Under the pieces are notes generated by a model. The model saw nothing but the letters and a program-made list of their open reading frames with translations, was not told where the DNA came from and made no database searches. The translations under genes were made by a program, and so were the position numbers. Source: Lactiplantibacillus mudanjiangensis (GTDB lineage: Bacteria; Bacillota; Bacilli; Lactobacillales; Lactobacillaceae). Taken from it: a stretch of DNA of 64,000 bases. The stretch spans positions 124,001 to 188,000 of the forward strand of contig NZ_BJDY01000004.1 of assembly GCF_005405385.1 (NCBI RefSeq), read 5' to 3'. Below are positions 1 to 64,000 of the stretch, piece by piece. Each line of letters starts with the position of its first letter. The first letter of the stretch is position 1.

Positions 1-324
1 ATCGCTGGCGCATTCTTTCCACAAAAGTTTGCCTTTAATTGTTTGTTAGCAGTGGCGCTGGTCATGGTTTATGCGGTTGGCTTTTATAATGATTTAAAAC
101 ATGGTGAAATTGAGGGTGTTTTAAAGTTTTTCCAAGTAACGGGGTTATTAACCATTTTCATTTTTGTACCGATTATTGCGATTGTCGGTGATGGGGATGC
201 CGATTTAGCTAAGCATATTTTTATGGCCCCCGTTAGCCTCGATTTGATCTTTGTCCTGTTTGTCTCGGATATCTTAAATCATCGCCTCTGGCATGCTTAT
301 CATGAAGGGGGGCCAACCACGTGA
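1..324 (+). CDS. Membrane protein of Pss-like exopolysaccharide operon, 5' truncated
   Basis: The reading frame is open from the first base, so the start lies outside the window; 107 C-terminal codons are visible. The visible part is very hydrophobic, with about three membrane spans, and ends in a short polar tail. I do not recognise a family from this fragment. Its stop codon overlaps the GTG start of the next gene by 4 bp (GTGA), so it is translationally coupled to the exopolysaccharide genes and is probably the first or an early gene of that operon. By position it corresponds to the membrane protein PssA of the Listeria pss operon; that equivalence is inferred from gene order only. Confidence 0.7.
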   Translation: MAGAFFPQKFAFNCLLAVALVMVYAVGFYNDLKHGEIEGVLKFFQVTGLLTIFIFVPIIAIVGDGDADLAKHIFMAPVSLDLIFVLFVSDILNHRLWHAYHEGGPTT

Positions 325-1898
325 AGTTAAAAACATTGTGGCGTTGGGGACTGCTGATCGTGGCCTTGTTTAGTTTTTGGTATTGGGGTCAGCCATCGTC
401 AGTTGAAGCAGCGACAAGCAAAGTTTTATTAGTCTATGATTCTCAAAATGTGGCCCAAAATGATCAAACTAAAATTGCTGCTGTTCAGCGCTTGTTAACG
501 AGCGTGGGTGTACGAGTGACAACCAAAGCGGCAGCTGATTATCGGGCCGGTACGTTAAAACATTATCAAGGTGTCATTACGATGATTAACTGGCCCCAGA
601 CGGACCTAAATAATGCGGATTTTGTACGTGATCGTCAGCGATTCAAGGGTATTCGGTTGCATATTGGTCAAAATTTAACGGCGGCAGAAGCGCAAGGCCT
701 ACAGGCAAAGCGACAAAAGTTATATCATCAACAATTTACCTTGCAGAATAAAAGTGGATCACGTCATCAGTTATTGGCTTTTAGTGAGACAATGACGACG
801 TTAACGCAATTACCAGCCAAGGCGCAAACGATTGGTTGGTTGAAAAGTCAATCGGTGACCAAAAAGACGTATCCGTATGGCACGATTGTTGGTAATCAAG
901 GCTATTTGCCTTACTTTTCAGCTGGTGGCTATAGTTTTGTATTAGCGGCACAAACGATTGCACAATTATTTGGTAAAGTCGGGCATTATCAACCGTTATT
1001 GACGATTACGAAAGTGACACCATATTCAAATATGGCGGTTCTAGATCGATTGAGTCGTTATTTATATCAGCAAAGTATACCATTTGCCATTAGTACGACG
1101 ACCGTTGGATCCAATGTACACTTTAAGGCTTATCAACGTTTTGCACGGGTCTTACGTAATATTGAGAATCGTGGTGGCGTCGTTTTTCTAAAGACACCAG
1201 CGGTTGGTGGGGTAACGGCCAGTAGTGGCAAAGAATTAGCAACATTAATGGATAACTATTTGATTCAATTTGCGCAAAACCAAGTTTTTCCAGTCGGTAT
1301 TAGTACATCTGGTTATTGGAATCAAGATCAAGTTTATCGTCAGTACGCGTTAACCAAAGCCGATCATATTCTACTGTTGCCTAATCCAGCTAGTCCGGTA
1401 TATGCCAAGCAAGATAATCAGGCAACGACTTTTAAGCAGGCCATTTATGGATTGAATGCCACTTCGTTAGAAACCGTAAGGCAAGGGTCAGCATTAGGGA
1501 AATTAGCGGATGATTTCCCAGTGCCAACAGCAGTGACGTTCACGATGCCAAACAGTCAACGTAGTTTGAACAATTTGAAGCGACGACTTAGTCAATTGAA
1601 TTATCAGTGGTTTAATCCGGCTACTGAAGGCACGGCAACTAAAATTGTGAGTGGCACGGCAACTTTTCAGTATCGAAATGGCACTTATTTTCTTAACGGT
1701 CAAGCCACTACGATAACAGCGACACAGCCACATACTAAAACGTTGGCGGCGGTGAAACCAGAAGAACTTTGGGTTAATCGCTTCTTTAAAATGCAAGGAA
1801 CAGTCTTACTAATCTTTTTTGCCATTACTTTTGGTGTCTTTGTCCTGTTTATCTTCTTAGGACGACGTGTCTACGTGAATATGTTTAAGCGAAAATGA
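321..1898 (+). CDS. Secreted, membrane-anchored DUF2334-like (deacetylase-fold) protein
   Basis: 525 aa with a GTG start overlapping the previous stop. There is an N-terminal signal segment (about residues 8-30, ending VEAA), a large extracellular part and a C-terminal membrane anchor (about 492-515) followed by basic residues. The part around residues 225-330 resembles DUF2334 polysaccharide-deacetylase-like proteins: a beta strand LLTITKVTPYSN, then a stretch on bringing in an IPFAI strand. The usual metal-binding Asp/His residues of active deacetylases are not evident, so activity is uncertain. In Listeria a DUF2334 protein (PssB) sits in the same position of a c-di-GMP-controlled exopolysaccharide operon. 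Likely role: modification or export of the polymer at the cell surface. The family call is moderate; location and topology are firm. Confidence 0.65.
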   Translation: MKLKTLWRWGLLIVALFSFWYWGQPSSVEAATSKVLLVYDSQNVAQNDQTKIAAVQRLLTSVGVRVTTKAAADYRAGTLKHYQGVITMINWPQTDLNNADFVRDRQRFKGIRLHIGQNLTAAEAQGLQAKRQKLYHQQFTLQNKSGSRHQLLAFSETMTTLTQLPAKAQTIGWLKSQSVTKKTYPYGTIVGNQGYLPYFSAGGYSFVLAAQTIAQLFGKVGHYQPLLTITKVTPYSNMAVLDRLSRYLYQQSIPFAISTTTVGSNVHFKAYQRFARVLRNIENRGGVVFLKTPAVGGVTASSGKELATLMDNYLIQFAQNQVFPVGISTSGYWNQDQVYRQYALTKADHILLLPNPASPVYAKQDNQATTFKQAIYGLNATSLETVRQGSALGKLADDFPVPTAVTFTMPNSQRSLNNLKRRLSQLNYQWFNPATEGTATKIVSGTATFQYRNGTYFLNGQATTITATQPHTKTLAAVKPEELWVNRFFKMQGTVLLIFFAITFGVFVLFIFLGRRVYVNMFKRK

Positions 1899-1936
1899 GT
1901 TAGGAGGGTCTAGCTATCACTATTTTAGATGGGTTC

Positions 1937-3169
1937 TTGTTTGTGGCTATTTTGGCAATTTGGGGGATTTTGGTTGTCAATGTGGTCCTAACAATTGCGG
2001 GTTACGTCAATTATTTACAAAAGGCTCGACGACCAGAACCGGTGTTGCCAGCCGAAGTACCATTTGTCAGTATCATGGTACCGGCTCATAATGAAGGGAT
2101 CGTCATTGTCAAAACGCTCCAGTCGTTATTGAATTTTGATTATCCACATGATCGCTATGAGATTATTGTGATTAATGATAACTCTGATGACAATTCGGCA
2201 GAATTATTGGCTAGGGTACAAACTTTATACCCGCAACGTAATTTAGAAGTGATTAATACGGATAAAGTAACGGGGGGCAAGGGAAAGTCTAATGCGTTAA
2301 ATATTGGACTTAAACGTGCTAAAGGATCAATCATTTCAATCTATGACGCTGATAACACGCCACAAGCGAGTGCGTTACGGTATTTGGTTGCCGAATTAAT
2401 GAGTGATGATCACTTGGCAGCGGTTATCGGCAAATTTCGAACTCGTAATAAAAATGCCTCATTGTTAACTCGTTTTATTAACATCGAAACGTTATCTTTT
2501 CAATGGATGGCGCAAGCTGGTCGTGAGCGGCTATTTAAGTTATGTACGATTCCTGGGACCAATTACGTTATCCGGCGGGATATTTTAGAGAAAATTGGTG
2601 GCTGGGACGTTAAAGCGCTAGCCGAAGACACCGAAATTAGTTTTCGCGTGTATCGTATGGGGTATCGGATTCGGTTCCAACCGTTAGCGGTGACTTGGGA
2701 ACAAGAACCGCAAACTTTGGATGTGTGGTTTCATCAACGTACACGTTGGGTTAAAGGCAATATTTATGTCATTCTAAAGAATGCCCGGCTAATGTTTACC
2801 AAAACGGGGCGGCCGATTCGATTTGATCTATTGTACTTTTTAGCCATTTATTTCCTATTAATGACCTCGCTGATATTGTCGGATACAATGTTTGTGTTAT
2901 CAGTAGCTGGTGTGGCACATTCGGATCTAATCGGGTTTAGTAATGCACTATGGTTAATGGCCGTCTTGACGTTTGTGATCAGCACCTTTGTCACAATTAC
3001 GACGGAAAAAGGTGAAATGACCATTGCAAATTTTATGATCATTATCTTTATGTATTTAGTTTATAGTCAAATGTGGTTAGCGGTAGCGGCACATGGAATG
3101 GTGGGATATATACGTGAGCAAGTTTTTCATCAACAAGCCAAATGGTACAAAACGAAACGGTATCAGTAA
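1937..3169 (+). CDS. BcsA-like family 2 processive glycosyltransferase
   Basis: Membrane glycosyltransferase that probably polymerises an exopolysaccharide from a nucleotide sugar. Numbered from the TTG at 1937 (410 aa): an N-terminal membrane span, the GT2 start PAHNEG at 49-54, DNSDDNS at 81-87, the DxD metal site DAD at 137-139, the catalytic base in AEDTE (E230, D231) and QRTRW at 267-271, the QxxRW signature of processive enzymes. Several spans follow. No C-terminal PilZ domain is present, unlike cellulose synthase BcsA, so c-di-GMP sensing must lie elsewhere in the operon. The TTG is 29 nt from the only good RBS (AGGAGG, 1902-1907); an in-frame ATC at 1916 has ideal spacing, so the true start may be non-canonical and 7 codons longer. 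Confidence 0.9.
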   Translation: MFVAILAIWGILVVNVVLTIAGYVNYLQKARRPEPVLPAEVPFVSIMVPAHNEGIVIVKTLQSLLNFDYPHDRYEIIVINDNSDDNSAELLARVQTLYPQRNLEVINTDKVTGGKGKSNALNIGLKRAKGSIISIYDADNTPQASALRYLVAELMSDDHLAAVIGKFRTRNKNASLLTRFINIETLSFQWMAQAGRERLFKLCTIPGTNYVIRRDILEKIGGWDVKALAEDTEISFRVYRMGYRIRFQPLAVTWEQEPQTLDVWFHQRTRWVKGNIYVILKNARLMFTKTGRPIRFDLLYFLAIYFLLMTSLILSDTMFVLSVAGVAHSDLIGFSNALWLMAVLTFVISTFVTITTEKGEMTIANFMIIIFMYLVYSQMWLAVAAHGMVGYIREQVFHQQAKWYKTKRYQ

Positions 3170-5297
3170 ATGGCTCATTTTAATAATTAGTTTTGGATTA
3201 TTGAGTGGATTTTGGGCAACGATAGATCCGACAATTCCAATTGTGGGGCAGGCTAAGACAACACAGTCGAAATCCAAACAGACTAAGAAAAAGTCTAGTT
3301 CAGCATTAAAGTCATACACGCAAGCTTTTCAAAATTCCACGACAACCTTATCGGGAACGTCGGTTGAAGCTAATATGTATTTTATCAAAATGGATTATTG
3401 GCAAGTCAAGCAAGCAACGTTGAATTTAAACTTTCAGATTTCACAACTGGCTAATCGGGCAACTTCAGATATTACGTTGTCGTTGAATGGGACCAAGTTT
3501 TACTCGTTTCGACCTAAAAATCGTACCGGGTTACAAACTAAAGCGATTAAGGTGCCATTGCGGTTGATTCAGGGCGAAAATCAATTGACGATTAGTGGTC
3601 AAATTTTAAATAAGGCTGGCAGCAAAGACTATCGATTGGCGCAAACACCGGCTAATTGGTTAACGATTTATGACGGCGCTAACGTCAATTTCCAATATAT
3701 TTTGAAGCCACCGACGACGGCGATTAAGTCGTTTTATGCGCATTTTTCGGGAACGGATACGATTGCCTATCAAAACTCATACATTACGGTGCCACAAGCG
3801 GCTAGTAACGCAGAGTTGACGGCAGCCATGTATGCCTTGTCCGGTGAAGCACGGACAATCACGACCGAAAATTCACAAATTCAGGTGACTACTTATCAAG
3901 ATAAAGCCGCACAAGCTGCAGATTATCAAATGGTGATAGGGACTTATGATCACTTGCCGGCCCGGTTTAAAAAATTATTATCGAAGCAACAGTTGCAACA
4001 AAATGCCGTTATAAAAACAGTCTACCAGGGTGACAAGCATTATTTGATTGTTAGTGCGAAAACGGGCAGTCTATTAAAGAAGGCTAGTCGCTTCATTGCT
4101 AACCAAGAATTGATGCAAGAAACCCGTTCTAGTACGGAACTAGTGAGCGATCAGACCCGGACTTATACATCATCGCTTCAGTATGATGGCAGTTATCAAC
4201 TGACAAGTAGTGATGATACCTTGACGGGAGCTAAACATCAGTCTAGTACGTACTTTGTGAGTTTACCGGTTGATCGAACGAATGCGAATGGCTCACAAAT
4301 TCGAGTTCATTTCCGTTATTCAAAAAATTTGAATTTTAAACGATCATTAGCGACAGTTTCAATTAATGGCAGTCCATTAGGCAGTAAAAAGTTGAGTGCT
4401 GCGCATGCGGATAATGATTCCTTAACGGTCGATCTACCAAAAGGTAAGGCCCTTGGTAATAGTTTTACAATTCAAGTCGCGTTTGATCTCGAAATGCACG
4501 ACCAGACTAGTTCGGATAACGCGCAAACCCCATGGGCGACGATTGAATCTGACTCGAAGGCTTATATTAAGTCCAAGCCAGTGAGTGATTTATTATTGAC
4601 GAATTATCCAAACTTATTCTTAAAGAACAATACGTTCAATAATATTGCCGTTGTCCGGCCAGCCAAGTTAACCAAGTACGATTATCAAACGATGTCGAAT
4701 ATCTTTAACCTGATTGGCAACTACGCCCAAAGTAATACCGGGAACGTGCAGTTTTATACGAAAACGCCTAGTAAGTCAGTGCTGAAGCAGAGTAATGTGA
4801 TTGCGTTTGGGACGCCCCAGCAAAATGCGTTTATCAAAAGTTTAAACAACAAGCTCTACTTTAAGTTTGGTGCTGGTGATAAGGGCTTCGTTTCCAATGA
4901 AAAATTGAGTATTGAACATCAATACGGGCAAAATATTGGGACGGTTCAGTTGTTAAGATCACCTTATAATGCCCGTTCCGGGTTACTCGTCTTAACGGCG
5001 GGCAAATCGAGCGATGTTTATCGGGCGTCAACCCAAATTAATTTTCAACGTAATATTGAACAATATAAAGGCGATGCGATTGTCGTGGATCATGATAATA
5101 ATCACTACAACTATCGCTTTAAGAAGCATAAATCAGTCGATGATCAGGCTAATATTAAAACGGTGCTCAGTAATAATTCTCAACTCGTGATTTATTTGGC
5201 CATTGCAATTGCCATTTTGATCTTAATTGCGTTTGCGGCTTTCTTAGTCTTACGTAAAAACGGGTTGATGAGTCGAAAGGGGCGACGGCATGAATGA
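3114..5297 (+). CDS. BcsB-like exopolysaccharide synthesis protein
   Basis: About 727 aa. It has an N-terminal signal-anchor (about 12-35), a Ser/Thr/Lys-rich linker, a long beta-rich extracellular region with two repeated jelly-roll-like segments, and a C-terminal membrane span just before a basic tail (RKNGLMSRKGRR). This is the layout of BcsB-type partners that sit outside the membrane next to a cellulose-synthase-like glycosyltransferase. GTG at 3114 is preferred because GGTGGGA (3100-3106) lies 7 nt upstream; an in-frame ATG at 3093 has no RBS. It overlaps the glycosyltransferase gene by about 56 bp, so the two are coupled. The third and fourth genes correspond to PssC and PssD of Listeria by order and type. 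No catalytic motif is expected or seen. Confidence 0.75.
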   Translation: MSKFFINKPNGTKRNGISKWLILIISFGLLSGFWATIDPTIPIVGQAKTTQSKSKQTKKKSSSALKSYTQAFQNSTTTLSGTSVEANMYFIKMDYWQVKQATLNLNFQISQLANRATSDITLSLNGTKFYSFRPKNRTGLQTKAIKVPLRLIQGENQLTISGQILNKAGSKDYRLAQTPANWLTIYDGANVNFQYILKPPTTAIKSFYAHFSGTDTIAYQNSYITVPQAASNAELTAAMYALSGEARTITTENSQIQVTTYQDKAAQAADYQMVIGTYDHLPARFKKLLSKQQLQQNAVIKTVYQGDKHYLIVSAKTGSLLKKASRFIANQELMQETRSSTELVSDQTRTYTSSLQYDGSYQLTSSDDTLTGAKHQSSTYFVSLPVDRTNANGSQIRVHFRYSKNLNFKRSLATVSINGSPLGSKKLSAAHADNDSLTVDLPKGKALGNSFTIQVAFDLEMHDQTSSDNAQTPWATIESDSKAYIKSKPVSDLLLTNYPNLFLKNNTFNNIAVVRPAKLTKYDYQTMSNIFNLIGNYAQSNTGNVQFYTKTPSKSVLKQSNVIAFGTPQQNAFIKSLNNKLYFKFGAGDKGFVSNEKLSIEHQYGQNIGTVQLLRSPYNARSGLLVLTAGKSSDVYRASTQINFQRNIEQYKGDAIVVDHDNNHYNYRFKKHKSVDDQANIKTVLSNNSQLVIYLAIAIAILILIAFAAFLVLRKNGLMSRKGRRHE

Positions 5298-6147
5298 TGA
5301 TCAACGGTCAGCGGTGATGGCTGACATCTATTTATTGTTGTTTTTGGCACTCTTTAGTGTGACGGCGATTTTAATGACGTTGACAGCTAACCTAACGTTA
5401 AATACCATCTATTTGGGGTTAACGTTAGTGATGATCTTGATGACGTACTTCTTTGGTGCAATCACTGGCTTAACTGCCAATTTGATTTTTATCTTTTTAC
5501 AAGCGATCGTGATGATTTATATCAACACGACCCACCATGCCACGATTCCAATGATCATGATCTTTTGGCTGGTGATGCCGTTACTTTTATCAGCGACATT
5601 TTATGGGATGACGCGTCATCTAACCCAATTACAAGTCGCTAACGCGAAGTTACGTGGCGATATCATGAAGCGTGGGGCCTTTGATGAACGGACCGATCTA
5701 CGGACGACGGTGGCTTATATTCAAGATGCCCAAGTGTTCATTGAAACGAATCGACGGTTCCAATTGCCAGTGACGACGGTGATTATTCGGATTCGCTACT
5801 TTAATGAAATCAAGCGGATGATGAATGAGCAACAGTTTTCAGACTTATTGCGATTAACGTCTGATACGATTGCATCAACAACCCGGGATAATGATATTAC
5901 GTATTCGCTAGATCAAGATAATCCTACTTGGGCGGTGTTGCTTTTTTCCGATACGCCAGGGGCTCAAATCGCGGCTAACCGGTTAAAGTCGGCATTTGAT
6001 AAACGCTTAAAAGAATCGGTCAGTTTAAATTCGCTAGAAATTTTGCTGGTTGTCGGGATTGCGAGTTGGGATGCCGATAAGATGAAGAGTCCATACGACT
6101 TGATGAATACCGGGATTAAAGAAACTGAGTACGACGTTGCTCGTTAA
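5290..6147 (+). CDS. Membrane protein with degenerate GGDEF domain, probable c-di-GMP receptor
   Basis: 285 aa. Four or five membrane spans (about 12-107), a short coiled stretch (110-125), then a GGDEF-fold domain (about 128-285). The catalytic GGDEF loop is replaced by a segment around DQDNPTW (208-214) and the substrate-binding LTxLxNR segment is degraded, so it should not make c-di-GMP. The inhibitory-site motif RxxD is kept as RDND at 199-202, directly before the lost signature, as in active cyclases. In Listeria the equivalent PssE is a degenerate-GGDEF c-di-GMP receptor that activates the synthase. The gene overlaps the BcsB-like gene by 8 bp and is last in the operon. It is proposed as the c-di-GMP switch replacing the missing PilZ domain. 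Confidence 0.75.
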   Translation: MNDDQRSAVMADIYLLLFLALFSVTAILMTLTANLTLNTIYLGLTLVMILMTYFFGAITGLTANLIFIFLQAIVMIYINTTHHATIPMIMIFWLVMPLLLSATFYGMTRHLTQLQVANAKLRGDIMKRGAFDERTDLRTTVAYIQDAQVFIETNRRFQLPVTTVIIRIRYFNEIKRMMNEQQFSDLLRLTSDTIASTTRDNDITYSLDQDNPTWAVLLFSDTPGAQIAANRLKSAFDKRLKESVSLNSLEILLVVGIASWDADKMKSPYDLMNTGIKETEYDVAR

Positions 6148-6182
6148 AAGTACTTTTTTCAGTTGTGTACAAAACAAGTTAG

Positions 6183-6211
6183 TCGACAAATGTAAATTTT
6201 CGGGGTATATT
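6183..6211 (+). promoter_or_regulatory. Probable trxB promoter
   Basis: TCGACA (6183-6188), a 17-nt spacer and TATATT (6206-6211), 48 nt before the trxB start. It fits a sigma-A type promoter with a weak -35 box. No terminator was seen between the exopolysaccharide operon and trxB, so read-through is possible. Confidence 0.5.
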
Positions 6212-6258
6212 AAGCGACATAGGAATTTAAGGCAGTTAGTGAAAGGGGCTTTTTAGAC

Positions 6259-7197
6259 ATGGCAAAGCGTTACGACGTGATTATTATTGGTGCGGGTCCT
6301 GCAGGGATGACGGCTGCGTTATACGCATCTCGCGCTAATTTATCAGTATTAATGTTAGATCGCGGGATTTATGGTGGTCAGATGAACAACACCGCCGCAA
6401 TTGAAAACTATCCAGGGTTTAAATCCATTTTAGGACCAGACCTGGCTAAGGATATGTATGAATCTTCAACTCAATTTGGGGCTGAATATGCATATGGGAG
6501 CGTTGAATCAGTTGAAGATCAAGGCGATATTAAGATCGTCAAAACGGATTCTGATACGTTTGAAACAAAAGCAATTGTGATTGGAACTGGGTCTGAATAT
6601 CGTAAACTTGGCGTTACTGGCGAAGAAACTTACGGTGGTCGGGGTGTTTCCTACTGTGCAGTTTGTGATGGGGCATTCTTCCGTAACAAGCACGTCGTTG
6701 TCGTTGGTGGTGGTGATTCAGCCATTGAAGAAGGGACTTACTTAACCCAATTAGCGGCTAAGGTAACGGTTATTCATCGGCGTGATCAACTCCGGGCGCA
6801 ACAGATCTTACAAGATCGGGCTTTTGCAAACGATAAGATGGAATTTGTCTGGAACAGCAACGTGACGGAAATTGTCGGTGACGACAAGAAGGTTACTGCA
6901 GTGAAGGTCAATAACAACCAGACTGGTGAAGATACTGAAATTCCAGTTGATGGTGTCTTTATCTATGTCGGTATCAACCCAATTACGAAGCCATTCACTA
7001 ATCTTGGGATTACGGATGAAAATGGTTGGATCGAAACGAATGATCATATGGAAACCAAAGTTCCCGGCATCTTTGCGATCGGTGACGTGCGTAAGAAAGA
7101 CTTACGTCAAGTTGCGACCGCTGTTGGTGAAGGTGGCACGGCTGGTCAACAAGTTTATAGTTATATTACTGCATTGGGCGATAAAGCCCGCGTGTAA
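6259..7197 (+). CDS. trxB: Thioredoxin reductase
   Basis: 312 aa, the normal length of the low-Mr FAD-dependent enzyme that passes electrons from NADPH to thioredoxin in the cytoplasm. The FAD-binding GAGPAG is at 11-16, the redox-active CAVC pair at 133-136 and the NADPH motif GGGDSA at 150-155; a C-terminal FAD-binding GDV segment follows (FAIGDVR). The ATG is preceded by GAAAGGGGC. It is a single-gene unit with its own promoter and a strong terminator directly downstream. All key residues are intact and I am confident in the function. Confidence 0.97.
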   Translation: MAKRYDVIIIGAGPAGMTAALYASRANLSVLMLDRGIYGGQMNNTAAIENYPGFKSILGPDLAKDMYESSTQFGAEYAYGSVESVEDQGDIKIVKTDSDTFETKAIVIGTGSEYRKLGVTGEETYGGRGVSYCAVCDGAFFRNKHVVVVGGGDSAIEEGTYLTQLAAKVTVIHRRDQLRAQQILQDRAFANDKMEFVWNSNVTEIVGDDKKVTAVKVNNNQTGEDTEIPVDGVFIYVGINPITKPFTNLGITDENGWIETNDHMETKVPGIFAIGDVRKKDLRQVATAVGEGGTAGQQVYSYITALGDKARV

Positions 7198-7200
7198 GGA

Positions 7201-7236
7201 AAAAAGATTCCCGACAGTTTTGTCGAGAATCTTTTT
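7201..7236 (+). terminator. Terminator of trxB
   Basis: A strong stem (AAAGATTC with GAATCTTT, plus CGACA with TGTCG) and a GTTT loop, followed by a run of T. A-runs on the 5' side allow it to work for the convergent DUF421 gene as well, whose stop codon touches it. Confidence 0.9.
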
Positions 7237-7868
7237 TAGTGTTGATAAGGAAATAATAGCAGTTGTTTATTCGTATAAGTGGCCAAATAAATCTCGCTAA
7301 TCTCGTAATGTTTGGCAGCCAATTGGGCCATTAACCAGGCCTCGTCATGGTCGCTGGTTTCTAGGGCGTCCAAATTTAATTGGCCATCAACAATCAGCGG
7401 GTACTTAATCGAATCATCACCGACTTGAGTGATGGTTAGTTGGCCATTTTGTTCAAGCACGGCCCGTTTGACGTAACGAATGTCAGTGATCCCTTCAGTT
7501 CGTAAACGAAAGGCTAAATCATTGGCACTGAGGCCGTTTTTTAAAGCCGTATTGACTAGTAATTCACCATTTTTAATGAGTAGCTGGGGCTTACCATCAA
7601 TGAGTTGTTTCAAGTAATGGTTATGATGGGTTAAGAAACGCAAGACCAGCACTAAGACAGTCCAGATTAAGAGCACTAAGATGTACTGGAGTACCGTCAC
7701 ACTGGTACTATAAATCATGCCCCCAACGATGGCCCCGAGTACGTAGTTTTGCACTTGATCTAACGCGCTGATTGGCGCGAGGTTACTCTTACCTGATAAA
7801 TTGATTTGTAAAATAATGGTTAACAAGCCTAAAGCAAGCTTGATGGTGACGTCCCAATAAGAAAACAT
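7236..7868 (-). CDS. DUF421 (YetF-like) membrane protein
   Basis: 210 aa. Three membrane spans in the first about 90 residues are followed by a cytoplasmic alpha/beta domain with the family pattern LLIKNGELL and a segment ending DIRYVKRAVLEQNGQLTI. DUF421/YetF proteins are common in Firmicutes; their biochemical role is not established. The upstream gene in the same direction, 7 bp away, is a DUF3290 protein, a pairing seen repeatedly in lactobacilli, so they probably form one complex. The gene is convergent with trxB. Confidence 0.9.
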   Translation of the reverse strand: MFSYWDVTIKLALGLLTIILQINLSGKSNLAPISALDQVQNYVLGAIVGGMIYSTSVTVLQYILVLLIWTVLVLVLRFLTHHNHYLKQLIDGKPQLLIKNGELLVNTALKNGLSANDLAFRLRTEGITDIRYVKRAVLEQNGQLTITQVGDDSIKYPLIVDGQLNLDALETSDHDEAWLMAQLAAKHYEISEIYLATYTNKQLLLFPYQH

Positions 7869-7875
7869 CGTTTAC

Positions 7876-8328
7876 TCACTCCCGTACGTATTTGATTGGT
7901 TGATTAATTGGGGTGGCTTTGGTTAATGTATAACTATTGCCGTCTGGGTTAATGGTGACATTATAGATGTGACCAGCGACTGAAATCAGCATGCCGTTAT
8001 TAACCGAGGCTGTATTGGACCAAACTTGCGATGGCTTAACCCCTTTGTCCTTAGCGACGCGTTGCATAATTTGTGTCACTTGGGATTTTTGTGAAAACGT
8101 GGACTGTAAAGTTTGCCATTCATTCACTTGAATCCCAACCAGCAGTAGCAGAACTAAAACCATGATGATGAATAAGTCGCGGTATTTTAAATCCGTTTTA
8201 TGCCGATACCAGAGCCAACTGAGTAACGCGATGATCAAAATGATGATACTGATGACCGTCAGCTGGATGAGCAAATGATTGCTATTCTGATTGGTTAAAT
8301 AAGTGTAAGCGTAAAAAGTCATCGACAA
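7876..8328 (-). CDS. DUF3290 membrane protein
   Basis: 150 aa. Two N-terminal membrane spans (about 18-38 and 50-67) and a small C-terminal domain rich in Asn/Thr that ends near TPINQPIKYVRE. It is the usual partner of DUF421 proteins and is co-directional with the one immediately downstream (7-bp gap), so it is first gene of a two-gene operon. RBS GGAGGGG lies 8 nt before the ATG, and a minus-strand TATAAT-like box is present just upstream (about 8340-8350). Function unknown. Confidence 0.85.
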   Translation of the reverse strand: MSMTFYAYTYLTNQNSNHLLIQLTVISIIILIIALLSWLWYRHKTDLKYRDLFIIMVLVLLLLVGIQVNEWQTLQSTFSQKSQVTQIMQRVAKDKGVKPSQVWSNTASVNNGMLISVAGHIYNVTINPDGNSYTLTKATPINQPIKYVRE

Positions 8329-8469
8329 TCCCCTCCATAAATTATATTATAACAAGATTCGGTGTTGTGGTAAGGAACCCTAGACTTAGATCGGTTAAGT
8401 TACTCAATTAATCAACGTAAATTTTAGTAAGGATTCGATGACAAAAGCTATTTTTTCAGTAAAATTTAC

Positions 8470-8497
8470 TTGGCTAATGAATGACATGTTGTATACT
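8470..8497 (+). promoter_or_regulatory. Probable pgm promoter
   Basis: TTGGCT (8470-8475), a 16-nt spacer and TATACT (8492-8497), 45 nt before the pgm start. It is divergent from the DUF3290 promoter. Confidence 0.6.
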
Positions 8498-8541
8498 GTG
8501 ATTGTAAGCACTAACAATTATACGAATGGGGATGGCCTATT

Positions 8542-10269
8542 TTGAATTGGAAAGAAAACTATAACACTTGGAACGCGCAAACAACGCTCGAACCGAGTTT
8601 AAAAAAAGAATTAACCACCTTAGCTGGTGATGATGAAACCTTGGAAGATGCCTTCTATCAACCAATGGAATTTGGGACAGCCGGGATGCGTGGACTATTA
8701 GGACCTGGTATCAACCGGATGAACATTTATACGGTACGCCAAGCAACTGAAGGCTTAGCACGTTTTATGGATACGCTAGATGCCGATGTTAAAGCACGTG
8801 GGGTAGCGATTAGTTTTGACTCTCGTCATCATTCCGAGGACTTTGCCCATGAATCAGCGCGGGTTTTAGGCGAACATGGCATTAAGTCGTTTGTCTTTGA
8901 AAGCTTACGGCCAACACCAGAACTATCATTTACGGTACGGCACTTACACACCTATGCCGGGATCATGATTACGGCGAGTCATAACCCTAAGCAATATAAT
9001 GGTTACAAGATTTATGGTGAAGATGGTGGTCAAATGCCACCTAAGGAATCTGACATGATTACGTCATACATTCGTAAGGTCACTGACTTGTTCGCCATTA
9101 AAGTCGCTGACGAAGCGGCCTTATTAGCTGATGGCACGATGAAGATTATTGGCGATGACGTCGACCAAGATTACTTAGCCAAGGTTAAAACAGTCACTAT
9201 CAACCAAAAATTAATCGACGAAACTGGTAAGGACATGAAGCTGGTCTTCACGCCATTACACGGAACTGGTCGGATGTTAGGCGAAAAAGCCTTACGTAAC
9301 GCCGGCTTTGAACACTTTAGTGTGGTTAAAGAACAAGCGGTTGCTGACCCTGAATTCTCAACGGTTAAATTCCCGAACCCTGAATTTCCAGCGGCCTTCA
9401 AGATGGCGATTGATTTAGGGAAAAAGGAAGGCGCTGATGTTTTAATCGCGGTCGATCCTGATGCTGACCGGTTGGGGACAGCGGTGCGGCAACCTGATGG
9501 CGAATACGTCTTGTTGACCGGGAACCAAATTGCGGCGGTCTTATTACACTACATCTTACAAGCCAACAAAGACGCCGGGACGTTGCCAGCCAATGCAGCA
9601 GCTGTGAAGTCGATTGTCTCTAGTGAATTTGCAACCAAGGTGGCAGCTTCATACAACGTTAAGATGATCAATGTCTTGACTGGATTTAAGTATATCGCCG
9701 AACAAATTGAACATTTTGAAGCGTCTGGTGATCATACTTACATGTTTGGGTTTGAAGAAAGCTATGGCTACTTAATCAAACCATTCGTGCATGATAAGGA
9801 TGCCATTCAAACGACGGTCTTATTGGCTGAAGTGGCAGCTTACTACAAGCATCAAGGCAAGAATTTATATGACGGCTTACAAGAATTATTTGCTGAATAT
9901 GGGTATTTCCGTGAAAATACGACTTCTGAAGAATTTGACGGTGTTGGCGGTAGCGACAAGATTGCGGCGCTAATGACGAAGTTCCGTGAAGAAGCGCCAA
10001 CGAGTTTCAACGGTTTCGATATTGTGGCCACTGAAGATTTCCAAACACAAGTAGAAACCTTCGCCGATGGTCATACGGAAACAATTGCGTTACCACAAGC
10101 CAATGTATTGAAGTACAAATTAAGCGATGGGACTTGGATTGCGATTCGTCCATCTGGGACAGAACCTAAGATCAAGTTCTACATCGGGACGCTTGGTGAC
10201 TCATTGGATCAAGCCAATAGCAAGTTAGCTCAATTCGAAAAAGCTTTACAAGATTTTATTAAAGCCTAA
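8542..10269 (+). CDS. pgm: Phosphoglucomutase (alpha-D-phosphohexomutase family)
   Basis: 575 aa. It interconverts glucose-6-phosphate and glucose-1-phosphate, feeding nucleotide sugars for cell wall and exopolysaccharide. The phosphoserine loop TASHNPK carries S146, the Mg-binding loop DPDADR has D305, D307 and D309, the sugar-binding loop is GFEESYG (near 400), and the C-terminal phosphate-binding loop is RPSGTEPK. The length fits the Firmicute PgcA-type enzyme. The TTG start sits after a GGGGATGG box. It is a single-gene unit with its own promoter and terminator. Confidence 0.96.
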   Translation: MNWKENYNTWNAQTTLEPSLKKELTTLAGDDETLEDAFYQPMEFGTAGMRGLLGPGINRMNIYTVRQATEGLARFMDTLDADVKARGVAISFDSRHHSEDFAHESARVLGEHGIKSFVFESLRPTPELSFTVRHLHTYAGIMITASHNPKQYNGYKIYGEDGGQMPPKESDMITSYIRKVTDLFAIKVADEAALLADGTMKIIGDDVDQDYLAKVKTVTINQKLIDETGKDMKLVFTPLHGTGRMLGEKALRNAGFEHFSVVKEQAVADPEFSTVKFPNPEFPAAFKMAIDLGKKEGADVLIAVDPDADRLGTAVRQPDGEYVLLTGNQIAAVLLHYILQANKDAGTLPANAAAVKSIVSSEFATKVAASYNVKMINVLTGFKYIAEQIEHFEASGDHTYMFGFEESYGYLIKPFVHDKDAIQTTVLLAEVAAYYKHQGKNLYDGLQELFAEYGYFRENTTSEEFDGVGGSDKIAALMTKFREEAPTSFNGFDIVATEDFQTQVETFADGHTETIALPQANVLKYKLSDGTWIAIRPSGTEPKIKFYIGTLGDSLDQANSKLAQFEKALQDFIKA

Positions 10270-10280
10270 ATTGATTGTAA

Positions 10281-10309
10281 AAAAAGACGCCTAAGTGGGC
10301 GTCTTTTTT
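10281..10309 (+). terminator. Terminator of pgm
   Basis: The stem AAAGACGCC/GGCGTCTTT with a 6-nt loop is followed by six T. Confidence 0.92.
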
Positions 10310-10356
10310 GATGGGGTATTAAAGGTTAAACTTAACGTTTTTGCTGACTAGTTAAG

Positions 10357-10914
10357 TTAATAGTCGTTAGGATCAGCACTCAACGGCTGATAATCATCCA
10401 TCTGACTATCACGATAATCCCACCATTCATTTTCATAACCGATGAAGCCAGCTTGATGCATAGCCTGATCGAGGATTTGATAATTAGCGTCTTGTTGTGT
10501 GGCTCGTGTTGCTTGGCGATGGGCTTGCGGTGAAAAGTCATCAAAAGCGGTTGGCATGAGACAATCATGACCAGCCATATCGGTTAACGTTAAATCTAAA
10601 GTTACCCCTTTTTGATGGCTAAAATTAGGATCGGGTGGGGCCACAAAGTTGGGATCAGGGTAGACGTCAAAAAGACGTTTTTGTGCACTTACTGGTCGAT
10701 ACGCATCCCAAATCTTAAGTCGATAACCTTGTGCCTGGACTAACGCACTCGCTTGAGCCAGCTTTTGAGCGGTGCCGGTGCGAACGATGGCGGTTGTGAA
10801 GTCATAAATGACTTGATGAGTGAAATTATTAGTCGTGGCATACCGCAAGTCGACGAGGATCATTGGGTCTAGTGTTTGTACATTAGTAAAACCAGTTAGA
10901 TCTTTGGGTAACAT
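10357..10914 (-). CDS. D-alanyl-D-alanine dipeptidase (VanX family) with altered zinc-ligand motif
   Basis: 185 aa, close to the usual VanX length. M15D peptidases hydrolyse D-Ala-D-Ala; in lactobacilli with D-Ala-D-Lac walls this clears residual D-Ala-D-Ala. Present are DAYRP (70-74), the SxHxxGxxxD zinc motif with H100 and D107, and catalytic E163 in ENEWWD. The third zinc ligand, His in the family's EWWH, is read here as Asp (D166). Asp can bind zinc, so the enzyme may be active or altered. The ATG has AAGGAGG upstream. Its promoter region overlaps the repeat element that begins about 30 bp from the start. Confidence 0.88.
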   Translation of the reverse strand: MLPKDLTGFTNVQTLDPMILVDLRYATTNNFTHQVIYDFTTAIVRTGTAQKLAQASALVQAQGYRLKIWDAYRPVSAQKRLFDVYPDPNFVAPPDPNFSHQKGVTLDLTLTDMAGHDCLMPTAFDDFSPQAHRQATRATQQDANYQILDQAMHQAGFIGYENEWWDYRDSQMDDYQPLSADPNDY

Positions 10915-10943
10915 GGGGATAACCTCCTTTAAATGGCACTTTG

Positions 10944-11461
10944 TTAAAGTGGCTTTTTAGCAATTATTGTTGATCTAATAAGTGTTCATCGGAAACTTGC
11001 CGCCTTACCGTTCGCCCACATTGAGCCGGAACGCTGTGGGTGGACCGGTTCAGCCAAAAAGCGGTCTGAACCGTCGTTTTGAACCGCAAAAATCCGCGTT
11101 TCAAAAGCGCCGAGCTCTAAGCGATAAATCGCTAAGAGCTTCCCACGGCTGGGCTCAATGTGGACTCGCTCTCGGCTATTATAGCGATTACTAGATCGAT
11201 CCGTATTCGCAAATTAGCCGGAATCAGGTAGTGGTGGCGCCGGCCGTGAAAACATCGTTAGTCCGGATGATTTTACCGGACTTTACGATGTGGACGACTT
11301 TTGAGACTAGTGGTTTTGACTAGGCTTAAAAGCGAGGTGGAAGCCTTTACTGTGGCTGGAACCGGTCCCCACAGCCGGCAGAATCACTGGCTGACGGAGG
11401 TGGCCAATTTAGCCTAGTACTGATATGAGTTCTACCACCATATTTAACTTTCAACCTCTAG
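10944..11461 (+). repeat. Structured dispersed repeat, copy 1 (full length)
   Basis: About 518 bp lying between the divergent VanX-like and MFS genes. Domain I: outer stem 11016-11027 with 11152-11163 (12 bp), second stem 11033-11040 with 11142-11149, then three hairpins at 11046-11073, 11077-11106 and 11113-11140. Domain II has an outer stem closing near 11225-11237 and 11381-11394, an inner stem GCCGGCCGTG/CACAGCCGGC, a strong hairpin (CATCGT...ACGATG, 11253-11290) and another at about 11297-11331. The right end is CTTTCAACCTCTAG (11448-11461), nearly the terminal repeat of copy 5; the left end (about 10944) is eroded. The reading frames that cross it, such as 10982-11194, are not convincing genes. 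Confidence 0.85.
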
Positions 11462-11529
11462 TTACTTTTCTTTTATTGTACGTAATTGATACAAATTTGT
11501 CTGATGAGATGACTTGGGGAACCTTTAAC

Positions 11530-11559
11530 TAGACATTTAGTTAACAAGCTTGGTAAGAT
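11530..11559 (+). promoter_or_regulatory. Probable promoter of MFS gene
   Basis: TAGACA (11530-11535), an 18-nt spacer and TAAGAT (11554-11559), downstream of repeat copy 1 and 42 nt before the start codon. Moderate match. Confidence 0.4.
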
Positions 11560-11600
11560 AGCAGCATTGTGGTTTAAAAAATTCGGAGAAGGTGAAGTTC

Positions 11601-12797
11601 ATGACGCGTCAAACCAAGCGGGCTATTTTTATTTTAGTTTTTAGTGAGTTTCTAGTTTGTTTAGGCATTAGTCTGGTTATTCCAGTGATGCCGTTTATTA
11701 AGAATGAGTTGCACTTAACGGCAACCGATATGGGGATTATGAACGCCTTGTTTGCGTTGGCGCAGTTTGTGGCTTCGCCAATTATTGGGCGTTTATCGGA
11801 TAAAATTGGTCGAAAACCAGTGTTAGCAACGGGCTTGTTTTTATACATGGTTTCTGAAGTATTATTCGCCTTAACTAATCAATTGTGGGTCTTTAATATT
11901 TCGCGGTTAGTCGGTGGGGTGTCGGCTGCTATGGTCGTACCAACGGCGATGGCTTTGGCTTCTGATATCACGACTAAACGGCAACGGGCTAAAGTTATCG
12001 GCTGGTTATCAGCAGCGTTTAGTGGTGGCTTGATCTTAGGCCCTGGGATTGGGGGCATCTTGGCAGGGATTAGTTATAAAACGCCATTTTGGGTAGCTGG
12101 GGCGTTAGGCTTAATTAGTGCGATTGTTTTAATTGTCCTATTACCGAGTGATAAAGATGTTTTGGCTGCTTCAGATTTGGAACCGGCAGCTGATGCCCAA
12201 GAGCCAGCTCATCATCCGATGTCACGAGCCTTTTGGACGGTCCCAATTATTATTTTATTTACGATGATCTTAGTCTCATCGTTTGGATTACAAGGCTTTG
12301 AAAGTATTTATAGTATTTATGTTAATGAAGTCTTCCACTTTAGTTTGAGTAACATTGCGTTAGTCTTGACCTTAAACGGGTTGATTTCACTTTTTCTACA
12401 AGTGGCACTATTCGATACGATGGTTCAACGCTGGGGTGAACGGCATGTGATTCGATTCTGCTTTGCGGCAGCCGCAATCTGTACGATTTGGATCACGCAA
12501 GCTCATACGAAGTGGGAAGTGATTGTGGCCACCTTAGTGATTTTCTCAGCATTTGATTTATTACGGCCAGCGATTACAACCTTGTTGACGAAAGCTAGTG
12601 CAAGCAATCAAGGCCTGATTAATGGGTTGAACATGTCACTCACGAGTGTTGGGAACATTGTTGGCCCGATTATGTCAGGGATGCTACTTGATATGAACTA
12701 CCACTATCCTTATTTAGTGGTTGCTGGATTCTTGATTGTGTCTTATTTAATGGCATTCATGTTACGTTATCCAGGCCAGAAACCGGCGAATAATTAA
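11601..12797 (+). CDS. MFS multidrug-type efflux transporter
   Basis: 398 aa with twelve predicted spans, in the plasma membrane. The first half carries motif A of drug:H+ antiporters, GRLSDKIGRKP (about residues 57-67), and motif C-like GLILGPGIGG in span 5, which is typical of exporters of the TetA/NorA type. The substrate cannot be told from sequence. ATG at 11601 is chosen because GGAGAAGG (11585-11592) is 8 nt upstream; the in-frame GTG at 11592 overlaps that RBS. It is a single-gene unit ending in a strong terminator. Confidence 0.88.
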   Translation: MTRQTKRAIFILVFSEFLVCLGISLVIPVMPFIKNELHLTATDMGIMNALFALAQFVASPIIGRLSDKIGRKPVLATGLFLYMVSEVLFALTNQLWVFNISRLVGGVSAAMVVPTAMALASDITTKRQRAKVIGWLSAAFSGGLILGPGIGGILAGISYKTPFWVAGALGLISAIVLIVLLPSDKDVLAASDLEPAADAQEPAHHPMSRAFWTVPIIILFTMILVSSFGLQGFESIYSIYVNEVFHFSLSNIALVLTLNGLISLFLQVALFDTMVQRWGERHVIRFCFAAAAICTIWITQAHTKWEVIVATLVIFSAFDLLRPAITTLLTKASASNQGLINGLNMSLTSVGNIVGPIMSGMLLDMNYHYPYLVVAGFLIVSYLMAFMLRYPGQKPANN

Positions 12798-12798
12798 C

Positions 12799-12835
12799 AA
12801 AACGCGACGTTACCTGCGGGTGACGCCGCGTTTTG
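12799..12835 (+). terminator. Terminator of MFS gene
   Basis: Long stem beginning AAAACGCG and ending CGCGTTTT, with a TGCG loop. Confidence 0.85.
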
Positions 12836-12903
12836 CTTGCAACGAGAATGGGTCTTTGCTAGAATTAATCAAATTTAGGTCAAAATGACGGGAGGTTGAT
12901 CGC

Positions 12904-13551
12904 ATGGGGATGCATCAATATTTACAAAGCTTAAGCAATTTAGAAACGATTCAACGGGCACCGGGATTTTTCAAATATCAAAATCATTCGGTAGCGGCGC
13001 ACTCTTTTAAAGTGGCAGAAGTCGCACAGTTTTTAGGCGATGTCGAAGCGCATAGTGGGCAAACCGTTAATTGGCGGGCGTTATATGAAAAAGCATTGAA
13101 TCACGATTATAATGAGCGGTTTATTGGTGATATTAAGACACCGGTAAAATATGCCACACCGTCCTTGCGATCAATGCTGGCCGATGTCGAGCAAAAATTG
13201 TCGCAAAATTTTGTTGAAAATGAAATTCCAACCGAATTTCAGGCCGATTATTTACGGCGGTTATCTGAAGGTAAGGATGAGACCCTGGAAGGGCAAATTC
13301 TCTCAGTTGCGGATAAAGTGGATTTGTTATATGAGTCTTTTGGTGAGATTCAAAAAGGAAATCCGGAGTCAGTTTACACGGATATCTATCGTGAAAGTTT
13401 ACGGACTATTGTGAGTTTCAAACAGTTAGCCAGCGTGCAGTACTTCTTAAAGGAAGTCTTACCAGAAATGTTGGCTGAGTCATTTATGAATCAAGATAAA
13501 TTACAAGCATTGACGAAACGAATTCTGAGTGACAATTCGCAATCCGTTTAA
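12904..13551 (+). CDS. HD-domain hydrolase (YfbR-like)
   Basis: 215 aa. All metal-binding residues of the HD superfamily are in place: H33 (VAAHSF), H67-D68 (LNHDYNE) and D137 (VADKVD). The arrangement is that of YfbR-type 5'-deoxynucleotidases, small cytoplasmic HD proteins acting on deoxynucleoside monophosphates; whether this one has that substrate is inferred. RBS GGGAGG lies 8 nt before the ATG. It stands immediately upstream of uvrB with an SOS-like box between them. Confidence 0.82.
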   Translation: MGMHQYLQSLSNLETIQRAPGFFKYQNHSVAAHSFKVAEVAQFLGDVEAHSGQTVNWRALYEKALNHDYNERFIGDIKTPVKYATPSLRSMLADVEQKLSQNFVENEIPTEFQADYLRRLSEGKDETLEGQILSVADKVDLLYESFGEIQKGNPESVYTDIYRESLRTIVSFKQLASVQYFLKEVLPEMLAESFMNQDKLQALTKRILSDNSQSV

Positions 13552-13554
13552 TGG

Positions 13555-13580
13555 CGAAAGTATGTTCGATGTGCTAAAAT
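13555..13580 (+). promoter_or_regulatory. LexA-like SOS box with overlapping promoter upstream of uvrB
   Basis: CGAAAGTATGTTCG (13555-13568) matches the Gram-positive LexA consensus CGAACN4GTTCG at all but one base. A TGC-extended -10 box TAAAAT (13575-13580) follows 6 nt later, so LexA bound here would block this promoter. uvrB is a standard member of the LexA regulon in Firmicutes. The uvrB start is 115 nt further on, beyond a terminator-like hairpin. Confidence 0.7.
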
Positions 13581-13601
13581 GAATAGCGGTTTTGTAGTTG
13601 A

Positions 13602-13631
13602 TAGGGAAGCAAGCAGCTTGCCTATTTTTTG
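13602..13631 (+). terminator. Intrinsic terminator-like hairpin inside the uvrB leader
   Basis: Stem TAGG-GCAAG/CTTGC-CCTA with a GAA bulge and a 3-nt loop, followed by TTTTTTG. It either ends transcripts from the HD gene or attenuates those from the LexA-controlled promoter just upstream. A second possible promoter (TTGAGC 13632-13637, 17 nt, TGATAA 13655-13660) lies after it. Confidence 0.65.
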
Positions 13632-13695
13632 TTGAGCAGCGTGAATAGAAACGCTGATAAATAAGTAAAAAGAGCACCTTGAAGGAGGAGTTACC

Positions 13696-15699
13696 TTGAT
13701 TGATCGGGTTGATAATAATCGGTTTGACTTAGTTTCAGACTACCAGCCAACGGGGGATCAACCGAAAGCGATTGAACAGCTGACGGCAGGCCTCAATGCT
13801 GGCGAAAAAGAACAGATCTTAATGGGGGCAACGGGGACTGGGAAAACCTTTACGATTTCCAATGTCATTGCCCAAGTGAATAAACCGACGTTGATTTTGT
13901 CACATAATAAGACGTTAGCCGGCCAATTATACGGCGAATTTAAGAAATTCTTCCCGAATAATGCGGTGGAATATTTTGTGAGTTATTACGATTATTATCA
14001 ACCCGAAGCGTATGTGCCTTCGAGTGATACCTATATTGAAAAAGATTCTGCAATCAATGATGAAATCGATAAACTCCGACATTCAGCGACCAGTTCGTTA
14101 TTGGAACGTAATGATGTCATTGTCGTTGCTTCTGTTTCCAGTATTTTTGGTTTAGGGGATCCGCACGAGTATCAAGATCATGTGGTTTCTCTACGTGTTG
14201 GGATGGAATTAGAACGCAATGACTTGTTACGGCGATTAGTGGATATTCAATTCGATCGTAACGATATTGATTTCCAACGAGGCCGGTTCCGAGTGCATGG
14301 TGATATCGTTGAAATTTTTCCAGCTTCACGTGATGATCATGCCTTGCGCGTGGAATTTTTTGGTGACGAAATCGATCGAATTCGTGAAATCGACGCGTTA
14401 ACGGGTGAAGTTGTTGGCGATCGTGATCATGTGGCGATTTTCCCAGCGACTCACTTTATGACTAATGATGACATCATGGAACACGCCATCAATGGGATTG
14501 AGCATGAAATGGAAGATCAATTGGCTAAGTTCACCAAGGAAGGCAAACTACTTGAAGCCCAACGCCTCAAGCAACGAACTACTTACGATATTGAAATGTT
14601 GCGGGAAATGGGGTATACCAGTGGAATTGAAAACTATTCGCGTTTTATGGATGGTCGAAAACCTGGTGAACCACCTTATACGTTACTCGATTTCTTCCCG
14701 AAAGATTTCTTAATGGTCGTCGATGAATCACATGTAACGATGCCACAAGTTCGTGGGATGTATAACGGTGACCGGGCGCGGAAACAAATGTTAGTGGATT
14801 ATGGTTTCCGGTTGCCAAGTGCCTTAGACAACCGACCATTAAAGCTTGAAGAAGTCGAACAACACATTAATCAAGTGGTTTACATGTCAGCGACACCAGG
14901 TCCTTACGAAATGGATCGGACCAAGCATGTGATTCAACAGATTATTCGACCAACTGGCTTGCTTGATCCAACCATTGATGTGCGGCCGATTATGGGTCAA
15001 ATTGATGATTTAGTTGGCGAGATTAATCAGCGAATTGAACGCGATGAACGAGTCTTTGTCACCACGTTAACTAAGAAAATGGCCGAAGATTTAACGGATT
15101 ACATGAAAGACCTCGGTATCAAAGTTCGTTACTTGCATAGTGATATCAAGACATTGGAACGGACCAAGATTATTCGTGACTTGCGACTAGGTAAATTCGA
15201 CGTCTTAGTCGGGATTAACTTGTTGCGGGAAGGGATCGATGTACCGGAAGTGTCATTAGTGGCGATTTTGGACGCGGATAAGGAAGGCTTTTTACGTAAC
15301 GAACGGTCATTGATTCAGACGATTGGTCGGGCAGCCCGAAACGAAAACGGGGCGGTCATCATGTATGCTGACCACACAACAGATTCAATGCAGGCTGCGA
15401 TCGATGAAACGGCGCGTCGGCGTCAGATTCAGGAACAATATAATATCGATCATCATATGACGCCACATACGATTAAGAAGTCAATTCCAGATCTGATTGC
15501 GTCAACGAAGACCACCGAAGATACTGGGAAGCAAGATGACTTCTTAGAAACTGACTTTGATGACATGACACACGAACAACAATTAGATATGATTAGTAAA
15601 CTTGAAGAACAGATGAAGACAGCGGCGAAGAAGTTGGACTTCGAACAAGCCGCAACCTTACGGGATACCGTAATGGAATTGAAAGCACAGATCAGCTAG
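13696..15699 (+). CDS. uvrB: Excinuclease ABC subunit B
   Basis: 667 aa, a full-length damage-recognition helicase of nucleotide excision repair. Walker A GATGTGKT is at 44-51, the beta-hairpin [12 protein letters not shown] at about 97-108, the DEAD-type VVDESH near 338, helicase motifs V/VI in the RecA2 half, and a C-terminal UVR motif ([18 protein letters not shown]) that contacts UvrA or UvrC. The TTG start at 13696 is fixed by AAGGAGG 8 nt upstream. uvrA follows after 11 bp with its own RBS, so uvrBA is one operon. Confidence 0.98.
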
Positions 15700-15710
15700 G
15701 AGGTCTTTCT

Positions 15711-18566
15711 TTGGCGAATGATAAGATTGTGATTCATGGCGCGCGCGCCCATAATTTAAAGAATATTGATGTGACGATTCCACGAAATAAGTTGGTCGTC
15801 ATTACGGGACTATCAGGTTCTGGGAAGAGTTCATTGGCATTTGATACCTTATATGCCGAAGGACAACGTCGCTACGTGGAGAGTTTATCGGCCTATGCAC
15901 GCCAATTCTTAGGCCAAATGCAAAAGCCAGATGTCGATTCAATTGATGGGCTGAGTCCCGCGATTTCAATTGATCAAAAGACGACCTCTAAGAACCCCCG
16001 TTCAACAGTTGGGACCGTCACTGAAATTAACGATTATTTGCGGTTGCTTTGGGCGCGGGTCGGCAAGCCGATTTGTCCTAATGATGGGACCCCGATTGCG
16101 AGTCAGACGGTTGAACAGATGGTTGATCGCGTTCAGAAGTTACCTGAACGCACGAAGTTGCAAATCTTGTCACCAATTGTCCGTCAAAAAAAGGGCGAAC
16201 ATAAGAAAGTCTTTGACAAGATTAAGCGTGAAGGTTTTGTCCGGGTTCGAGTTGACGGTGAGATTCATGACATCAGTGAAACGTTCGATCTTAACAAGAA
16301 CCAACAACACACGATTGAAATTGTCATTGACCGAATTGTGATTAAACCTGGCGATCGCTCACGGTTGTTTGATTCGTTTGAAGCGGCGTTGCGGTTGAGT
16401 GGTGGTTATGCCATTGCTGATGTTATTGGTGGTGAACCAATTCTGTTTTCTGAACACTATGCTTGTCCAGTCTGCGGATTTACTGTGGGTGAACTAGAAC
16501 CACGGTTGTTTTCATTCAATGCCCCACAAGGCGCTTGTCCTGATTGTGAAGGCTTAGGGATGAAGTTGGAAGTGGATGAAGACTTAGTGGTGCCTGATCC
16601 AAGCATGACATTAGCTGAGGGGGCTTTAGCCCCATGGAACCCAATCAGTTCCCAATATTATCCTGAATTATTGAAACAAGCCTGTAAACAATTAAAGATT
16701 CCGATGGATGTGCCATTTGAAGATTTATCAAAAGCTGATCAACAAACGATTCTATATGGCTCTAAAGGCAAAGAATTCCACTTCCATTATCAAAATGACT
16801 TTGGCGGTGTGCGTGATGTTGATGCCGTTTTTGAAGGGGTGATCAACAATGTTGATCGTCGTTACCGGGAAACCAATAGTGATTTCACGCGCGATGTGAT
16901 GCGGAAGTATATGACTGAACTGACTTGCCAAACGTGTCATGGGTTCCGATTAAATCGCAGGGCCTTGTCCGTTAAAGTAGCTGGTGAACACATCGGCACG
17001 ATTTCTGATGAAGCTATCGGTGACGAATTGGCGTTCTTTGACCAACTCACCTTATCTGATCAAGATTTAGTCATTGCCCAACCGATCTTAAAGGAAATTC
17101 GTGATCGTTTAACCTTCTTACAAAACGTGGGGTTAGCCTATTTGACCTTAAGTCGAGCTGCACGGACGTTATCTGGTGGGGAAGCCCAACGAATTCGATT
17201 AGCTACCCAAATTGGGTCTAATCTATCGGGTGTGCTCTACATTTTGGATGAACCGTCAATTGGGTTACACCAACGGGATAATGATCGGTTGATCGACTCA
17301 TTGAAGAAGATGCGTGATCTTGGGAACACCTTGATTGTCGTGGAACATGATGAAGATACGATGCGGGCGGCGGACTACATTATTGATATTGGGCCGGGCG
17401 CTGGTGAAAATGGTGGTGAAGTCATGGCTGCCGGGACACCAAAACAAGTGGCACGATCACGTAAATCATTGACCGGTCAATATTTGGCTGGTAAACGATT
17501 CATTCCGGTCCCAACTGAACGGCGAGCGGGTAATGGCAAGAAGATTCGGATTACCGGTGCGGCTGAAAATAACCTCAAGCAAATTGATGTCGACTTCCCA
17601 TTGGGTGAATTTGTCGTCGTAACTGGGGTTTCAGGTTCTGGTAAATCAACGTTAGTGAATGATATTTTAAAGCGTGCCTTAGCTCAAAAATTGAACCGAA
17701 ATTCTGAAAAACCAGGTAAATATAAGTCAATTAGTGGGGTTAAGAATATTGAACGCCTCGTCAATATTGATCAAAGTCCAATCGGGCGGACGCCACGGAG
17801 TAATCCGGCAACTTATACTGGCGTCTTTGATAATATTCGGGACCTATTTGCCCAAACCAATGAAGCTAAGTTACGTGGATATCAAAAGGGTCGGTTTAGT
17901 TTTAACATCAAGGGTGGCCGCTGTGAGGCCTGTCATGGTGATGGGATCTTAAAGATCGAAATGAACTTCTTACCGGATGTTTTTGTGCCATGTGAAGTTT
18001 GTCATGGGCAACAATACAATTCCGAAACATTGGAAGTTGAATACAAAGGCAAAAATATTGCGGATGTTTTGAAGATGACGGCGTCAGAAGCCGTGAAATT
18101 CTTCGAACCAATTCCTAAGATTCGACGCAAACTACAAACGTTAGTTGATGTTGGTCTAGGCTATGTCAAATTAGGCCAACCTGCGACAACTTTATCTGGT
18201 GGGGAAGCCCAACGGATGAAGCTAGCTTCCGAATTACACAAACAACAATCTGGGAAGAATTTCTATATTCTAGATGAACCGACGACTGGGTTGCATAGTG
18301 AAGATATTCGGCGGTTAATCGGTGTGTTGGAACGGTTAGTGGATGCCGGTAATACGGTCTTGATCATTGAACACAATTTAGACGTTGTGAAATCAGCGGA
18401 TCACCTGATCGACTTAGGTCCTGAAGGTGGTGCTGGCGGTGGGACCGTCTTGGCAACTGGGACGCCAGAAGAATTAGCAGCGGTACCAGAAAGCTATACC
18501 GGTCAGTATTTAAAGGCCGTTTTAGACCGGGATACAGCGCGGATGGCGGCTGCTACGACCAAATAA
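15711..18566 (+). CDS. uvrA: Excinuclease ABC subunit A
   Basis: 951 aa. ATPase that finds bulky DNA lesions and loads UvrB. Two ABC modules are visible: Walker [10 protein letters not shown] near 31-39 and GVSGSGKST near 640, each with its LSGGEAQR signature (about 487 and 827). Zinc-finger cysteines appear as CPVC...CPDC near 255-283 and CEACHGDG...CEVCHG near 740-765. The TTG start follows AGGAGG. No truncation is seen. Confidence 0.98.
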
Positions 18567-18576
18567 TGCTTAATTG

Positions 18577-18585
18577 TGCTACACT
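18577..18585 (+). promoter_or_regulatory. Extended -10 box of luxS
   Basis: TGC-TACACT (18577-18585), 40 nt before luxS; extended -10 form with no clear -35 box. Confidence 0.45.
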
Positions 18586-18624
18586 GAAGTGGTTAAGATT
18601 AATTCATAGAGGAGTGTTTTTGGA

Positions 18625-19101
18625 ATGGCAAAAGTTGAAAGTTTTACTTTAGATCATACAAAAGTTTTGGCACCTTATGTACGTAAAATCACGGTGGAAC
18701 ATGGCCCACAAGGCGATGCAATCACTAATTTTGATTTACGGTTAGTCCAACCAAACAAGACGGCGATTGATACCGCTGGCTTGCATACCATTGAACATAT
18801 GTTAGCTGGGTTATTACGTGACCGGATGAGCGGTGTGATTGACTGTTCACCATTTGGTTGCCGGACTGGCTTCCATTTGATTACTTGGGGTGAACACAGC
18901 ACTGAAGAAGTGGCTAAAGCTTTGAAGTCATCACTTGAATTTATCGCGGGACCTGCTGAATGGTCAGACGTTCAAGGAACCACGATTGATAGTTGTGGGA
19001 ACTACAAAGATCACTCTTTGTTCTCAGCTAAAGAATGGGCTAAGCTCATCTTATCTGAAGGCATTTCTTCTGATCCATTTGTCCGCAAAGTTGTGGAATA
19101 A
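18625..19101 (+). CDS. luxS: S-ribosylhomocysteine lyase (AI-2 synthesis)
   Basis: 158 aa. It splits S-ribosylhomocysteine into homocysteine and DPD, the precursor of autoinducer-2, within the activated methyl cycle. The zinc motif HTIEH gives H54 and H58, with E57 the catalytic base; C124 (IDSCGNY) is the third zinc ligand and C79 in FGCRTGF the catalytic cysteine. The length is standard. It is monocistronic, with a strong terminator and then repeat copy 2. Confidence 0.98.
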
Positions 19102-19122
19102 CTCATTAAAATTGTCTAAGCA

Positions 19123-19157
19123 AAGTGGACTGGCCTCTCGGCTGGTCCACTTTTTTT
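19123..19157 (+). terminator. Terminator of luxS
   Basis: AAGTGGAC...GTCCACTT stem extended by GGCC/GGCT pairing with a TCTC loop, then seven T. Confidence 0.93.
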
Positions 19158-19167
19158 GTGGCCTATT

Positions 19168-19698
19168 TTAGAGATTAAAAGTTAAGTATAGTGGTAAAAG
19201 CCGTACTAGTATTGGTTTGAGTTAGGCTAAATTAACCACCTACGTCAGCCAGTGATTCTGCCAGCTGTGGGACCGGCTCCAGCCAAAGTGCGGGCTTCCA
19301 CCTCGCTTTTAAGCCTAGCTAAACCCGCTAGTCTTAAAAGTCGTCCACATCGTAAAGTCCGGGAAAATCACCGGAATAACGATGTCGTCACGGCCGGCGC
19401 CATCACTGGCTGACTCCGGTTATCATGCGGATGCTAGTTAATTAGCAATCACCATCATAACCGAGAGTGAGCTCACATTGAGCCCAGCCGTGGGAGTCTC
19501 TTAGTAGAGACTGGCGTTTTTGAAACACGGGTTTAGTGGTTCAAAACGACGGTTCAGACCGCATTTTGGCTGAACCGGTCCGCCCACAGCGTTCCGGCTC
19601 AATGTGGGCGAACGGTAGGTGGCAAGTATCACTATTTTTGATCGATGAACACTTATTATATTAGTGATTATTGCTAAGACGTAACGTTTAACTGTTAG
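19168..19698 (-). repeat. Structured dispersed repeat, copy 2 (full length, inverted)
   Basis: About 531 bp between luxS and argG, in the opposite orientation to copies 1 and 3. The outer stem of domain II is a perfect 13-bp pairing here (GTCAGCCAGTGAT with ATCACTGGCTGAC). The last hairpin of domain I has lost its upper part, but its base still pairs (AGTCTCT/AGAGACT, 19495-19512). The terminal repeats are recognisable but degenerate (TTAGAGATTAAAAG at 19168-19181; CGTTTAACTGTTAG at 19685-19698), and no target duplication remains, which suggests an old insertion. The minus-strand reading frame 19501-19731 is an artefact of the element. Confidence 0.85.
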
Positions 19699-19739
19699 TG
19701 ACAAAAATGAGGAGAAAAATACAATCAGCACTGTATAAA

Positions 19740-19829
19740 TGTATAAAAATCCATTAATTAAGTGAATATTTGAAAAATAACGAATATTTTATAAAAATCA
19801 TTGCATAAAGTTAAAACCGGTGGTACGAT
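19740..19829 (+). promoter_or_regulatory. argG promoter with ARG box
   Basis: TGTATAAAAATCCA (19740-19753) fits the ArgR half-operator TGNATWWWWATNCA exactly; a weaker AT-rich copy lies at 19763-19776. The core promoter is TTGCAT (19801-19806), 17 nt, TACGAT (19824-19829). Arginine-dependent control by ArgR-type regulators is known for argGH in lactobacilli; binding here is inferred. Confidence 0.7.
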
Positions 19830-19874
19830 ACTGTCATCGAATCAAACATGATTAAATTTTGGAGGTATACATCA

Positions 19875-21110
19875 ATGGTCAAACAAAATGATAAAATTAT
19901 TCTCGCTTATTCTGGTGGCTTAGATACGTCGGTTGCAATTAGCTGGTTAAAGGACAAGGGTTACGATGTGGTCGCTTGTGGAATCGATGTTGGTGAAGGC
20001 AAAGATATGGATGCCATTAAGGCTAAAGCCTTACAATTAGGCGCCGTTGCATCTTACATGATCGACGCAAAACAAGAATTCGCTGAAGAATATGCGTTAA
20101 TCGCTTTACAAGGACATACCTTGTATGAAGGTGAATATCCATTAGTTTCAGCTTTATCACGGCCATTGATTGCTAAGAAGCTAGTAACGTTGGCAAAGAA
20201 AGAACATGCCGTTGCCATTGCGCATGGTTGTACTGGTAAAGGGAACGATCAAGTGCGTTTCGAAGTGGCTATTCATGCTTTGGCACCTGATATCAAGATT
20301 GAAGCCCCAGTTCGTGACTGGCACTGGTCACGGGAAGAAGAAATTGACTACGCTAAAGAACACAATATTCCCGTACCGATTAACTTGGATAGCCCATACT
20401 CCATTGACGAAAACTTATGGGGCCGGGCCAACGAATGTGGGATTTTGGAAGACCCATGGGAAGGTGCGCCAGCCGATGCTTTTGATCGAACCAAAGCTTT
20501 AGCTGATACCCCTGATACGCCAACAACGTTAGAAATTACGTTTGAAGCTGGTGTGCCAGTTGCGTTAGACGGCGAATCCATGAACTTAGCTGACCTGATT
20601 ATCAAGTTAGATAAAATTGCTGGTGAACATGGAATTGGCCGGATTGACCATATCGAAAACCGGTTAGTCGGGATCAAGTCTCGTGAAGTTTATGAAGCGC
20701 CAGCGGCAACGGTCTTACTCAAAGCACATAAAGATTTGGAAGACTTAACCTTTGAACGTGAATTGGCTCATTTCAAACCAATTATTGAACAAAAATTAGC
20801 TGACACGATCTACAATGGTCTTTGGTTCTCACCATTGATGGATGCGATGATCGTCTTCTTGAAGCAAACCCAACAAGTCGTTAACGGCGTGGTTCGGGTT
20901 CAACTCTTCAAGGGTAACGTCATTACTGAAGGTCGGAAGTCACCAAATTCCTTATACGACAAGAACTTGGCTACTTATACTGCTGCTGATGAATTTGATC
21001 AACAAGCTGCGGTTGGCTTCATCAAGTTATGGGGTCTCCCAACGCAAGTTAATGCCCAAGTTCAAGCAAAGGCGCAAGCCGAAGCTAAAGCCAACAAGGC
21101 GCATGCCTAA
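19875..21110 (+). CDS. argG: Argininosuccinate synthase
   Basis: 411 aa. It joins citrulline and aspartate with ATP to form argininosuccinate, the penultimate step of arginine synthesis. The ATP-pyrophosphatase P-loop AYSGGLDTS lies near residues 11-19, and the family segments [13 protein letters not shown] and [12 protein letters not shown] are intact. ATG at 19875 is set by GGAGG (19861-19865); an in-frame upstream ATG at 19848 has no RBS. The C-terminus is an Ala/Gln/Lys-rich helical tail. argH starts inside its stop codon. Confidence 0.97.
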
Positions 21111-22510
21111 TGAGTACCGGTAAATTATGGGGTGGTCGGTTTACCGAAACCGGCGCCAAGTACGTAGATGAGTTCGGGGCTTCGATTGGTTTTGACCAAT
21201 TATTGGCTGCTGAAGATATTACTGGCTCATTGGCGCACGTTAAGATGCTTAAGAAGACCGGCATTTTACCCGCTGAAGATGTGGATAAAATTGTTGCGGG
21301 CCTTGAAACTTTGGAACAACGGTTACAAGCTGGTAAACTTGAATTTTCCACAGTTAATGAAGATATTCATATGAATATTGAATCGTTGTTAACTGATGAA
21401 ATCGGTCCAGTGGCGGGTAAATTGCATACGGCTCGGTCACGAAATGATCAGGTTGCCACTGATTTTCACTTGTATATGAAGCATCAATTGCCAAAAGTTT
21501 TGGATCGATTACATGATTTGGAAACTGTTTTGGTGCATAAGGCGAGTGAAAACGTGGAAACGGTCATGCCTGGGTATACCCATTTACAACATGCACAACC
21601 CATTTCTTACGCGCACTATTTATTGGCTTACTACCAAATGTTTAAGCGTGACATGGAACGGTTTGAATTCAATATGCAACACACCGATATCTCGCCATTG
21701 GGTGCGGCGGCCTTAGCTGGGACAACGTTCCCCATTGATCGGGAATATAGTGCCGAATTACTCGGATTTAGTCAGGTTTATCACAATAGTTTGGATGCCG
21801 TTTCTGATCGTGATTTCGTTTTAGAATTTTTGAGCAATGCCTCGATTTTGATGATGCATCTCTCACGGTTCTGCGAAGAAATCGTCTCATGGAGTAGCTA
21901 TGAATTTAAGTACATCAGCTTGAGTGATCAATTCTCAACGGGAAGCTCGATCATGCCACAAAAGAAAAATCCTGATATGGCAGAGCTCATCCGTGGAAAG
22001 TCTGGCCGGGTTTATGGCAATCTAGTTGGCCTATTAACCGTCATGAAGGCCATTCCATTGGCTTATAACAAGGATTTGCAAGAAGATAAAGAAGGCGCGT
22101 TTGATACGGTTAATACCGTTTTAACTAGTCTCCATGTTTTCACAGGCATGTTAGCCAGTTTGACGGTCAATGAAGATCGAATGGCGGCAGCCACAACCAA
22201 TGACTTCTCGAACGCGACTGAATTGGCTGACTACTTGGCTAATAAGGGGATTCCGTTCCGAGAAGCCCATGCGATTGTTGGTAAGTTAGTCCTTGAAGGT
22301 CTCCAAAAGAATCGACCACTACAAGATATTCCGTTAGCGGAGTATCAACAAATTTCACCGTTAATCGAAGACGATGTTTATCATGATCTCGATGCTAAAG
22401 TCGCTGTTGAACGGCGCCATTCCTTAGGTGGAACGGGCTTTGATCAAATTAAAGCCGAACTCAAACGGGCCCAAGCCCAGTTAGCTGCTTATCCGACTGA
22501 CAAAAATTAA
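21110..22510 (+). CDS. argH: Argininosuccinate lyase
   Basis: 466 aa. It releases fumarate from argininosuccinate to give arginine. The fumarase/aspartase superfamily signature [12 protein letters not shown] is present near 283-294 with its catalytic serine, as are the substrate-binding HTARSRNDQ and [10 protein letters not shown] segments. The ATG shares one base with the argG stop (TAATG), so the pair is translationally coupled. A strong terminator follows. Confidence 0.97.
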
Positions 22511-22535
22511 TTAGTTATCAATTTGACCATTGATG

Positions 22536-22574
22536 AAATAGGATCCGGGGCCAACGTCTCGGATCCTATTTGTT
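22536..22574 (+). terminator. Terminator of argGH
   Basis: 12-bp stem AAATAGGATCCG/CGGATCCTATTT with a 12-nt loop and trailing T residues. Confidence 0.92.
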
Positions 22575-22709
22575 TACCAAATTTGGATTGGAAACGGTTG
22601 CGCTATGACCACAAGCTTGGTATATTGAACTTACTAACGTTTGCTGACTAAGGGTGCTTAGTTGTAACGTTAGCGTTGGAATTAAAACAAACTGGAGATG
22701 TTAAGTTTT

Positions 22710-23246
22710 ATGTTTAATGATCATCGTTGGGGATTTGATTGGACCGAATTGATGACGGGTGTTGTCTTTTTGGTTGCGGCGTTATTTGTAATTAAGCAAC
22801 CGAAAGCAGCCTTACTCAGTCTGGTTTTTCTATTCGCGATTGCGGCTATTATTAGTGGGATTACGACAATTGGTGGCTACACCAAGTTGCGGCGTGAAAC
22901 GGGCTTACGAGCTAATTTTGCCTTAGTCTTTGCCGTCATTGATTTACTCGTGGGACTACTATTCTTGTTCCATGCACCCACCGGAATTGTCATTTTAGGG
23001 TACGTCTTTGCGTTCTGGTTCTTAATTGATTCAATCGAACGGTTGGTAGTGGCTTCACATCTTCGAACTTTTGGGATGGGCTATTTTATCTTATCCGTTA
23101 TCTTTGATATTATTAGTCTGATTTTGGCGATCTTGTTGATTCTCAACCCAGTATTTGCGGCCTTTTCATTCAATGCATTGGTCAGCATTTACTTTGCGAT
23201 TTTCGGTATCAATGCGATTTTAATCGCCTTTGCCCGGCGTAACTAA
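22710..23246 (+). CDS. HdeD/DUF308 family membrane protein
   Basis: 178 aa with six membrane spans arranged as three similar two-span units, as in HdeD/DUF308 proteins. HdeD is linked to acid resistance in enterobacteria; no role is established in lactobacilli. ATG at 22710 is preferred, since TGGAGATG (22693-22700) is then 9 nt upstream; the in-frame ATG at 22698 is part of that RBS. It is monocistronic with its own terminator. Confidence 0.82.
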   Translation: MFNDHRWGFDWTELMTGVVFLVAALFVIKQPKAALLSLVFLFAIAAIISGITTIGGYTKLRRETGLRANFALVFAVIDLLVGLLFLFHAPTGIVILGYVFAFWFLIDSIERLVVASHLRTFGMGYFILSVIFDIISLILAILLILNPVFAAFSFNALVSIYFAIFGINAILIAFARRN

Positions 23247-23259
23247 AGTGGATGAATTA

Positions 23260-23284
23260 AAGGCGTGCGCTGGCACGCCTTTTT
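23260..23284 (+). terminator. Terminator of HdeD-like gene
   Basis: AAGGCGTGC/GGCACGCCTT hairpin with a 3-nt loop and T-run. Confidence 0.9.
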
Positions 23285-23324
23285 GGTTCAGTTAGGGCGG
23301 TAACTAGAAAAGACACGCCCGGTA

Positions 23325-23333
23325 TGCTATACT
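23325..23333 (+). promoter_or_regulatory. Extended -10 box of rapZ operon
   Basis: TGC-TATACT (23325-23333), 35 nt before rapZ. Extended -10 type; the -35 region is weak. Confidence 0.55.
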
Positions 23334-23367
23334 TACCATCAATATGGTCTTAAAGGAGCCGACAACT

Positions 23368-24252
23368 ATGGCAGAATCATTACAATTAGTCATTATCTCT
23401 GGGATGAGTGGTGCGGGTAAAACCGTGGCCGTCCAGAGTTTTGAAGACCTTGGTTATTTCTGTATCGACAATATGCCCCCAGCTTTGTTACCGAAGTTTT
23501 CGGAATTAGTTGAAGAATCTGGGAAGATTGAAAAAGTCGCCTTGGTGATTGATTTACGATCACGGGCTTTTTACGATGAAATTATTGATATGTTGGCCAA
23601 TTTGGATAACACGGACTTTGTTTCCGTCAAAATCCTCTTTTTAGATGCCTCCAATGAAGAGTTGGTTTCACGTTATAAAGAGACGCGTCGCTCTCATCCG
23701 TTAGCGATGGAAGGTCGCATCATGGATGGGGTTTTAATGGAACGCGATTTACTGGCACCATTAAAAGATCGTGCGTCTTACATGATTGATACAACAACCT
23801 TAACACCGCGTGAATTGCGGGAATCTATCTTTGATAAATTTGAAACTAGTGACGATGAAACTTTCCATATCGAAATGGTGTCATTTGGATTCAAATACGG
23901 CTTACCGATTGATGCGGATATTGTCATGGATGTTCGGTTCTTACCGAACCCGTATTATATTCCAGAATTGAAGCATCAAACCGGGATGGATAAGCCAGTC
24001 TATGACTATGTCATGTCACAGCCGGCAACTGAAAAATTTTATCAGCAATTCCTGGGGATGCTTGAAAGTATCATGCCAGGATATGAAGAAGAAGGCAAAA
24101 CTAGTTTGACGATTGCGATTGGTTGTACCGGTGGACAACATCGTTCGGTGGCATTAACGCAACGAATTGGCGAGGCCTTAGCGCAAAACTATAAGGTTCA
24201 TATTAGTCATCGCGATGTCAAAAAACGGAAGGAAACAGTTAATCGCTCATGA
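23368..24252 (+). CDS. rapZ: RapZ/YvcJ nucleotide-binding protein
   Basis: 294 aa. P-loop protein: Walker A GMSGAGKT at 12-19, and the C-terminal RNA/metabolite-binding half with [10 protein letters not shown]. In E. coli RapZ guides decay of the GlmZ small RNA; in Bacillus YvcJ binds and hydrolyses nucleotides and affects competence. ATG at 23368 has AAAGGAG 8 nt upstream; an in-frame ATG at 23344 lacks one. It overlaps glmR by 4 bp, giving the conserved Firmicute operon rapZ-glmR-whiA. Confidence 0.96.
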
Positions 24253-25250
24253 GAAAATACACATTCAAGACCCAACGGCCGAAGATTGTGGTGATTGGCG
24301 GGGGGACCGGGTTACCGGTTGTCTTAAAAGGCTTGCGTAAACAAGCTGTTGATATCACTGCGGTTGTGACGGTGGCCGATGATGGGGGTTCTTCAGGCAT
24401 TATTCGCAATTACGTTAACGTGGTGCCACCTGGTGATATTCGAAATGTCATGGTGGCGCTCTCGAACTTACCACATCTGTATAAGGATATTTTCCAATAT
24501 CGTTTCCAAGGTGATGACCAATTCTTTGCGGGTCACGCGATTGGTAATCTGATTATCGCGGCTTTAACTGAAATGAAGTCCGGGGTGTTTGATGCGGTTC
24601 AAGAATTATCGAAGATGATGGCTGTTGATGGGCACGTTTACCCAGCAGCTAACGAGGCGTTGACGCTACATGGCAAATTCAAAGACGGTTCTGAATTAGT
24701 TGGTGAAGCCGAGATTACAGCGGCCCACAAATCATTAGATCGTGTTTGGGTAACGGATAAAGATGGCAATAAACCAGCGGCCGTACAGCCGGTTATCGAT
24801 GCGATCATGGAAGCTGATCAGATTGTGCTGGGCCCAGGGAGTTTGTTTACCAGTATCTTGCCTAACTTAACGATTGATAATATCGGTAAAGCAGTTTGTG
24901 AGTCGGATGCTGAAGTGGTTTATATTTGTAACATCATGACGCAAAAAGGGGAAACGGATAACTTCTCCGATGCCGATCATGTGCGGGTACTCAACCGGCA
25001 TCTAGGTGAAAACTTTATCAATACAGTGCTCGTGAATACTGAAAAAGTGCCCGAGGACTATATGGACTTTCATAAATTTAATGAAGTGTCACGGCAAGTC
25101 AGTCATGACTTCCGGGGCTTGCGGGATCAAGGCTGTAAGGTCATCTCTTCCAACTTCTTGAAACTCCGAGACAACGGGGCCTTTCATGATGGTAGCCAAG
25201 TTGTGATGGAATTGATGAACTTAGTCGGTCATTCCGATATTTTAAGATAG
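24249..25250 (+). CDS. glmR: GlmR/YvcK cell-envelope metabolism regulator
   Basis: 333 aa. CofD-fold protein that binds UDP-GlcNAc and adjusts carbon flow into peptidoglycan precursors in Bacillus (YvcK/GlmR). Visible: the N-terminal loop [16 protein letters not shown], the DDGGSSG motif near 46-52, and GPGSLFTSI near 195-203. It is translationally coupled to rapZ (ATGA) and followed 12 bp later by whiA. Confidence 0.95.
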
Positions 25251-25262
25251 GAGGACGCACCC

Positions 25263-26195
25263 ATGTCATACGCCAGTGAAGTTAAAAAAGAATTGACTAA
25301 CCTTACTGTCCATCGCGAGAATGCTAAAGCGGAGTTAATGGCTTTAATTCGAATGAATGGGACGATTAGTTTAGCTAATCATCATTTCATTTTAAATATT
25401 CAAACCGAAAATCCCGCTATTGCGCGGCGTATCTATCGGTTATTGAAGCAATTTTATGACGTTGCCAGTGAATTAATTGTGCGGCGGAAAATGAAATTGA
25501 ACAAAAATAACCTGTATATCGTGCGCCTAAAAACTGGGACTGATATGGTCTTGGCTGATTTAGGGATTTTAAAAGATTTTCAAATTGTAGAGGTAGCGCC
25601 AACCGAGGTTTTAACTGATGATGCGGCGGTCCGCTCTTATTTACGTGGGGCCTTTTTAGCTGGTGGATCAGTGAATAATCCTGAGACGTCACGCTATCAT
25701 TTGGAAATCTATTCACTATATGAAGAACACAATAAGATGATTTCGGACATGATGAACAAGTATGGCTTGAATTCACGGACGACGGATCGTCGTGGCGGAT
25801 TTATCACGTATATCAAAGAAGCTGAAAAAATTGCGGACTTTTTATCGTTAATCGGCGCGACGAATGCGATGTTGAAGTTTGAGGATATTCGAATTATGCG
25901 GGATATGCGTAATTCGGTGAATCGCTTAGTTAACTGTGAAAATGCCAATATGGATAAAGTGGCCAATGCGTCTAGTCGGCAGATTGAAAACATTTTGCTG
26001 ATTGATGCGACAGTGGGGTTAACCCAATTACCGCCTAAGTTGCAAGAAGTAGCGGTGACTCGGTTAGAACATCGTGAAGTGAGTTTGAAAGAGCTCGGCA
26101 CGCTGGTTCCTGGTGGGCCAATCTCGAAATCTGGGATTAATCATCGATTACGGAAAATTAATCAATTTGCCGAACAACTTCAAAAAGATGCTTAA
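25263..26195 (+). CDS. whiA: WhiA sporulation/cell-division regulator homologue
   Basis: 310 aa. It has an N-terminal LAGLIDADG-type fold without nuclease activity (segment [15 protein letters not shown] near 122-136) and a C-terminal helix-turn-helix (from about 220, including [20 protein letters not shown]). In non-sporulating Firmicutes it influences cell division and chromosome segregation. RBS AGGAGG is 8 nt from the ATG. It is last in the operon; a strong terminator follows. Confidence 0.96.
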
Positions 26196-26200
26196 AAGTA

Positions 26201-26242
26201 AAAAGTCGATCACTATCTTAATCAAGATGGTGATCGACTTTT
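26201..26242 (+). terminator. Terminator of rapZ-glmR-whiA (bidirectional)
   Basis: AAAAGTCGATCAC/GTGATCGACTTTT stem, 13 bp, with inner pairing ATCTT/AAGAT. The convergent YjbR-like gene ends at its edge. Confidence 0.93.
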
Positions 26243-26905
26243 CTAATGGGCCAATTGATAACTATGTTCGAGACGTTGCTTTAATTCTTCAAACGGGACT
26301 TGCCCATTCAAGATAATCGTATACCAATGCTGTTTGTTCATATGGTAACCAGGGAAATAATGCTGCTGATCAATCAACTGACTCAGTTGATCGGGTTCTA
26401 AACGCAAGTCTAAAACCGTTAGCTCGTTATCGCCAGTTAACCCTAGCTTTTGTGGAGTGACAGTTAGAAGTGCCGCATACCATTTCTTAGTATTGGCTCG
26501 TCGCCAGACTGCATTATTAGGAAATTTTTTCCAGAGAAATTCTAGTTGATCATGATGCTGTTGGTCGACATAGGCGATTAAGTCGCGGGCAATCGGTGCC
26601 GAAAATACATCAGATTCAAAACAAGAATCGGCCACAGCTTGTAGCGCCGCCAAAACGGCCTCGCGAACTTGGGCGACAAATGAACCGGTTGATGATGCAT
26701 TGAGATATAGGGTATAGGGCGTTTGAGTGTCGCGATCAATGACTGTTGTCGTGACGGTGTTGGGTAAACTGACGGTGATGGTTAATTCAAAGTTGGCTAC
26801 TGATAAGGGCTGAGTCAATGTGTACTGTGGAGCGATGGCTTTAAAGCCATAAGCGATTAGTTTATCGGCTTGGCCACGTTGCTGCGAAAATAGATCCGTG
26901 ATCAT
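26243..26905 (-). CDS. MmcQ/YjbR-like protein (DUF419)
   Basis: 220 aa. The C-terminal 115 residues match the YjbR/MmcQ fold: VWRRANTKKWYAAL, then a strand with LDLRLEPDQL, and the diagnostic YHMNKQHWYTI near 190-200, ending in a helix with LEHSYQL. The N-terminal about 100 residues form a separate domain seen in longer members. These are small cytoplasmic proteins proposed to bind DNA or a ligand; no function is proven. RBS GGAGG lies 8 nt before the ATG and falls within the eroded end of repeat copy 3, so its promoter probably lies within the element. Confidence 0.82.
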   Translation of the reverse strand: MITDLFSQQRGQADKLIAYGFKAIAPQYTLTQPLSVANFELTITVSLPNTVTTTVIDRDTQTPYTLYLNASSTGSFVAQVREAVLAALQAVADSCFESDVFSAPIARDLIAYVDQQHHDQLEFLWKKFPNNAVWRRANTKKWYAALLTVTPQKLGLTGDNELTVLDLRLEPDQLSQLIDQQHYFPGYHMNKQHWYTIILNGQVPFEELKQRLEHSYQLAH

Positions 26906-26913
26906 GGGAAGGA

Positions 26914-27464
26914 CCTCCGGTTGAAAGTTGCTTACTAAACTTTATTGTAACGGTCTCGTCAGGTTAACACTAGCAAAAATGATCACGCTTGCCACCTGCC
27001 GTTCGCCCACATTGAGCCGGAACGCTGTGGGCGGACCGGCTCAGCCAAAAAGCGGTCTGGCCCGTCGTTTTGAACCACCCAACCCGTGTTTCAAAAACGC
27101 CAGTCTCTAAGCGATAAATCGCTAAGAGGCTCCCACGGCTGGGCTCAATATGAGCTCACTCTCGGCTAGAATAGTGATTACTAACTAATTAGTATCCGTA
27201 ATCTAACCGAAGCCAGTCAGTGATGGCGCCGGCCGTGAAAACAGCGTTAGTCCGGGTGATTTTTCCGGGCTTACGCTGTGGACGACTTTTGAGACTAGTG
27301 GTTTGGGCTAGGCTTAAAAGCGAGGTGGAAGCCCGCGCTTTGGCTGGAACCGGTCCTCACAGCTGGCAGAATCGCTGACTGGCGTAGGTGATCAATTTAG
27401 CATAACTTAAGTCAATTCTAGCAAATCTTTTACGGTCATTTAGTTAATTAATAAAAATAACTAG
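26914..27464 (+). repeat. Structured dispersed repeat, copy 3 (full length)
   Basis: About 550 bp between the divergent YjbR-like and permease genes, in the same orientation as copy 1. Left end ...GGTTGAAAG (26919-26927) matches the terminal repeat of copy 5; the right end near 27464 is degenerate. Domain II outer stem: 27212-27224 with 27371-27383, 13 pairs including one G-T. Compared with copy 2, two of these pairs are changed on both sides. The hairpin at 27242-27280 has CAGCGT/ACGCTG where copy 1 has CATCGT/ACGATG, another two-sided change. The reading frame 26928-27110 is not a convincing gene. Confidence 0.85.
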
Positions 27465-27608
27465 TCAAAATGACTAAATTATCACATTATAAATTTATCG
27501 GTTTATTACTAAACTTGCACGGGAATATCGGATTATCCCTTTAAAATATAATCATAATAGCGGTTTTTTATGCAATCGAATTAAAAAAAGAGTAGTGGGG
27601 AGAACAGC

Positions 27609-29093
27609 ATGTCAGAAAATAATAACAAGATCACATTGACCGCATTGGTGATGATGATTTTCACGACCGTCTTTGGGTTTGCCAACGGGACAGTCGCTTT
27701 TTATTTAATGGGCTATGCGTCCATTTTATTTTATCTATTAGCGGCGGTTCTATTCTTTATTCCGTTTGCCTTAATGATGGCTGAATATGGCGCGGCGATT
27801 AAGTCGGATAGTAGTGGGATGTATAAGTGGCTAGAAGTGAGTGTGAATGCCCGCTTTGCGTTTATTGGAACTTTTATGTGGTTTGCCTCTTACATTATCT
27901 GGATGGTCTCAACGGCCGCCAAGGTTTGGATTCCGTTTACGACCACGTTTTTCGGGAGTGATCAAACGCAGAAATTTACTTTTCTAGGATTTAACGCAAC
28001 GCAAACGATTGGATTGTTGTCCTGTGTTTGGATGATCGCGGTCACTTGGATTTCGATCAAAGGGGTCAAGGGGATTGTCCGAATTACAAGTATTGGTGGA
28101 CTAGCGGTCACCAGTTTAAATGCGATTTTGCTCGTGATTTCTGGTATCGTCTTGGCGTTACAACATGGTCATTTGGCACAACCATTTACGCATGTGATGC
28201 AATCACCTAATCCGAGTTATCAACATCCGATTGGTTTAATGAGTTTTGCAGTCTTTGCGATTTTTGCCTATGGTGGTCTAGAAGTTTTAGGTGGGATGGT
28301 TGATAAGACAAAGAATCCTGAAAAAACCTTTCCACGTGGGATTATTATTTCAGCAGTTATTATTACCTTAGGCTACGCATTGGGGATCTTCTTTTGGGGA
28401 ATCAGCACGAATTGGCAAGCTGTATTATCCAATCCGACTACTAACTTAGGGAATATTAGTTATGTGATGATGCGGAATCTTGGCGTGGTCTTTGGTAACG
28501 CCTTGGGGTTATCAAGTGCAACTAGCAATACGTTAGGATTATGGTTTGCACGATATACCGGTCTGGGGATGTTCTTGGCGTATGCCGGGGCCTTCTTCAC
28601 GTTAACCTATTCACCATTAAAAACGCTCATTTTAGGGACACCCAAAGCCTTATGGCCTAAAAAGTTTACCCAGTTAAATCAGAACAAAATGCCTAGTTAT
28701 GCGATGATCGTGCAATGTGCTTTGGTGATTGTGATTATCTTAATTGCGTCATTTGCCACGACTGATCCATCTGCGTTTTATAATGTGTTAACGCTGATGT
28801 CTAATGTCTCGATGACGTTGCCATACTTGTTCTTACTCTATGCATTTCCTAAATTTAAAAAGAATCAAAGTATTTTGAAACCATTTGAAGTTTATAAATC
28901 ACAAACGTGGACCAATTGGATTAGTTGGGGCGTGTTCGTCGTCGTTTTAGGGGCGAATGTCTTTACGTTGATTCAACCAATTTTGGTGGATGGTAAATGT
29001 CAAAATACGATCTGGATGTTAGCGGGACCAATTATTTTTGGTGCGGCTGGAGCCTGGTGGTATCAGGTTCGTTCGAAGCAACTGACCGACTAA
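27609..29093 (+). CDS. APC-family amino acid permease (YjeM-like)
   Basis: 494 aa with about twelve membrane spans and a short polar N-terminus. Sequence and length fit the glutamate/GABA antiporter-like branch of the APC superfamily, close to YjeM: span 1 begins TALVMMIFTTVFGFANG and span 6 holds FAYGGLEVLGGMVDKT, with the loop KNPEKTFPRG typical of the family. The substrate is not predictable. GGGGAG lies 8-10 nt before the ATG. A TATAAT box at 27547-27552 is the best promoter candidate; no terminator was seen after the gene. Confidence 0.85.
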   Translation: MSENNNKITLTALVMMIFTTVFGFANGTVAFYLMGYASILFYLLAAVLFFIPFALMMAEYGAAIKSDSSGMYKWLEVSVNARFAFIGTFMWFASYIIWMVSTAAKVWIPFTTTFFGSDQTQKFTFLGFNATQTIGLLSCVWMIAVTWISIKGVKGIVRITSIGGLAVTSLNAILLVISGIVLALQHGHLAQPFTHVMQSPNPSYQHPIGLMSFAVFAIFAYGGLEVLGGMVDKTKNPEKTFPRGIIISAVIITLGYALGIFFWGISTNWQAVLSNPTTNLGNISYVMMRNLGVVFGNALGLSSATSNTLGLWFARYTGLGMFLAYAGAFFTLTYSPLKTLILGTPKALWPKKFTQLNQNKMPSYAMIVQCALVIVIILIASFATTDPSAFYNVLTLMSNVSMTLPYLFLLYAFPKFKKNQSILKPFEVYKSQTWTNWISWGVFVVVLGANVFTLIQPILVDGKCQNTIWMLAGPIIFGAAGAWWYQVRSKQLTD

Positions 29094-29106
29094 GTGTTAA
29101 AAGTGC

Positions 29107-29136
29107 TTGACAAAAGTAAGTGCCACTCTCTATACT
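29107..29136 (+). promoter_or_regulatory. Promoter of the Cys-rich leader ORF and opp-like gene
   Basis: TTGACA (29107-29112), 18-nt spacer, TATACT (29131-29136): the strongest promoter match in this part of the window. It drives the leader ORF 29170-29277 and, past a terminator, the substrate-binding protein gene. Confidence 0.8.
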
Positions 29137-29169
29137 GAACCTATCTTATGAAATCGGAGCGATGTAATC

Positions 29170-29277
29170 ATGAAAACGCAATTAAGCCAATCAATGATGA
29201 TGTGCTGTCCATGTTGTTTAACTAACAACATGGCTATTTGCGTTGAATTACAAGCATCGCTAGTGCATCAAAATTAA
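29170..29277 (+). CDS. Small ORF, possible cysteine-sensing leader peptide (35 aa)
   Basis: Too short for most gene callers, but it has a strong promoter 33 nt upstream and RBS GGAGCG 8 nt before its ATG. The middle reads MMMCCPCCL: codons 12-16 are TGC TGT CCA TGT TGT, with a fifth Cys codon at 24. The Cys codons at 15-16 lie in the 5' arm of a hairpin (CCATGTTGTT/AACAACATGG, 29207-29231). An intrinsic terminator follows at 29309-29352, before the transporter gene. This is the layout of an amino-acid attenuation leader. A role as a stable metal- or thiol-binding peptide cannot be excluded. No T-box motif is present. Confidence 0.6.
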   Translation: MKTQLSQSMMMCCPCCLTNNMAICVELQASLVHQN

Positions 29278-29308
29278 CGGGGATTGAGCTCAAAAACGTT
29301 ATTTTGAA

Positions 29309-29352
29309 ACGCCTGCTTGGAATCTGACGAGATTCTAGGCAGGCGTTTTTTG
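29309..29352 (+). terminator. Terminator or attenuator before the opp-like gene
   Basis: AACGCCTGC...GCAGGCGTT outer stem with an inner GAATCT/AGATTC stem, then six T. It lies between the leader ORF and the substrate-binding protein gene 53 bp downstream, so it must be read through for that gene unless a weak local promoter exists. Confidence 0.85.
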
Positions 29353-29405
29353 TTACCCGATTTAAGGTAAATTCAATTAAAAAAAGTGATAAAGGGGCGA
29401 AAGTT

Positions 29406-31058
29406 TTGAAAAAGCGATCAGTGTTAGCAGTTATTTTTAGTTTAGTCTTAGTGACGGTGTTGGCCGCTTGTGGTAAGCAAAGTAGCCAATCAAGCAAAAG
29501 TGGACAATATGCCAGTAAGCAAGTTTTAAATTTATCGTACCCAAGTACCTTAGATTCCATCGATATTTCGAATATGTCGGGATATGGTAGTACGGGGAAT
29601 GTTTTTGAAAGTTTATATCGGTTAGGGAAAAATGGCAAGGTTACGCCGGGATTAGCTAGCCAAACCAAAGTTTCTAAAGACGGTAAGACCTATACCTTTA
29701 CGATTCGCAATGCGAAGTGGAGTGATGGTTCTGCGATTACCGCGCAAGACTTTGTTTATTCTTGGAAACGGACCGTGACCCCGTCAACGAAGTCTCAATA
29801 TGCCTACCTGTTCTCAGGTGTGAAAAACGCGGATCAAATCGTCGCGGGTAAGAAAAAGCCTAGTACCTTAGGTGTAAAAGCCAAGGGTAAACACACCTTT
29901 ATCGTGACACTGGACAAGCCAATTACTTATTTCAAAAAATTAATGACTTATCCACTGTTTGGACCGATTAGCGAAGCGGCCGTTAAGAAGTGGGGCAGCA
30001 AGTATGCCACTCAAGCCAAATACATGTTATATAGTGGGCCATTCAAGTTAACTGGTTGGACTGGTACTAACAATAAGTGGGCATTTGTTAAGAACAACCA
30101 GTACTGGGATAAAAAAGCGGTTCATCTAAGCCGCATCAACTATAGCGTTAATGAAAGTACAACGACGACGCTGAACTTGTTCCAAGAAAAGAAATTAGAT
30201 TTAACGCAATTAGCCAGTGAACAAGTGAAAAACTTGAAGACGAATTCGGATTACACGACTTATCCTTACTCAATTACGGCATTCTTGGTTTACAACTTCA
30301 ACGCGACTAATTCAACAGTCAAAAAGGCTATGAATAATCAAAAGATTCGTCGCGCAATCTCGTTATCAATTAATCGGAAATCCATGGTTAAAAATGTGAT
30401 TGGAGACGCTTCAAAGACCGCCAAGAGTTTTGTCCCACAAGATTTAGCAAGTGATCCTAAGAATGGGAAAGACTTTGCCGATGAATCAACTGTAAAAAAT
30501 TCAACGTCATATAACCCAACTTTGGCTAAGAAACTTTGGCAACAGGGCTTGAAAGAAATTGGTGTTAAAAAGTTAACGTTACGGTTACTAACGTCAAACG
30601 ATGAACCTAATAAAGCCATTTCACAATACTTCAAAGGCCAGTTAGAAAAGATTTTGCCAGGGTTAACGATTGATTTATCTAATATCCCATCCAAGGTTGC
30701 TAGTACTCGGGCACAACAAGGCAATTTTGATCTGTATTTAAGTGGTTGGGGAGCTGATTTCAACGATCCAATTTCACACTTGCAAATCATGACTACCGGT
30801 AGTGGGTATAACTACGGTAAATATAATAGTAAACAATATAATCAATTAGTTAAAAATGCGCAAAATAAGGATGCTAATAATACGACAGCACGTTGGCAAG
30901 ATATGCTTAAGGCTGAACGTGTCTTAATGCAAGATCAAGGGATTACACCGCTATATCAAACGGTTTACTCCTTCTTGCAAAATCCTAAAGTCAAAGGTGT
31001 TATTCATAATACTGCCGGAACACAGTGGAACTACAAGTATGCCTATATTGCTAAATAA
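29406..31058 (+). CDS. Oligopeptide ABC transporter substrate-binding lipoprotein (OppA family)
   Basis: 550 aa. A lipoprotein signal peptide with lipobox VLAACG (Cys about 22) is followed by a Ser/Gln-rich linker and a full SBP_bac_5 domain: the family segment GKTYTFTIRNAKWSDG near 90-105 and AQDFVYSWKR near 110-119. It binds peptides at the outer face of the membrane for an Opp-type permease. No permease or ATPase genes are nearby, so it must use a permease encoded elsewhere. The TTG start has GGGGCG upstream. The upstream Cys-rich leader suggests control by cysteine supply (inference). Confidence 0.9.
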   Translation: MKKRSVLAVIFSLVLVTVLAACGKQSSQSSKSGQYASKQVLNLSYPSTLDSIDISNMSGYGSTGNVFESLYRLGKNGKVTPGLASQTKVSKDGKTYTFTIRNAKWSDGSAITAQDFVYSWKRTVTPSTKSQYAYLFSGVKNADQIVAGKKKPSTLGVKAKGKHTFIVTLDKPITYFKKLMTYPLFGPISEAAVKKWGSKYATQAKYMLYSGPFKLTGWTGTNNKWAFVKNNQYWDKKAVHLSRINYSVNESTTTTLNLFQEKKLDLTQLASEQVKNLKTNSDYTTYPYSITAFLVYNFNATNSTVKKAMNNQKIRRAISLSINRKSMVKNVIGDASKTAKSFVPQDLASDPKNGKDFADESTVKNSTSYNPTLAKKLWQQGLKEIGVKKLTLRLLTSNDEPNKAISQYFKGQLEKILPGLTIDLSNIPSKVASTRAQQGNFDLYLSGWGADFNDPISHLQIMTTGSGYNYGKYNSKQYNQLVKNAQNKDANNTTARWQDMLKAERVLMQDQGITPLYQTVYSFLQNPKVKGVIHNTAGTQWNYKYAYIAK

Positions 31059-31073
31059 GATCTAAAAACAAGT

Positions 31074-31110
31074 AAGCGCCAATCTGCCATCACGCAGATT
31101 GGCGCTTTTT
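31074..31110 (+). terminator. Terminator of opp-like gene
   Basis: AAGCGCCAATCTG/CAGATTGGCGCTT stem, 13 bp, T-run after. Confidence 0.93.
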
Positions 31111-31122
31111 AGTTGTTAGTAC

Positions 31123-31159
31123 AAAAAAACAGCACTAGCCTAAGAGGCCAGCACTGTTT
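31123..31159 (-). terminator. Terminator of clpP
   Basis: Read on the minus strand: AACAGTGCTGGCC pairs with GGCTAGTGCTGTT through three wobble pairs, followed by seven T. Confidence 0.75.
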
Positions 31160-31171
31160 CGAAAGATTAAC

Positions 31172-31762
31172 CTATTTTAAGCTATTATTTTCCATGATAT
31201 CATCAATCAAACCATAGTCCTTAGCTTCTTGTGCCGTTAAGTAATGGTCACGTTCAGTATCTTTGTTCAGCTTTTCAACTGGTTGATCAGAATTGCTTGC
31301 CAAGATTTCATTGATCTTCTTACGAGTCTTCAAGATTTCTTCAGCGACAATTTCGATTTCAGTTTGTTGCCCTTGAGCACCACCAGATGGTTGATGAATC
31401 AAGATTTCTGAGTTAGGTAAAGCAAAACGCTTGCCCTTAGTCCCAGATGATGCCAAGACACTGGCCATTGATGCGGCCATCCCCATGACAATCGTTTGGA
31501 CGTCAGATTTGATGAAGTTCATGGTGTCATAGATGGCTAAGCCGGCGGTTACGACCCCACCTGGAGAGTTGATATAAAGGTAGATGTCCTTATCAGAATC
31601 TTGGGCATCCAAGAAGAGCAATTGGGCAATGATAGCATTGGCCATGTTGTCTTCGATGGGACCAGATAACATGATGATACGGTCCTTTAAAAGTCGTGAA
31701 TAAATGTCATAAGCACGTTCGCCACGTGATGACTGTTCAATAACTGTAGGTACTGGATACAT
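31172..31762 (-). CDS. clpP: ATP-dependent Clp protease proteolytic subunit
   Basis: 196 aa. Serine peptidase that forms a 14-mer chamber with ClpC/ClpE/ClpX ATPases and degrades misfolded and regulatory proteins. Catalytic triad S98 (GMAASMAS), H123 (EILIHQP) and D172 (TERDHY) is intact, as is the oligomerisation loop. RBS TAGGAGG is placed correctly. A CtsR operator overlaps its promoter, as expected for a heat-shock class III gene. It is monocistronic. Confidence 0.98.
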
Positions 31763-31819
31763 AACTTGTTAGCCTCCTAATTAAGTCTAGATTGATTAGC
31801 GTCTTGCTAATATAAATGT

Positions 31820-31849
31820 AGTTTACCCCCAAGGTCAGTGAAGGTCAAA
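31820..31849 (-). promoter_or_regulatory. clpP promoter with CtsR operator
   Basis: The CtsR heptad repeat GGTCAGT-gaa-GGTCAAA occupies 31833-31849 (plus-strand reading; consensus GGTCAAANANGGTCAAA). On the minus strand, TTGACC (31843-31848), 17 nt, TAAACT (31820-31825) forms the promoter, so the repressor covers the -35 box and spacer. Confidence 0.88.
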
Positions 31850-31893
31850 CGAAAAACCTCAAAAACAAAATTTCGTTTTCATTAGTAACGTGG

Positions 31894-31955
31894 TATACTT
31901 AGGTTTCTATCATATACGGCTTGAGATTGGGGAGTGTCCCAATCTCTTTTTCTTG
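31894..31955 (+). ncRNA. Possible short transcript: -10 box followed by terminator
   Basis: TATACT (31894-31899) is followed only 24 nt later by a strong terminator, GAGATTGGG/CCCAATCTC with TTTTTC (31923-31955), and no ORF. The expected product is an RNA of about 45-50 nt, divergent from clpP. The -35 region is poor, so this may instead be an abortive leader of rpoN. Confidence 0.3.
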
Positions 31956-32009
31956 CTCAAAATTATGAACTTTCGCTGATGGTCAACTGGTGTCCAAGCG
32001 CGAGTATGG

Positions 32010-32050
32010 TAGAATGAAAGCGGTATGCTAGTACGCTTGATTTTTAATTC
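32010..32050 (+). promoter_or_regulatory. Second promoter-terminator unit upstream of rpoN
   Basis: An extended -10 box (TGG-TAGAAT, -10 at 32010-32015) is followed almost at once by a hairpin AAGC-GTA/TAC-GCTT and a GATTTTTA tract. It repeats the arrangement at 31894-31955. Transcripts would have to pass it to reach rpoN. Confidence 0.3.
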
Positions 32051-32057
32051 AAGGTAT

Positions 32058-32087
32058 AAAAAAAGCTGAGCCACTCAGCTCAGCTTA
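32058..32087 (-). terminator. Terminator of tRNA-Arg
   Basis: Minus strand: AAGCTGAG/CTCAGCTT stem with an 8-nt loop and seven T, 5 nt after the tRNA. Confidence 0.88.
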
Positions 32088-32091
32088 GGAA

Positions 32092-32163
32092 TGCGTCTGG
32101 AGGGAATCGAACCCCCATCTCAAGAACCGGAATCTTACGTGCGATCCATTACACTACAGACGC
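32092..32163 (-). tRNA. tRNA-Arg (anticodon CCG)
   Basis: A 72-nt cloverleaf on the minus strand including the discriminator base. Acceptor stem GCGTCTG/CAGACGC; T-arm GGGGGTTCGAATCCC-type with TTCGAAT; anticodon arm TAAGA-TTCCGGT-TCTTG, so the anticodon is CCG (plus-strand 32128-32130), reading the arginine codon CGG. CCA is not encoded. It has its own terminator. Confidence 0.95.
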
Positions 32164-32246
32164 CTAAACAACAAATAATAGTTTAGCGGATAATGGATAA
32201 AAACACAAGGGGTATTCGTAAAAAAAGTTTATGGGAGGAATTATTT

Positions 32247-33581
32247 ATGGCAATCGGACCGGGCTTTCGTCAGCAACAACGGCAATCACAAAAGTTGGCT
32301 ATGACGCAACGACTACAACAATCGATTCAGATGTTGCAGTTTAATGTAGAAGAGTTGCGGGATTTTTTAACGCAAAAGGCCTTAGAGAATCCTTTAATTG
32401 ATGTTGATACTAATTGGAATGCCAATCACGCGAGTTTAACGGCCGCCCAAAATATGCCGTCCCACGATGATTTTATTGAACGTGTTTCAACAACTAATCA
32501 GCACTCACTGTTTGAATATTTATTAGATCAAATTCATTTGACAATGCGTGATACTAAACTTCGCAAAATTGTCTTGACCTTAATTGAATATGTCGATGTT
32601 AATGGTTATTTAAAAGTTGATGATGACCAGGTGATGGCTGAACTGTCAGCGACACCAATCGAGTTGCTAGATGCAGTAACCTTACTTCAGCAACTTGATC
32701 CACCAGGTGTCGGGGCACGAAACTTACAAGAAGCACTGATGTTGCAAACGGAAAGTGATGATCACGCCCCTAATCTGGCTTACATTATTTTAGAAGAGAA
32801 TTTTGATGCGCTGGTCAATCGTCAGTGGGACGCTTTGGCTAAAAAGTATCAAGTCAATTTGGCTGATATTTCTAGTGTTTATGACTACGTTCGGACGTTG
32901 AGTCCCACACCGGGGGCTGCAGTTGGTCAAGAAACAACGGGTTATATTTTTCCAGATTTGGTAGTTACTCAACGGGCCGGTCAATTGGCATTGAAAACCG
33001 CTTCGATGGCTCAACCTGTCGTGAAATTCCAAGGCAATTATTATCAACAGATGAGTCAACACTCAGATCAAGAGGTAACAGAATACTTGAAAGAAAAGAA
33101 GTCTGAGTATGAGTGGATTGCTAGTAGCTTACAACAACGTGAAGCCACCATTTTTCGGGTAGGGACAGTTATTATCGAACGGCAAGCCGATTTCTTCCTG
33201 GAAAAAACGACAACTTTAAAGCCGTTGCTATTACGAGATGTGGCTCAGCAATTACAAGTCCATGAATCGACGATTAGTCGGAGCATTAATGGAAAGTACA
33301 TTCAAACGGACTTTGGCATGTTCGAACTTAAACGTTTCTTTACCAAGGCGGTCAATAAACGTCCCACGGATGGCAAAGTTGTGTCAGCGGATGGGGTTCA
33401 ACACCGAATTGTGGCTCTCATAAAACAGGAAAATAAAGAAAAACCGCTTTCAGACCAAAAAATTGTTCAGATTCTTAAGTCGGAAAATGTCGAACTTTCT
33501 CGGCGGACAGTGGCCAAATATCGGGAAAATCTTAACATTCCGTCTTCTTCTAAACGAAAACAATATCTAAGAACCGAATAA
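32247..33581 (+). CDS. rpoN: RNA polymerase sigma-54 factor
   Basis: 444 aa. Region I is the Gln-rich activator-interaction segment QRQSQKLAMTQRLQQS (about 8-23); region III has the core-binding and HTH parts (HESTISRSINGKY near 360), and the C-terminus carries the RpoN box SRRTVAKYRENLNIPSS. In lactobacilli sigma-54 mainly drives mannose/glucose PTS operons with a LevR/ManR-type activator, neither of which is in this window. ATG at 32247 is set by GGGAGG; an in-frame ATG at 32193 has no RBS. Confidence 0.96.
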   Translation: MAIGPGFRQQQRQSQKLAMTQRLQQSIQMLQFNVEELRDFLTQKALENPLIDVDTNWNANHASLTAAQNMPSHDDFIERVSTTNQHSLFEYLLDQIHLTMRDTKLRKIVLTLIEYVDVNGYLKVDDDQVMAELSATPIELLDAVTLLQQLDPPGVGARNLQEALMLQTESDDHAPNLAYIILEENFDALVNRQWDALAKKYQVNLADISSVYDYVRTLSPTPGAAVGQETTGYIFPDLVVTQRAGQLALKTASMAQPVVKFQGNYYQQMSQHSDQEVTEYLKEKKSEYEWIASSLQQREATIFRVGTVIIERQADFFLEKTTTLKPLLLRDVAQQLQVHESTISRSINGKYIQTDFGMFELKRFFTKAVNKRPTDGKVVSADGVQHRIVALIKQENKEKPLSDQKIVQILKSENVELSRRTVAKYRENLNIPSSSKRKQYLRTE

Positions 33582-33634
33582 TAATTATATCGCATGTTTG
33601 GACCAGTCGGTTATCAGTCGTCGTTGGTTCTTAT

Positions 33635-33663
33635 TTGCAACCGCACCATGAACCTGCTATAAT
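33635..33663 (+). promoter_or_regulatory. Promoter of the cggR-gap operon
   Basis: TTGCAA (33635-33640), 17 nt, perfect TATAAT (33658-33663). The leader of about 130 nt before cggR contains the CggR operator. Confidence 0.85.
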
Positions 33664-33741
33664 TCATGTTGTGGTAAGAGAGGTATGCAACATCAATTTC
33701 GTCGTAAATTATCGTTGTGTGCTTTGTTTTTTGAAGTCTTT

Positions 33742-33779
33742 GGGTCGTTATTCGACATAGCTGGACTTAATATGTCCCA
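33742..33779 (+). promoter_or_regulatory. CggR operator
   Basis: Two imperfect GGGTC/GGAC-type half-site pairs (GGGTCGTTATTCGACATAGC followed by TGGACTTAATATGTCCC) correspond closely in layout to the Bacillus subtilis cggR operator, including a central CATAGC. It lies between the promoter and cggR, so bound repressor would block elongation. Fructose-1,6-bisphosphate releases CggR in Bacillus; the same is expected here. Confidence 0.82.
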
Positions 33780-33800
33780 CTAGAGAGCAGGTTGAATGCC

Positions 33801-34829
33801 ATGCATTCAGATATTCAATGGATTGAGGCAATTGCCCCAGACATGGTTGATATGCTAAGCCATCGTTACTTAGTATTACGTACCATCAATTGGATGGCCC
33901 CAGTCGGACGACGGTTATTAGCGCAAACCTTAGATGTTAGTGAGCGAACCTTGCGGACCGAAACGGATACGTTACGGAAACTAGATTTGATCATTACAAA
34001 TAAGGCAGGCATGCAATTGACACAATCGGGTAAAGATGTTTTACTTGGCTTGAGTCAATTCATGGATGAACTAATGGGCATCCGCCAAAAAGCACGACAA
34101 TTGGCCCAACGTTTTAATATTAAACGTTGCATCATCGTTTCCGGCGATTCTGATCGACAATTAAAGGTCATCGGATCAATGGGCGAAGAAGTCAACCAAC
34201 TCCTGCAACAGTTATTGCCAGAAGGTGATAACATCATTGCAGTGATGGGGGGCCATACCATGGAACATGTGGCAAATAACCTTACTAACAACTTGGCTAG
34301 TAAACGTGACTTACTATTTGTTCCAGCACGTGGTGGTGTTGGTGAATCGGTTGCGATTCAAGCAAACACCATTGCGTCACAAATGGCACAGCATACCGGT
34401 GGAAAATTCCGCTCGCTGTTTGTGCCAGAACAGGTCAGTGAACGAACTTATGAACCGCTTCTCAAGGAACCTAGTATCCAAGAGGTGTTGGGGATTATCC
34501 GTCGCGCCAATGTGGTGATTCATAGTGTCGGTGATGCTGATTCAATGGCACATCGTCGGAATATGTCAGAAGATCAAATAAAGGTTTTACGAAGCCGCGC
34601 TGCGGTTGGTGAAGCTTTTGGTTACTTCTTCGATAAATCGGGTAACGTTGTTTACCGGATTCCACGCATTGGCCTACAACTCGGAGAACTGGCCAACCGG
34701 GAGATTATACTCGCAGTTGCGGGTGGTGCATCTAAGGCTACCGCGATTGAGGCGTATATGAAGATCGCACCTAAACAGACGTGTTTAATCACGGATGAGG
34801 GTGCTGCTAACTTGATTTTAAAGAAGTAA
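33801..34829 (+). CDS. cggR: Central glycolytic genes regulator
   Basis: 342 aa, SorC family. The N-terminal winged helix ([20 protein letters not shown] near 40-59) binds the operator upstream; the C-terminal sugar-phosphate domain (from about 95) contains [14 protein letters not shown] and the glycolytic-effector segments near 270-330. It represses its own operon when fructose-1,6-bisphosphate is low. ATG 33801 is preferred; an in-frame TTG at 33792 is too close to the purine-rich RBS. First gene of cggR-gap-pgk-tpiA-eno. Confidence 0.94.
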
Positions 34830-34894
34830 TTTTCTTCGGAAGATTGCTCCTTAAAATAAAAATATTTTTATTTCCACAAGGAGGAAATTTTAGT

Positions 34895-35917
34895 ATGTCT
34901 GTAAAAATTGGTATTAATGGTTTCGGCCGTATTGGTCGTTTAGCATTCCGTCGTATCTTAGAACTTGGTGCAAAGTCAAGTGATATTGAAGTTGTTGCTA
35001 TCAACGATTTAACTTCACCTGCATTGTTGGCTCATCTTTTGAAGTATGACTCAACTCATGGTACTTTAGATGCTGAAGTTTCTGCTACCGACGATTCAAT
35101 CGTTGTTAACGGTAAGAACTACCGTGTTTACGCAGAACCTCAAGCACAAAATATTCCTTGGGTTAAGAACGACGGTGTTGACTTCGTACTTGAATGTACT
35201 GGTTTCTACACATCTAAAGAAAAGTCACAAGCTCATTTGGACGCTGGCGCAAAACGTGTCTTGATCTCAGCTCCTGCTGGCTCAGACTTGAAGACTATCG
35301 TTTACAATGTTAACGATGACATCTTGACTTCTGACGACCGTATCGTTTCAGCTGGTTCATGTACTACTAACTGTCTTGCACCTCTTGCTTTCTTTGAAAA
35401 CCAAGAATTTGGTATCAAAGTTGGTACTATGACGACTATCCATGCTTACACTTCAACTCAAATGTTATTAGACGGCCCTGTTCGTGGCGGTAACTTCCGT
35501 GCTGCACGTGCTGCCGGTGTAAACACTATTCCTCATTCAACTGGTGCTGCTAAAGCTCTTGGCTTAGTTATCCCAGAATTACAAGGTAAGTTACAAGGCC
35601 ATGCACAACGTGTTGGTGTTGTTGACGGTTCATTAACTGAATTAGTTGCTATCTTAGACAAGAAAGTTACTGCTGACGAAGTTAACGCTGCTATCAAGAA
35701 GCATACTGAAGGTAACGAATCATTCGGTTACAATGCTGACGAAATCGTTTCATCAGATGTTATCGGTACTACTTTCGGTTCAATCTTCGATCCTACTCAA
35801 ACAGAAGTTACTTCTGATGGTGAAAACCAATTAGTTAAGACTGTTGCTTGGTACGATAACGAATACGGCTTCACTTGCCAAATGGTACGTACTTTATTGA
35901 AATTTGCTACTCTTTAA
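34895..35917 (+). CDS. gap: Glyceraldehyde-3-phosphate dehydrogenase
   Basis: 340 aa, NAD-dependent. NAD fold [10 protein letters not shown] (7-16), NAD-specific D38 in INDLT, catalytic C156 in [13 protein letters not shown] with its His partner in the HAYTSTQ segment. Strong AAGGAGG RBS. Codon use is strongly restricted (GCT, ACT, GTT, TTC, GAA), as in very highly expressed genes, and differs visibly from flanking genes. ATG at 34895; an in-frame upstream start at 34844 has no RBS. Confidence 0.98.
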
Positions 35918-35956
35918 TATTAAAGATTGCGAATTTTAAAACCGCATAGGTTTTTG

Positions 35957-35993
35957 ACGGCGGGGGGAGGCAATCTTCTCCTGCCGTTTTTTT
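35957..35993 (+). terminator. Partial terminator between gap and pgk
   Basis: ACGGC-GGG-GAG/CTCC-TGCCGT stem with a T-run. It probably lets part of the transcription pass, adjusting gap against pgk-tpiA-eno levels. Confidence 0.75.
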
Positions 35994-36037
35994 CTTAAAT
36001 TAAATTGACTGACGAAATTCCTAGGAGGATTTTAACA

Positions 36038-37240
36038 TTGGCTAAATTAATCGTTTCAGATTTAGATGTTAAAGATAAAAAAGTTTTAATCCGTGTTGAC
36101 TTTAATGTTCCTATTAAAGACGGCAAGATCGGTGACGACAACCGGATCGTCGCTGCTTTACCAACGATCAAATATGTTAGCGAACATGATGGTAAAGCCA
36201 TCTTATTCTCACATTTAGGTCGGATTAAGAGCGAAGATGACAAGCAAGGTTTGAGCTTACGCCCAGTTGCTGAACGTCTTTCAAACTTATTAAACAAACC
36301 TGTTACTTTCGTACCTGTTACGGAAGGCGAACAACTTGAAACAGCTATCAACAACATGAATGACGGTGACGTCTTAGTTGTTGAAAACACTCGTTTTGAA
36401 GACGTTGTTAATGGCGAACAAGTTAAGCGCGAATCAGGTAACGATCCTGAATTGGGCAAATACTGGGCATCACTTGGTGACGTTTACGTCAACGATGCTT
36501 TCGGTACTGCTCACCGTGCCCATGCATCTAACGTTGGGATTGCCTCAAACATGGAACAAGCTGCGGCTGGTTTCTTAATGGAAAAGGAAATCGAATTCTT
36601 AGGTGACGCGGTTGACAATCCAAAACACCCATTCGTTGCTATCTTAGGTGGTGCTAAGGTTTCTGACAAGATCGGTGTTATCGATCACTTAATCAGCAAA
36701 GCCGACAAGATCATCATCGGTGGTGGGATGACTTATACGTTCTATGCTGCTAAAGGCATGGGCATTGGTAACTCACTTGTTGAAAAAGACAAGATTGAAT
36801 TAGCTAAGTCAATCATCGAAAAGGCTGGCGACAAGTTGGTCTTACCTAGCGACTCAGTTGTTGCTGAAAAATTTGACAACGATGTACCTAACAAAGTTGT
36901 TGATGGTTCAATTCCTGATGGCTACATGGCCTTAGATATCGGTCCTAAGTCAATTCAAGAATTCAAAGATGTTTTAAGCGACGCTAAGACGGTTGTTTGG
37001 AACGGACCAATGGGTGTCTTTGAAATGAGTAACTACGCTAAGGGTACGCTTGAAGTTGGCGAATTCTTAGGGACGTTATCAGACGCAACAACCATCGTTG
37101 GTGGTGGGGACTCAACTGCCGCTGTTAAGCAACTTGGCGTTGGCGACAAGTTAACCCACATCTCAACTGGTGGTGGCGCTTCACTTGAATACCTTGAAGG
37201 TAAGACTTTACCTGGTATTGCTGCTATTTCTACTAAATAA
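36038..37240 (+). CDS. pgk: Phosphoglycerate kinase
   Basis: 400 aa. It transfers phosphate from 1,3-bisphosphoglycerate to ADP. The N-domain signature RVDFNVPIK is near 19-27, the basic patch HLGRIK near 61-66, and the nucleotide-binding GGGDSTAA near the C-terminus. TTG start at 36038 with AGGAGG 9 nt upstream; an in-frame codon at 36005 is not preceded by an RBS. Third structural gene of the cggR operon, codon-optimised. Confidence 0.98.
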
Positions 37241-38023
<783 letters not shown>

Positions 38024-38093
38024 GTAATTCATTATTGCAAGTTTAATCACAACCCTCTACAATGGGTTGTGAACCAATTATAAGCAAACTTAA

Positions 38094-39434
<1,341 letters not shown>

Positions 39435-39448
39435 GTAATTGGTTAGAA

Positions 39449-39478
39449 AAAAGTCCTGCAATTGCAGGGCTTTTTTTT
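39449..39478 (+). terminator. Terminator of the glycolytic operon
   Basis: GTCCTGCAATTGCAGGGC self-complementary stem with eight T. Confidence 0.92.
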
Positions 39479-39485
39479 GCAAATA

Positions 39486-39516
39486 AAAATGCGGACTTGG
39501 TTCAAGTCCGCATTTT
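39486..39516. terminator. Second hairpin after eno, possibly bidirectional
   Basis: AAAATGCGGACTT/AAGTCCGCATTTT, a perfect 13-bp stem 8 nt after the first terminator. The T-tracts are short in both directions. Confidence 0.6.
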
Positions 39517-40050
39517 GTGTATATATCTATAATACTAGTCGGAATAAATTGCAATGTCAACGCTTACAATTGGTGCAAGAATGCACAACCATAGCTAAAG
39601 ACTCAGGGCATGGCCTTTGTTATGATCAATTAATTTTTTTGATGGATTGATACACAGAAACTATCAATTTTAGTGTTAAATAATATCAAAAAAATATATA
39701 TAATTTTTTATCGATTATTAATAAGGCAAAGAATGCCGACTTATCAGGGCTGAGAACTTTTGCTCAATAATGCACTTGTGATGCGGGTTTGATAAGCTCG
39801 GGAAAAACGTTTGACTTATAGTTAAGGCAAGTTGTATGATGACCTTGTTGATAAGCGGAGCAGGTTTTCGCGAATTGACGGGGATGACAATTAAGTCTTA
39901 ATTATTGCAAATTTATATAGTTGAATCAGGTTAGCTGGTCGGCATTTGAGAAGAGCGGTCCATTGGCAGATGGACCTATTTAAAAACATCATTTGTAACC
40001 GCTTACTAAGCTGACTTGATAACTTAAAATCTAAGGAGCGCGACGTTGTC
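39517..40050 (+). promoter_or_regulatory. Long non-coding control region of pyruvate oxidase
   Basis: No gene in 534 bp. A cre-like site TGTCAACGCTTACA lies at 39555-39568 (13 of 14 against TGWAANCGNTNWCA). The promoter is TTGACT (39811-39816), 18 nt, TATGAT (39835-39840), giving a leader of about 200 nt. The leader holds a hairpin GGTCCAT/ATGGACC near 39956-39975 and a second cre-like site TGTAACCGCTTACT at 39994-40007, also 13 of 14, which would act as a roadblock. The 39600-39780 part is very AT-rich; I see no further identified element there. Confidence 0.65.
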
Positions 40051-41793
40051 ATGAGTAAAATTAAAGCAGCTACTGCCGGTTTAAAAGTTTTGGAAGCTTG
40101 GGGTGTTAAAAACATCTATGGGTTACCAGGTGGGTCATTTGACTCAGGAATGCAAGCCATTTATGAACGCAAGGATACCTTACATTATGTTCAAGTACGG
40201 CACGAAGAAGCTGGCGCGATTGCCGCTTCTGCGGAAGCTAAACTAACAGGTAAGGTTGGGGTGACTTTCGGGTCTGCCGGCCCTGGTGCGGTTCATTTGT
40301 TAAATGGGTTGTATGATGCTAAACATGACCATACGCCAGTCGTTGCAATTATTGCACAAGTGCCAACTAAGCGGATGAACATTGACTTCTTTCAAGCGAT
40401 TGATGAAGAACCAATCTTCGATGATGTTTCAGTTTGGAACCGGACCGCGATGACGGCCGAATCTATTCCACAAATGTATGACGAAGCCATTCGTCAAGCT
40501 TACAAGCATTCTGGTGTCGCAGTTGTGACAGTGCCAAAGGACTTAGGCTGGACTGAAATTGAAGACCAATTCGAACCAACTGCGGATCTCTATCAACAAC
40601 CAATTATGCCAGAACCAGATCCAAAACGGATTGATGACGCTTGGGAATTAATCAAGAATGCCAAAGCACCGTTAATCTACTTTGGGATTGGGGCTAAGCA
40701 TGCTGGTAAAGAACTCAAAGCCTTATCTGAAAAATTCCATATGCCAATGATTTCTTCCGTTTTAGCGAAGGGCATTGTGGAAGATGAATACGAAAATTAC
40801 TTAGGGTCAACTGGTCGAGTTGCGCCTAAGCCAGGGGTTGAAGCTGGGTTTGCTAACGACTTAGTGCTTTGGGTCGGGAATGATGTGCCATTCAGTATCT
40901 TCCTAATTAATCCACGGGCCAAAGTCATTCAAATTGATATTGATGGTGAAAAGCTAGGCAAGCGTCATCATGTGGATGTGGCTATTTTAGCTGATGCGAA
41001 GAAAGCCTTACAAGCGTTGATCGACAAGGGGTCCGACTTACCAGAATCAGACTTCTACAAGGCGTCATTATTGAACCGTCAAAACTGGCGTGACTGGCAA
41101 GCTAGTTTCAATGAAGATGACAGTCAACCATTACGGCCAGAACCCGTCTTCAACGAAATCAACAAAGCTGCTAGTGATCAAGCCGTTTTCGGTGTGGATG
41201 TCGGTAATGTCAACATTAACTTTATGCGGTTGATCAACTTACACGGTGATCAAAAATGGACAACTTCTGGTCAATATGCAACGATGGGTTATGGGATGCC
41301 TGCAGCCATTGCGGCCAAGACTTACTACCCAGAACGTGATGTCTTTAGTTTGAGTGGTGATGGTGGCTTTGCAATGTTATGCGAAGAAATCTTAACGCAA
41401 GTGAAATATCACTTACACATCATCAACATCGTGTTCAGCAACGAAACGTTAGGCTTCATTGAAGCTGAACAAACCGATGACAGCAAACAACCATTATCTG
41501 GGGTTGATTTGATTGATACCGATTGGGCTAAAGTTGGCGAAGGCATGGGCGCTTTAGGAATTACCGTCCGGACGTTGGCCGAACTTAAAGATGCCTTAGC
41601 TCAAGCTAAAGCAACTGACAAACCGGTCTTAATTGATGTGAAGTTAACGCATGAGATGCCATTCACAACGGAACACATGGCCTTAGAAACCAACAAGTGG
41701 ACCTCACAAGCAGATGTTGATGCCTTCGTTAAGAAGTATCAAACGGAAGGCTTACACCCATATGGTTACTTCTTGAAGGAAGTTTCTAAATAA
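40051..41793 (+). CDS. pox: Pyruvate oxidase
   Basis: 580 aa. FAD- and thiamine-diphosphate-dependent enzyme that turns pyruvate, phosphate and O2 into acetyl phosphate, CO2 and H2O2. The TPP-activating Glu lies in RHEEAGA near 50-56, the Rossmann/FAD middle domain spans about 190-340, and the TPP-Mg motif starts with SGDGGFAM near 430 and ends with FSNETLGFI. Length and sequence fit lactobacillus Pox. It forms a single-gene unit; cre-like sites predict glucose repression, consistent with oxidase use late in growth. Acetyl phosphate made here can be used via pta/ack. Confidence 0.93.
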   Translation: MSKIKAATAGLKVLEAWGVKNIYGLPGGSFDSGMQAIYERKDTLHYVQVRHEEAGAIAASAEAKLTGKVGVTFGSAGPGAVHLLNGLYDAKHDHTPVVAIIAQVPTKRMNIDFFQAIDEEPIFDDVSVWNRTAMTAESIPQMYDEAIRQAYKHSGVAVVTVPKDLGWTEIEDQFEPTADLYQQPIMPEPDPKRIDDAWELIKNAKAPLIYFGIGAKHAGKELKALSEKFHMPMISSVLAKGIVEDEYENYLGSTGRVAPKPGVEAGFANDLVLWVGNDVPFSIFLINPRAKVIQIDIDGEKLGKRHHVDVAILADAKKALQALIDKGSDLPESDFYKASLLNRQNWRDWQASFNEDDSQPLRPEPVFNEINKAASDQAVFGVDVGNVNINFMRLINLHGDQKWTTSGQYATMGYGMPAAIAAKTYYPERDVFSLSGDGGFAMLCEEILTQVKYHLHIINIVFSNETLGFIEAEQTDDSKQPLSGVDLIDTDWAKVGEGMGALGITVRTLAELKDALAQAKATDKPVLIDVKLTHEMPFTTEHMALETNKWTSQADVDAFVKKYQTEGLHPYGYFLKEVSK

Positions 41794-41805
41794 AATTAAA
41801 ATAAT

Positions 41806-41835
41806 GAGCTTGGGTTAAAACCCAAGCTTTTTTGT
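41806..41835 (+). terminator. Terminator of pox
   Basis: AGCTTGGGTT/AACCCAAGCT stem, six T. Confidence 0.93.
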
Positions 41836-41908
41836 TGTCGTCAAGTCGGTGCACAAGTTACATCTCGTGGTAAAATAAGAACACGAGCGTTTAAAGGAGA
41901 ATTAGAAA

Positions 41909-42808
41909 ATGGATTTTTTTCAACATCAATTACAACAATGGACGGATTGGCAAGCGGTAATGACGTCAACGGCGACGTTTGAACCATTAGTTCGTCAAAT
42001 CTATTTAAGTGAAAACGACCCATTTAAAGCGTTAGAACCGGTTCAAAGTGATTTTGCGGCAACCTTTCATGTTGGCGGCACCCAGATTGCCATTTTTCCG
42101 CCAGCAGTGATTGCGCCAACAACCCGTGATCGTTATCAAACGGAACGGTTTAGTCTAGCGCGGGTTAAACGATTAGGTTTGGCAGCACCGTTACTGCGCC
42201 ATGCAGGTTTTATTTTTGATCGTTATCAATTTTATTATGTCATCTACGAACCATTAATGGGTGTGCCATTAACGAACTTCAAAGCAACGGCTAAACCTGA
42301 TGTTAAACAAGCTTTGGGTCAACAAGTTGGGCTAATGTTAACGCAACTAAATGGCCCCGTTACTAGCTTTAACACGATGCCGACAACGACACCTAGTGCC
42401 GATGACTTGTGGGCTGATTTTGGGACTGACTTTGTAACTGAACGGCAACGCTTTTTAGCGGCGCATCCGGTAACACCGAATCAGTTTGTGCACGGTAATT
42501 TGGTTGGTGATAACTTAGTGGTCATGACTGGTCGAATCGGTCTACAACACTTTGAAACAGCGTGCCAAGGTCCGCGTGAACTAGAACTAGTGCCGTTAAT
42601 TCTTGATGCCTTTGCGGGTGATTCGGACTTCTTACACGGGTTATTAGCTAGTCTCGGGCAACTTGATTTGGTTGAAGCTGTTTTATTTGGGTTACTTTGG
42701 CGTGCTGATGGGCCGATGTGGCTAGATTGCTTGATGCCGACTGTGCCAACTAATTTGGCCGCAGTTCGGACGGCGTTAACCAAATTGATTAAAGAAAGTA
42801 AGGAGTGA
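41909..42808 (+). CDS. Phosphotransferase-fold protein with altered active site
   Basis: 299 aa. Aminoglycoside-phosphotransferase/choline-kinase-like fold suggested by the C-terminal lobe: HGNLVGDN at 195-202 aligns with the Brenner loop HGDxxxxN, and QHFE at 213-216 with the metal-binding IDxE. The catalytic Asp is Asn197 and the DFG-like Asp is replaced, so kinase activity is doubtful. The N-lobe has a FHVGG-type turn but no clear nucleotide loop. AAAGGAGA precedes the ATG. The ClC gene starts within about 6 bp of its end, so they form an operon; the link between them is unknown. Confidence 0.6.
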   Translation: MDFFQHQLQQWTDWQAVMTSTATFEPLVRQIYLSENDPFKALEPVQSDFAATFHVGGTQIAIFPPAVIAPTTRDRYQTERFSLARVKRLGLAAPLLRHAGFIFDRYQFYYVIYEPLMGVPLTNFKATAKPDVKQALGQQVGLMLTQLNGPVTSFNTMPTTTPSADDLWADFGTDFVTERQRFLAAHPVTPNQFVHGNLVGDNLVVMTGRIGLQHFETACQGPRELELVPLILDAFAGDSDFLHGLLASLGQLDLVEAVLFGLLWRADGPMWLDCLMPTVPTNLAAVRTALTKLIKESKE

Positions 42809-42813
42809 GTAGT

Positions 42814-44364
42814 TTGCAGCGTCAACGTCAGCCGCATCAACGCCGACTTGATTTAACACGATTTAGTGCGATTGGCCGGGGGTTAATTGTCGGCGTCTTG
42901 GCCGGGTTTGTCGTGAGTGTTTTTCGATTTTGCATTGAAGAAGGCCTCCATTTGGTTCAGTGGTGTTATCAGCAAATCAGCTCAAATATGTGGCTGTTGC
43001 TCCCTTGGATCGGCTTAAGCGTACTGGTCGCAGTCGCAATTGGACTGTTGGTCAAACAAACGCCAGATATTAAAGGTTCCGGAATTCCACAAGTTGAAGG
43101 CCAGTTGGCGGGCGAGCTCGACTACGACTGGTGGCCAGTATTATGGAAAAAATTTGTTGGTGGTATTCTTGGCATTGGATCTGGTCTGTTTCTAGGTCGT
43201 GAAGGGCCATCGATTCAGTTAGGCGCTACGATTGGTCAGGGGTTTGCAGCTAAGACTAAGCAGACTGGGGCCGATCGCCGGTCCCTCATTGCTGGGGGAG
43301 CAGCGGCTGGACTATCGGCGGCTTTTAATGCGCCAATTGCCAGTACGCTATTTGTCCTGGAAGAAGTTTATCATAATTTTTCACCAATTATTTGGACAAC
43401 GGCTTTGGCGAGTGCGATTGCCAGTAATTTTATTTCAATGAATTTCTTTGGTCTCGTACCGGTATTGCATATCCCGTATGCGCGTAATTTGCCAATCAGT
43501 CAATATGGAAATTTAATTGGGTTAGGGATCTTTTTAGGACTCTTAGGCTATTGTTATCAAAATGTGACTTTGGCAGCGCCAGGTTGGTACGCTAAATTAC
43601 GATTGCCAACTTGGCTAGATGGACTAATCCCATTTATATTGGTTATTCCTATTGGGTTATTTTGGCCGCAATTTTTGGGTGGAGGTAATGCGGTGATTTT
43701 AAATCTCGCGGCAATGCCTCCAGCGCTGATTGTCTTGATTGGGATTTTTGCATTACGCTTTATTTTTTCAACGGTTTCATATGGGTCGGGGTTGCCTGGG
43801 GGGATCTTTTTACCGATCTTGTCGTTAGGGGCGGTTTTAGGTGCCGTTTATGCACAAACCATGGTCAACTTAGGCCTGATGCCCGCTCATTATGTGACGA
43901 ACTTCATCATTTTTGCAATGGCAGGATACTTTGCTGGGATTGGGAAAGCACCGTTTACGGCGATTTTGTTAATTACGGAAATGGTGGGCACTTTGACGCA
44001 TCTGATGCCATTAGCGGTGGTGTCACTAACGGCTTACTTAGTGGTCGACCTACTAGGGGGCGCACCAATCTATGAAGCCTTACTAGAAAAACTCACACAG
44101 CCGAAGTTGCCAGAACACAGTGGCATTCAAGATCGACTAGAGTTTCCTGTCTTTGAAGGCTCGGCACTTGAAAGTCATCAAGTTCGGGATTTTCAATGGC
44201 CTAAAGAATCATTGCTCATTGCGATTCGGCGTGGCGAACGTCAAGTGATTCCGCATGGTGATACGTTGATGCGAGCTGGGGACACCTTAATTATTTTAAC
44301 CGATCGCAGTAATCGGGCGTGGGTGCACCATCAAATTGATCGGTTAACCGCTACCACGAGTTAA
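42814..44364 (+). CDS. ClC-type chloride channel/H+ antiporter with TrkA-C domain
   Basis: 516 aa. The ClC selectivity segments are present: GSGIPQ near 87, GREGP near 128-132 with the gating Glu that marks H+/Cl- exchangers, and the GSGLPGGIFLP segment near 325. LFVLEEV carries the inner proton-path Glu. A cytoplasmic TrkA-C domain (about 440-510) follows and may sense a nucleotide. The TTG at 42814 has AGGAG 8 nt upstream; the in-frame GTG at 42805 is inside that RBS. Possible role: acid or halide tolerance. Confidence 0.93.
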   Translation: MQRQRQPHQRRLDLTRFSAIGRGLIVGVLAGFVVSVFRFCIEEGLHLVQWCYQQISSNMWLLLPWIGLSVLVAVAIGLLVKQTPDIKGSGIPQVEGQLAGELDYDWWPVLWKKFVGGILGIGSGLFLGREGPSIQLGATIGQGFAAKTKQTGADRRSLIAGGAAAGLSAAFNAPIASTLFVLEEVYHNFSPIIWTTALASAIASNFISMNFFGLVPVLHIPYARNLPISQYGNLIGLGIFLGLLGYCYQNVTLAAPGWYAKLRLPTWLDGLIPFILVIPIGLFWPQFLGGGNAVILNLAAMPPALIVLIGIFALRFIFSTVSYGSGLPGGIFLPILSLGAVLGAVYAQTMVNLGLMPAHYVTNFIIFAMAGYFAGIGKAPFTAILLITEMVGTLTHLMPLAVVSLTAYLVVDLLGGAPIYEALLEKLTQPKLPEHSGIQDRLEFPVFEGSALESHQVRDFQWPKESLLIAIRRGERQVIPHGDTLMRAGDTLIILTDRSNRAWVHHQIDRLTATTS

Positions 44365-44464
44365 CCGGCTTTAGAAAACAACTAATTCGGCAGCAGACTG
44401 GAAAAGTTGCCTTAAATATGTTAAATTGTTATAGACATAGCGGACTCTTTAGGAGGACATTTTT

Positions 44465-44701
44465 TTGTATAATACATTAATGACGATAATTTTGGTGGTT
44501 TCTGTGATCATTATCATTGCGGTAATGATGCAACCATCTAAGACAAATGATGCCATGTCTTCATTGACCGGTGGTGCCGACGATTTATTCGCCAAGCAAA
44601 AACCACGGGGCTTTGAAGCCTTCATGCAAAAAGTGACCGTCGTACTCGGAATTATTTTCTTCGTCGTCGCACTCGCTTTAGCTTGGTATTCATCGAAGTA
44701 A
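44465..44701 (+). CDS. secG: Preprotein translocase subunit SecG
   Basis: 78 aa with two membrane spans (about 3-21 and 54-73) separated by a polar loop with SSLTGGADDLFAKQKPRG, typical of SecG. It helps SecYEA export. TTG start with AGGAGGA 8 nt upstream. The following est-rnr-smpB order is the conserved Firmicute arrangement (secG-yvaK-rnr-smpB). Confidence 0.95.
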   Translation: MYNTLMTIILVVSVIIIIAVMMQPSKTNDAMSSLTGGADDLFAKQKPRGFEAFMQKVTVVLGIIFFVVALALAWYSSK

Positions 44702-44708
44702 CTGACCG

Positions 44709-44738
44709 TCCTCCTGTGATTTCAGGAGGCTTTTTTTT
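44709..44738 (+). terminator. Terminator of secG
   Basis: CCTCCTG/CAGGAGG stem with 6-nt loop and eight T. est-rnr-smpB must have some read-through or a further promoter. Confidence 0.9.
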
Positions 44739-44753
44739 AAGGCAGGTGTAAAT

Positions 44754-45509
44754 TTGATTAAGCAACCGGCACCATTCTTATTTGAACATGGCGACCAGGC
44801 GGTGATTTTGCTCCACGCCTATGCGGGGAGCGCCAATGACGTGCGGATGTTGGCCCGGGCGTTAGAACGTGCCAATTATACGGTCTACGGCCCACAATTG
44901 ACGGGACATGCTACCGGCCGTCCGCAAGATATTCTGGAACAAGGATCACCGCAACAATGGTGGCAGGATACCCAGCAAGCAATATCATTTATGCGGCAAA
45001 AAGGCTATACTAAACTTAGTATTTTTGGCTTGTCGTTGGGTGGCCTGTTTGCCACGATGGCTTTGGAAAATGACCCCACGTTACTCGGTGGTGGGACGTT
45101 TAGTTCACCCGTTTTGGCGAGTGCCCATAGTCATGTAGCACCGATGTTTATCAAATTAAGCCAACAGCAACTCCAACAACAAGGGCTTACGACAGCTGAG
45201 CAAGCCCCAGCACTAGCGGCCTTGAAGCCAGCTGTTAAGGCCCAATTAGCGGCAGTAACGCAGTTCACGACGACGGAGATTGCGGCACACTTGGATCGGC
45301 TAACCAAGCCATTTTTTATTGGTCAAGGTGGTCAAGATGAATTGATCGAAGCCACGGTAGCGCAACGGCTACGTGATCGTTTGTTAGGTCAAGGAACACC
45401 CGTTGACTTCCATTGGTATGCCGATGCGGGGCACGTGATTACGGTAAATACCGCCCATCACCAATTGGAACAAGATGTCTTAACGTATTTAAAAAAGATT
45501 AATAAATAA
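44754..45509 (+). CDS. est: Carboxylesterase (alpha/beta hydrolase, YvaK/Est30-like)
   Basis: 251 aa, cytoplasmic. Nucleophile elbow GLSLGG with S94; oxyanion HAYAGS (21-26); Asp in GGQDELI and His in DAGHVIT complete the triad. It is similar in size and order to the thermophilic Est30 and Bacillus YvaK, which hydrolyse short-chain esters. The natural substrate is unknown. TTG start; 23 bp before rnr. Confidence 0.9.
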   Translation: MIKQPAPFLFEHGDQAVILLHAYAGSANDVRMLARALERANYTVYGPQLTGHATGRPQDILEQGSPQQWWQDTQQAISFMRQKGYTKLSIFGLSLGGLFATMALENDPTLLGGGTFSSPVLASAHSHVAPMFIKLSQQQLQQQGLTTAEQAPALAALKPAVKAQLAAVTQFTTTEIAAHLDRLTKPFFIGQGGQDELIEATVAQRLRDRLLGQGTPVDFHWYADAGHVITVNTAHHQLEQDVLTYLKKINK

Positions 45510-45532
45510 ACTAAAAAATAATGAGGTAAATA

Positions 45533-47938
45533 ATGTCAGAATCTAACTTACAAGAACAAATTATGACTTTCTTGCAAGCTCATCCCGACCGTAGCTACAG
45601 TGTGGAACGGTTATGCGATGAATTGCAGTTTACAGGTGCGACGGCCTTTACGTTCTTGGTTAAAGAATTAGCCAACTTGGAACGTCAAAAGAAGGTCACT
45701 ACCGATGATCAAGATCATTTTAAAATTGTACAAGATACCAAAGTTGTGGAAGGGTCTTTCCACGGTAACGACAAGGGCTTTGGTTTCGTGCGCTACGATC
45801 CAGATTTGCCAGATATTTATATCAACCCAGATAACACGATGTTTGCGTTCACTGGTGATGATGTCCAAGTTGAAATCATTCGTCCAGCCCGGCCCGGTTC
45901 TGATCGTGGCCCTGAAGGTAAAGTCACGAGTATCGCGCAACGTAATTACACCCAAATCGTCGGTGCTTTTACGCCTAGTACGGATAATCCTGAATTTATT
46001 GGGACGATCGAAATTAAAGAAAAGAAACTTTCTAAGTATCAACTCTTTGTGACGGAACAAGGCATTCACCCAACTGAAGGTGAAGTTGTCATTGTTGAAA
46101 TTGCGGCTTATCCAGATGCCCAACATCCAACGCGAATTATCGGGTTGGCTAAACAAGTTATTGGGAGTGTTGATGATCCAGGGATGGACGTCTTACAAGT
46201 GGTTTACCAACACGAAGTGCCATCGGTCTTCCCAGAAGAAGTAACGGATGAAGCTAATCGGATTCCGGATTATGTGACTGAAGAAGATAAAGCAGGGCGT
46301 GTCGACTTAACCGACCAACCATTGGTGACCATTGATGGCGCGGAATCAAAAGACTTGGATGACGCGGTTGTTGCTTGGCGATTGCCTAATGGGAACTTCC
46401 ATTTAGGGGTTCACATTGCTGATGTCAGTCATTATGTGACTGAAAACTCAGAATTGGATCGTGAAGCTTTCAAACGTGGGACATCAGTTTACTTAACTGA
46501 TCGGGTCATTCCAATGTTGCCACGGCGCTTATCAAATGGCATCTGTTCACTGAATCCAGATGTTGAACGCTTAGCAATGTCTTGTGAAATGGAAATTGAT
46601 CAAGAAGGTAACATCGTTAATCATAAGATCTTCCAAAGTGTGATTAAGTCACATGCACGAATGACCTATGATGCGGTTAACCAAATTTTGGAAGCTCATG
46701 ATCCTAAGACTCGTGAAAAATATGCAGATCTAGTAGACATGTTTGATGCCATGGGTGACTTGCATCGGATTCTTTATAAGAATCGTCGTCATCGTGGGGC
46801 GATCGATTTTGATGACAATGAAGCAAAGATCATTGTTGATGAAGCTGGCCATCCAATTGATATTCAATTACGGGTGCGTGGGTTAGCTGAACGAATGATT
46901 GAAAGTTTTATGTTATCTGCCAATGAAACGGTTGCTAAGCATTATAGCTTATTAAAAGTCCCATTCATCTACCGGGTCCATGAAACACCTGATAGTGATC
47001 GGATGCTTAGTTTCTTCGAATTCGTCACGAACTTTGGGGTTAATGTGACCGGTAGTTCTAAGGATGTTAAGCCGAAGATGTTACAAGATGTCTTGAAGAA
47101 GGTTGCTGGTAAACCAGAAGAAGCAATGGTTTCGGTCATGATGTTGCGGAGTATGAAACAAGCCCGGTATGCTGACCAATCATTAGGTCACTTTGGGTTA
47201 GCAGCACCATACTACACCCACTTTACGTCACCAATTCGCCGGTATCCAGATATGATGGTTCATCGTTTGATTCGCCATTATGCTGAAAATGGGACTGGTG
47301 AAGATGCACGCGCCAAGTATCGTGATAATTTGCCTAATATTGCGGAAACAACCTCAAGTAATGAACGTCGCGGGATCGATACTGAACGTGATGTTGATTC
47401 CATGAAGAAAGCCGAATACATGGCCGATCACGTTGGTGAACACTTTGACGCGGTCGTTGATTCAGTGATGAAGTTTGGATTATTCGTTGAACTTGAAAAC
47501 ACCGTTGAAGGTTTAGTTCACATCAGTGTGATGGATGACGACTATTACGAATATGTTGAAAAACAACTCGCCTTAGTTGGCCGTAAGACAAAACGGACGT
47601 TTAGAATCGGTCAACCCGTGAAGGTCGAATTACTTCGGGTTGACAAAGATCAACGTGAAATCGACTTTAAGTTGTTGAACCCAGAAGAAGCGCCAAAGAC
47701 GGACTTATTACCAAAACGTGAACCACGTGATAACTATCGTGGCAATAACCGTCGCGGTGGGAACGGCAACTATCGTCGTAATGGTAACAATAGCAATCGT
47801 AATAATAACCGGAATGGCAATGGTGGTAGTCGTAATGGCAACCAACGTAATACCAACAGCAATAACCGAAACCATAGCTCTCGGTCAAACAACAATCAAA
47901 ATGGCCAACGCCGATCGAGTACCACTGATCATCGGTAG
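45533..47938 (+). CDS. rnr: Ribonuclease R
   Basis: 801 aa. 3'-5' exoribonuclease that degrades structured RNA and works with SmpB-tmRNA in ribosome rescue. N-terminal HTH (about 1-65), two cold-shock domains (about 75-230), RNB catalytic domain with the acidic motif DGAESKDLDDA near 264-274, and S1 domain (about 637-715). After residue 735 is a tail of some 65 residues made almost only of Asn, Arg, Gly and Ser. Such low-complexity tails are variable between strains. smpB follows after 27 bp. Confidence 0.97.
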   Translation: MSESNLQEQIMTFLQAHPDRSYSVERLCDELQFTGATAFTFLVKELANLERQKKVTTDDQDHFKIVQDTKVVEGSFHGNDKGFGFVRYDPDLPDIYINPDNTMFAFTGDDVQVEIIRPARPGSDRGPEGKVTSIAQRNYTQIVGAFTPSTDNPEFIGTIEIKEKKLSKYQLFVTEQGIHPTEGEVVIVEIAAYPDAQHPTRIIGLAKQVIGSVDDPGMDVLQVVYQHEVPSVFPEEVTDEANRIPDYVTEEDKAGRVDLTDQPLVTIDGAESKDLDDAVVAWRLPNGNFHLGVHIADVSHYVTENSELDREAFKRGTSVYLTDRVIPMLPRRLSNGICSLNPDVERLAMSCEMEIDQEGNIVNHKIFQSVIKSHARMTYDAVNQILEAHDPKTREKYADLVDMFDAMGDLHRILYKNRRHRGAIDFDDNEAKIIVDEAGHPIDIQLRVRGLAERMIESFMLSANETVAKHYSLLKVPFIYRVHETPDSDRMLSFFEFVTNFGVNVTGSSKDVKPKMLQDVLKKVAGKPEEAMVSVMMLRSMKQARYADQSLGHFGLAAPYYTHFTSPIRRYPDMMVHRLIRHYAENGTGEDARAKYRDNLPNIAETTSSNERRGIDTERDVDSMKKAEYMADHVGEHFDAVVDSVMKFGLFVELENTVEGLVHISVMDDDYYEYVEKQLALVGRKTKRTFRIGQPVKVELLRVDKDQREIDFKLLNPEEAPKTDLLPKREPRDNYRGNNRRGGNGNYRRNGNNSNRNNNRNGNGGSRNGNQRNTNSNNRNHSSRSNNNQNGQRRSSTTDHR

Positions 47939-47965
47939 ATGCCTTAAGTAAGGGGATGTGCGGCA

Positions 47966-48436
47966 ATGGCCAAACAACATGGTAAACACCCCGATACTGC
48001 CCTCGCACAAAATCGGAAGGCACGGCACGATTACGCGGTTGAAGACACCTATGAAGCTGGTATTGCTTTAACGGGGACTGAAATCAAGTCAGTTCGTGAT
48101 CGTCGTGTGAACCTAAAGGATGGCTTTGTGCAAATTCGTAATGGCGAAGCTTGGATGATGAACGTCCACATTAGTCCATTTGCTGAGGGAAATCGATTTA
48201 ATGTCGATCCACTGCGCAACCGCAAATTACTGCTTCATAAGAAGGAAATCAGTAAGTTGGGGGAAGCAACGCAGACTAAAGGGGTCACGATCATTCCATT
48301 GAAGATGTATCTCAAACATGGCTTTGCTAAAGTCTTGATTGGGGTCGCCCATGGGAAACGTGAATACGACAAGCGTCAAGATATTAAAAAACGCGAACAG
48401 CAACGACAAATTGATCGCGTGATGAAACATTACTAA
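47966..48436 (+). CDS. smpB: SsrA-binding protein
   Basis: 156 aa. Binds tmRNA and delivers it to stalled ribosomes. Signature segments: [21 protein letters not shown] near 12-33, the RVNLKDGF loop, and a basic C-terminal helix ([16 protein letters not shown]). No tmRNA gene lies in this window. GGGGATG precedes the ATG. Confidence 0.97.
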
Positions 48437-48445
48437 TTGGTCTAG

Positions 48446-48486
48446 AAGCACTAGCTTAGGAACAACCTAAACTAGTGCTTTTTTTT
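48446..48486 (+). terminator. Terminator of rnr-smpB
   Basis: AGCACTAG-TTAGG/CCTAA-CTAGTGCT stem, eight T. Confidence 0.93.
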
Positions 48487-48649
48487 GTGTCTTTGGTCTA
48501 AATAAACCAGATAAACGGGAATCATGGAATATCGCTGTATTTTCCTCGGAATATTAAGTGGGTAACTCATTTTTGATTAAGAAAGTTAAGTGAACGCTCA
48601 ATAAAATCGCTATCATTAGATTGATATTAGAATATTATGATAAAACGGA

Positions 48650-48679
48650 TTGGCGTATTCACAATGCTTATGTTATATT
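48650..48679 (+). promoter_or_regulatory. Probable promoter of the glutamine-type ABC operon
   Basis: TTGGCG (48650-48655), 18 nt, TATATT (48674-48679), 45 nt before the start. AT-rich DNA precedes it. Confidence 0.4.
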
Positions 48680-48723
48680 TTATGACATACCCATTAAGGG
48701 TGAACGAATTAGGAGGTCTCCAC

Positions 48724-50160
48724 ATGAAAAAATGGCAAGTTGCAGTTGTCATGCTGTTAGCCGCCGTCGGAAGCTGGTTTAGTTTAAATACCCATGCTCA
48801 GGCGAAGACGTACACCATTGCAACAGATACGACGTTTGCACCGTTTGAGTTCCAAGCTAAAGGTGGCAAATATAAAGGGATTGATATTGATATTTTAAAG
48901 GCGATTGCCAAAAAAGAGCATATCAATTATAAATTGAAAGCAATTAGCTTTGGGGCTGCTGTGCAGCAATTAAGTGCTAATCAAGTGGATGGCGTGATCG
49001 CTGGGATGAACATCACGGCTGAACGTAAGAAGACGTTTGACTTTTCTAATGCTTACTATACGTCTGGGGTCGTGATGGCTGTGGCTAAGGATAGTAAGAT
49101 CAAAAAATTTAGTCAATTAAAAGGTAAGACGGTTGCGTTGAAGACCGGGACGGCTGGTGCGGCTTATGCCAAGTCAATTCAGAGCAAGTATGGCTTTAAA
49201 ATCAAGTATTTTAACGATTCTAATAATATGTATAACGATGTTAAAGTTGGTAACTCAGCGGCCTGTTTTGAAGATTATCCAGTCATGTCATATGGGATTA
49301 AGAACGGCATCGCGTTGAAGATTGTCTCTAAACAATATGCCGCTGGTGATTATGGCTTTGCGGTTAAAAAGGGTAAGAACGCTGCCTTATTGAAGAAATT
49401 CAATGCTGGCTTAAAAGCAATTAAAGCTGATGGCACGTACAAAAAGATCGTCAACAAATACTTAAAATCAAGTGAGGCTTCCTTAACTGGTGAAACTGCC
49501 AGCAGCCGGACATTTGTCGGTTTGTTCACGCAAAACTTGGGGACAATCGGTAGTGGGTTATGGATGACGTTAGAATTAACGGTTATTTCAATTATTTTAG
49601 CAACGATTTTAGGCTTGATTTTAGGCGTCTTAGGTGTGATGCCGGGTAAAATTGGCCCAGCCATCTCTAGTACGATTATTTACCTTTTCCGGGGGATGCC
49701 ATTAATGGTTTTAGCATTCTTCATCTATATTGGATTCCCGGACCTCATTGGACATGGGTTCAAGATTCCCGCGTTTGTGGCTGGGATGATTACCTTAATG
49801 TTGAATGAAGGGGCATATACCGGGGCCTTTGTTAAAGGGGGCTTCCAAGCGGTTGATGATGGTCAAATGGAAGCAGCACGTTCGTTAGGCTTGCCATATT
49901 GGACAGCGATGCGTAAAGTCATCATGCCACAAGGTATCCGCATCATGATCCCATCATTTATCAACCAATTCATCATCACGTTGAAGGATACCTCAATTCT
50001 ATCTGTTATTGGGATTGTCGAATTAACCCAAACTGGGACATTGATTATTGCCCGTAACTTTGAAGGATTCAAGATCTGGTTAATGATTGCGATTATTTAC
50101 TTGATCATTATTACGTTGTTGACGTGGCTCTCAAACTGGGTACAAAGGAGAATTAACTAA
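48724..50160 (+). CDS. Amino acid ABC transporter: fused substrate-binding and permease protein
   Basis: 478 aa. Signal peptide to about residue 25 (ends HAQA), a PBP2 substrate-binding domain (about 27-248, starting [13 protein letters not shown], polar amino-acid type), then an HisM-type permease with about five spans and the EAA loop ([21 protein letters not shown] near 380-400). Such GlnPH fusions are common in lactic acid bacteria and usually carry glutamine or glutamate. ATG at 48724 has AGGAGGTC upstream; an in-frame ATG at 48637 would mask the signal peptide. It overlaps the ATPase gene by one base (TAATG). Confidence 0.93.
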
Positions 50161-50894
50161 TGGCGAAAGTGGTCGTAAAGGATTTACACAAAAGTTATGG
50201 CGATAACGAAGTTTTAAAAGGATTAAACCTAGAAGTCGAAGATAACGAAGTCGTTTGTATGATCGGCCCTTCGGGATCTGGTAAGAGTACTTTTTTGCGG
50301 TGTTTAAATGATTTGGAAGTGCCAACTAAAGGGCAAATTGTGATCAGTGGTTATGATTTGTCAGATAAAGGCACGAATATTAACTTAGTTCGCGAAAATA
50401 TCGGAATGGTCTTTCAACATTTTAACTTATTCCCACATTTATCCGTGTTGCAAAACATCACATTAGCGCCAGTGCAACTTGGCAAGGAATCTAAGACGGA
50501 AGCTGAAAAAACGGCACGACACTTATTAGATACTGTGGGATTAGCTGATAAAGCAGATGCAATGCCAAAATCACTTTCCGGTGGTCAAAAACAACGGGTG
50601 GCGATTGCCCGGGCGTTAGCAATGAAGCCTAAAATCATGTTGTTTGATGAACCAACTTCGGCACTTGATCCCGAAATGGTCGGGGATGTTTTAGACGTCA
50701 TGAAGCGACTGGCTGCGGATGGGATGACGATGGTCGTTGTGACTCATGAAATGGGCTTTGCTAAAGAAGTGGCCGATCGAGTGGTCTTTATGGCTGATGG
50801 CTTGATTCAAGAAACTGGCAAACCTAAGGATATCTTTGAAAATCCACAAAGTCCACGATTACAAGACTTCTTACAAAAGGTGATCAATGTCTAG
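50160..50894 (+). CDS. glnQ: Amino acid ABC transporter ATP-binding protein
   Basis: 244 aa. Walker [10 protein letters not shown] near 37-45, Q-loop FQHFNLFP, signature LSGGQKQRV near 139-147, Walker B IMLFDEP, and H-loop VVVTHEM. Partner of the preceding fused receptor-permease, forming a complete importer. Coupled by TAATG to it and overlapping the GNAT gene by 8 bp. Confidence 0.95.
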
Positions 50895-51384
50895 TGACCA
50901 ATCGGTGACGATTCGGCCGGCAACTGCTGATGAAGATTTTGATGCCATTGCCCAACTTTATCTAACCGTGTGGCGGAGCGCTTATGCGGGGATGATCCCA
51001 GCAGCGACCTTAGCCGCACTAACGCCTAAGCTGTGGCGGCCAGCTGAACGATGGCAACTGACACATTTAGCGGTGACGGCGACTGATCAAGTCATTGGCG
51101 TTATCGCTGCTGGTCCAGCGCGACGTTCGCAGTGGGCCGGACAAACTGAGATTTATTCGTTATATGTTTTGCCGGGTTTTCAACACCAACAGATTGGCTC
51201 GCGGCTGATGCAGGCGGCCTTAGCCGACTTGTCATCAGCCGACGTCGTTAATTTATTGGTTTTAGCGAAAAATCAAGCTGCACGGCGATTCTACGACCGC
51301 ATTGGTTTTCACGATACAGGTCAGCACCTTGTGGATACGATGCCTGATGGGACCAAACTAATCAATCAAATTTATCGTTTATAA
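50887..51384 (+). CDS. GNAT family N-acetyltransferase
   Basis: 165 aa. Single GNAT fold with the acetyl-CoA loop [15 protein letters not shown] near 97-111 and the later helix with [14 protein letters not shown] near 128-141. The substrate is unknown. Translationally coupled to glnQ by an 8-bp overlap. Confidence 0.85.
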
Positions 51385-51389
51385 ATGAC

Positions 51390-51427
51390 AAAAGCTCGTT
51401 CACACCGCAATGATGTGAACGAGCTTT
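51390..51427. terminator. Bidirectional terminator
   Basis: AAAAGCTCGTTCACA/TGTGAACGAGCTTTT, a perfect 15-bp stem serving the convergent GNAT and LURP-one-like genes. Confidence 0.92.
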
Positions 51428-51990
51428 TATGGTTGTGGTAATTTATCGTGAGGATGTAACGTATAGTTGCTTTCGCCAAACGTCACGTTATACCCACTTT
51501 CTGGTAAACGTTGTTGACGACGATTGGTGGGCTTTTGCCAGTGATCTAGAATGGCCGCGATGCAAATGCATAACGGTTCAGTCGTGGGATCACTAATGAC
51601 TAGTTCAAACGCTTCGCCGTTAGTCGTTGTGACAGGTTGCATACTCATCACTAATTCGGTGCCATGATAGATACGGTAGCTTTCAGTATTCAGGCTACCC
51701 ATGACAAACCAGCGTAATTTACGAACGTAAATCATTTCGTGCCAAAAGCCAAGCGTCTTACTAATTGAGCCGACATTTTGACGATTATAATACAAGTCGA
51801 ACTTCGGCAAGAGCCCTAGAGTGGTTTGTTTGATTTCGGCAAGCAGTTCTCCTTGGATGGCATACAGACTTAGTGCGTCTTGACGCCGGCCCCAACGACC
51901 GACTAATAAATAGTGCGACTGGTTGTGGGCATCGCGCACGATTCGTGCCCCCTTGGCAAAACTATTCCGGCTGAAATATAGTTTACGCAT
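51427..51990 (-). CDS. LURP-one/tubby-like (YxjI-type) protein
   Basis: 187 aa. Beta-rich protein with alternating strands such as YLLVGRWGRRQDALSLY and LYAIQGELLAEIKQ, reminiscent of the phospholipid-scramblase/LURP-one fold (YxjI). Function unknown. ATG at 51990 is chosen because GAGGG lies 7 nt upstream; the in-frame TTG at 52008 precedes this RBS. It follows the HAD phosphatase gene closely on the same strand. Confidence 0.6.
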   Translation of the reverse strand: MRKLYFSRNSFAKGARIVRDAHNQSHYLLVGRWGRRQDALSLYAIQGELLAEIKQTTLGLLPKFDLYYNRQNVGSISKTLGFWHEMIYVRKLRWFVMGSLNTESYRIYHGTELVMSMQPVTTTNGEAFELVISDPTTEPLCICIAAILDHWQKPTNRRQQRLPESGYNVTFGESNYTLHPHDKLPQP

Positions 51991-52014
51991 TTTCAACCCT
52001 CGTTTCAAAGTGAC

Positions 52015-52884
52015 CTATTGTTGTGCGAGCACTTCCAAGATGGCTTTACCAACGCCATCATTGACGTTAGTGTCCGTTAAATGATTGGCCAATTGTTTCA
52101 CTTCAACACTGGCATTTCCCATCGCATAACTTGTGCCAGCCAGTTTTAACATGGAGACGTCATTATTGTTATCACCAATTGCCATGACGTCACTCATTGG
52201 CGTATTCAACATGTTGGCATAGCGTTCAACCGCAATGCCTTTTTGTGCATTAATATTATTGATTTCAATGTTTGAACTAGATGAAGAGGTGATCTTAATC
52301 GATGAATGTTTAGCTAACAAGTCATCGGATAATGGTTTGAGTTTTTCTGGTCCAGCCTGACTAAAGGCGATGATCTTCATCACATGTTTTTTAGGATCAT
52401 CTAGCAGCTCACTGTAGTTATCCACGTAATTGATATCCATGAGTTCCAAACGAGCGGAAGCCAATGAGAGCGCAATTTTGAATGATGTATCAGGATTTAA
52501 ATTAGTTAATAAGTGGGCAATTTGTTCGATCCGTTTAACTTTGTTATTGGAATAGACGCCGTCATTACCAACCACTTCAAAGTAATAGCCTTGTGATGAT
52601 AAGGTGTGGAAAATGGCTCTGGAGACGGTTTTGGTGATTGGCACCATGTCGAGCATCTTACCAGAAGCATCATAGACTTCGGCACCATTTAAGGTAATCA
52701 GTGGGGCGGTAATCCCTTGGGCCGCAATTAACGGTTGGGCTTCCGAGTAACGACGACCGGTTGAGACGATGAAGTGAACCCCTTGTTGTTGGGCTTTAAG
52801 AATCGCCTTAGCGTTGAAGTCCGAAACGACCATTTCATTGTTCAATAATGTGCCATCCATATCAGAAGCAATAATCGAAATCAT
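52015..52884 (-). CDS. HAD-superfamily sugar-phosphatase-like hydrolase (Cof type)
   Basis: 289 aa. Catalytic DxD in SDMDGTLL (D8 nucleophile, D10), motif II STGR near 41-44, C2-type cap domain in the middle, and motif IV in GDNNNDVSML near 238-247. Cof/YidA-like enzymes remove phosphate from sugar phosphates and FMN-like molecules; the exact substrate cannot be read from the sequence. Upstream gene of a probable two-gene unit with the LURP-one-like gene. Confidence 0.9.
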   Translation of the reverse strand: MISIIASDMDGTLLNNEMVVSDFNAKAILKAQQQGVHFIVSTGRRYSEAQPLIAAQGITAPLITLNGAEVYDASGKMLDMVPITKTVSRAIFHTLSSQGYYFEVVGNDGVYSNNKVKRIEQIAHLLTNLNPDTSFKIALSLASARLELMDINYVDNYSELLDDPKKHVMKIIAFSQAGPEKLKPLSDDLLAKHSSIKITSSSSSNIEINNINAQKGIAVERYANMLNTPMSDVMAIGDNNNDVSMLKLAGTSYAMGNASVEVKQLANHLTDTNVNDGVGKAILEVLAQQ

Positions 52885-53000
52885 CTTGTCACATCCTTAG
52901 TTGTTTTGATTAAGACTATTTTACCATGTTTGGCCGCTAATTCAGAATTATTATCATTACCGGTTTTGAATATGCTACAATAAACCAAGAGGTGTTAAGG

Positions 53001-53693
53001 ATGAAAGCGTTTATTCATAATGACTGGTGGGACGTGCTAGAACCTGAATTTGAAAAGCCGTACTATCATCAATTACACGAGTTTTTAAAATCTGAATATC
53101 GGACGAAGCAAATTCATCCTGATATGTATCATATTTTTCAGGCCTTTGAATGGACGCCATTTGCTGACACGAAGGTCGTCATTTTAGGTCAAGATCCGTA
53201 TCATGGGCCGAATCAAGCTCATGGCTTAAGTTTTTCGGTGATGCCAGGTGTACAAGTGCCACCATCATTGGTTAATATTTATAAGGAATTACAAGATGAT
53301 GTTGGATGTACGCCGGTGAACCATGGCTATTTGGAAGCGTGGGCCAAGCAAGGCGTCCTATTATTGAATTCGGTTTTAACCGTTCAAAATGGGGTTGCTT
53401 TTTCTCATGCTGGCAAGGGTTGGGAACAACTAACTGATGTTGCCATTCAGCGGTTGTCGGAACGGCCAACACCCGTGGTCTTCATTCTCTGGGGTAAAGC
53501 CGCTCGGTCCAAAATCAAACTGATTGATACGCAGACTAATGTGGTGTTACAATCACCACATCCGAGTCCACTGTCAGCGTATCGGGGTTTCTTTGGCTCG
53601 AAACCATTTTCCAAAACCAACGTGGCTTTGACGTCGTTTGGCGAACAACCGATTAATTGGCAACTTCCTGAACAGGTACGTCTCGAAAACTAA
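53001..53693 (+). CDS. ung: Uracil-DNA glycosylase
   Basis: 230 aa, family 1. Catalytic water-activating motif [17 protein letters not shown] near 62-78 with its Asp, and the DNA-insertion motif [13 protein letters not shown] near 187-199. Removes uracil from DNA to begin base excision repair. ATG at 53001 preceded by AGAGGTG. pta follows after 22 bp, so the two are probably cotranscribed. Confidence 0.97.
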
Positions 53694-53715
53694 CTATTTT
53701 ACTGGAGGTCATCTC

Positions 53716-54696
53716 ATGGATTTATTTGCATCATTGGCACAAAAGATTACTGGCAAGAACCAAACCATTGTTTTCCCTGAAGGCACGGAACCACGGATCG
53801 TCGGAGCAGCCGCCCGTTTAGCGGCCGATGGGTTAGTTAAGCCGATCGTTCTCGGTCCCCTTGATAAGGTTCAAGCTGTTGCAGCGGATTTAAACGCTGA
53901 TTTAACTGGTGTTCAGGTCTTAGATCCAGCTACCTATCCGGCAGCCGACAAACAAACAATGTTGGATGCATTGGTTGATCGTCGTAAAGGCAAGAATACG
54001 CCAGAACAAGCAGCTGAAATGTTGACCGATGAAAACTATTTCGGCACGATGCTTGTGTATATGGGTAAAGCTGATGGGATGGTCTCTGGTGCGGTACATC
54101 CAACTGGGGATACCGTGCGCCCAGCTTTACAAATTATTAAAACTAAGCCAGGCTCACATCGTATTAGTGGGGCGTTCATCATGCAAAAAGGCGACGAACG
54201 TTACGTCTTTGCTGACTGTGCCATTAATATCGATCCTGATGCAGATACTTTAGCCGAAATTGCGACGCAAAGTGCCCATACGGCGAAAGTCTTTGACATT
54301 GATCCTCGAGTAGCCATGTTGAGCTTTTCAACTAAGGGTTCAGCTAAGGGTGACATGGTTTCTAAAGTGCAAGCAGCGACCGAAAAGGCCCAAGTAATGG
54401 CTCCAGATTTGGCGATTGATGGTGAATTACAATTTGATGCCGCCTTTGTTGAAAAAGTCGGGTTACAAAAAGCCCCCGGTTCAGCGGTTGCTGGTCATGC
54501 CAATGTCTTTGTCTTCCCTGAATTACAATCAGGAAATATCGGTTATAAGATTGCCCAACGTTTGGGTGGTTTTGAAGCGGTTGGCCCAATTTTACAAGGC
54601 TTGAACAAGCCCGTGTCTGATTTATCACGTGGCGCGAGTGAAGAAGATGTTTATAAAGTTGCCATTATTACGGCAGCTCAAGGGTTAGAAGCCTAA
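53716..54696 (+). CDS. pta: Phosphate acetyltransferase
   Basis: 326 aa, short Firmicute form without N-terminal regulatory domain. It interconverts acetyl-CoA and acetyl phosphate, linking pyruvate oxidase product to CoA metabolism. Family segments IVFPEGTEPRI near 19-29, GMVSGAVHPTGDTVRPALQ near 121-139 and the C-terminal SDLSRG loop are intact. ATG at 53716 has TGGAGGTC upstream; an in-frame ATG at 53638 lies within ung. Confidence 0.96.
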   Translation: MDLFASLAQKITGKNQTIVFPEGTEPRIVGAAARLAADGLVKPIVLGPLDKVQAVAADLNADLTGVQVLDPATYPAADKQTMLDALVDRRKGKNTPEQAAEMLTDENYFGTMLVYMGKADGMVSGAVHPTGDTVRPALQIIKTKPGSHRISGAFIMQKGDERYVFADCAINIDPDADTLAEIATQSAHTAKVFDIDPRVAMLSFSTKGSAKGDMVSKVQAATEKAQVMAPDLAIDGELQFDAAFVEKVGLQKAPGSAVAGHANVFVFPELQSGNIGYKIAQRLGGFEAVGPILQGLNKPVSDLSRGASEEDVYKVAIITAAQGLEA

Positions 54697-54708
54697 TTGT
54701 TTGTTAAG

Positions 54709-54756
54709 CGAGAGAAACTTCAGAGCTTGAACTTTGAAGTTTCCCTCGTTTTTTTT
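54709..54756 (+). terminator. Terminator of ung-pta
   Basis: CGAG-GAAACTTCA/TGAAGTTTC-CTCG stem, eight T. Confidence 0.9.
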
Positions 54757-54777
54757 ATAATAAAGAGAGTTTAATTA

Positions 54778-55260
54778 ATGGAGGATGCTGATACACAGAT
54801 GGAAACAATGACAGTCACATCGCCGGAACAAACCATGCAATTAGGGGCCCAAGTAGGGACACTCGTGCAACCCGGCGATTTAATTTTATTAGATGGTGAT
54901 CTTGGTGCTGGTAAGACGACTTTTACGAAGGGCTTAGCGCAAAGCATAGGGATTAATGCTAATGTAAAAAGTCCGACGTTTACGTTAGTTCGTGAATATC
55001 ATCAAGGCCGTTTACCGCTATACCATATGGATGTGTATCGACTGGAAGATGGTGGTGCCGAAGACCTTGGGTTGGACGAATATTTTGATGGTGATGGCGT
55101 CAGTGTCGTGGAATGGTCTGAATTTATTAGTGACCTGCTACCCACGACGTATTTACGGATCACGTTAAGTCGAACCACTGACGAAGCTGATACGCGCACC
55201 ATCACGTTAAAAGCTCACGGGGATCACTATCAACAATTGGTTGACCAATTAAAGGAGTGA
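54778..55260 (+). CDS. tsaE: tRNA threonylcarbamoyladenosine biosynthesis ATPase TsaE
   Basis: 160 aa. Walker A GDLGAGKTTF near 40-49, then the switch-like KSPTFTLVREY and the conserved HMDVYRLED. With TsaB, TsaC and TsaD it makes t6A37 in tRNAs reading ANN codons. The start is uncertain: ATG 54778 has AAAGAGAG upstream, while ATG 54799 is 14 nt after a better GGAGG; both keep the domain. GNAT gene follows 6 bp later. Confidence 0.94.
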   Translation: MEDADTQMETMTVTSPEQTMQLGAQVGTLVQPGDLILLDGDLGAGKTTFTKGLAQSIGINANVKSPTFTLVREYHQGRLPLYHMDVYRLEDGGAEDLGLDEYFDGDGVSVVEWSEFISDLLPTTYLRITLSRTTDEADTRTITLKAHGDHYQQLVDQLKE

Positions 55261-55266
55261 GAGGCG

Positions 55267-55782
55267 ATGGCAGCTGATGTCGTGGAGATTAGACCAGCAG
55301 AAGCAACTGATGCCGCACAATTGTTAGCGTTGCTGAAGCAATTGGCAACGGAATCGAACACATTTACGGCAGATGATGGTCTGGGGGAACTGAGTGAAGC
55401 TGATGAGCGCAGCCAGATTGAACAGATTACGAAAACAACCACTAACATTATCATGGTGGCGGCATTAGGTGATGAGTTGCTAGGTGTCGGTACCGTACAA
55501 GCAACGGATGATTTAGTTCATGATCAAGGTGAAGTGGGCGTGGCAGTCCTAAAAACATACTGGGGCAATGGTCTTGGAACCGCACTAGTTGAAGAACTGC
55601 TACACTGGGCCAGCGATTACAGTACATTGGCACAATTGTGTTTAACGGTGCAGATGCGTAATCAACGCGCGATTAAGTTATATCAGCATCTAGGTTTTCA
55701 AACGGTGACAACTGAGCCTTATGCAGTGATTGATCCGACCGGGATGTCGGTACAAGCCATTGATATGGTATTAGCTGTCTAA
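55267..55782 (+). CDS. GNAT family N-acetyltransferase
   Basis: 171 aa. Acetyl-CoA loop YWGNGLGTALVEELL near 98-112 and the C-terminal MRNQRAIKLYQHLGF near 130-144. Located immediately after tsaE, where many Firmicutes have a RimI-like acetyltransferase; this sequence is longer than RimI and resembles the more general RimJ/L-like group, so a ribosomal target is not assured. Confidence 0.85.
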   Translation: MAADVVEIRPAEATDAAQLLALLKQLATESNTFTADDGLGELSEADERSQIEQITKTTTNIIMVAALGDELLGVGTVQATDDLVHDQGEVGVAVLKTYWGNGLGTALVEELLHWASDYSTLAQLCLTVQMRNQRAIKLYQHLGFQTVTTEPYAVIDPTGMSVQAIDMVLAV

Positions 55783-55783
55783 A

Positions 55784-55827
55784 AAAAGCACGAGATGATC
55801 GACAACTGTCGGTGATCCCGTGCTTTT
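55784..55827 (+). terminator. Terminator of tsaE-GNAT
   Basis: AAAAGCACG-GAT-ATC.../...GATC-CGTGCTTTT stem with short T-run. Confidence 0.85.
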
Positions 55828-55837
55828 GTGAGTGTTG

Positions 55838-56104
55838 GTTATAGTTGAAGATCAACTTACCACCTACCGTTCGCTTACATTGAGCCGGAACGCTGTGGGT
55901 GGACCGATTCAGCCCAAAAGCGGTCTGAATCGTCGTTTTGAACCACCCAACCCGTGTTTCAAAAACGCCAGGCTCTAAGCGATAAATCGCTAAGAGCCCC
56001 CACAGCTGGGCTCAATGTGGACTCACTCCTGGTTAGGCTAGTAATTACAACCTTAATTAACATGCACGTTGTAACTGGTCTTCATAGCCGGTAGAATCAC
56101 GAGC
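55838..56104 (+). repeat. Structured dispersed repeat, copy 4 (internally deleted)
   Basis: About 267 bp between the convergent GNAT and exonuclease genes. Domain I is complete: outer stem, second stem now a perfect GCTGTGGG/CCCACAGC, hairpin CGATTCAG/CTGAATCG (a two-sided change from CGGTTCAG/CTGAACCG), and GGCTCT/AGAGCC in the last hairpin. Nearly all of domain II is missing; only its last piece (CCGGTAGAATCACGAGCT) is left. Domain I thus survives on its own. Confidence 0.8.
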
Positions 56105-56112
56105 TAGCGGTC

Positions 56113-56658
56113 CTAGCCTTGTACCCGGACAAATGGTTTTAATCGTTCGGTGCCGAATTGATTAGCTTCTTGCAATAAAATGTTGGCACAAGCTAGACTA
56201 TCATCTAAAGCATTGTGGTGATGTTCTAGCTCAATATCTAGTGCGCGACACATGGTATCGAGTTTATGGTTAGGCAATTCTGGAAAGAATTTTTTACTGG
56301 TTTTAACGGTGTCTAGGGATAGATATTCTGGCGCACCGATGCCATAATGAGCCAAAGTTTGCCGCAAAACCCCCGTATCAAATGGCGCGTTGTGGGCAAT
56401 CACTAAGCGATCACGCTTAAAGAATGGCGCGATATGTGCCCAGACGGCCGGAAACTTCGGCGCATCGGCGACATCTTCAGCGTGAATGCCATGAATTTGG
56501 ACATTACGCCAGAAAAAGTCGGTTTCAGGTTTGATCAACGTATAAAATTCATCGACAACTTGGCTATCACGAACAATGGTCAAGGCTAACGAACAAGCAC
56601 TGTCGCGTTTCGCACTAGCTGTTTCAAAATCCATCGCAACAAAGTTCAAAGTAGTCAC
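56113..56658 (-). CDS. DnaQ-like DEDDh 3'-5' exonuclease
   Basis: 181 aa. ExoI MDFETA with D10 and E12, ExoII AHNAPFD near 88-94, ExoIII HHNALDDSLAC near 146-156 (His and Asp). It resembles the epsilon-type exonuclease domain, without polymerase sequence, so it is a stand-alone proofreading or repair nuclease. The end of the gene abuts repeat copy 4, and its last codons (VRVQG) lie close to the element. Confidence 0.9.
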   Translation of the reverse strand: MTTLNFVAMDFETASAKRDSACSLALTIVRDSQVVDEFYTLIKPETDFFWRNVQIHGIHAEDVADAPKFPAVWAHIAPFFKRDRLVIAHNAPFDTGVLRQTLAHYGIGAPEYLSLDTVKTSKKFFPELPNHKLDTMCRALDIELEHHHNALDDSLACANILLQEANQFGTERLKPFVRVQG

Positions 56659-56731
56659 TCATTTCTGTTTAGATATAGGAGCCTTCATCATACCGAGATT
56701 GTGCAGTAGATTCAAGCTAACGGTTTGGCGG

Positions 56732-57487
56732 TTACAGTCGAATATCAAGTTCGACTGGACAATGGTCGGAACCGGTAATGTCAGTTAAAATACGGGCGTT
56801 CATTAAACGATCAACTAGACGGTTAGACGTGATGAAATAATCAATTCGCCAACCGGAATTGTTCGCGCGTGCTTGGCCTCGGTAGCTCCACCAAGAGTAA
56901 ATTTCGGTTTGATCAGGGTAGAAGTGACGGAACGTATCGGTGTAGCCACTGTCTAGTAACGTATTAAACTTAGCCCGTTCTTCATCAGTGAAGCCCGCGC
57001 TTTGATGATTGGTCCGCCAATTCTTTAAATCAATATTTTCGTGAGCGACATTTAAATCACCGCAAAAAATAACCGGTTTGTTGGCGTCTAAACCATTGAT
57101 ATAAGCGAGAAAAGCTGTCTCCCAAGTTTGGCGATAAGCCAAACGTTTGAGTTCGCCACCCGAATTTGGGGTGTAACACGTGATAAAATAGTAGTTAGGA
57201 TATTCTAGCGTAATCACGCGGCCTTCGGTGTCATGTTCAGGCACGCCAATCCCGTAAGTGACAGCTAAGGGTTCGCGCTTAGTGAACACGGCGGTCCCAG
57301 AATAACCTTTCCGTTCAGCATAATTCCAATATTGATGGTAACCAGGTAAGTCGAGGTCGATTTGACCAGCTTGCAGCTTGGTTTCTTGAATCCCAACAAT
57401 ATCGGCGTCTAAGGTTTCAAAAGTGGTTTTAAAGCCATGTTTAACTGCGGCTCGTAAGCCATTAACGTTCCACGAAATAAATTTCAT
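56732..57487 (-). CDS. exoA: Exodeoxyribonuclease III / AP endonuclease
   Basis: 251 aa. EEP fold: N-terminal SWNVNGLRA, IQETKLQ with metal-binding Glu near 35, GDLNVAHENIDL near 142-153, and C-terminal SDHCPVELDI. Cuts at abasic sites in base excision repair, complementing Ung encoded nearby. The DnaQ-like gene lies downstream on the same strand, 73 bp away. Confidence 0.96.
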   Translation of the reverse strand: MKFISWNVNGLRAAVKHGFKTTFETLDADIVGIQETKLQAGQIDLDLPGYHQYWNYAERKGYSGTAVFTKREPLAVTYGIGVPEHDTEGRVITLEYPNYYFITCYTPNSGGELKRLAYRQTWETAFLAYINGLDANKPVIFCGDLNVAHENIDLKNWRTNHQSAGFTDEERAKFNTLLDSGYTDTFRHFYPDQTEIYSWWSYRGQARANNSGWRIDYFITSNRLVDRLMNARILTDITGSDHCPVELDIRL

Positions 57488-57569
57488 CAGTGGTGTTCCA
57501 CCTTTCTAAAGAAAAATCATTATTAACTTAATTGTACCGCATTCCGCGGCTAAAAATGGAGGATTTGAC

Positions 57570-58472
57570 ATGTTAAAAATTGGTGTTCTTGGATTAGGAA
57601 ATATTGCACAGAAGGCTTATTTACCTGTAATGGCTGCGATGCAAGACGAGTATGACTTTCACCTAACGACCCGTAATCCTGAAAAGCGACAAGCACTGGC
57701 AGCTAAATATGGGTTTACTCATACGCACGAAAGTCTGGATGACTTGTTAACCGTGCAACCGGATGCGATTTTTGTGCATACACCAACATCAACCCATGCG
57801 GCAATTATTAAGCAATTGTTGTTAGCTGGTGTTAATGTCTACGTGGATAAACCGGTTGATACGGATGTGCAGGTTGTTCAAAGCTTATATGATTTAGCAG
57901 CTGCTCGACACTTAATGTTGACTTGTGGGTTTAATCGACGGTTTGCCCCGTTGAATCAACAACTTAAGGCATTGCCAGACAAGCGTTTTATTACGGCTGA
58001 AAAAGTCCGTGAAACTGGTGGGCAAGATATCGAAACGGCAGTCTTTGATTTGATGATCCATACGGTTGATACCGGCCTATTCCTATTAGATGAACCGTTA
58101 GAAACCACTGGTGGTCGGATTGTGTCGGCTGAACCTGGTCAATTAGGGCAAGGCTACTTTACCGCGCGGACGGCTCATGAAGAGTTACAAGTGGTGACGA
58201 ACATGTTTGGCGGTGTTAATTTGGAACAAACAACGGTACAGACAACGGCCAAGCGGGCTACGGTGACCGATTTGAGCAGCTTAACTACCTATCAAACGGC
58301 GAAAACCCAAACAACGACGTTCCCAGACTGGGAACCAACGCTTGAAAAACGTGGCTTTGCACCGTTGATTCGTGCCTTTCTAACGGCCGTAGCGACTCAT
58401 GGTCAAAACCCAGTTGACCCGGCTTCAGCGATTACGAGTCACGCGGTATGCCGTCATTTATTAAGCAACTAA
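57570..58472 (+). CDS. Gfo/Idh/MocA family oxidoreductase
   Basis: 300 aa. N-terminal NAD(P) Rossmann fold GVLGLGNIAQKAY near 5-17; the family EKP-type motif is VDKPVD near 90-95 with its Lys; the C-terminal alpha/beta domain follows. The sugar or inositol substrate is not identifiable from the sequence. A clear start with TGGAGG upstream; divergent from exoA. Confidence 0.88.
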   Translation: MLKIGVLGLGNIAQKAYLPVMAAMQDEYDFHLTTRNPEKRQALAAKYGFTHTHESLDDLLTVQPDAIFVHTPTSTHAAIIKQLLLAGVNVYVDKPVDTDVQVVQSLYDLAAARHLMLTCGFNRRFAPLNQQLKALPDKRFITAEKVRETGGQDIETAVFDLMIHTVDTGLFLLDEPLETTGGRIVSAEPGQLGQGYFTARTAHEELQVVTNMFGGVNLEQTTVQTTAKRATVTDLSSLTTYQTAKTQTTTFPDWEPTLEKRGFAPLIRAFLTAVATHGQNPVDPASAITSHAVCRHLLSN

Positions 58473-58476
58473 AACG

Positions 58477-58485
58477 TGCTATCAT
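58477..58485 (+). promoter_or_regulatory. Extended -10 box before murB
   Basis: TGC-TATCAT (-10 at 58480-58485), directly after the oxidoreductase gene, giving a murB leader of about 110 nt. Confidence 0.5.
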
Positions 58486-58501
58486 TAATAAATAGCCGAA
58501 G

Positions 58502-58557
58502 GTGCGCCAACAGTCAGTCGGTTCCATTTAACGTTGACAACTCGACTCTTGGCACAC
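58502..58557 (+). promoter_or_regulatory. Long hairpin in murB 5' leader
   Basis: GTGCGCCAA (58502-58510) pairs with TTGGCACAC (58549-58557), and AGTCG-GTT (58516-58523) with AAC-T-CGACT (58539-58547), around a 15-nt loop. It has no T-tract, so is not a terminator. It matches no riboswitch I recognise. Confidence 0.45.
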
Positions 58558-58600
58558 GCTTATTGGCATGAAATTGTAAACCTGAAAGGAATCTCAACTT

Positions 58601-59500
58601 ATGATGCAAGATGTGTTGGCCACTTTTCCAGCCATTGAAATTAAAAAAGATGAATCATTAAGTCATTATACGAATACGAAAACTGGGGGCCCGGCGGATT
58701 ACGTCGCTTTCCCGAAATCAATTAGTGAAACCAAAGCCTTGTTGGAATATGCAGATGCCCAACAAATTCCTGTAACTGTTATTGGCAATGCCAGCAACCT
58801 GATCGTTAAGGATGGTGGTATCCGTGGGTTGACGTTAATCTTGACTAAGATGAATCAAATTCATGCGAGCGATCATCAAGTCGTTGCCGAAGCTGGGGCA
58901 GCGTTGATCGATGCCACTAAAGCGGCTTGTCATGCGAGCTTAACCGGGTTGGAATTTGCCGCTGGTATTCCTGGGAGTGTTGGCGGTGCGATCTTTATGA
59001 ATGCCGGTGCTTATGGTGGTGAGATCAGTGAAGTTGTGGCTGAAGTCACCGTTTTAACAGCTGATGGTCAGCTCAAGACGTTGTCGAATGAAGCGCTAGA
59101 TTTTGGCTATCGCCACAGTACGGTGCAAGATTATCATGACACAGTTGTTTCGGCGACCTTCAAATTAAAGTCAGGGGATCAAACGAAGATCCAAGCACGG
59201 ATGGATGAGTTAAACTTCTTACGGGCATCAAAACAACCGTTAGAATGGCCATCTTGTGGGAGTGTCTTTAAGCGACCAACCGGCTACTTTACTGGTAAAC
59301 TAATTCATGATGCTGGACTACAAGGTACTCGTGTTGGTGGTGCCGAAGTTTCTAAGAAGCATGCGGGCTTCATTATTAATGTCGATCACGCCACGGCTAC
59401 TGATTATATGGAAATGATCCATCATATTCAGACGGTCGTATTTGAAAAATTTGGTGTCCACCTCGAAACTGAAGTTCGGATTATCGGGGAAGACGCTTAA
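58601..59500 (+). CDS. murB: UDP-N-acetylenolpyruvoylglucosamine reductase
   Basis: 299 aa. FAD enzyme that makes UDP-MurNAc for peptidoglycan. FAD-binding [10 protein letters not shown] near 60-69, [20 protein letters not shown] near 125-144, and the catalytic part with SCGSVFKRP (Ser about 225) and C-terminal ETEVRIIGE. Length fits the short Firmicute MurB. ATG at 58601 has AAAGGAATC upstream; the next codon is also ATG. Confidence 0.97.
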
Positions 59501-59530
59501 TCAATTGAACAAAGGAGGCAACACTGTTAA

Positions 59531-61663
59531 ATGCCACTTATTGAATTAGTTATTTTATTGGCATGTTTGGTGCTGCTGTCGAATGTTTTAAGCCACTATC
59601 TAGTCGCAATCCCGGTCAGTTTGATCCAAGTCGGGCTGGGCCTAGGGGTGGCTTTATTATTAAACGTACAAGTGGAGTTACAGACGGACTGGTTTATGCT
59701 CGTCTTTATTGCCCCAATGTTGTACAACGATGGCAGACAATTTCCCAAACGTGAGCTCTGGGAATTACGGGGGGCAATTTTCGCTAATGCAATTGTCCTA
59801 GTCTTTATTACCACCATTTTGGGCGGTTTCTTAATTCATGTGCTGATTCCAGGCATTCCACTGGCAGTCAGCATTGCGTTAGCTGCTATCTTGTCGCCAA
59901 CCGATCCAGTAGCGGTGCAGTCGATTTCTGAAGGAGTTAAACTCCCCAAAGAAATTTTGCATCTGGTCAGTGGTGAAAGTTTGATTAATGACGCTAGTGG
60001 GCTGATTGGCTTTAAATATGCCCTAGCTGCAGCCGTTACTGGGACATTTGCGCTCGGTAAAGCGGTTGGCGACTTTTTCTATATTAGTTTGGTCGGTTTA
60101 GCCGTCGGTTTGGCATTAATGACGTTGATTCAACTGATTCGTGATTTACTTCGACGTGAAGGCATCAACGATACGGTGTTTAATGTCGTGTTACAAATCC
60201 TAACGCCATTTGCCATTTACTTTATTGCTGAAGAATGGTTCCATGCTTCTGGTGTGGTGGCCGTCGTAGCTGCTGGTGTCTTGTCCCATGTGCAAAACTC
60301 ACATGAAGTCGAAGATGCCCCTGAACTACGGTTAGTGACTGAAAAAGTTTGGAATATTATTGTTTACTTATTAAACGGAATTGTCTTTTTGATTTTGGGG
60401 ATTGAACTGCCAGTGGCAACCAAAGCCACGATCGAAGGTAACCATACCAACACGTTGCATGCTGTTTTTGACGTGTTGATTGTCTGGGGCATTCTCTTGT
60501 TAATTCGAGTGGCTTGGACTTATGGCTACATGTTAATTATTTGGTTACGTGATCACCAAAAGACGCGGCCTAGCTTGCGGACGGCGGCCTTATCTGGATT
60601 GTCAGGTGTTCGTGGTGCCATCACGATGGCTGGGGTCTTTACGATTCCAACGGTGATTGCCAGTGGTGCGGCCTTTCCTGAACGATCATTAGTGCTGTTT
60701 ATTGCGGCGGGGGTCATCATTGTTAGTTTGGTTGCGGCGGCCGGTATTTTGCCATTGATGGCGGCTAAGTCGATCCCATTGATTACACGGGGCTCAAGTT
60801 TAGACGAAGATGATGCGGTGATTGCGGCGGGGCCAGATGACGACGATGTTCCAGATCCAGCGACACCGCAACAGTTGACGTATAAACAAGCACGGATCTA
60901 TATTCTGCAGTTGGCAGTCCGCAACATTGAAGAACATCGGCGGCCTGAAAACCAACGGGCAGCTTATGATTTGATCTTAGATCAACAATTTCAAATTCGG
61001 CGTTTGGAAGTCGCATCGCAAACGGAAGACGAATTGCAACCGATGCTGACGGATGAAATGCAGTTACGGTTAGTCGCCTTAGCTGGTGAACGTCAAGCGG
61101 TTCAACAAATGGTGGCTGATCACAAGGTTTCAAAACTAGCGGCCCAAAATTACTTACGTCGTATTGATCAACGGGAGCAACGTTTATCACAAGCGGCACA
61201 TAAACCAGGTTTACCAACGGTGCGTTCGTTGCGGTTGATGTTTAATCGGGCCATGCAAGGGTTACGGTTGTGGTTAGCACCAGCGGATAGCGATCAATTA
61301 CGGGCTGAGCAGTTGGTCATTCAACGCGAAGCTTCGAAAGCGGCAATCAAGGCGCTGTCACAATACTTGAAGCAAGCTAGTGTGGATGAACAACAATTTG
61401 ATCGCCAAGCGTTATATCACTTGATTGTGCATTACCGAAATCGAATTGAAAGTGCTAAACCGGGCCAAAGTGTCTCCCGTGCGGATTATGAGCGGCAAAT
61501 TCAAAAGTTGCGGATTAAGAGTCTGGGTGCGGAACGAGCAGGGGTTCAACATTTATTGGAAAGTGGTCAGATTAGCATTCGAACAGCCGCGCGCTTACGG
61601 CAGTTTATCAACTATTCAGAAAATTTATTAATGTTAAATGATGGCGAAATTGATGACGATTAA
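59531..61663 (+). CDS. NhaP-type Na+(K+)/H+ antiporter (CPA1)
   Basis: 710 aa. About twelve spans in the first 420 residues, with the ion-binding segment LSPTDPVAVQSI near 119-130 and GESLINDASG near 150-159, as in NhaP/CPA1 exchangers. A cytoplasmic tail of nearly 290 residues follows, helical and rich in Gln/Arg, presumably regulatory. Starts 31 bp after murB with AAAGGAGG. Confidence 0.92.
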   Translation: MPLIELVILLACLVLLSNVLSHYLVAIPVSLIQVGLGLGVALLLNVQVELQTDWFMLVFIAPMLYNDGRQFPKRELWELRGAIFANAIVLVFITTILGGFLIHVLIPGIPLAVSIALAAILSPTDPVAVQSISEGVKLPKEILHLVSGESLINDASGLIGFKYALAAAVTGTFALGKAVGDFFYISLVGLAVGLALMTLIQLIRDLLRREGINDTVFNVVLQILTPFAIYFIAEEWFHASGVVAVVAAGVLSHVQNSHEVEDAPELRLVTEKVWNIIVYLLNGIVFLILGIELPVATKATIEGNHTNTLHAVFDVLIVWGILLLIRVAWTYGYMLIIWLRDHQKTRPSLRTAALSGLSGVRGAITMAGVFTIPTVIASGAAFPERSLVLFIAAGVIIVSLVAAAGILPLMAAKSIPLITRGSSLDEDDAVIAAGPDDDDVPDPATPQQLTYKQARIYILQLAVRNIEEHRRPENQRAAYDLILDQQFQIRRLEVASQTEDELQPMLTDEMQLRLVALAGERQAVQQMVADHKVSKLAAQNYLRRIDQREQRLSQAAHKPGLPTVRSLRLMFNRAMQGLRLWLAPADSDQLRAEQLVIQREASKAAIKALSQYLKQASVDEQQFDRQALYHLIVHYRNRIESAKPGQSVSRADYERQIQKLRIKSLGAERAGVQHLLESGQISIRTAARLRQFINYSENLLMLNDGEIDDD

Positions 61664-61675
61664 TTAATTTACTTA

Positions 61676-61703
61676 TTGCAAAGTAATAGTTCTCGGTTAT
61701 AAT
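61676..61703 (+). promoter_or_regulatory. Promoter of the MarR gene
   Basis: TTGCAA (61676-61681), 16 nt, perfect TATAAT (61698-61703). The leader has an inverted repeat TTGGTT/AACCAA (61776-61790) that could be an operator. Confidence 0.7.
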
Positions 61704-61803
61704 AATGTTAGAATAGTATTTAGGGTAAATGATTAAAAATTGCAATTAGTTACCAGTCTTAGACGGGATTGATTTGGTTATAAACCAAGCGGGGGGATAT
61801 ACC

Positions 61804-62310
61804 ATGACAGAAACAGAGATTCATGAACAATTCGTTGAAACTTATATGCATATCTTGAAATATATTGGTGATTTTGTATCCGTACCAACACGGCCATATA
61901 AAATCACTTTTGAGGCGTACGTTGTGATGCGAATGATCGCGACGAGCAAGGACCCATTGACTTTGGTTAAAATTGCCAATGCGCAACACGTTTCACGGAG
62001 TGCAATTGCTCGGCAGATCAATGTTTTACTTGATTTAAAGTACATTGATCAAACGACGAATACTCATGATCGACGTATTAAGTACCTGTCATTGACCCCA
62101 GATGGTTTACGTGTTGAACAAGCAATTGATGAAGCGTCCGAAAAACGATTCCACCAGTGGTTACAAGTTTATGGAGAACAACGTGCTGATGATACGTTAC
62201 GCTATATTACGGATGCTGAAAAGAAAGCCACAGCGTTAGGGTTTAGCGGCTTTAGTGGGTTGCACGATAAGCGGAGTTCACATAAGACTTACAGTGATCC
62301 TGAATTTTAA
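61804..62310 (+). CDS. MarR family transcriptional regulator
   Basis: 168 aa. Winged helix-turn-helix: recognition region VSRSAIARQINVLLDLKYI near 58-76 and wing with NTHDRRIKYLSLTPDG near 82-97 (DxRxxxxxLT pattern). No neighbour is an obvious target. ATG at 61804 has GGGGGG upstream; an in-frame codon at 61774 lacks an RBS. The gene ends 4 bp before repeat copy 5, just before its 8-bp direct repeat. Confidence 0.9.
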   Translation: MTETEIHEQFVETYMHILKYIGDFVSVPTRPYKITFEAYVVMRMIATSKDPLTLVKIANAQHVSRSAIARQINVLLDLKYIDQTTNTHDRRIKYLSLTPDGLRVEQAIDEASEKRFHQWLQVYGEQRADDTLRYITDAEKKATALGFSGFSGLHDKRSSHKTYSDPEF

Positions 62311-62314
62311 AAAA

Positions 62315-62849
62315 CTAAAGGTTGAAAGTTAAGTATGACGGTAAAAGCTTTACTATAATTGACTTAAGTTATGCTAAATTGATCACCTACGCCAGTCAGC
62401 GATTCTGCCGGCTGTGGGGATCGGTTCCAGCCGAAGTACGGGCTTCCACCTCGCTTTTGAGCCTAGTCAAAACCACTAGTCTCAAAAGTCGTCCACATCG
62501 TAAAGTCCGGGGAAATCACCCGGACTAACGATATTTTCACAGCCAGCGCCATCACTGACTGGCTCCGGTTGTATTGCAACTACCAATTCACCATCATAAC
62601 CGAGAGTGAGTCCACATTGAGCCTAGCCGTGGGAGGCTCTTAGCGATTTATCGCTTAGAGACTGGCGTTTTTGAAACACGGGTTTAGTAGTTCAAAACGA
62701 CGGTTCAGACCGCTTTTTGGCTGAACCGGTCCGCCCACAGCATTCCGGCTCAAGGTAGGCGAACGGCAAGGTGGCAAGTATGACTAGTTTTGATCGATAA
62801 ATGCCTATCATATCAACGATTATTGCTAAAAATAGCTTTCAACCTTTAG
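62315..62849 (-). repeat. Structured dispersed repeat, copy 5 (full length, inverted, best-preserved ends)
   Basis: 535 bp with perfect 14-bp terminal inverted repeats CTAAAGGTTGAAAG (62315-62328) and CTTTCAACCTTTAG (62836-62849), flanked on both sides by TTAAAAAA (62307-62314 and 62850-62857), an apparent 8-bp target duplication. Internal structure as in copies 1-3; the inner domain II stem is GCTGGCTGTG/CACAGCCGGC. The domain I outer stem has lost some pairs (CCTACCTTGAGCC). It lies between the convergent MarR and DUF1361 genes. It encodes no transposase. Confidence 0.88.
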
Positions 62850-62859
62850 TTAAAAAAGT

Positions 62860-62911
62860 AAAAATAGCCAGTTAAACGCGGTTCGACCGACGTTTAACTG
62901 GCTATTTTGTT
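62860..62911. terminator. Bidirectional terminator after DUF1361 gene
   Basis: AAAATAGCCAGTTAAACG/CGTTTAACTGGCTATTTT, a perfect 18-bp stem. It overlaps the last codons of the DUF1361 gene and follows repeat copy 5. Confidence 0.9.
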
Positions 62912-63558
62912 TGATCATTAGCGGCAGCTAGTGTCCAACGCCAGACAAGATAAAAGAGGAGTTGCAATCCCCAGATAATCAAGACAAACGCAAACATTTT
63001 TTCTGACCACATTTCAATTAATTGTTTAATAATGTATTGTGGCGTAATGAGTAAATAGATCGAATGTAACCGTAAAAAACGACCCACATAGACGCCGATA
63101 CTGGCAAATAAGAATAAACCACCACTAATTAGGCTACGTCCCCATGGGAGCTTAGCGAGATGCAACCGCCGTTGAATTTCTAAGGCGATTTGATCAACGC
63201 TGTATGTGCCGACTAAGACGGACACAAGCATTGGGCCAACTAAGTAAGCAAAATCGCGCCACATTGGCAGATCGAATCGCAATAGGCCGTTGATGCCATA
63301 AGGCTTTAATAAACTTAGGTGAAATAAGTCAGTCATCAAATACGGCGCATTGGGATAAAATAATAACCAAATGACCGCAATCAACCAAAATAATAAGGCT
63401 GATCGCCGCTTAGTTAACCAAAAGCTTAGTTCGATCGGAATATAAGCAAGGATGGTATTTAAGAGTAAAAAGGAAAACGATCCATGGATCGAAAGCGCTG
63501 CGAAGCCGATGAATACCCAGTAGATCAGGCGAAGCAGCCAGCGCTGTAAACTTGTCAT
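62902..63558 (-). CDS. DUF1361 integral membrane protein
   Basis: 218 aa with about seven spans. Family pattern: the WLLFYPNAPYLMTDLFHL segment near 63-80, then further spans including GGLFLFASIGVYVGRFLR, as in DUF1361 (YoaI-like) proteins. Function unknown. Divergent from cdaA. Confidence 0.88.
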   Translation of the reverse strand: MTSLQRWLLRLIYWVFIGFAALSIHGSFSFLLLNTILAYIPIELSFWLTKRRSALLFWLIAVIWLLFYPNAPYLMTDLFHLSLLKPYGINGLLRFDLPMWRDFAYLVGPMLVSVLVGTYSVDQIALEIQRRLHLAKLPWGRSLISGGLFLFASIGVYVGRFLRLHSIYLLITPQYIIKQLIEMWSEKMFAFVLIIWGLQLLFYLVWRWTLAAANDQTK

Positions 63559-63697
63559 TTGATCACCACACTTTCACCACTATTTTACCAGAAATATTAT
63601 GTAATCTATATTAAATAAATATAACGTTAATATTTAGTGGATTTCCGCGTTAAATGGGGTAGGGGACTGGAATTCACTCAACGTTGACAAGTTAGCG

Positions 63698-63706
63698 TGC
63701 TATAAT
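63698..63706 (+). promoter_or_regulatory. Extended -10 promoter of cdaA
   Basis: TGC-TATAAT (-10 at 63701-63706). A TTGACA at 63684-63689 is only 11 nt away, too close to be its -35 box. Confidence 0.7.
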
Positions 63707-63740
63707 GTGAAAGTAAAACATTTTCATAAGGAGGGGGAGC

Positions 63741-64000
63741 ATGAGTTTCAATTGGACCGATTGGTTGACTTTGAGCAATTTTGTGCGGCTATTAGATATT
63801 TTAGTCGTCTGGTTTGTCATTTATGAACTAATCATCTTACTGCGTGGAACCAAGGCTGTCCAGTTATTCCGTGGCATTATTGTGATTGCGGTGGTCAAAA
63901 TTCTAAGCGTGTTCATTGGCTTGGATACCGTATCATGGATCATGGATCAAATTATTAATTGGGCGGTTATCGCCATGGTTATCATTTTCCAACCCGAAAT
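63741..64000 (+). CDS. cdaA: Diadenylate cyclase CdaA, 3' truncated by window
   Basis: The first 86 codons are visible. Three N-terminal spans with LRGTKAVQLFRGI (about 33-45) and the start of the linker before the DAC domain (AMVIIFQPE) match CdaA, the membrane enzyme that makes c-di-AMP. In Firmicutes it is followed by cdaR and glmM, beyond this window. ATG has AAGGAGGGGG 8 nt upstream. The catalytic DGA and RHR motifs are out of view. Confidence 0.93.
   Translation, partial: MSFNWTDWLTLSNFVRLLDILVVWFVIYELIILLRGTKAVQLFRGIIVIAVVKILSVFIGLDTVSWIMDQIINWAVIAMVIIFQPE

What the first reader, a model, noticed from the sequence alone, without database searches (positions are those of the whole stretch)
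10944..62849. Five-copy family of about 0.5-kb intergenic, protein-less, highly structured elements
Copies at 10944-11461, 19168-19698, 26914-27464, 55838-56104 (deleted) and 62315-62849 occur in both orientations and in divergent, convergent and co-directional gaps. All full copies share the same order of inverted repeats, which fold into two multi-branched domains, each closed by a long stem and holding several hairpins. No protein is plausible: the frames that cross the copies (for example 10982-11194 and 26928-27110) lack RBS and differ mainly where pairing is kept. At about one copy per 13 kb here, the genome may contain many. I do not recognise it as an IS, REP/BIME, CRISPR or known large ncRNA.
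Basis: partly seen in the sequence, partly recalled or inferred. Interest (0 to 1): 0.92.

Follow-up and report, generated by a model that had tools for sequence, protein, structure and literature searches.

The report
Jumping elements with paired RNA folds
The five repeats are copies of a small jumping DNA element of lactobacilli that carries no gene but two back-to-back copies of a strongly conserved RNA-like fold for which I found no earlier description, and many related genomes hold more than a hundred copies of that fold.

Summary
The repeats are real and far more numerous than five. A covariance model (R1) of the fold finds 9 modules in the window and 35, in 22 clusters, in a 400-kb sample of the genome: about 290 modules, 180 elements, extrapolated. 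They are mobile: well-kept copies end in CTAAAGGTTGAAAG...CTTTCAACCTTTAG, and 19 of 33 end pairs 300-800 bp apart have an exact 7-9 bp target duplication (0 of 12 other spacings). A relative has an intact 1565-bp IS4-family insertion sequence with the same ends, so these are MITE-like, probably moved in trans. The interior is a divergent pair of one ~155-185-nt module. Covariation is very strong: 28 of 40 pairs change on both sides in 23 sequences. G-U exceeds A-C 366:45, pointing to RNA of one strand. The module is in 19 of 21 genus genomes and 83 of 301 sampled family genomes; outside the family one weak hit. No Rfam match. In L. fabifermentans the ends are gone, yet at least 150 modules remain, most with their own stem sequence. 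The function is not shown; I favour a read-through insulator.

The parts
10944..11461 (+). copy W1: right end kept with 1 mismatch (11448-11461), left end not recognisable
11008..11175 (-). W1 module m1 (R1 core hit 11042-11146 on -, 63.3 bits)
11218..11400 (+). W1 module m2 (R1 core hit 11246-11368 on +, 86.4 bits)
19168..19698 (-). copy W2, both ends degenerate (4 mismatches each)
19239..19419 (-). W2 module m2 (core 19270-19391, 90.6 bits)
19461..19615 (+). W2 module m1 (core 19490-19581, 51.6 bits)
26914..27464 (+). copy W3, left end degenerate (4 mismatches), right end not recognisable; used as the genome query
26999..27165 (-). W3 module m1 (core 27033-27136, 47.3 bits)
27207..27388 (+). 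W3 module m2 (core 27235-27356, 100.3 bits)
55838..56104 (+). copy W4, truncated: only module m1 left, no recognisable ends
55867..56032 (-). W4 module m1 (core 55901-56005, 57.8 bits)
62307..62314 (.). W5 left target duplication TTAAAAAA (overlaps the stop codon of the ORF 61774-62310)
62315..62328 (.). W5 left terminal inverted repeat CTAAAGGTTGAAAG
62386..62568 (-). W5 module m2 (core 62418-62540, 89.9 bits)
62600..62766 (+). W5 module m1 (core 62629-62732, 53.7 bits)
62836..62849 (.). W5 right terminal inverted repeat CTTTCAACCTTTAG
62850..62857 (.). W5 right target duplication TTAAAAAA

Best explanation
Shown by computation: the copies are non-autonomous transposable elements of about 520-547 bp with 14-bp terminal inverted repeats and 7-9 bp target duplications; the same ends bound an IS4-family insertion sequence in a relative. 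Each full element holds a divergent pair of one folded module (long closing stem, hairpins P1, P2, P3, conserved motifs GCGAGG, GACCGC, TTTGGC, CCGGTCC), and the fold is maintained by compensatory change and by a strong preference for G-U over A-C, i.e. on one strand. Inferred: the IS4 transposase moves the elements in trans, and the module acts as RNA in read-through transcripts. Because the two modules point outwards, a transcript entering from either side always ends its passage with one module in the folding (sense) orientation. I think this module shields the end of the element and the neighbouring gene from read-through (pausing, processing or RNA-end protection), so that insertions at gene ends are tolerated and mobile; in lineages such as L. 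fabifermentans the module outlived the transposon ends and was kept copy by copy.
For: Ends and duplications. IS4 partner; broken relic of it in the window's genome, L144/L161. Divergent order: 36 of 95 clusters are '-+', none is '+-'. Covariation. G-U against A-C: 366:45 in 150 rows, 194:4 in L. brevis rows and 48:15 in L. fabifermentans rows. Enriched between convergent genes, 28 of 84 against 71 of 426 adjacent ORF pairs, p 0.0008. Variable site between species: modules in the gap behind one orthologous gene in 4 of 21 genomes. Modules without ends: L. fabifermentans has 3 end matches (control 3) but at least 150 modules, with cis stem pairing far above trans.
Against: No expression data, no promoter above chance and no intrinsic terminator in the two element regions scanned, so an RNA role rests on sequence evolution alone. 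In the window's genome private mutations show hardly any G-U preference (25:18, p 0.36) although shared ones do (162:42), so copies may not be kept as RNA after insertion there. The intact IS (L162) shows no exact target duplication, and the one with an exact duplication (L163) has a broken frame. Transposition in trans was not observed. The insulator role itself has no direct test.
Confidence: 0.68

Rival explanations
1. The module is an independent RNA class with a host function of its own (for example a trans-acting or protein-binding RNA, or an RNA-processing site) that was captured and spread by an IS4-type MITE.
For: In L. fabifermentans modules persist in at least 150 copies without the transposon ends, and for 19 of 22 copies the best partner of the 5' stem arm is its own 3' arm although arms are only 41% identical between copies; flanks outside the modules are unrelated (0 of 120 pairs). 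A lone structural relative sits in another family of the order, G420. A dimer sits between the same genes in G005 and G017 with 45-47% identity, all four modules strongly folded, z -6.3 to -10.0.
Against: 2 of 21 genus genomes have none, so it is dispensable; copy number varies from 17 to at least 150 per genome with a hit; gene positions vary between species; no transcription evidence.
Confidence: 0.3
2. The structure acts as single-stranded DNA or as a cruciform in transposition, for example as a transposase or host-factor site.
For: The fold is shared by mobile copies, and selection is visible on shared but hardly on private mutations in the window's genome, as expected if only moving lineages are selected.
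Against: A cruciform exposes both strands, so G-U and A-C should be equal; they are 366:45. The IS4 element with the same ends has no such module. Modules persist where the ends are gone.
Confidence: 0.17
3. Neutral MITE debris: covariation arises from template-switch correction of imperfect palindromes, not from selection.
For: Long near-perfect stems are prone to such correction; private mutations are near neutral with respect to pairing.
Against: Correction yields Watson-Crick pairs and should not favour G-U over A-C on one strand; conserved loop motifs are not explained; modules carry fewer private changes than the subterminal parts, 128 of 13885 against 101 of 5941 sites, p 6e-6, although looser alignment of the subterminal parts may contribute.
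Confidence: 0.1

Closest known systems
BOX, RUP and SPRITE repeats of Streptococcus pneumoniae (PMC3049150; abstract and passages seen)
   Same: Numerous intergenic, tightly folded, probably non-autonomous mobile repeats, enriched between convergent genes; BOX is modular and some are transcribed.
   Different: BOX and RUP are much smaller, AT-rich MITE types restricted to a few streptococci per that paper; here two ~155-185-nt multi-hairpin modules stand divergently in one element, with covariation across genera and other ends.
IS4-family insertion sequences of the ISTeha4 type
   Same: Ends of the same design: CTAAAACTTGAAAG in ISTeha4, CTAAACCRTGAAAG in plasmid relatives, and exactly CTAAAGGTTGAAAG in the IS of G004.
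   Different: The elements here have no transposase, and the IS has no module.
NEMIS/Correia, ERIC, RU and CIR repeats (PMC2229807, passages seen; partly recalled)
   Same: MITE-like intergenic repeats whose RNA structure can affect adjacent transcripts.
   Different: Mostly single hairpins of 100-200 bp (recalled); no module of this architecture.
Large structured bacterial RNAs such as GOLLD, ROOL, OLE, HEARO (recalled; Rfam searched)
   Same: Multi-branched conserved fold with strong covariation.
   Different: No Rfam hit in the window or the nine loci tested; here the unit is a dispersed mobile repeat at very high copy number.

Membership tests
MITE (non-autonomous DNA transposon) | terminal inverted repeats | tested here: met
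   14-bp ends; 132 places with at most 1 mismatch against 0 for the reversed pattern; perfect in W5 only within the window
MITE (non-autonomous DNA transposon) | target-site duplication | tested here: met
   19 of 33 end pairs 300-800 bp apart have an exact duplication of 7-9 bp, 0 of 12 pairs at other spacings; 14 of the 33 show none
MITE (non-autonomous DNA transposon) | no transposase gene, related autonomous element with the same ends | tested here: met
   no ORF beyond shuffled level; IS4 element with identical ends in G004
MITE (non-autonomous DNA transposon) | moved in trans by that transposase | not testable with these tools
   needs a transposition assay
MITE (non-autonomous DNA transposon) | AT-rich, free of conserved internal function | tested here: not met
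   module cores have 46-66% G+C and strong conserved structure
IS4 insertion sequence | encodes an IS4-family transposase | tested here: not met
   no ORF; true of the partner IS only (NF049925, E 2.1e-144)
Rfam family (release 15) | match at gathering score, or E up to 2 with lax filters | tested here: not met
   window: only a tRNA; nine loci: a T-box and a sub-threshold viral motif, neither on a module
BOX/RUP streptococcal repeats | boxA/B/C or RUP sequence | not tested
   their sequences were not compared; architecture differs
ISfinder-listed MITE | entry in ISfinder | not testable with these tools
   ISfinder is not held

The most novel reading that the evidence does not exclude
The module is a new class of structured bacterial RNA, present in hundreds of dispersed copies in many Lactobacillaceae chromosomes, that spread as the cargo of an IS4-type MITE and then took on (or always had) a function that keeps each copy folded on its own, even after the transposon ends have decayed: a family-wide, transposon-seeded RNA system.
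Probability: 0.3. Interest if true: 0.93.

Novelty: new variant of a known kind. Interest (0 to 1): 0.76.

Why it matters
Bacterial MITEs are usually taken as debris. Here a protein-less mobile element carries a large RNA fold under demonstrable structural selection, takes up about 3% of the genome at the extrapolated copy number, and is spread over 12 of 40 sampled genera of a family important for food and health. It makes a concrete question testable: does a non-coding transposon spread because of its RNA, and can such an RNA outlive the transposon and become part of the host? It is also an unannotated factor in every transcriptome and in engineering of these strains.

Tried and rejected
Known RNA family: Rfam gathering scan of the window and lax scan of nine loci gave nothing on the modules. 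Protein-coding element: rejected. Plasmid or phage origin: no match for the window element in plasmids or phages, none for a L. brevis element in plasmids or phages, none for a L. herbarum element in plasmids, no exact core pattern in viral contigs. The species with high copy numbers may be rare in those collections, so this is weak. Own promoter or intrinsic terminator: nothing above shuffles in two element regions. Module inside the IS: none in five IS loci. Pfam on the 76-aa relic: no hit; the intact relative was needed. Base-exact empty site for W5: relatives too diverged; only a by-eye comparison of G013 (filled) with G002 (empty). Literature: ten searches and passages of four papers gave no description of this family; in PMC2267715 the only Lactobacillus family seen (Lac-1 of L. 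johnsonii) is inside coding genes. Subscription journals and preprints are not held, so absence from print is not shown.

Limits of the counts: R1 was built with 9 of 23 seed rows from G005, so high scores there are partly by construction; A2 is fitted to R1. Genome searches score a capped number of candidates (150, 12, 32-40) and use stricter filters above 40 genomes, so they are lower bounds. One search used 22 of the 25 L. fabifermentans rows of A2, 14 own m2 copies and 28 L. brevis modules chosen by me; in own and L. brevis sets the own arm was best partner in only 5 of 14 and 9 of 28. One search used rows typed in above about 47 bits; weaker and end-cut rows were dropped. The flanks were cut at different offsets for the two species (8 and 19 elements).
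Full report
OBSERVATION. Repeat search finds the five copies and their inverted counterparts. With copy 3 as query the own genome gave 41 matches out of 40 scored of 227 first-look candidates.

MOBILITY. Aligned copies share the ends CTAAAGGTTGAAAG and CTTTCAACCTTTAG, and the flanks of many copies repeat 7-9 bases exactly. Over all loci then fetched, 19 of 33 end pairs 300-800 bp apart have an exact duplication of 7-9 bases and 0 of 12 at other spacings; 15 of the 19 are from the window's genome, 3 from Levilactobacillus brevis CD0817 and 1 from L. herbarum. The end, with at most 1 mismatch, has 132 places in the genome against 0 for the reversed pattern. Smaller derivatives of 193 and 377 bp also carry duplications. 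At the site of copy 5, 4 of 21 genus genomes have a module in the gap behind the orthologous gene and 17 do not.

SOURCE OF THE TRANSPOSASE. One orphan end of the window's genome (L144) borders a relic ORF; a 48-aa piece of it finds five genomes of 21, one with an intact frame. That locus, L162 of G004, is a 1565-bp insertion sequence, 1370-2934, with both ends identical to those of the elements and a 451-aa transposase matching NCBIfam NF049925 'IS4 family transposase' at E 2.1e-144. It shows no exact target duplication, while the related L163 does but has a broken frame. More distant relatives on plasmids have ends of the same pattern, e.g. CTAAAACTTGAAAG in ISTeha4. No module lies in the five IS loci. 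That the IS moves the elements in trans is an inference from the ends.

THE MODULE. Folding of modules from five genomes shows one architecture: a long closing stem, hairpin P1, a short stem P4 and hairpins P2 and P3 with conserved motifs. In 23 sequences aligned by MAFFT (9 from G005, 7 from G007, 4 from G000, 2 from G002, 1 from G011), 92.9% of cells pair and 28 of 40 pairs change on both sides; no one of 500 shuffles reaches any of the five measures and slid partners fall to 29-44% paired. In 150 model hits 38 of 40 pairs change on both sides (fitted alignment). G-U and U-G cells number 366 and A-C and C-A 45. DNA-level pairing of both strands would make these equal, so the selected molecule is one strand, most simply RNA; the model's own strand choice may add a little to the bias. 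The other strand folds less well in most examples, not all (three of four with a small lead for the sense strand, one reversed).

ARCHITECTURE. Of 95 clusters of hits, 36 are '-+', none '+-', 55 single and 4 other. The modules thus point outwards. Two of 95 overlap an ORF above 150 aa. Clusters lie between convergent genes in 28 of 84 cases against 71 of 426 adjacent ORF pairs, p 0.0008.

DISTRIBUTION. In the family sample 83 of 301 genomes and 12 of 40 genera at E 1e-4. In the order sample, besides family members, one genome of another family, G420, has one weak hit (E 1.6e-6) whose fold shows the same plan. In the class sample only the own genome matched, 1 of 299. An exact core pattern finds 76 stretches in named genomes, of Levilactobacillus, Lactiplantibacillus, Secundilactobacillus, Companilactobacillus, records named Lactobacillus sp. 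and metagenome-assembled genomes, none in viral contigs. A 400-kb sample of the own genome holds 35 modules in 22 clusters, 13 of 20 stretches having any; this extrapolates to about 288 modules and 181 clusters, about 3% of the genome at 0.54 kb each.

WHERE DOES SELECTION ACT? In 40 copies of the window's genome, private changes in stems give G-U 25 and A-C 18 (p 0.36), with 21 other single breaks, 8 double changes that pair and 2 that do not; shared changes give 162:42 (difference p 0.006). Private changes are not significantly rarer in paired than unpaired sites (78 of 9474 against 50 of 4411, p 0.09). So recent copies look nearly neutral after insertion, and structure is kept in lineages that spread. 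Yet modules have fewer private changes than the subterminal parts (p 6e-6), which may be mild selection or alignment noise. L. fabifermentans tells another story: 3 end matches against 3 in the control, but at least 150 modules, sharp module borders with unrelated flanks (0 of 120 flank pairs similar against 210 of 703 in the window's genome), and stems that pair in cis (-39.9 kcal/mol) but not in trans (-16.7), the own arm being best in 19 of 22 with 41% identity between arms. There each copy must have kept its pairing over long times, or arrived by another route. A divergent dimer lies between the same genes in G005 and G017; the two are only 45-47% identical and the G017 modules lack P2, so a shared old insertion or two separate ones are both possible.

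FUNCTION. No promoter above chance and no intrinsic terminator is seen in the two regions scanned. A divergent pair means that read-through from either side leaves the element through one sense module. With the place at gene ends this suggests an insulating or RNA-end role that makes insertions harmless and keeps the transposon ends free of transcription. This is inference. Rivals are an independent RNA function, a DNA role in transposition, and template-switch artefacts; the last two are disfavoured by the G-U bias.

NOVELTY. As a mobile repeat it is MITE-like, akin in habit to pneumococcal BOX (PMC3049150, abstract and passages). The module has no Rfam match, and ten literature searches found no description, within a library of open papers only. 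I rate it a new variant of a known kind, with a 0.3 chance that the module deserves the rank of a new RNA class with a function of its own.

Noticed in passing
L144:301-1000 and L161 (G000:C2:537758 onward): Relic of the IS4-family partner element in the window's genome, with one intact end and a 76-aa ORF remnant.
   Followed up: yes
L138:1501-1599 (G420, another family of the order): A single, divergent module-like fold between a short gene and a gene that looks like an oligopeptide-transport permease; it may show that the RNA is older than the MITE.
   Followed up: partly
L230, 300-700 bp before citC (G017): Divergent pair of modules that lack hairpin P2 but keep P1, P3 and the closing stem: a second subtype that R1 scores poorly (32-37 bits), so copy numbers are underestimated.
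   Followed up: partly
L179 downstream of the orthologous gene (G005); L035 near its 3' end (G011): Long stem structures with similar outer borders but without the P2-P3 core, possibly deletion forms of the module.
   Followed up: no
L155:301-493, L152:3338-3714, L159:3492-3714: Short end-bounded derivatives of 193, 377 and 223 bp; the first two with exact target duplications.
   Followed up: partly
L229 upstream of the citC-like gene (G004): The corresponding gap holds what looks like a TnpB gene of an IS200/IS605-type element (by eye, no search).
   Followed up: no
window 17127-17210 and 18150-18233: 84-nt direct repeat, 70% alike, inside the 951-aa ORF 15711-18566; looks like the two ATPase signature motifs of a UvrA protein (by eye).
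   Followed up: no
window 32092-32163 (-): tRNA gene, the only Rfam match of the window.
   Followed up: no
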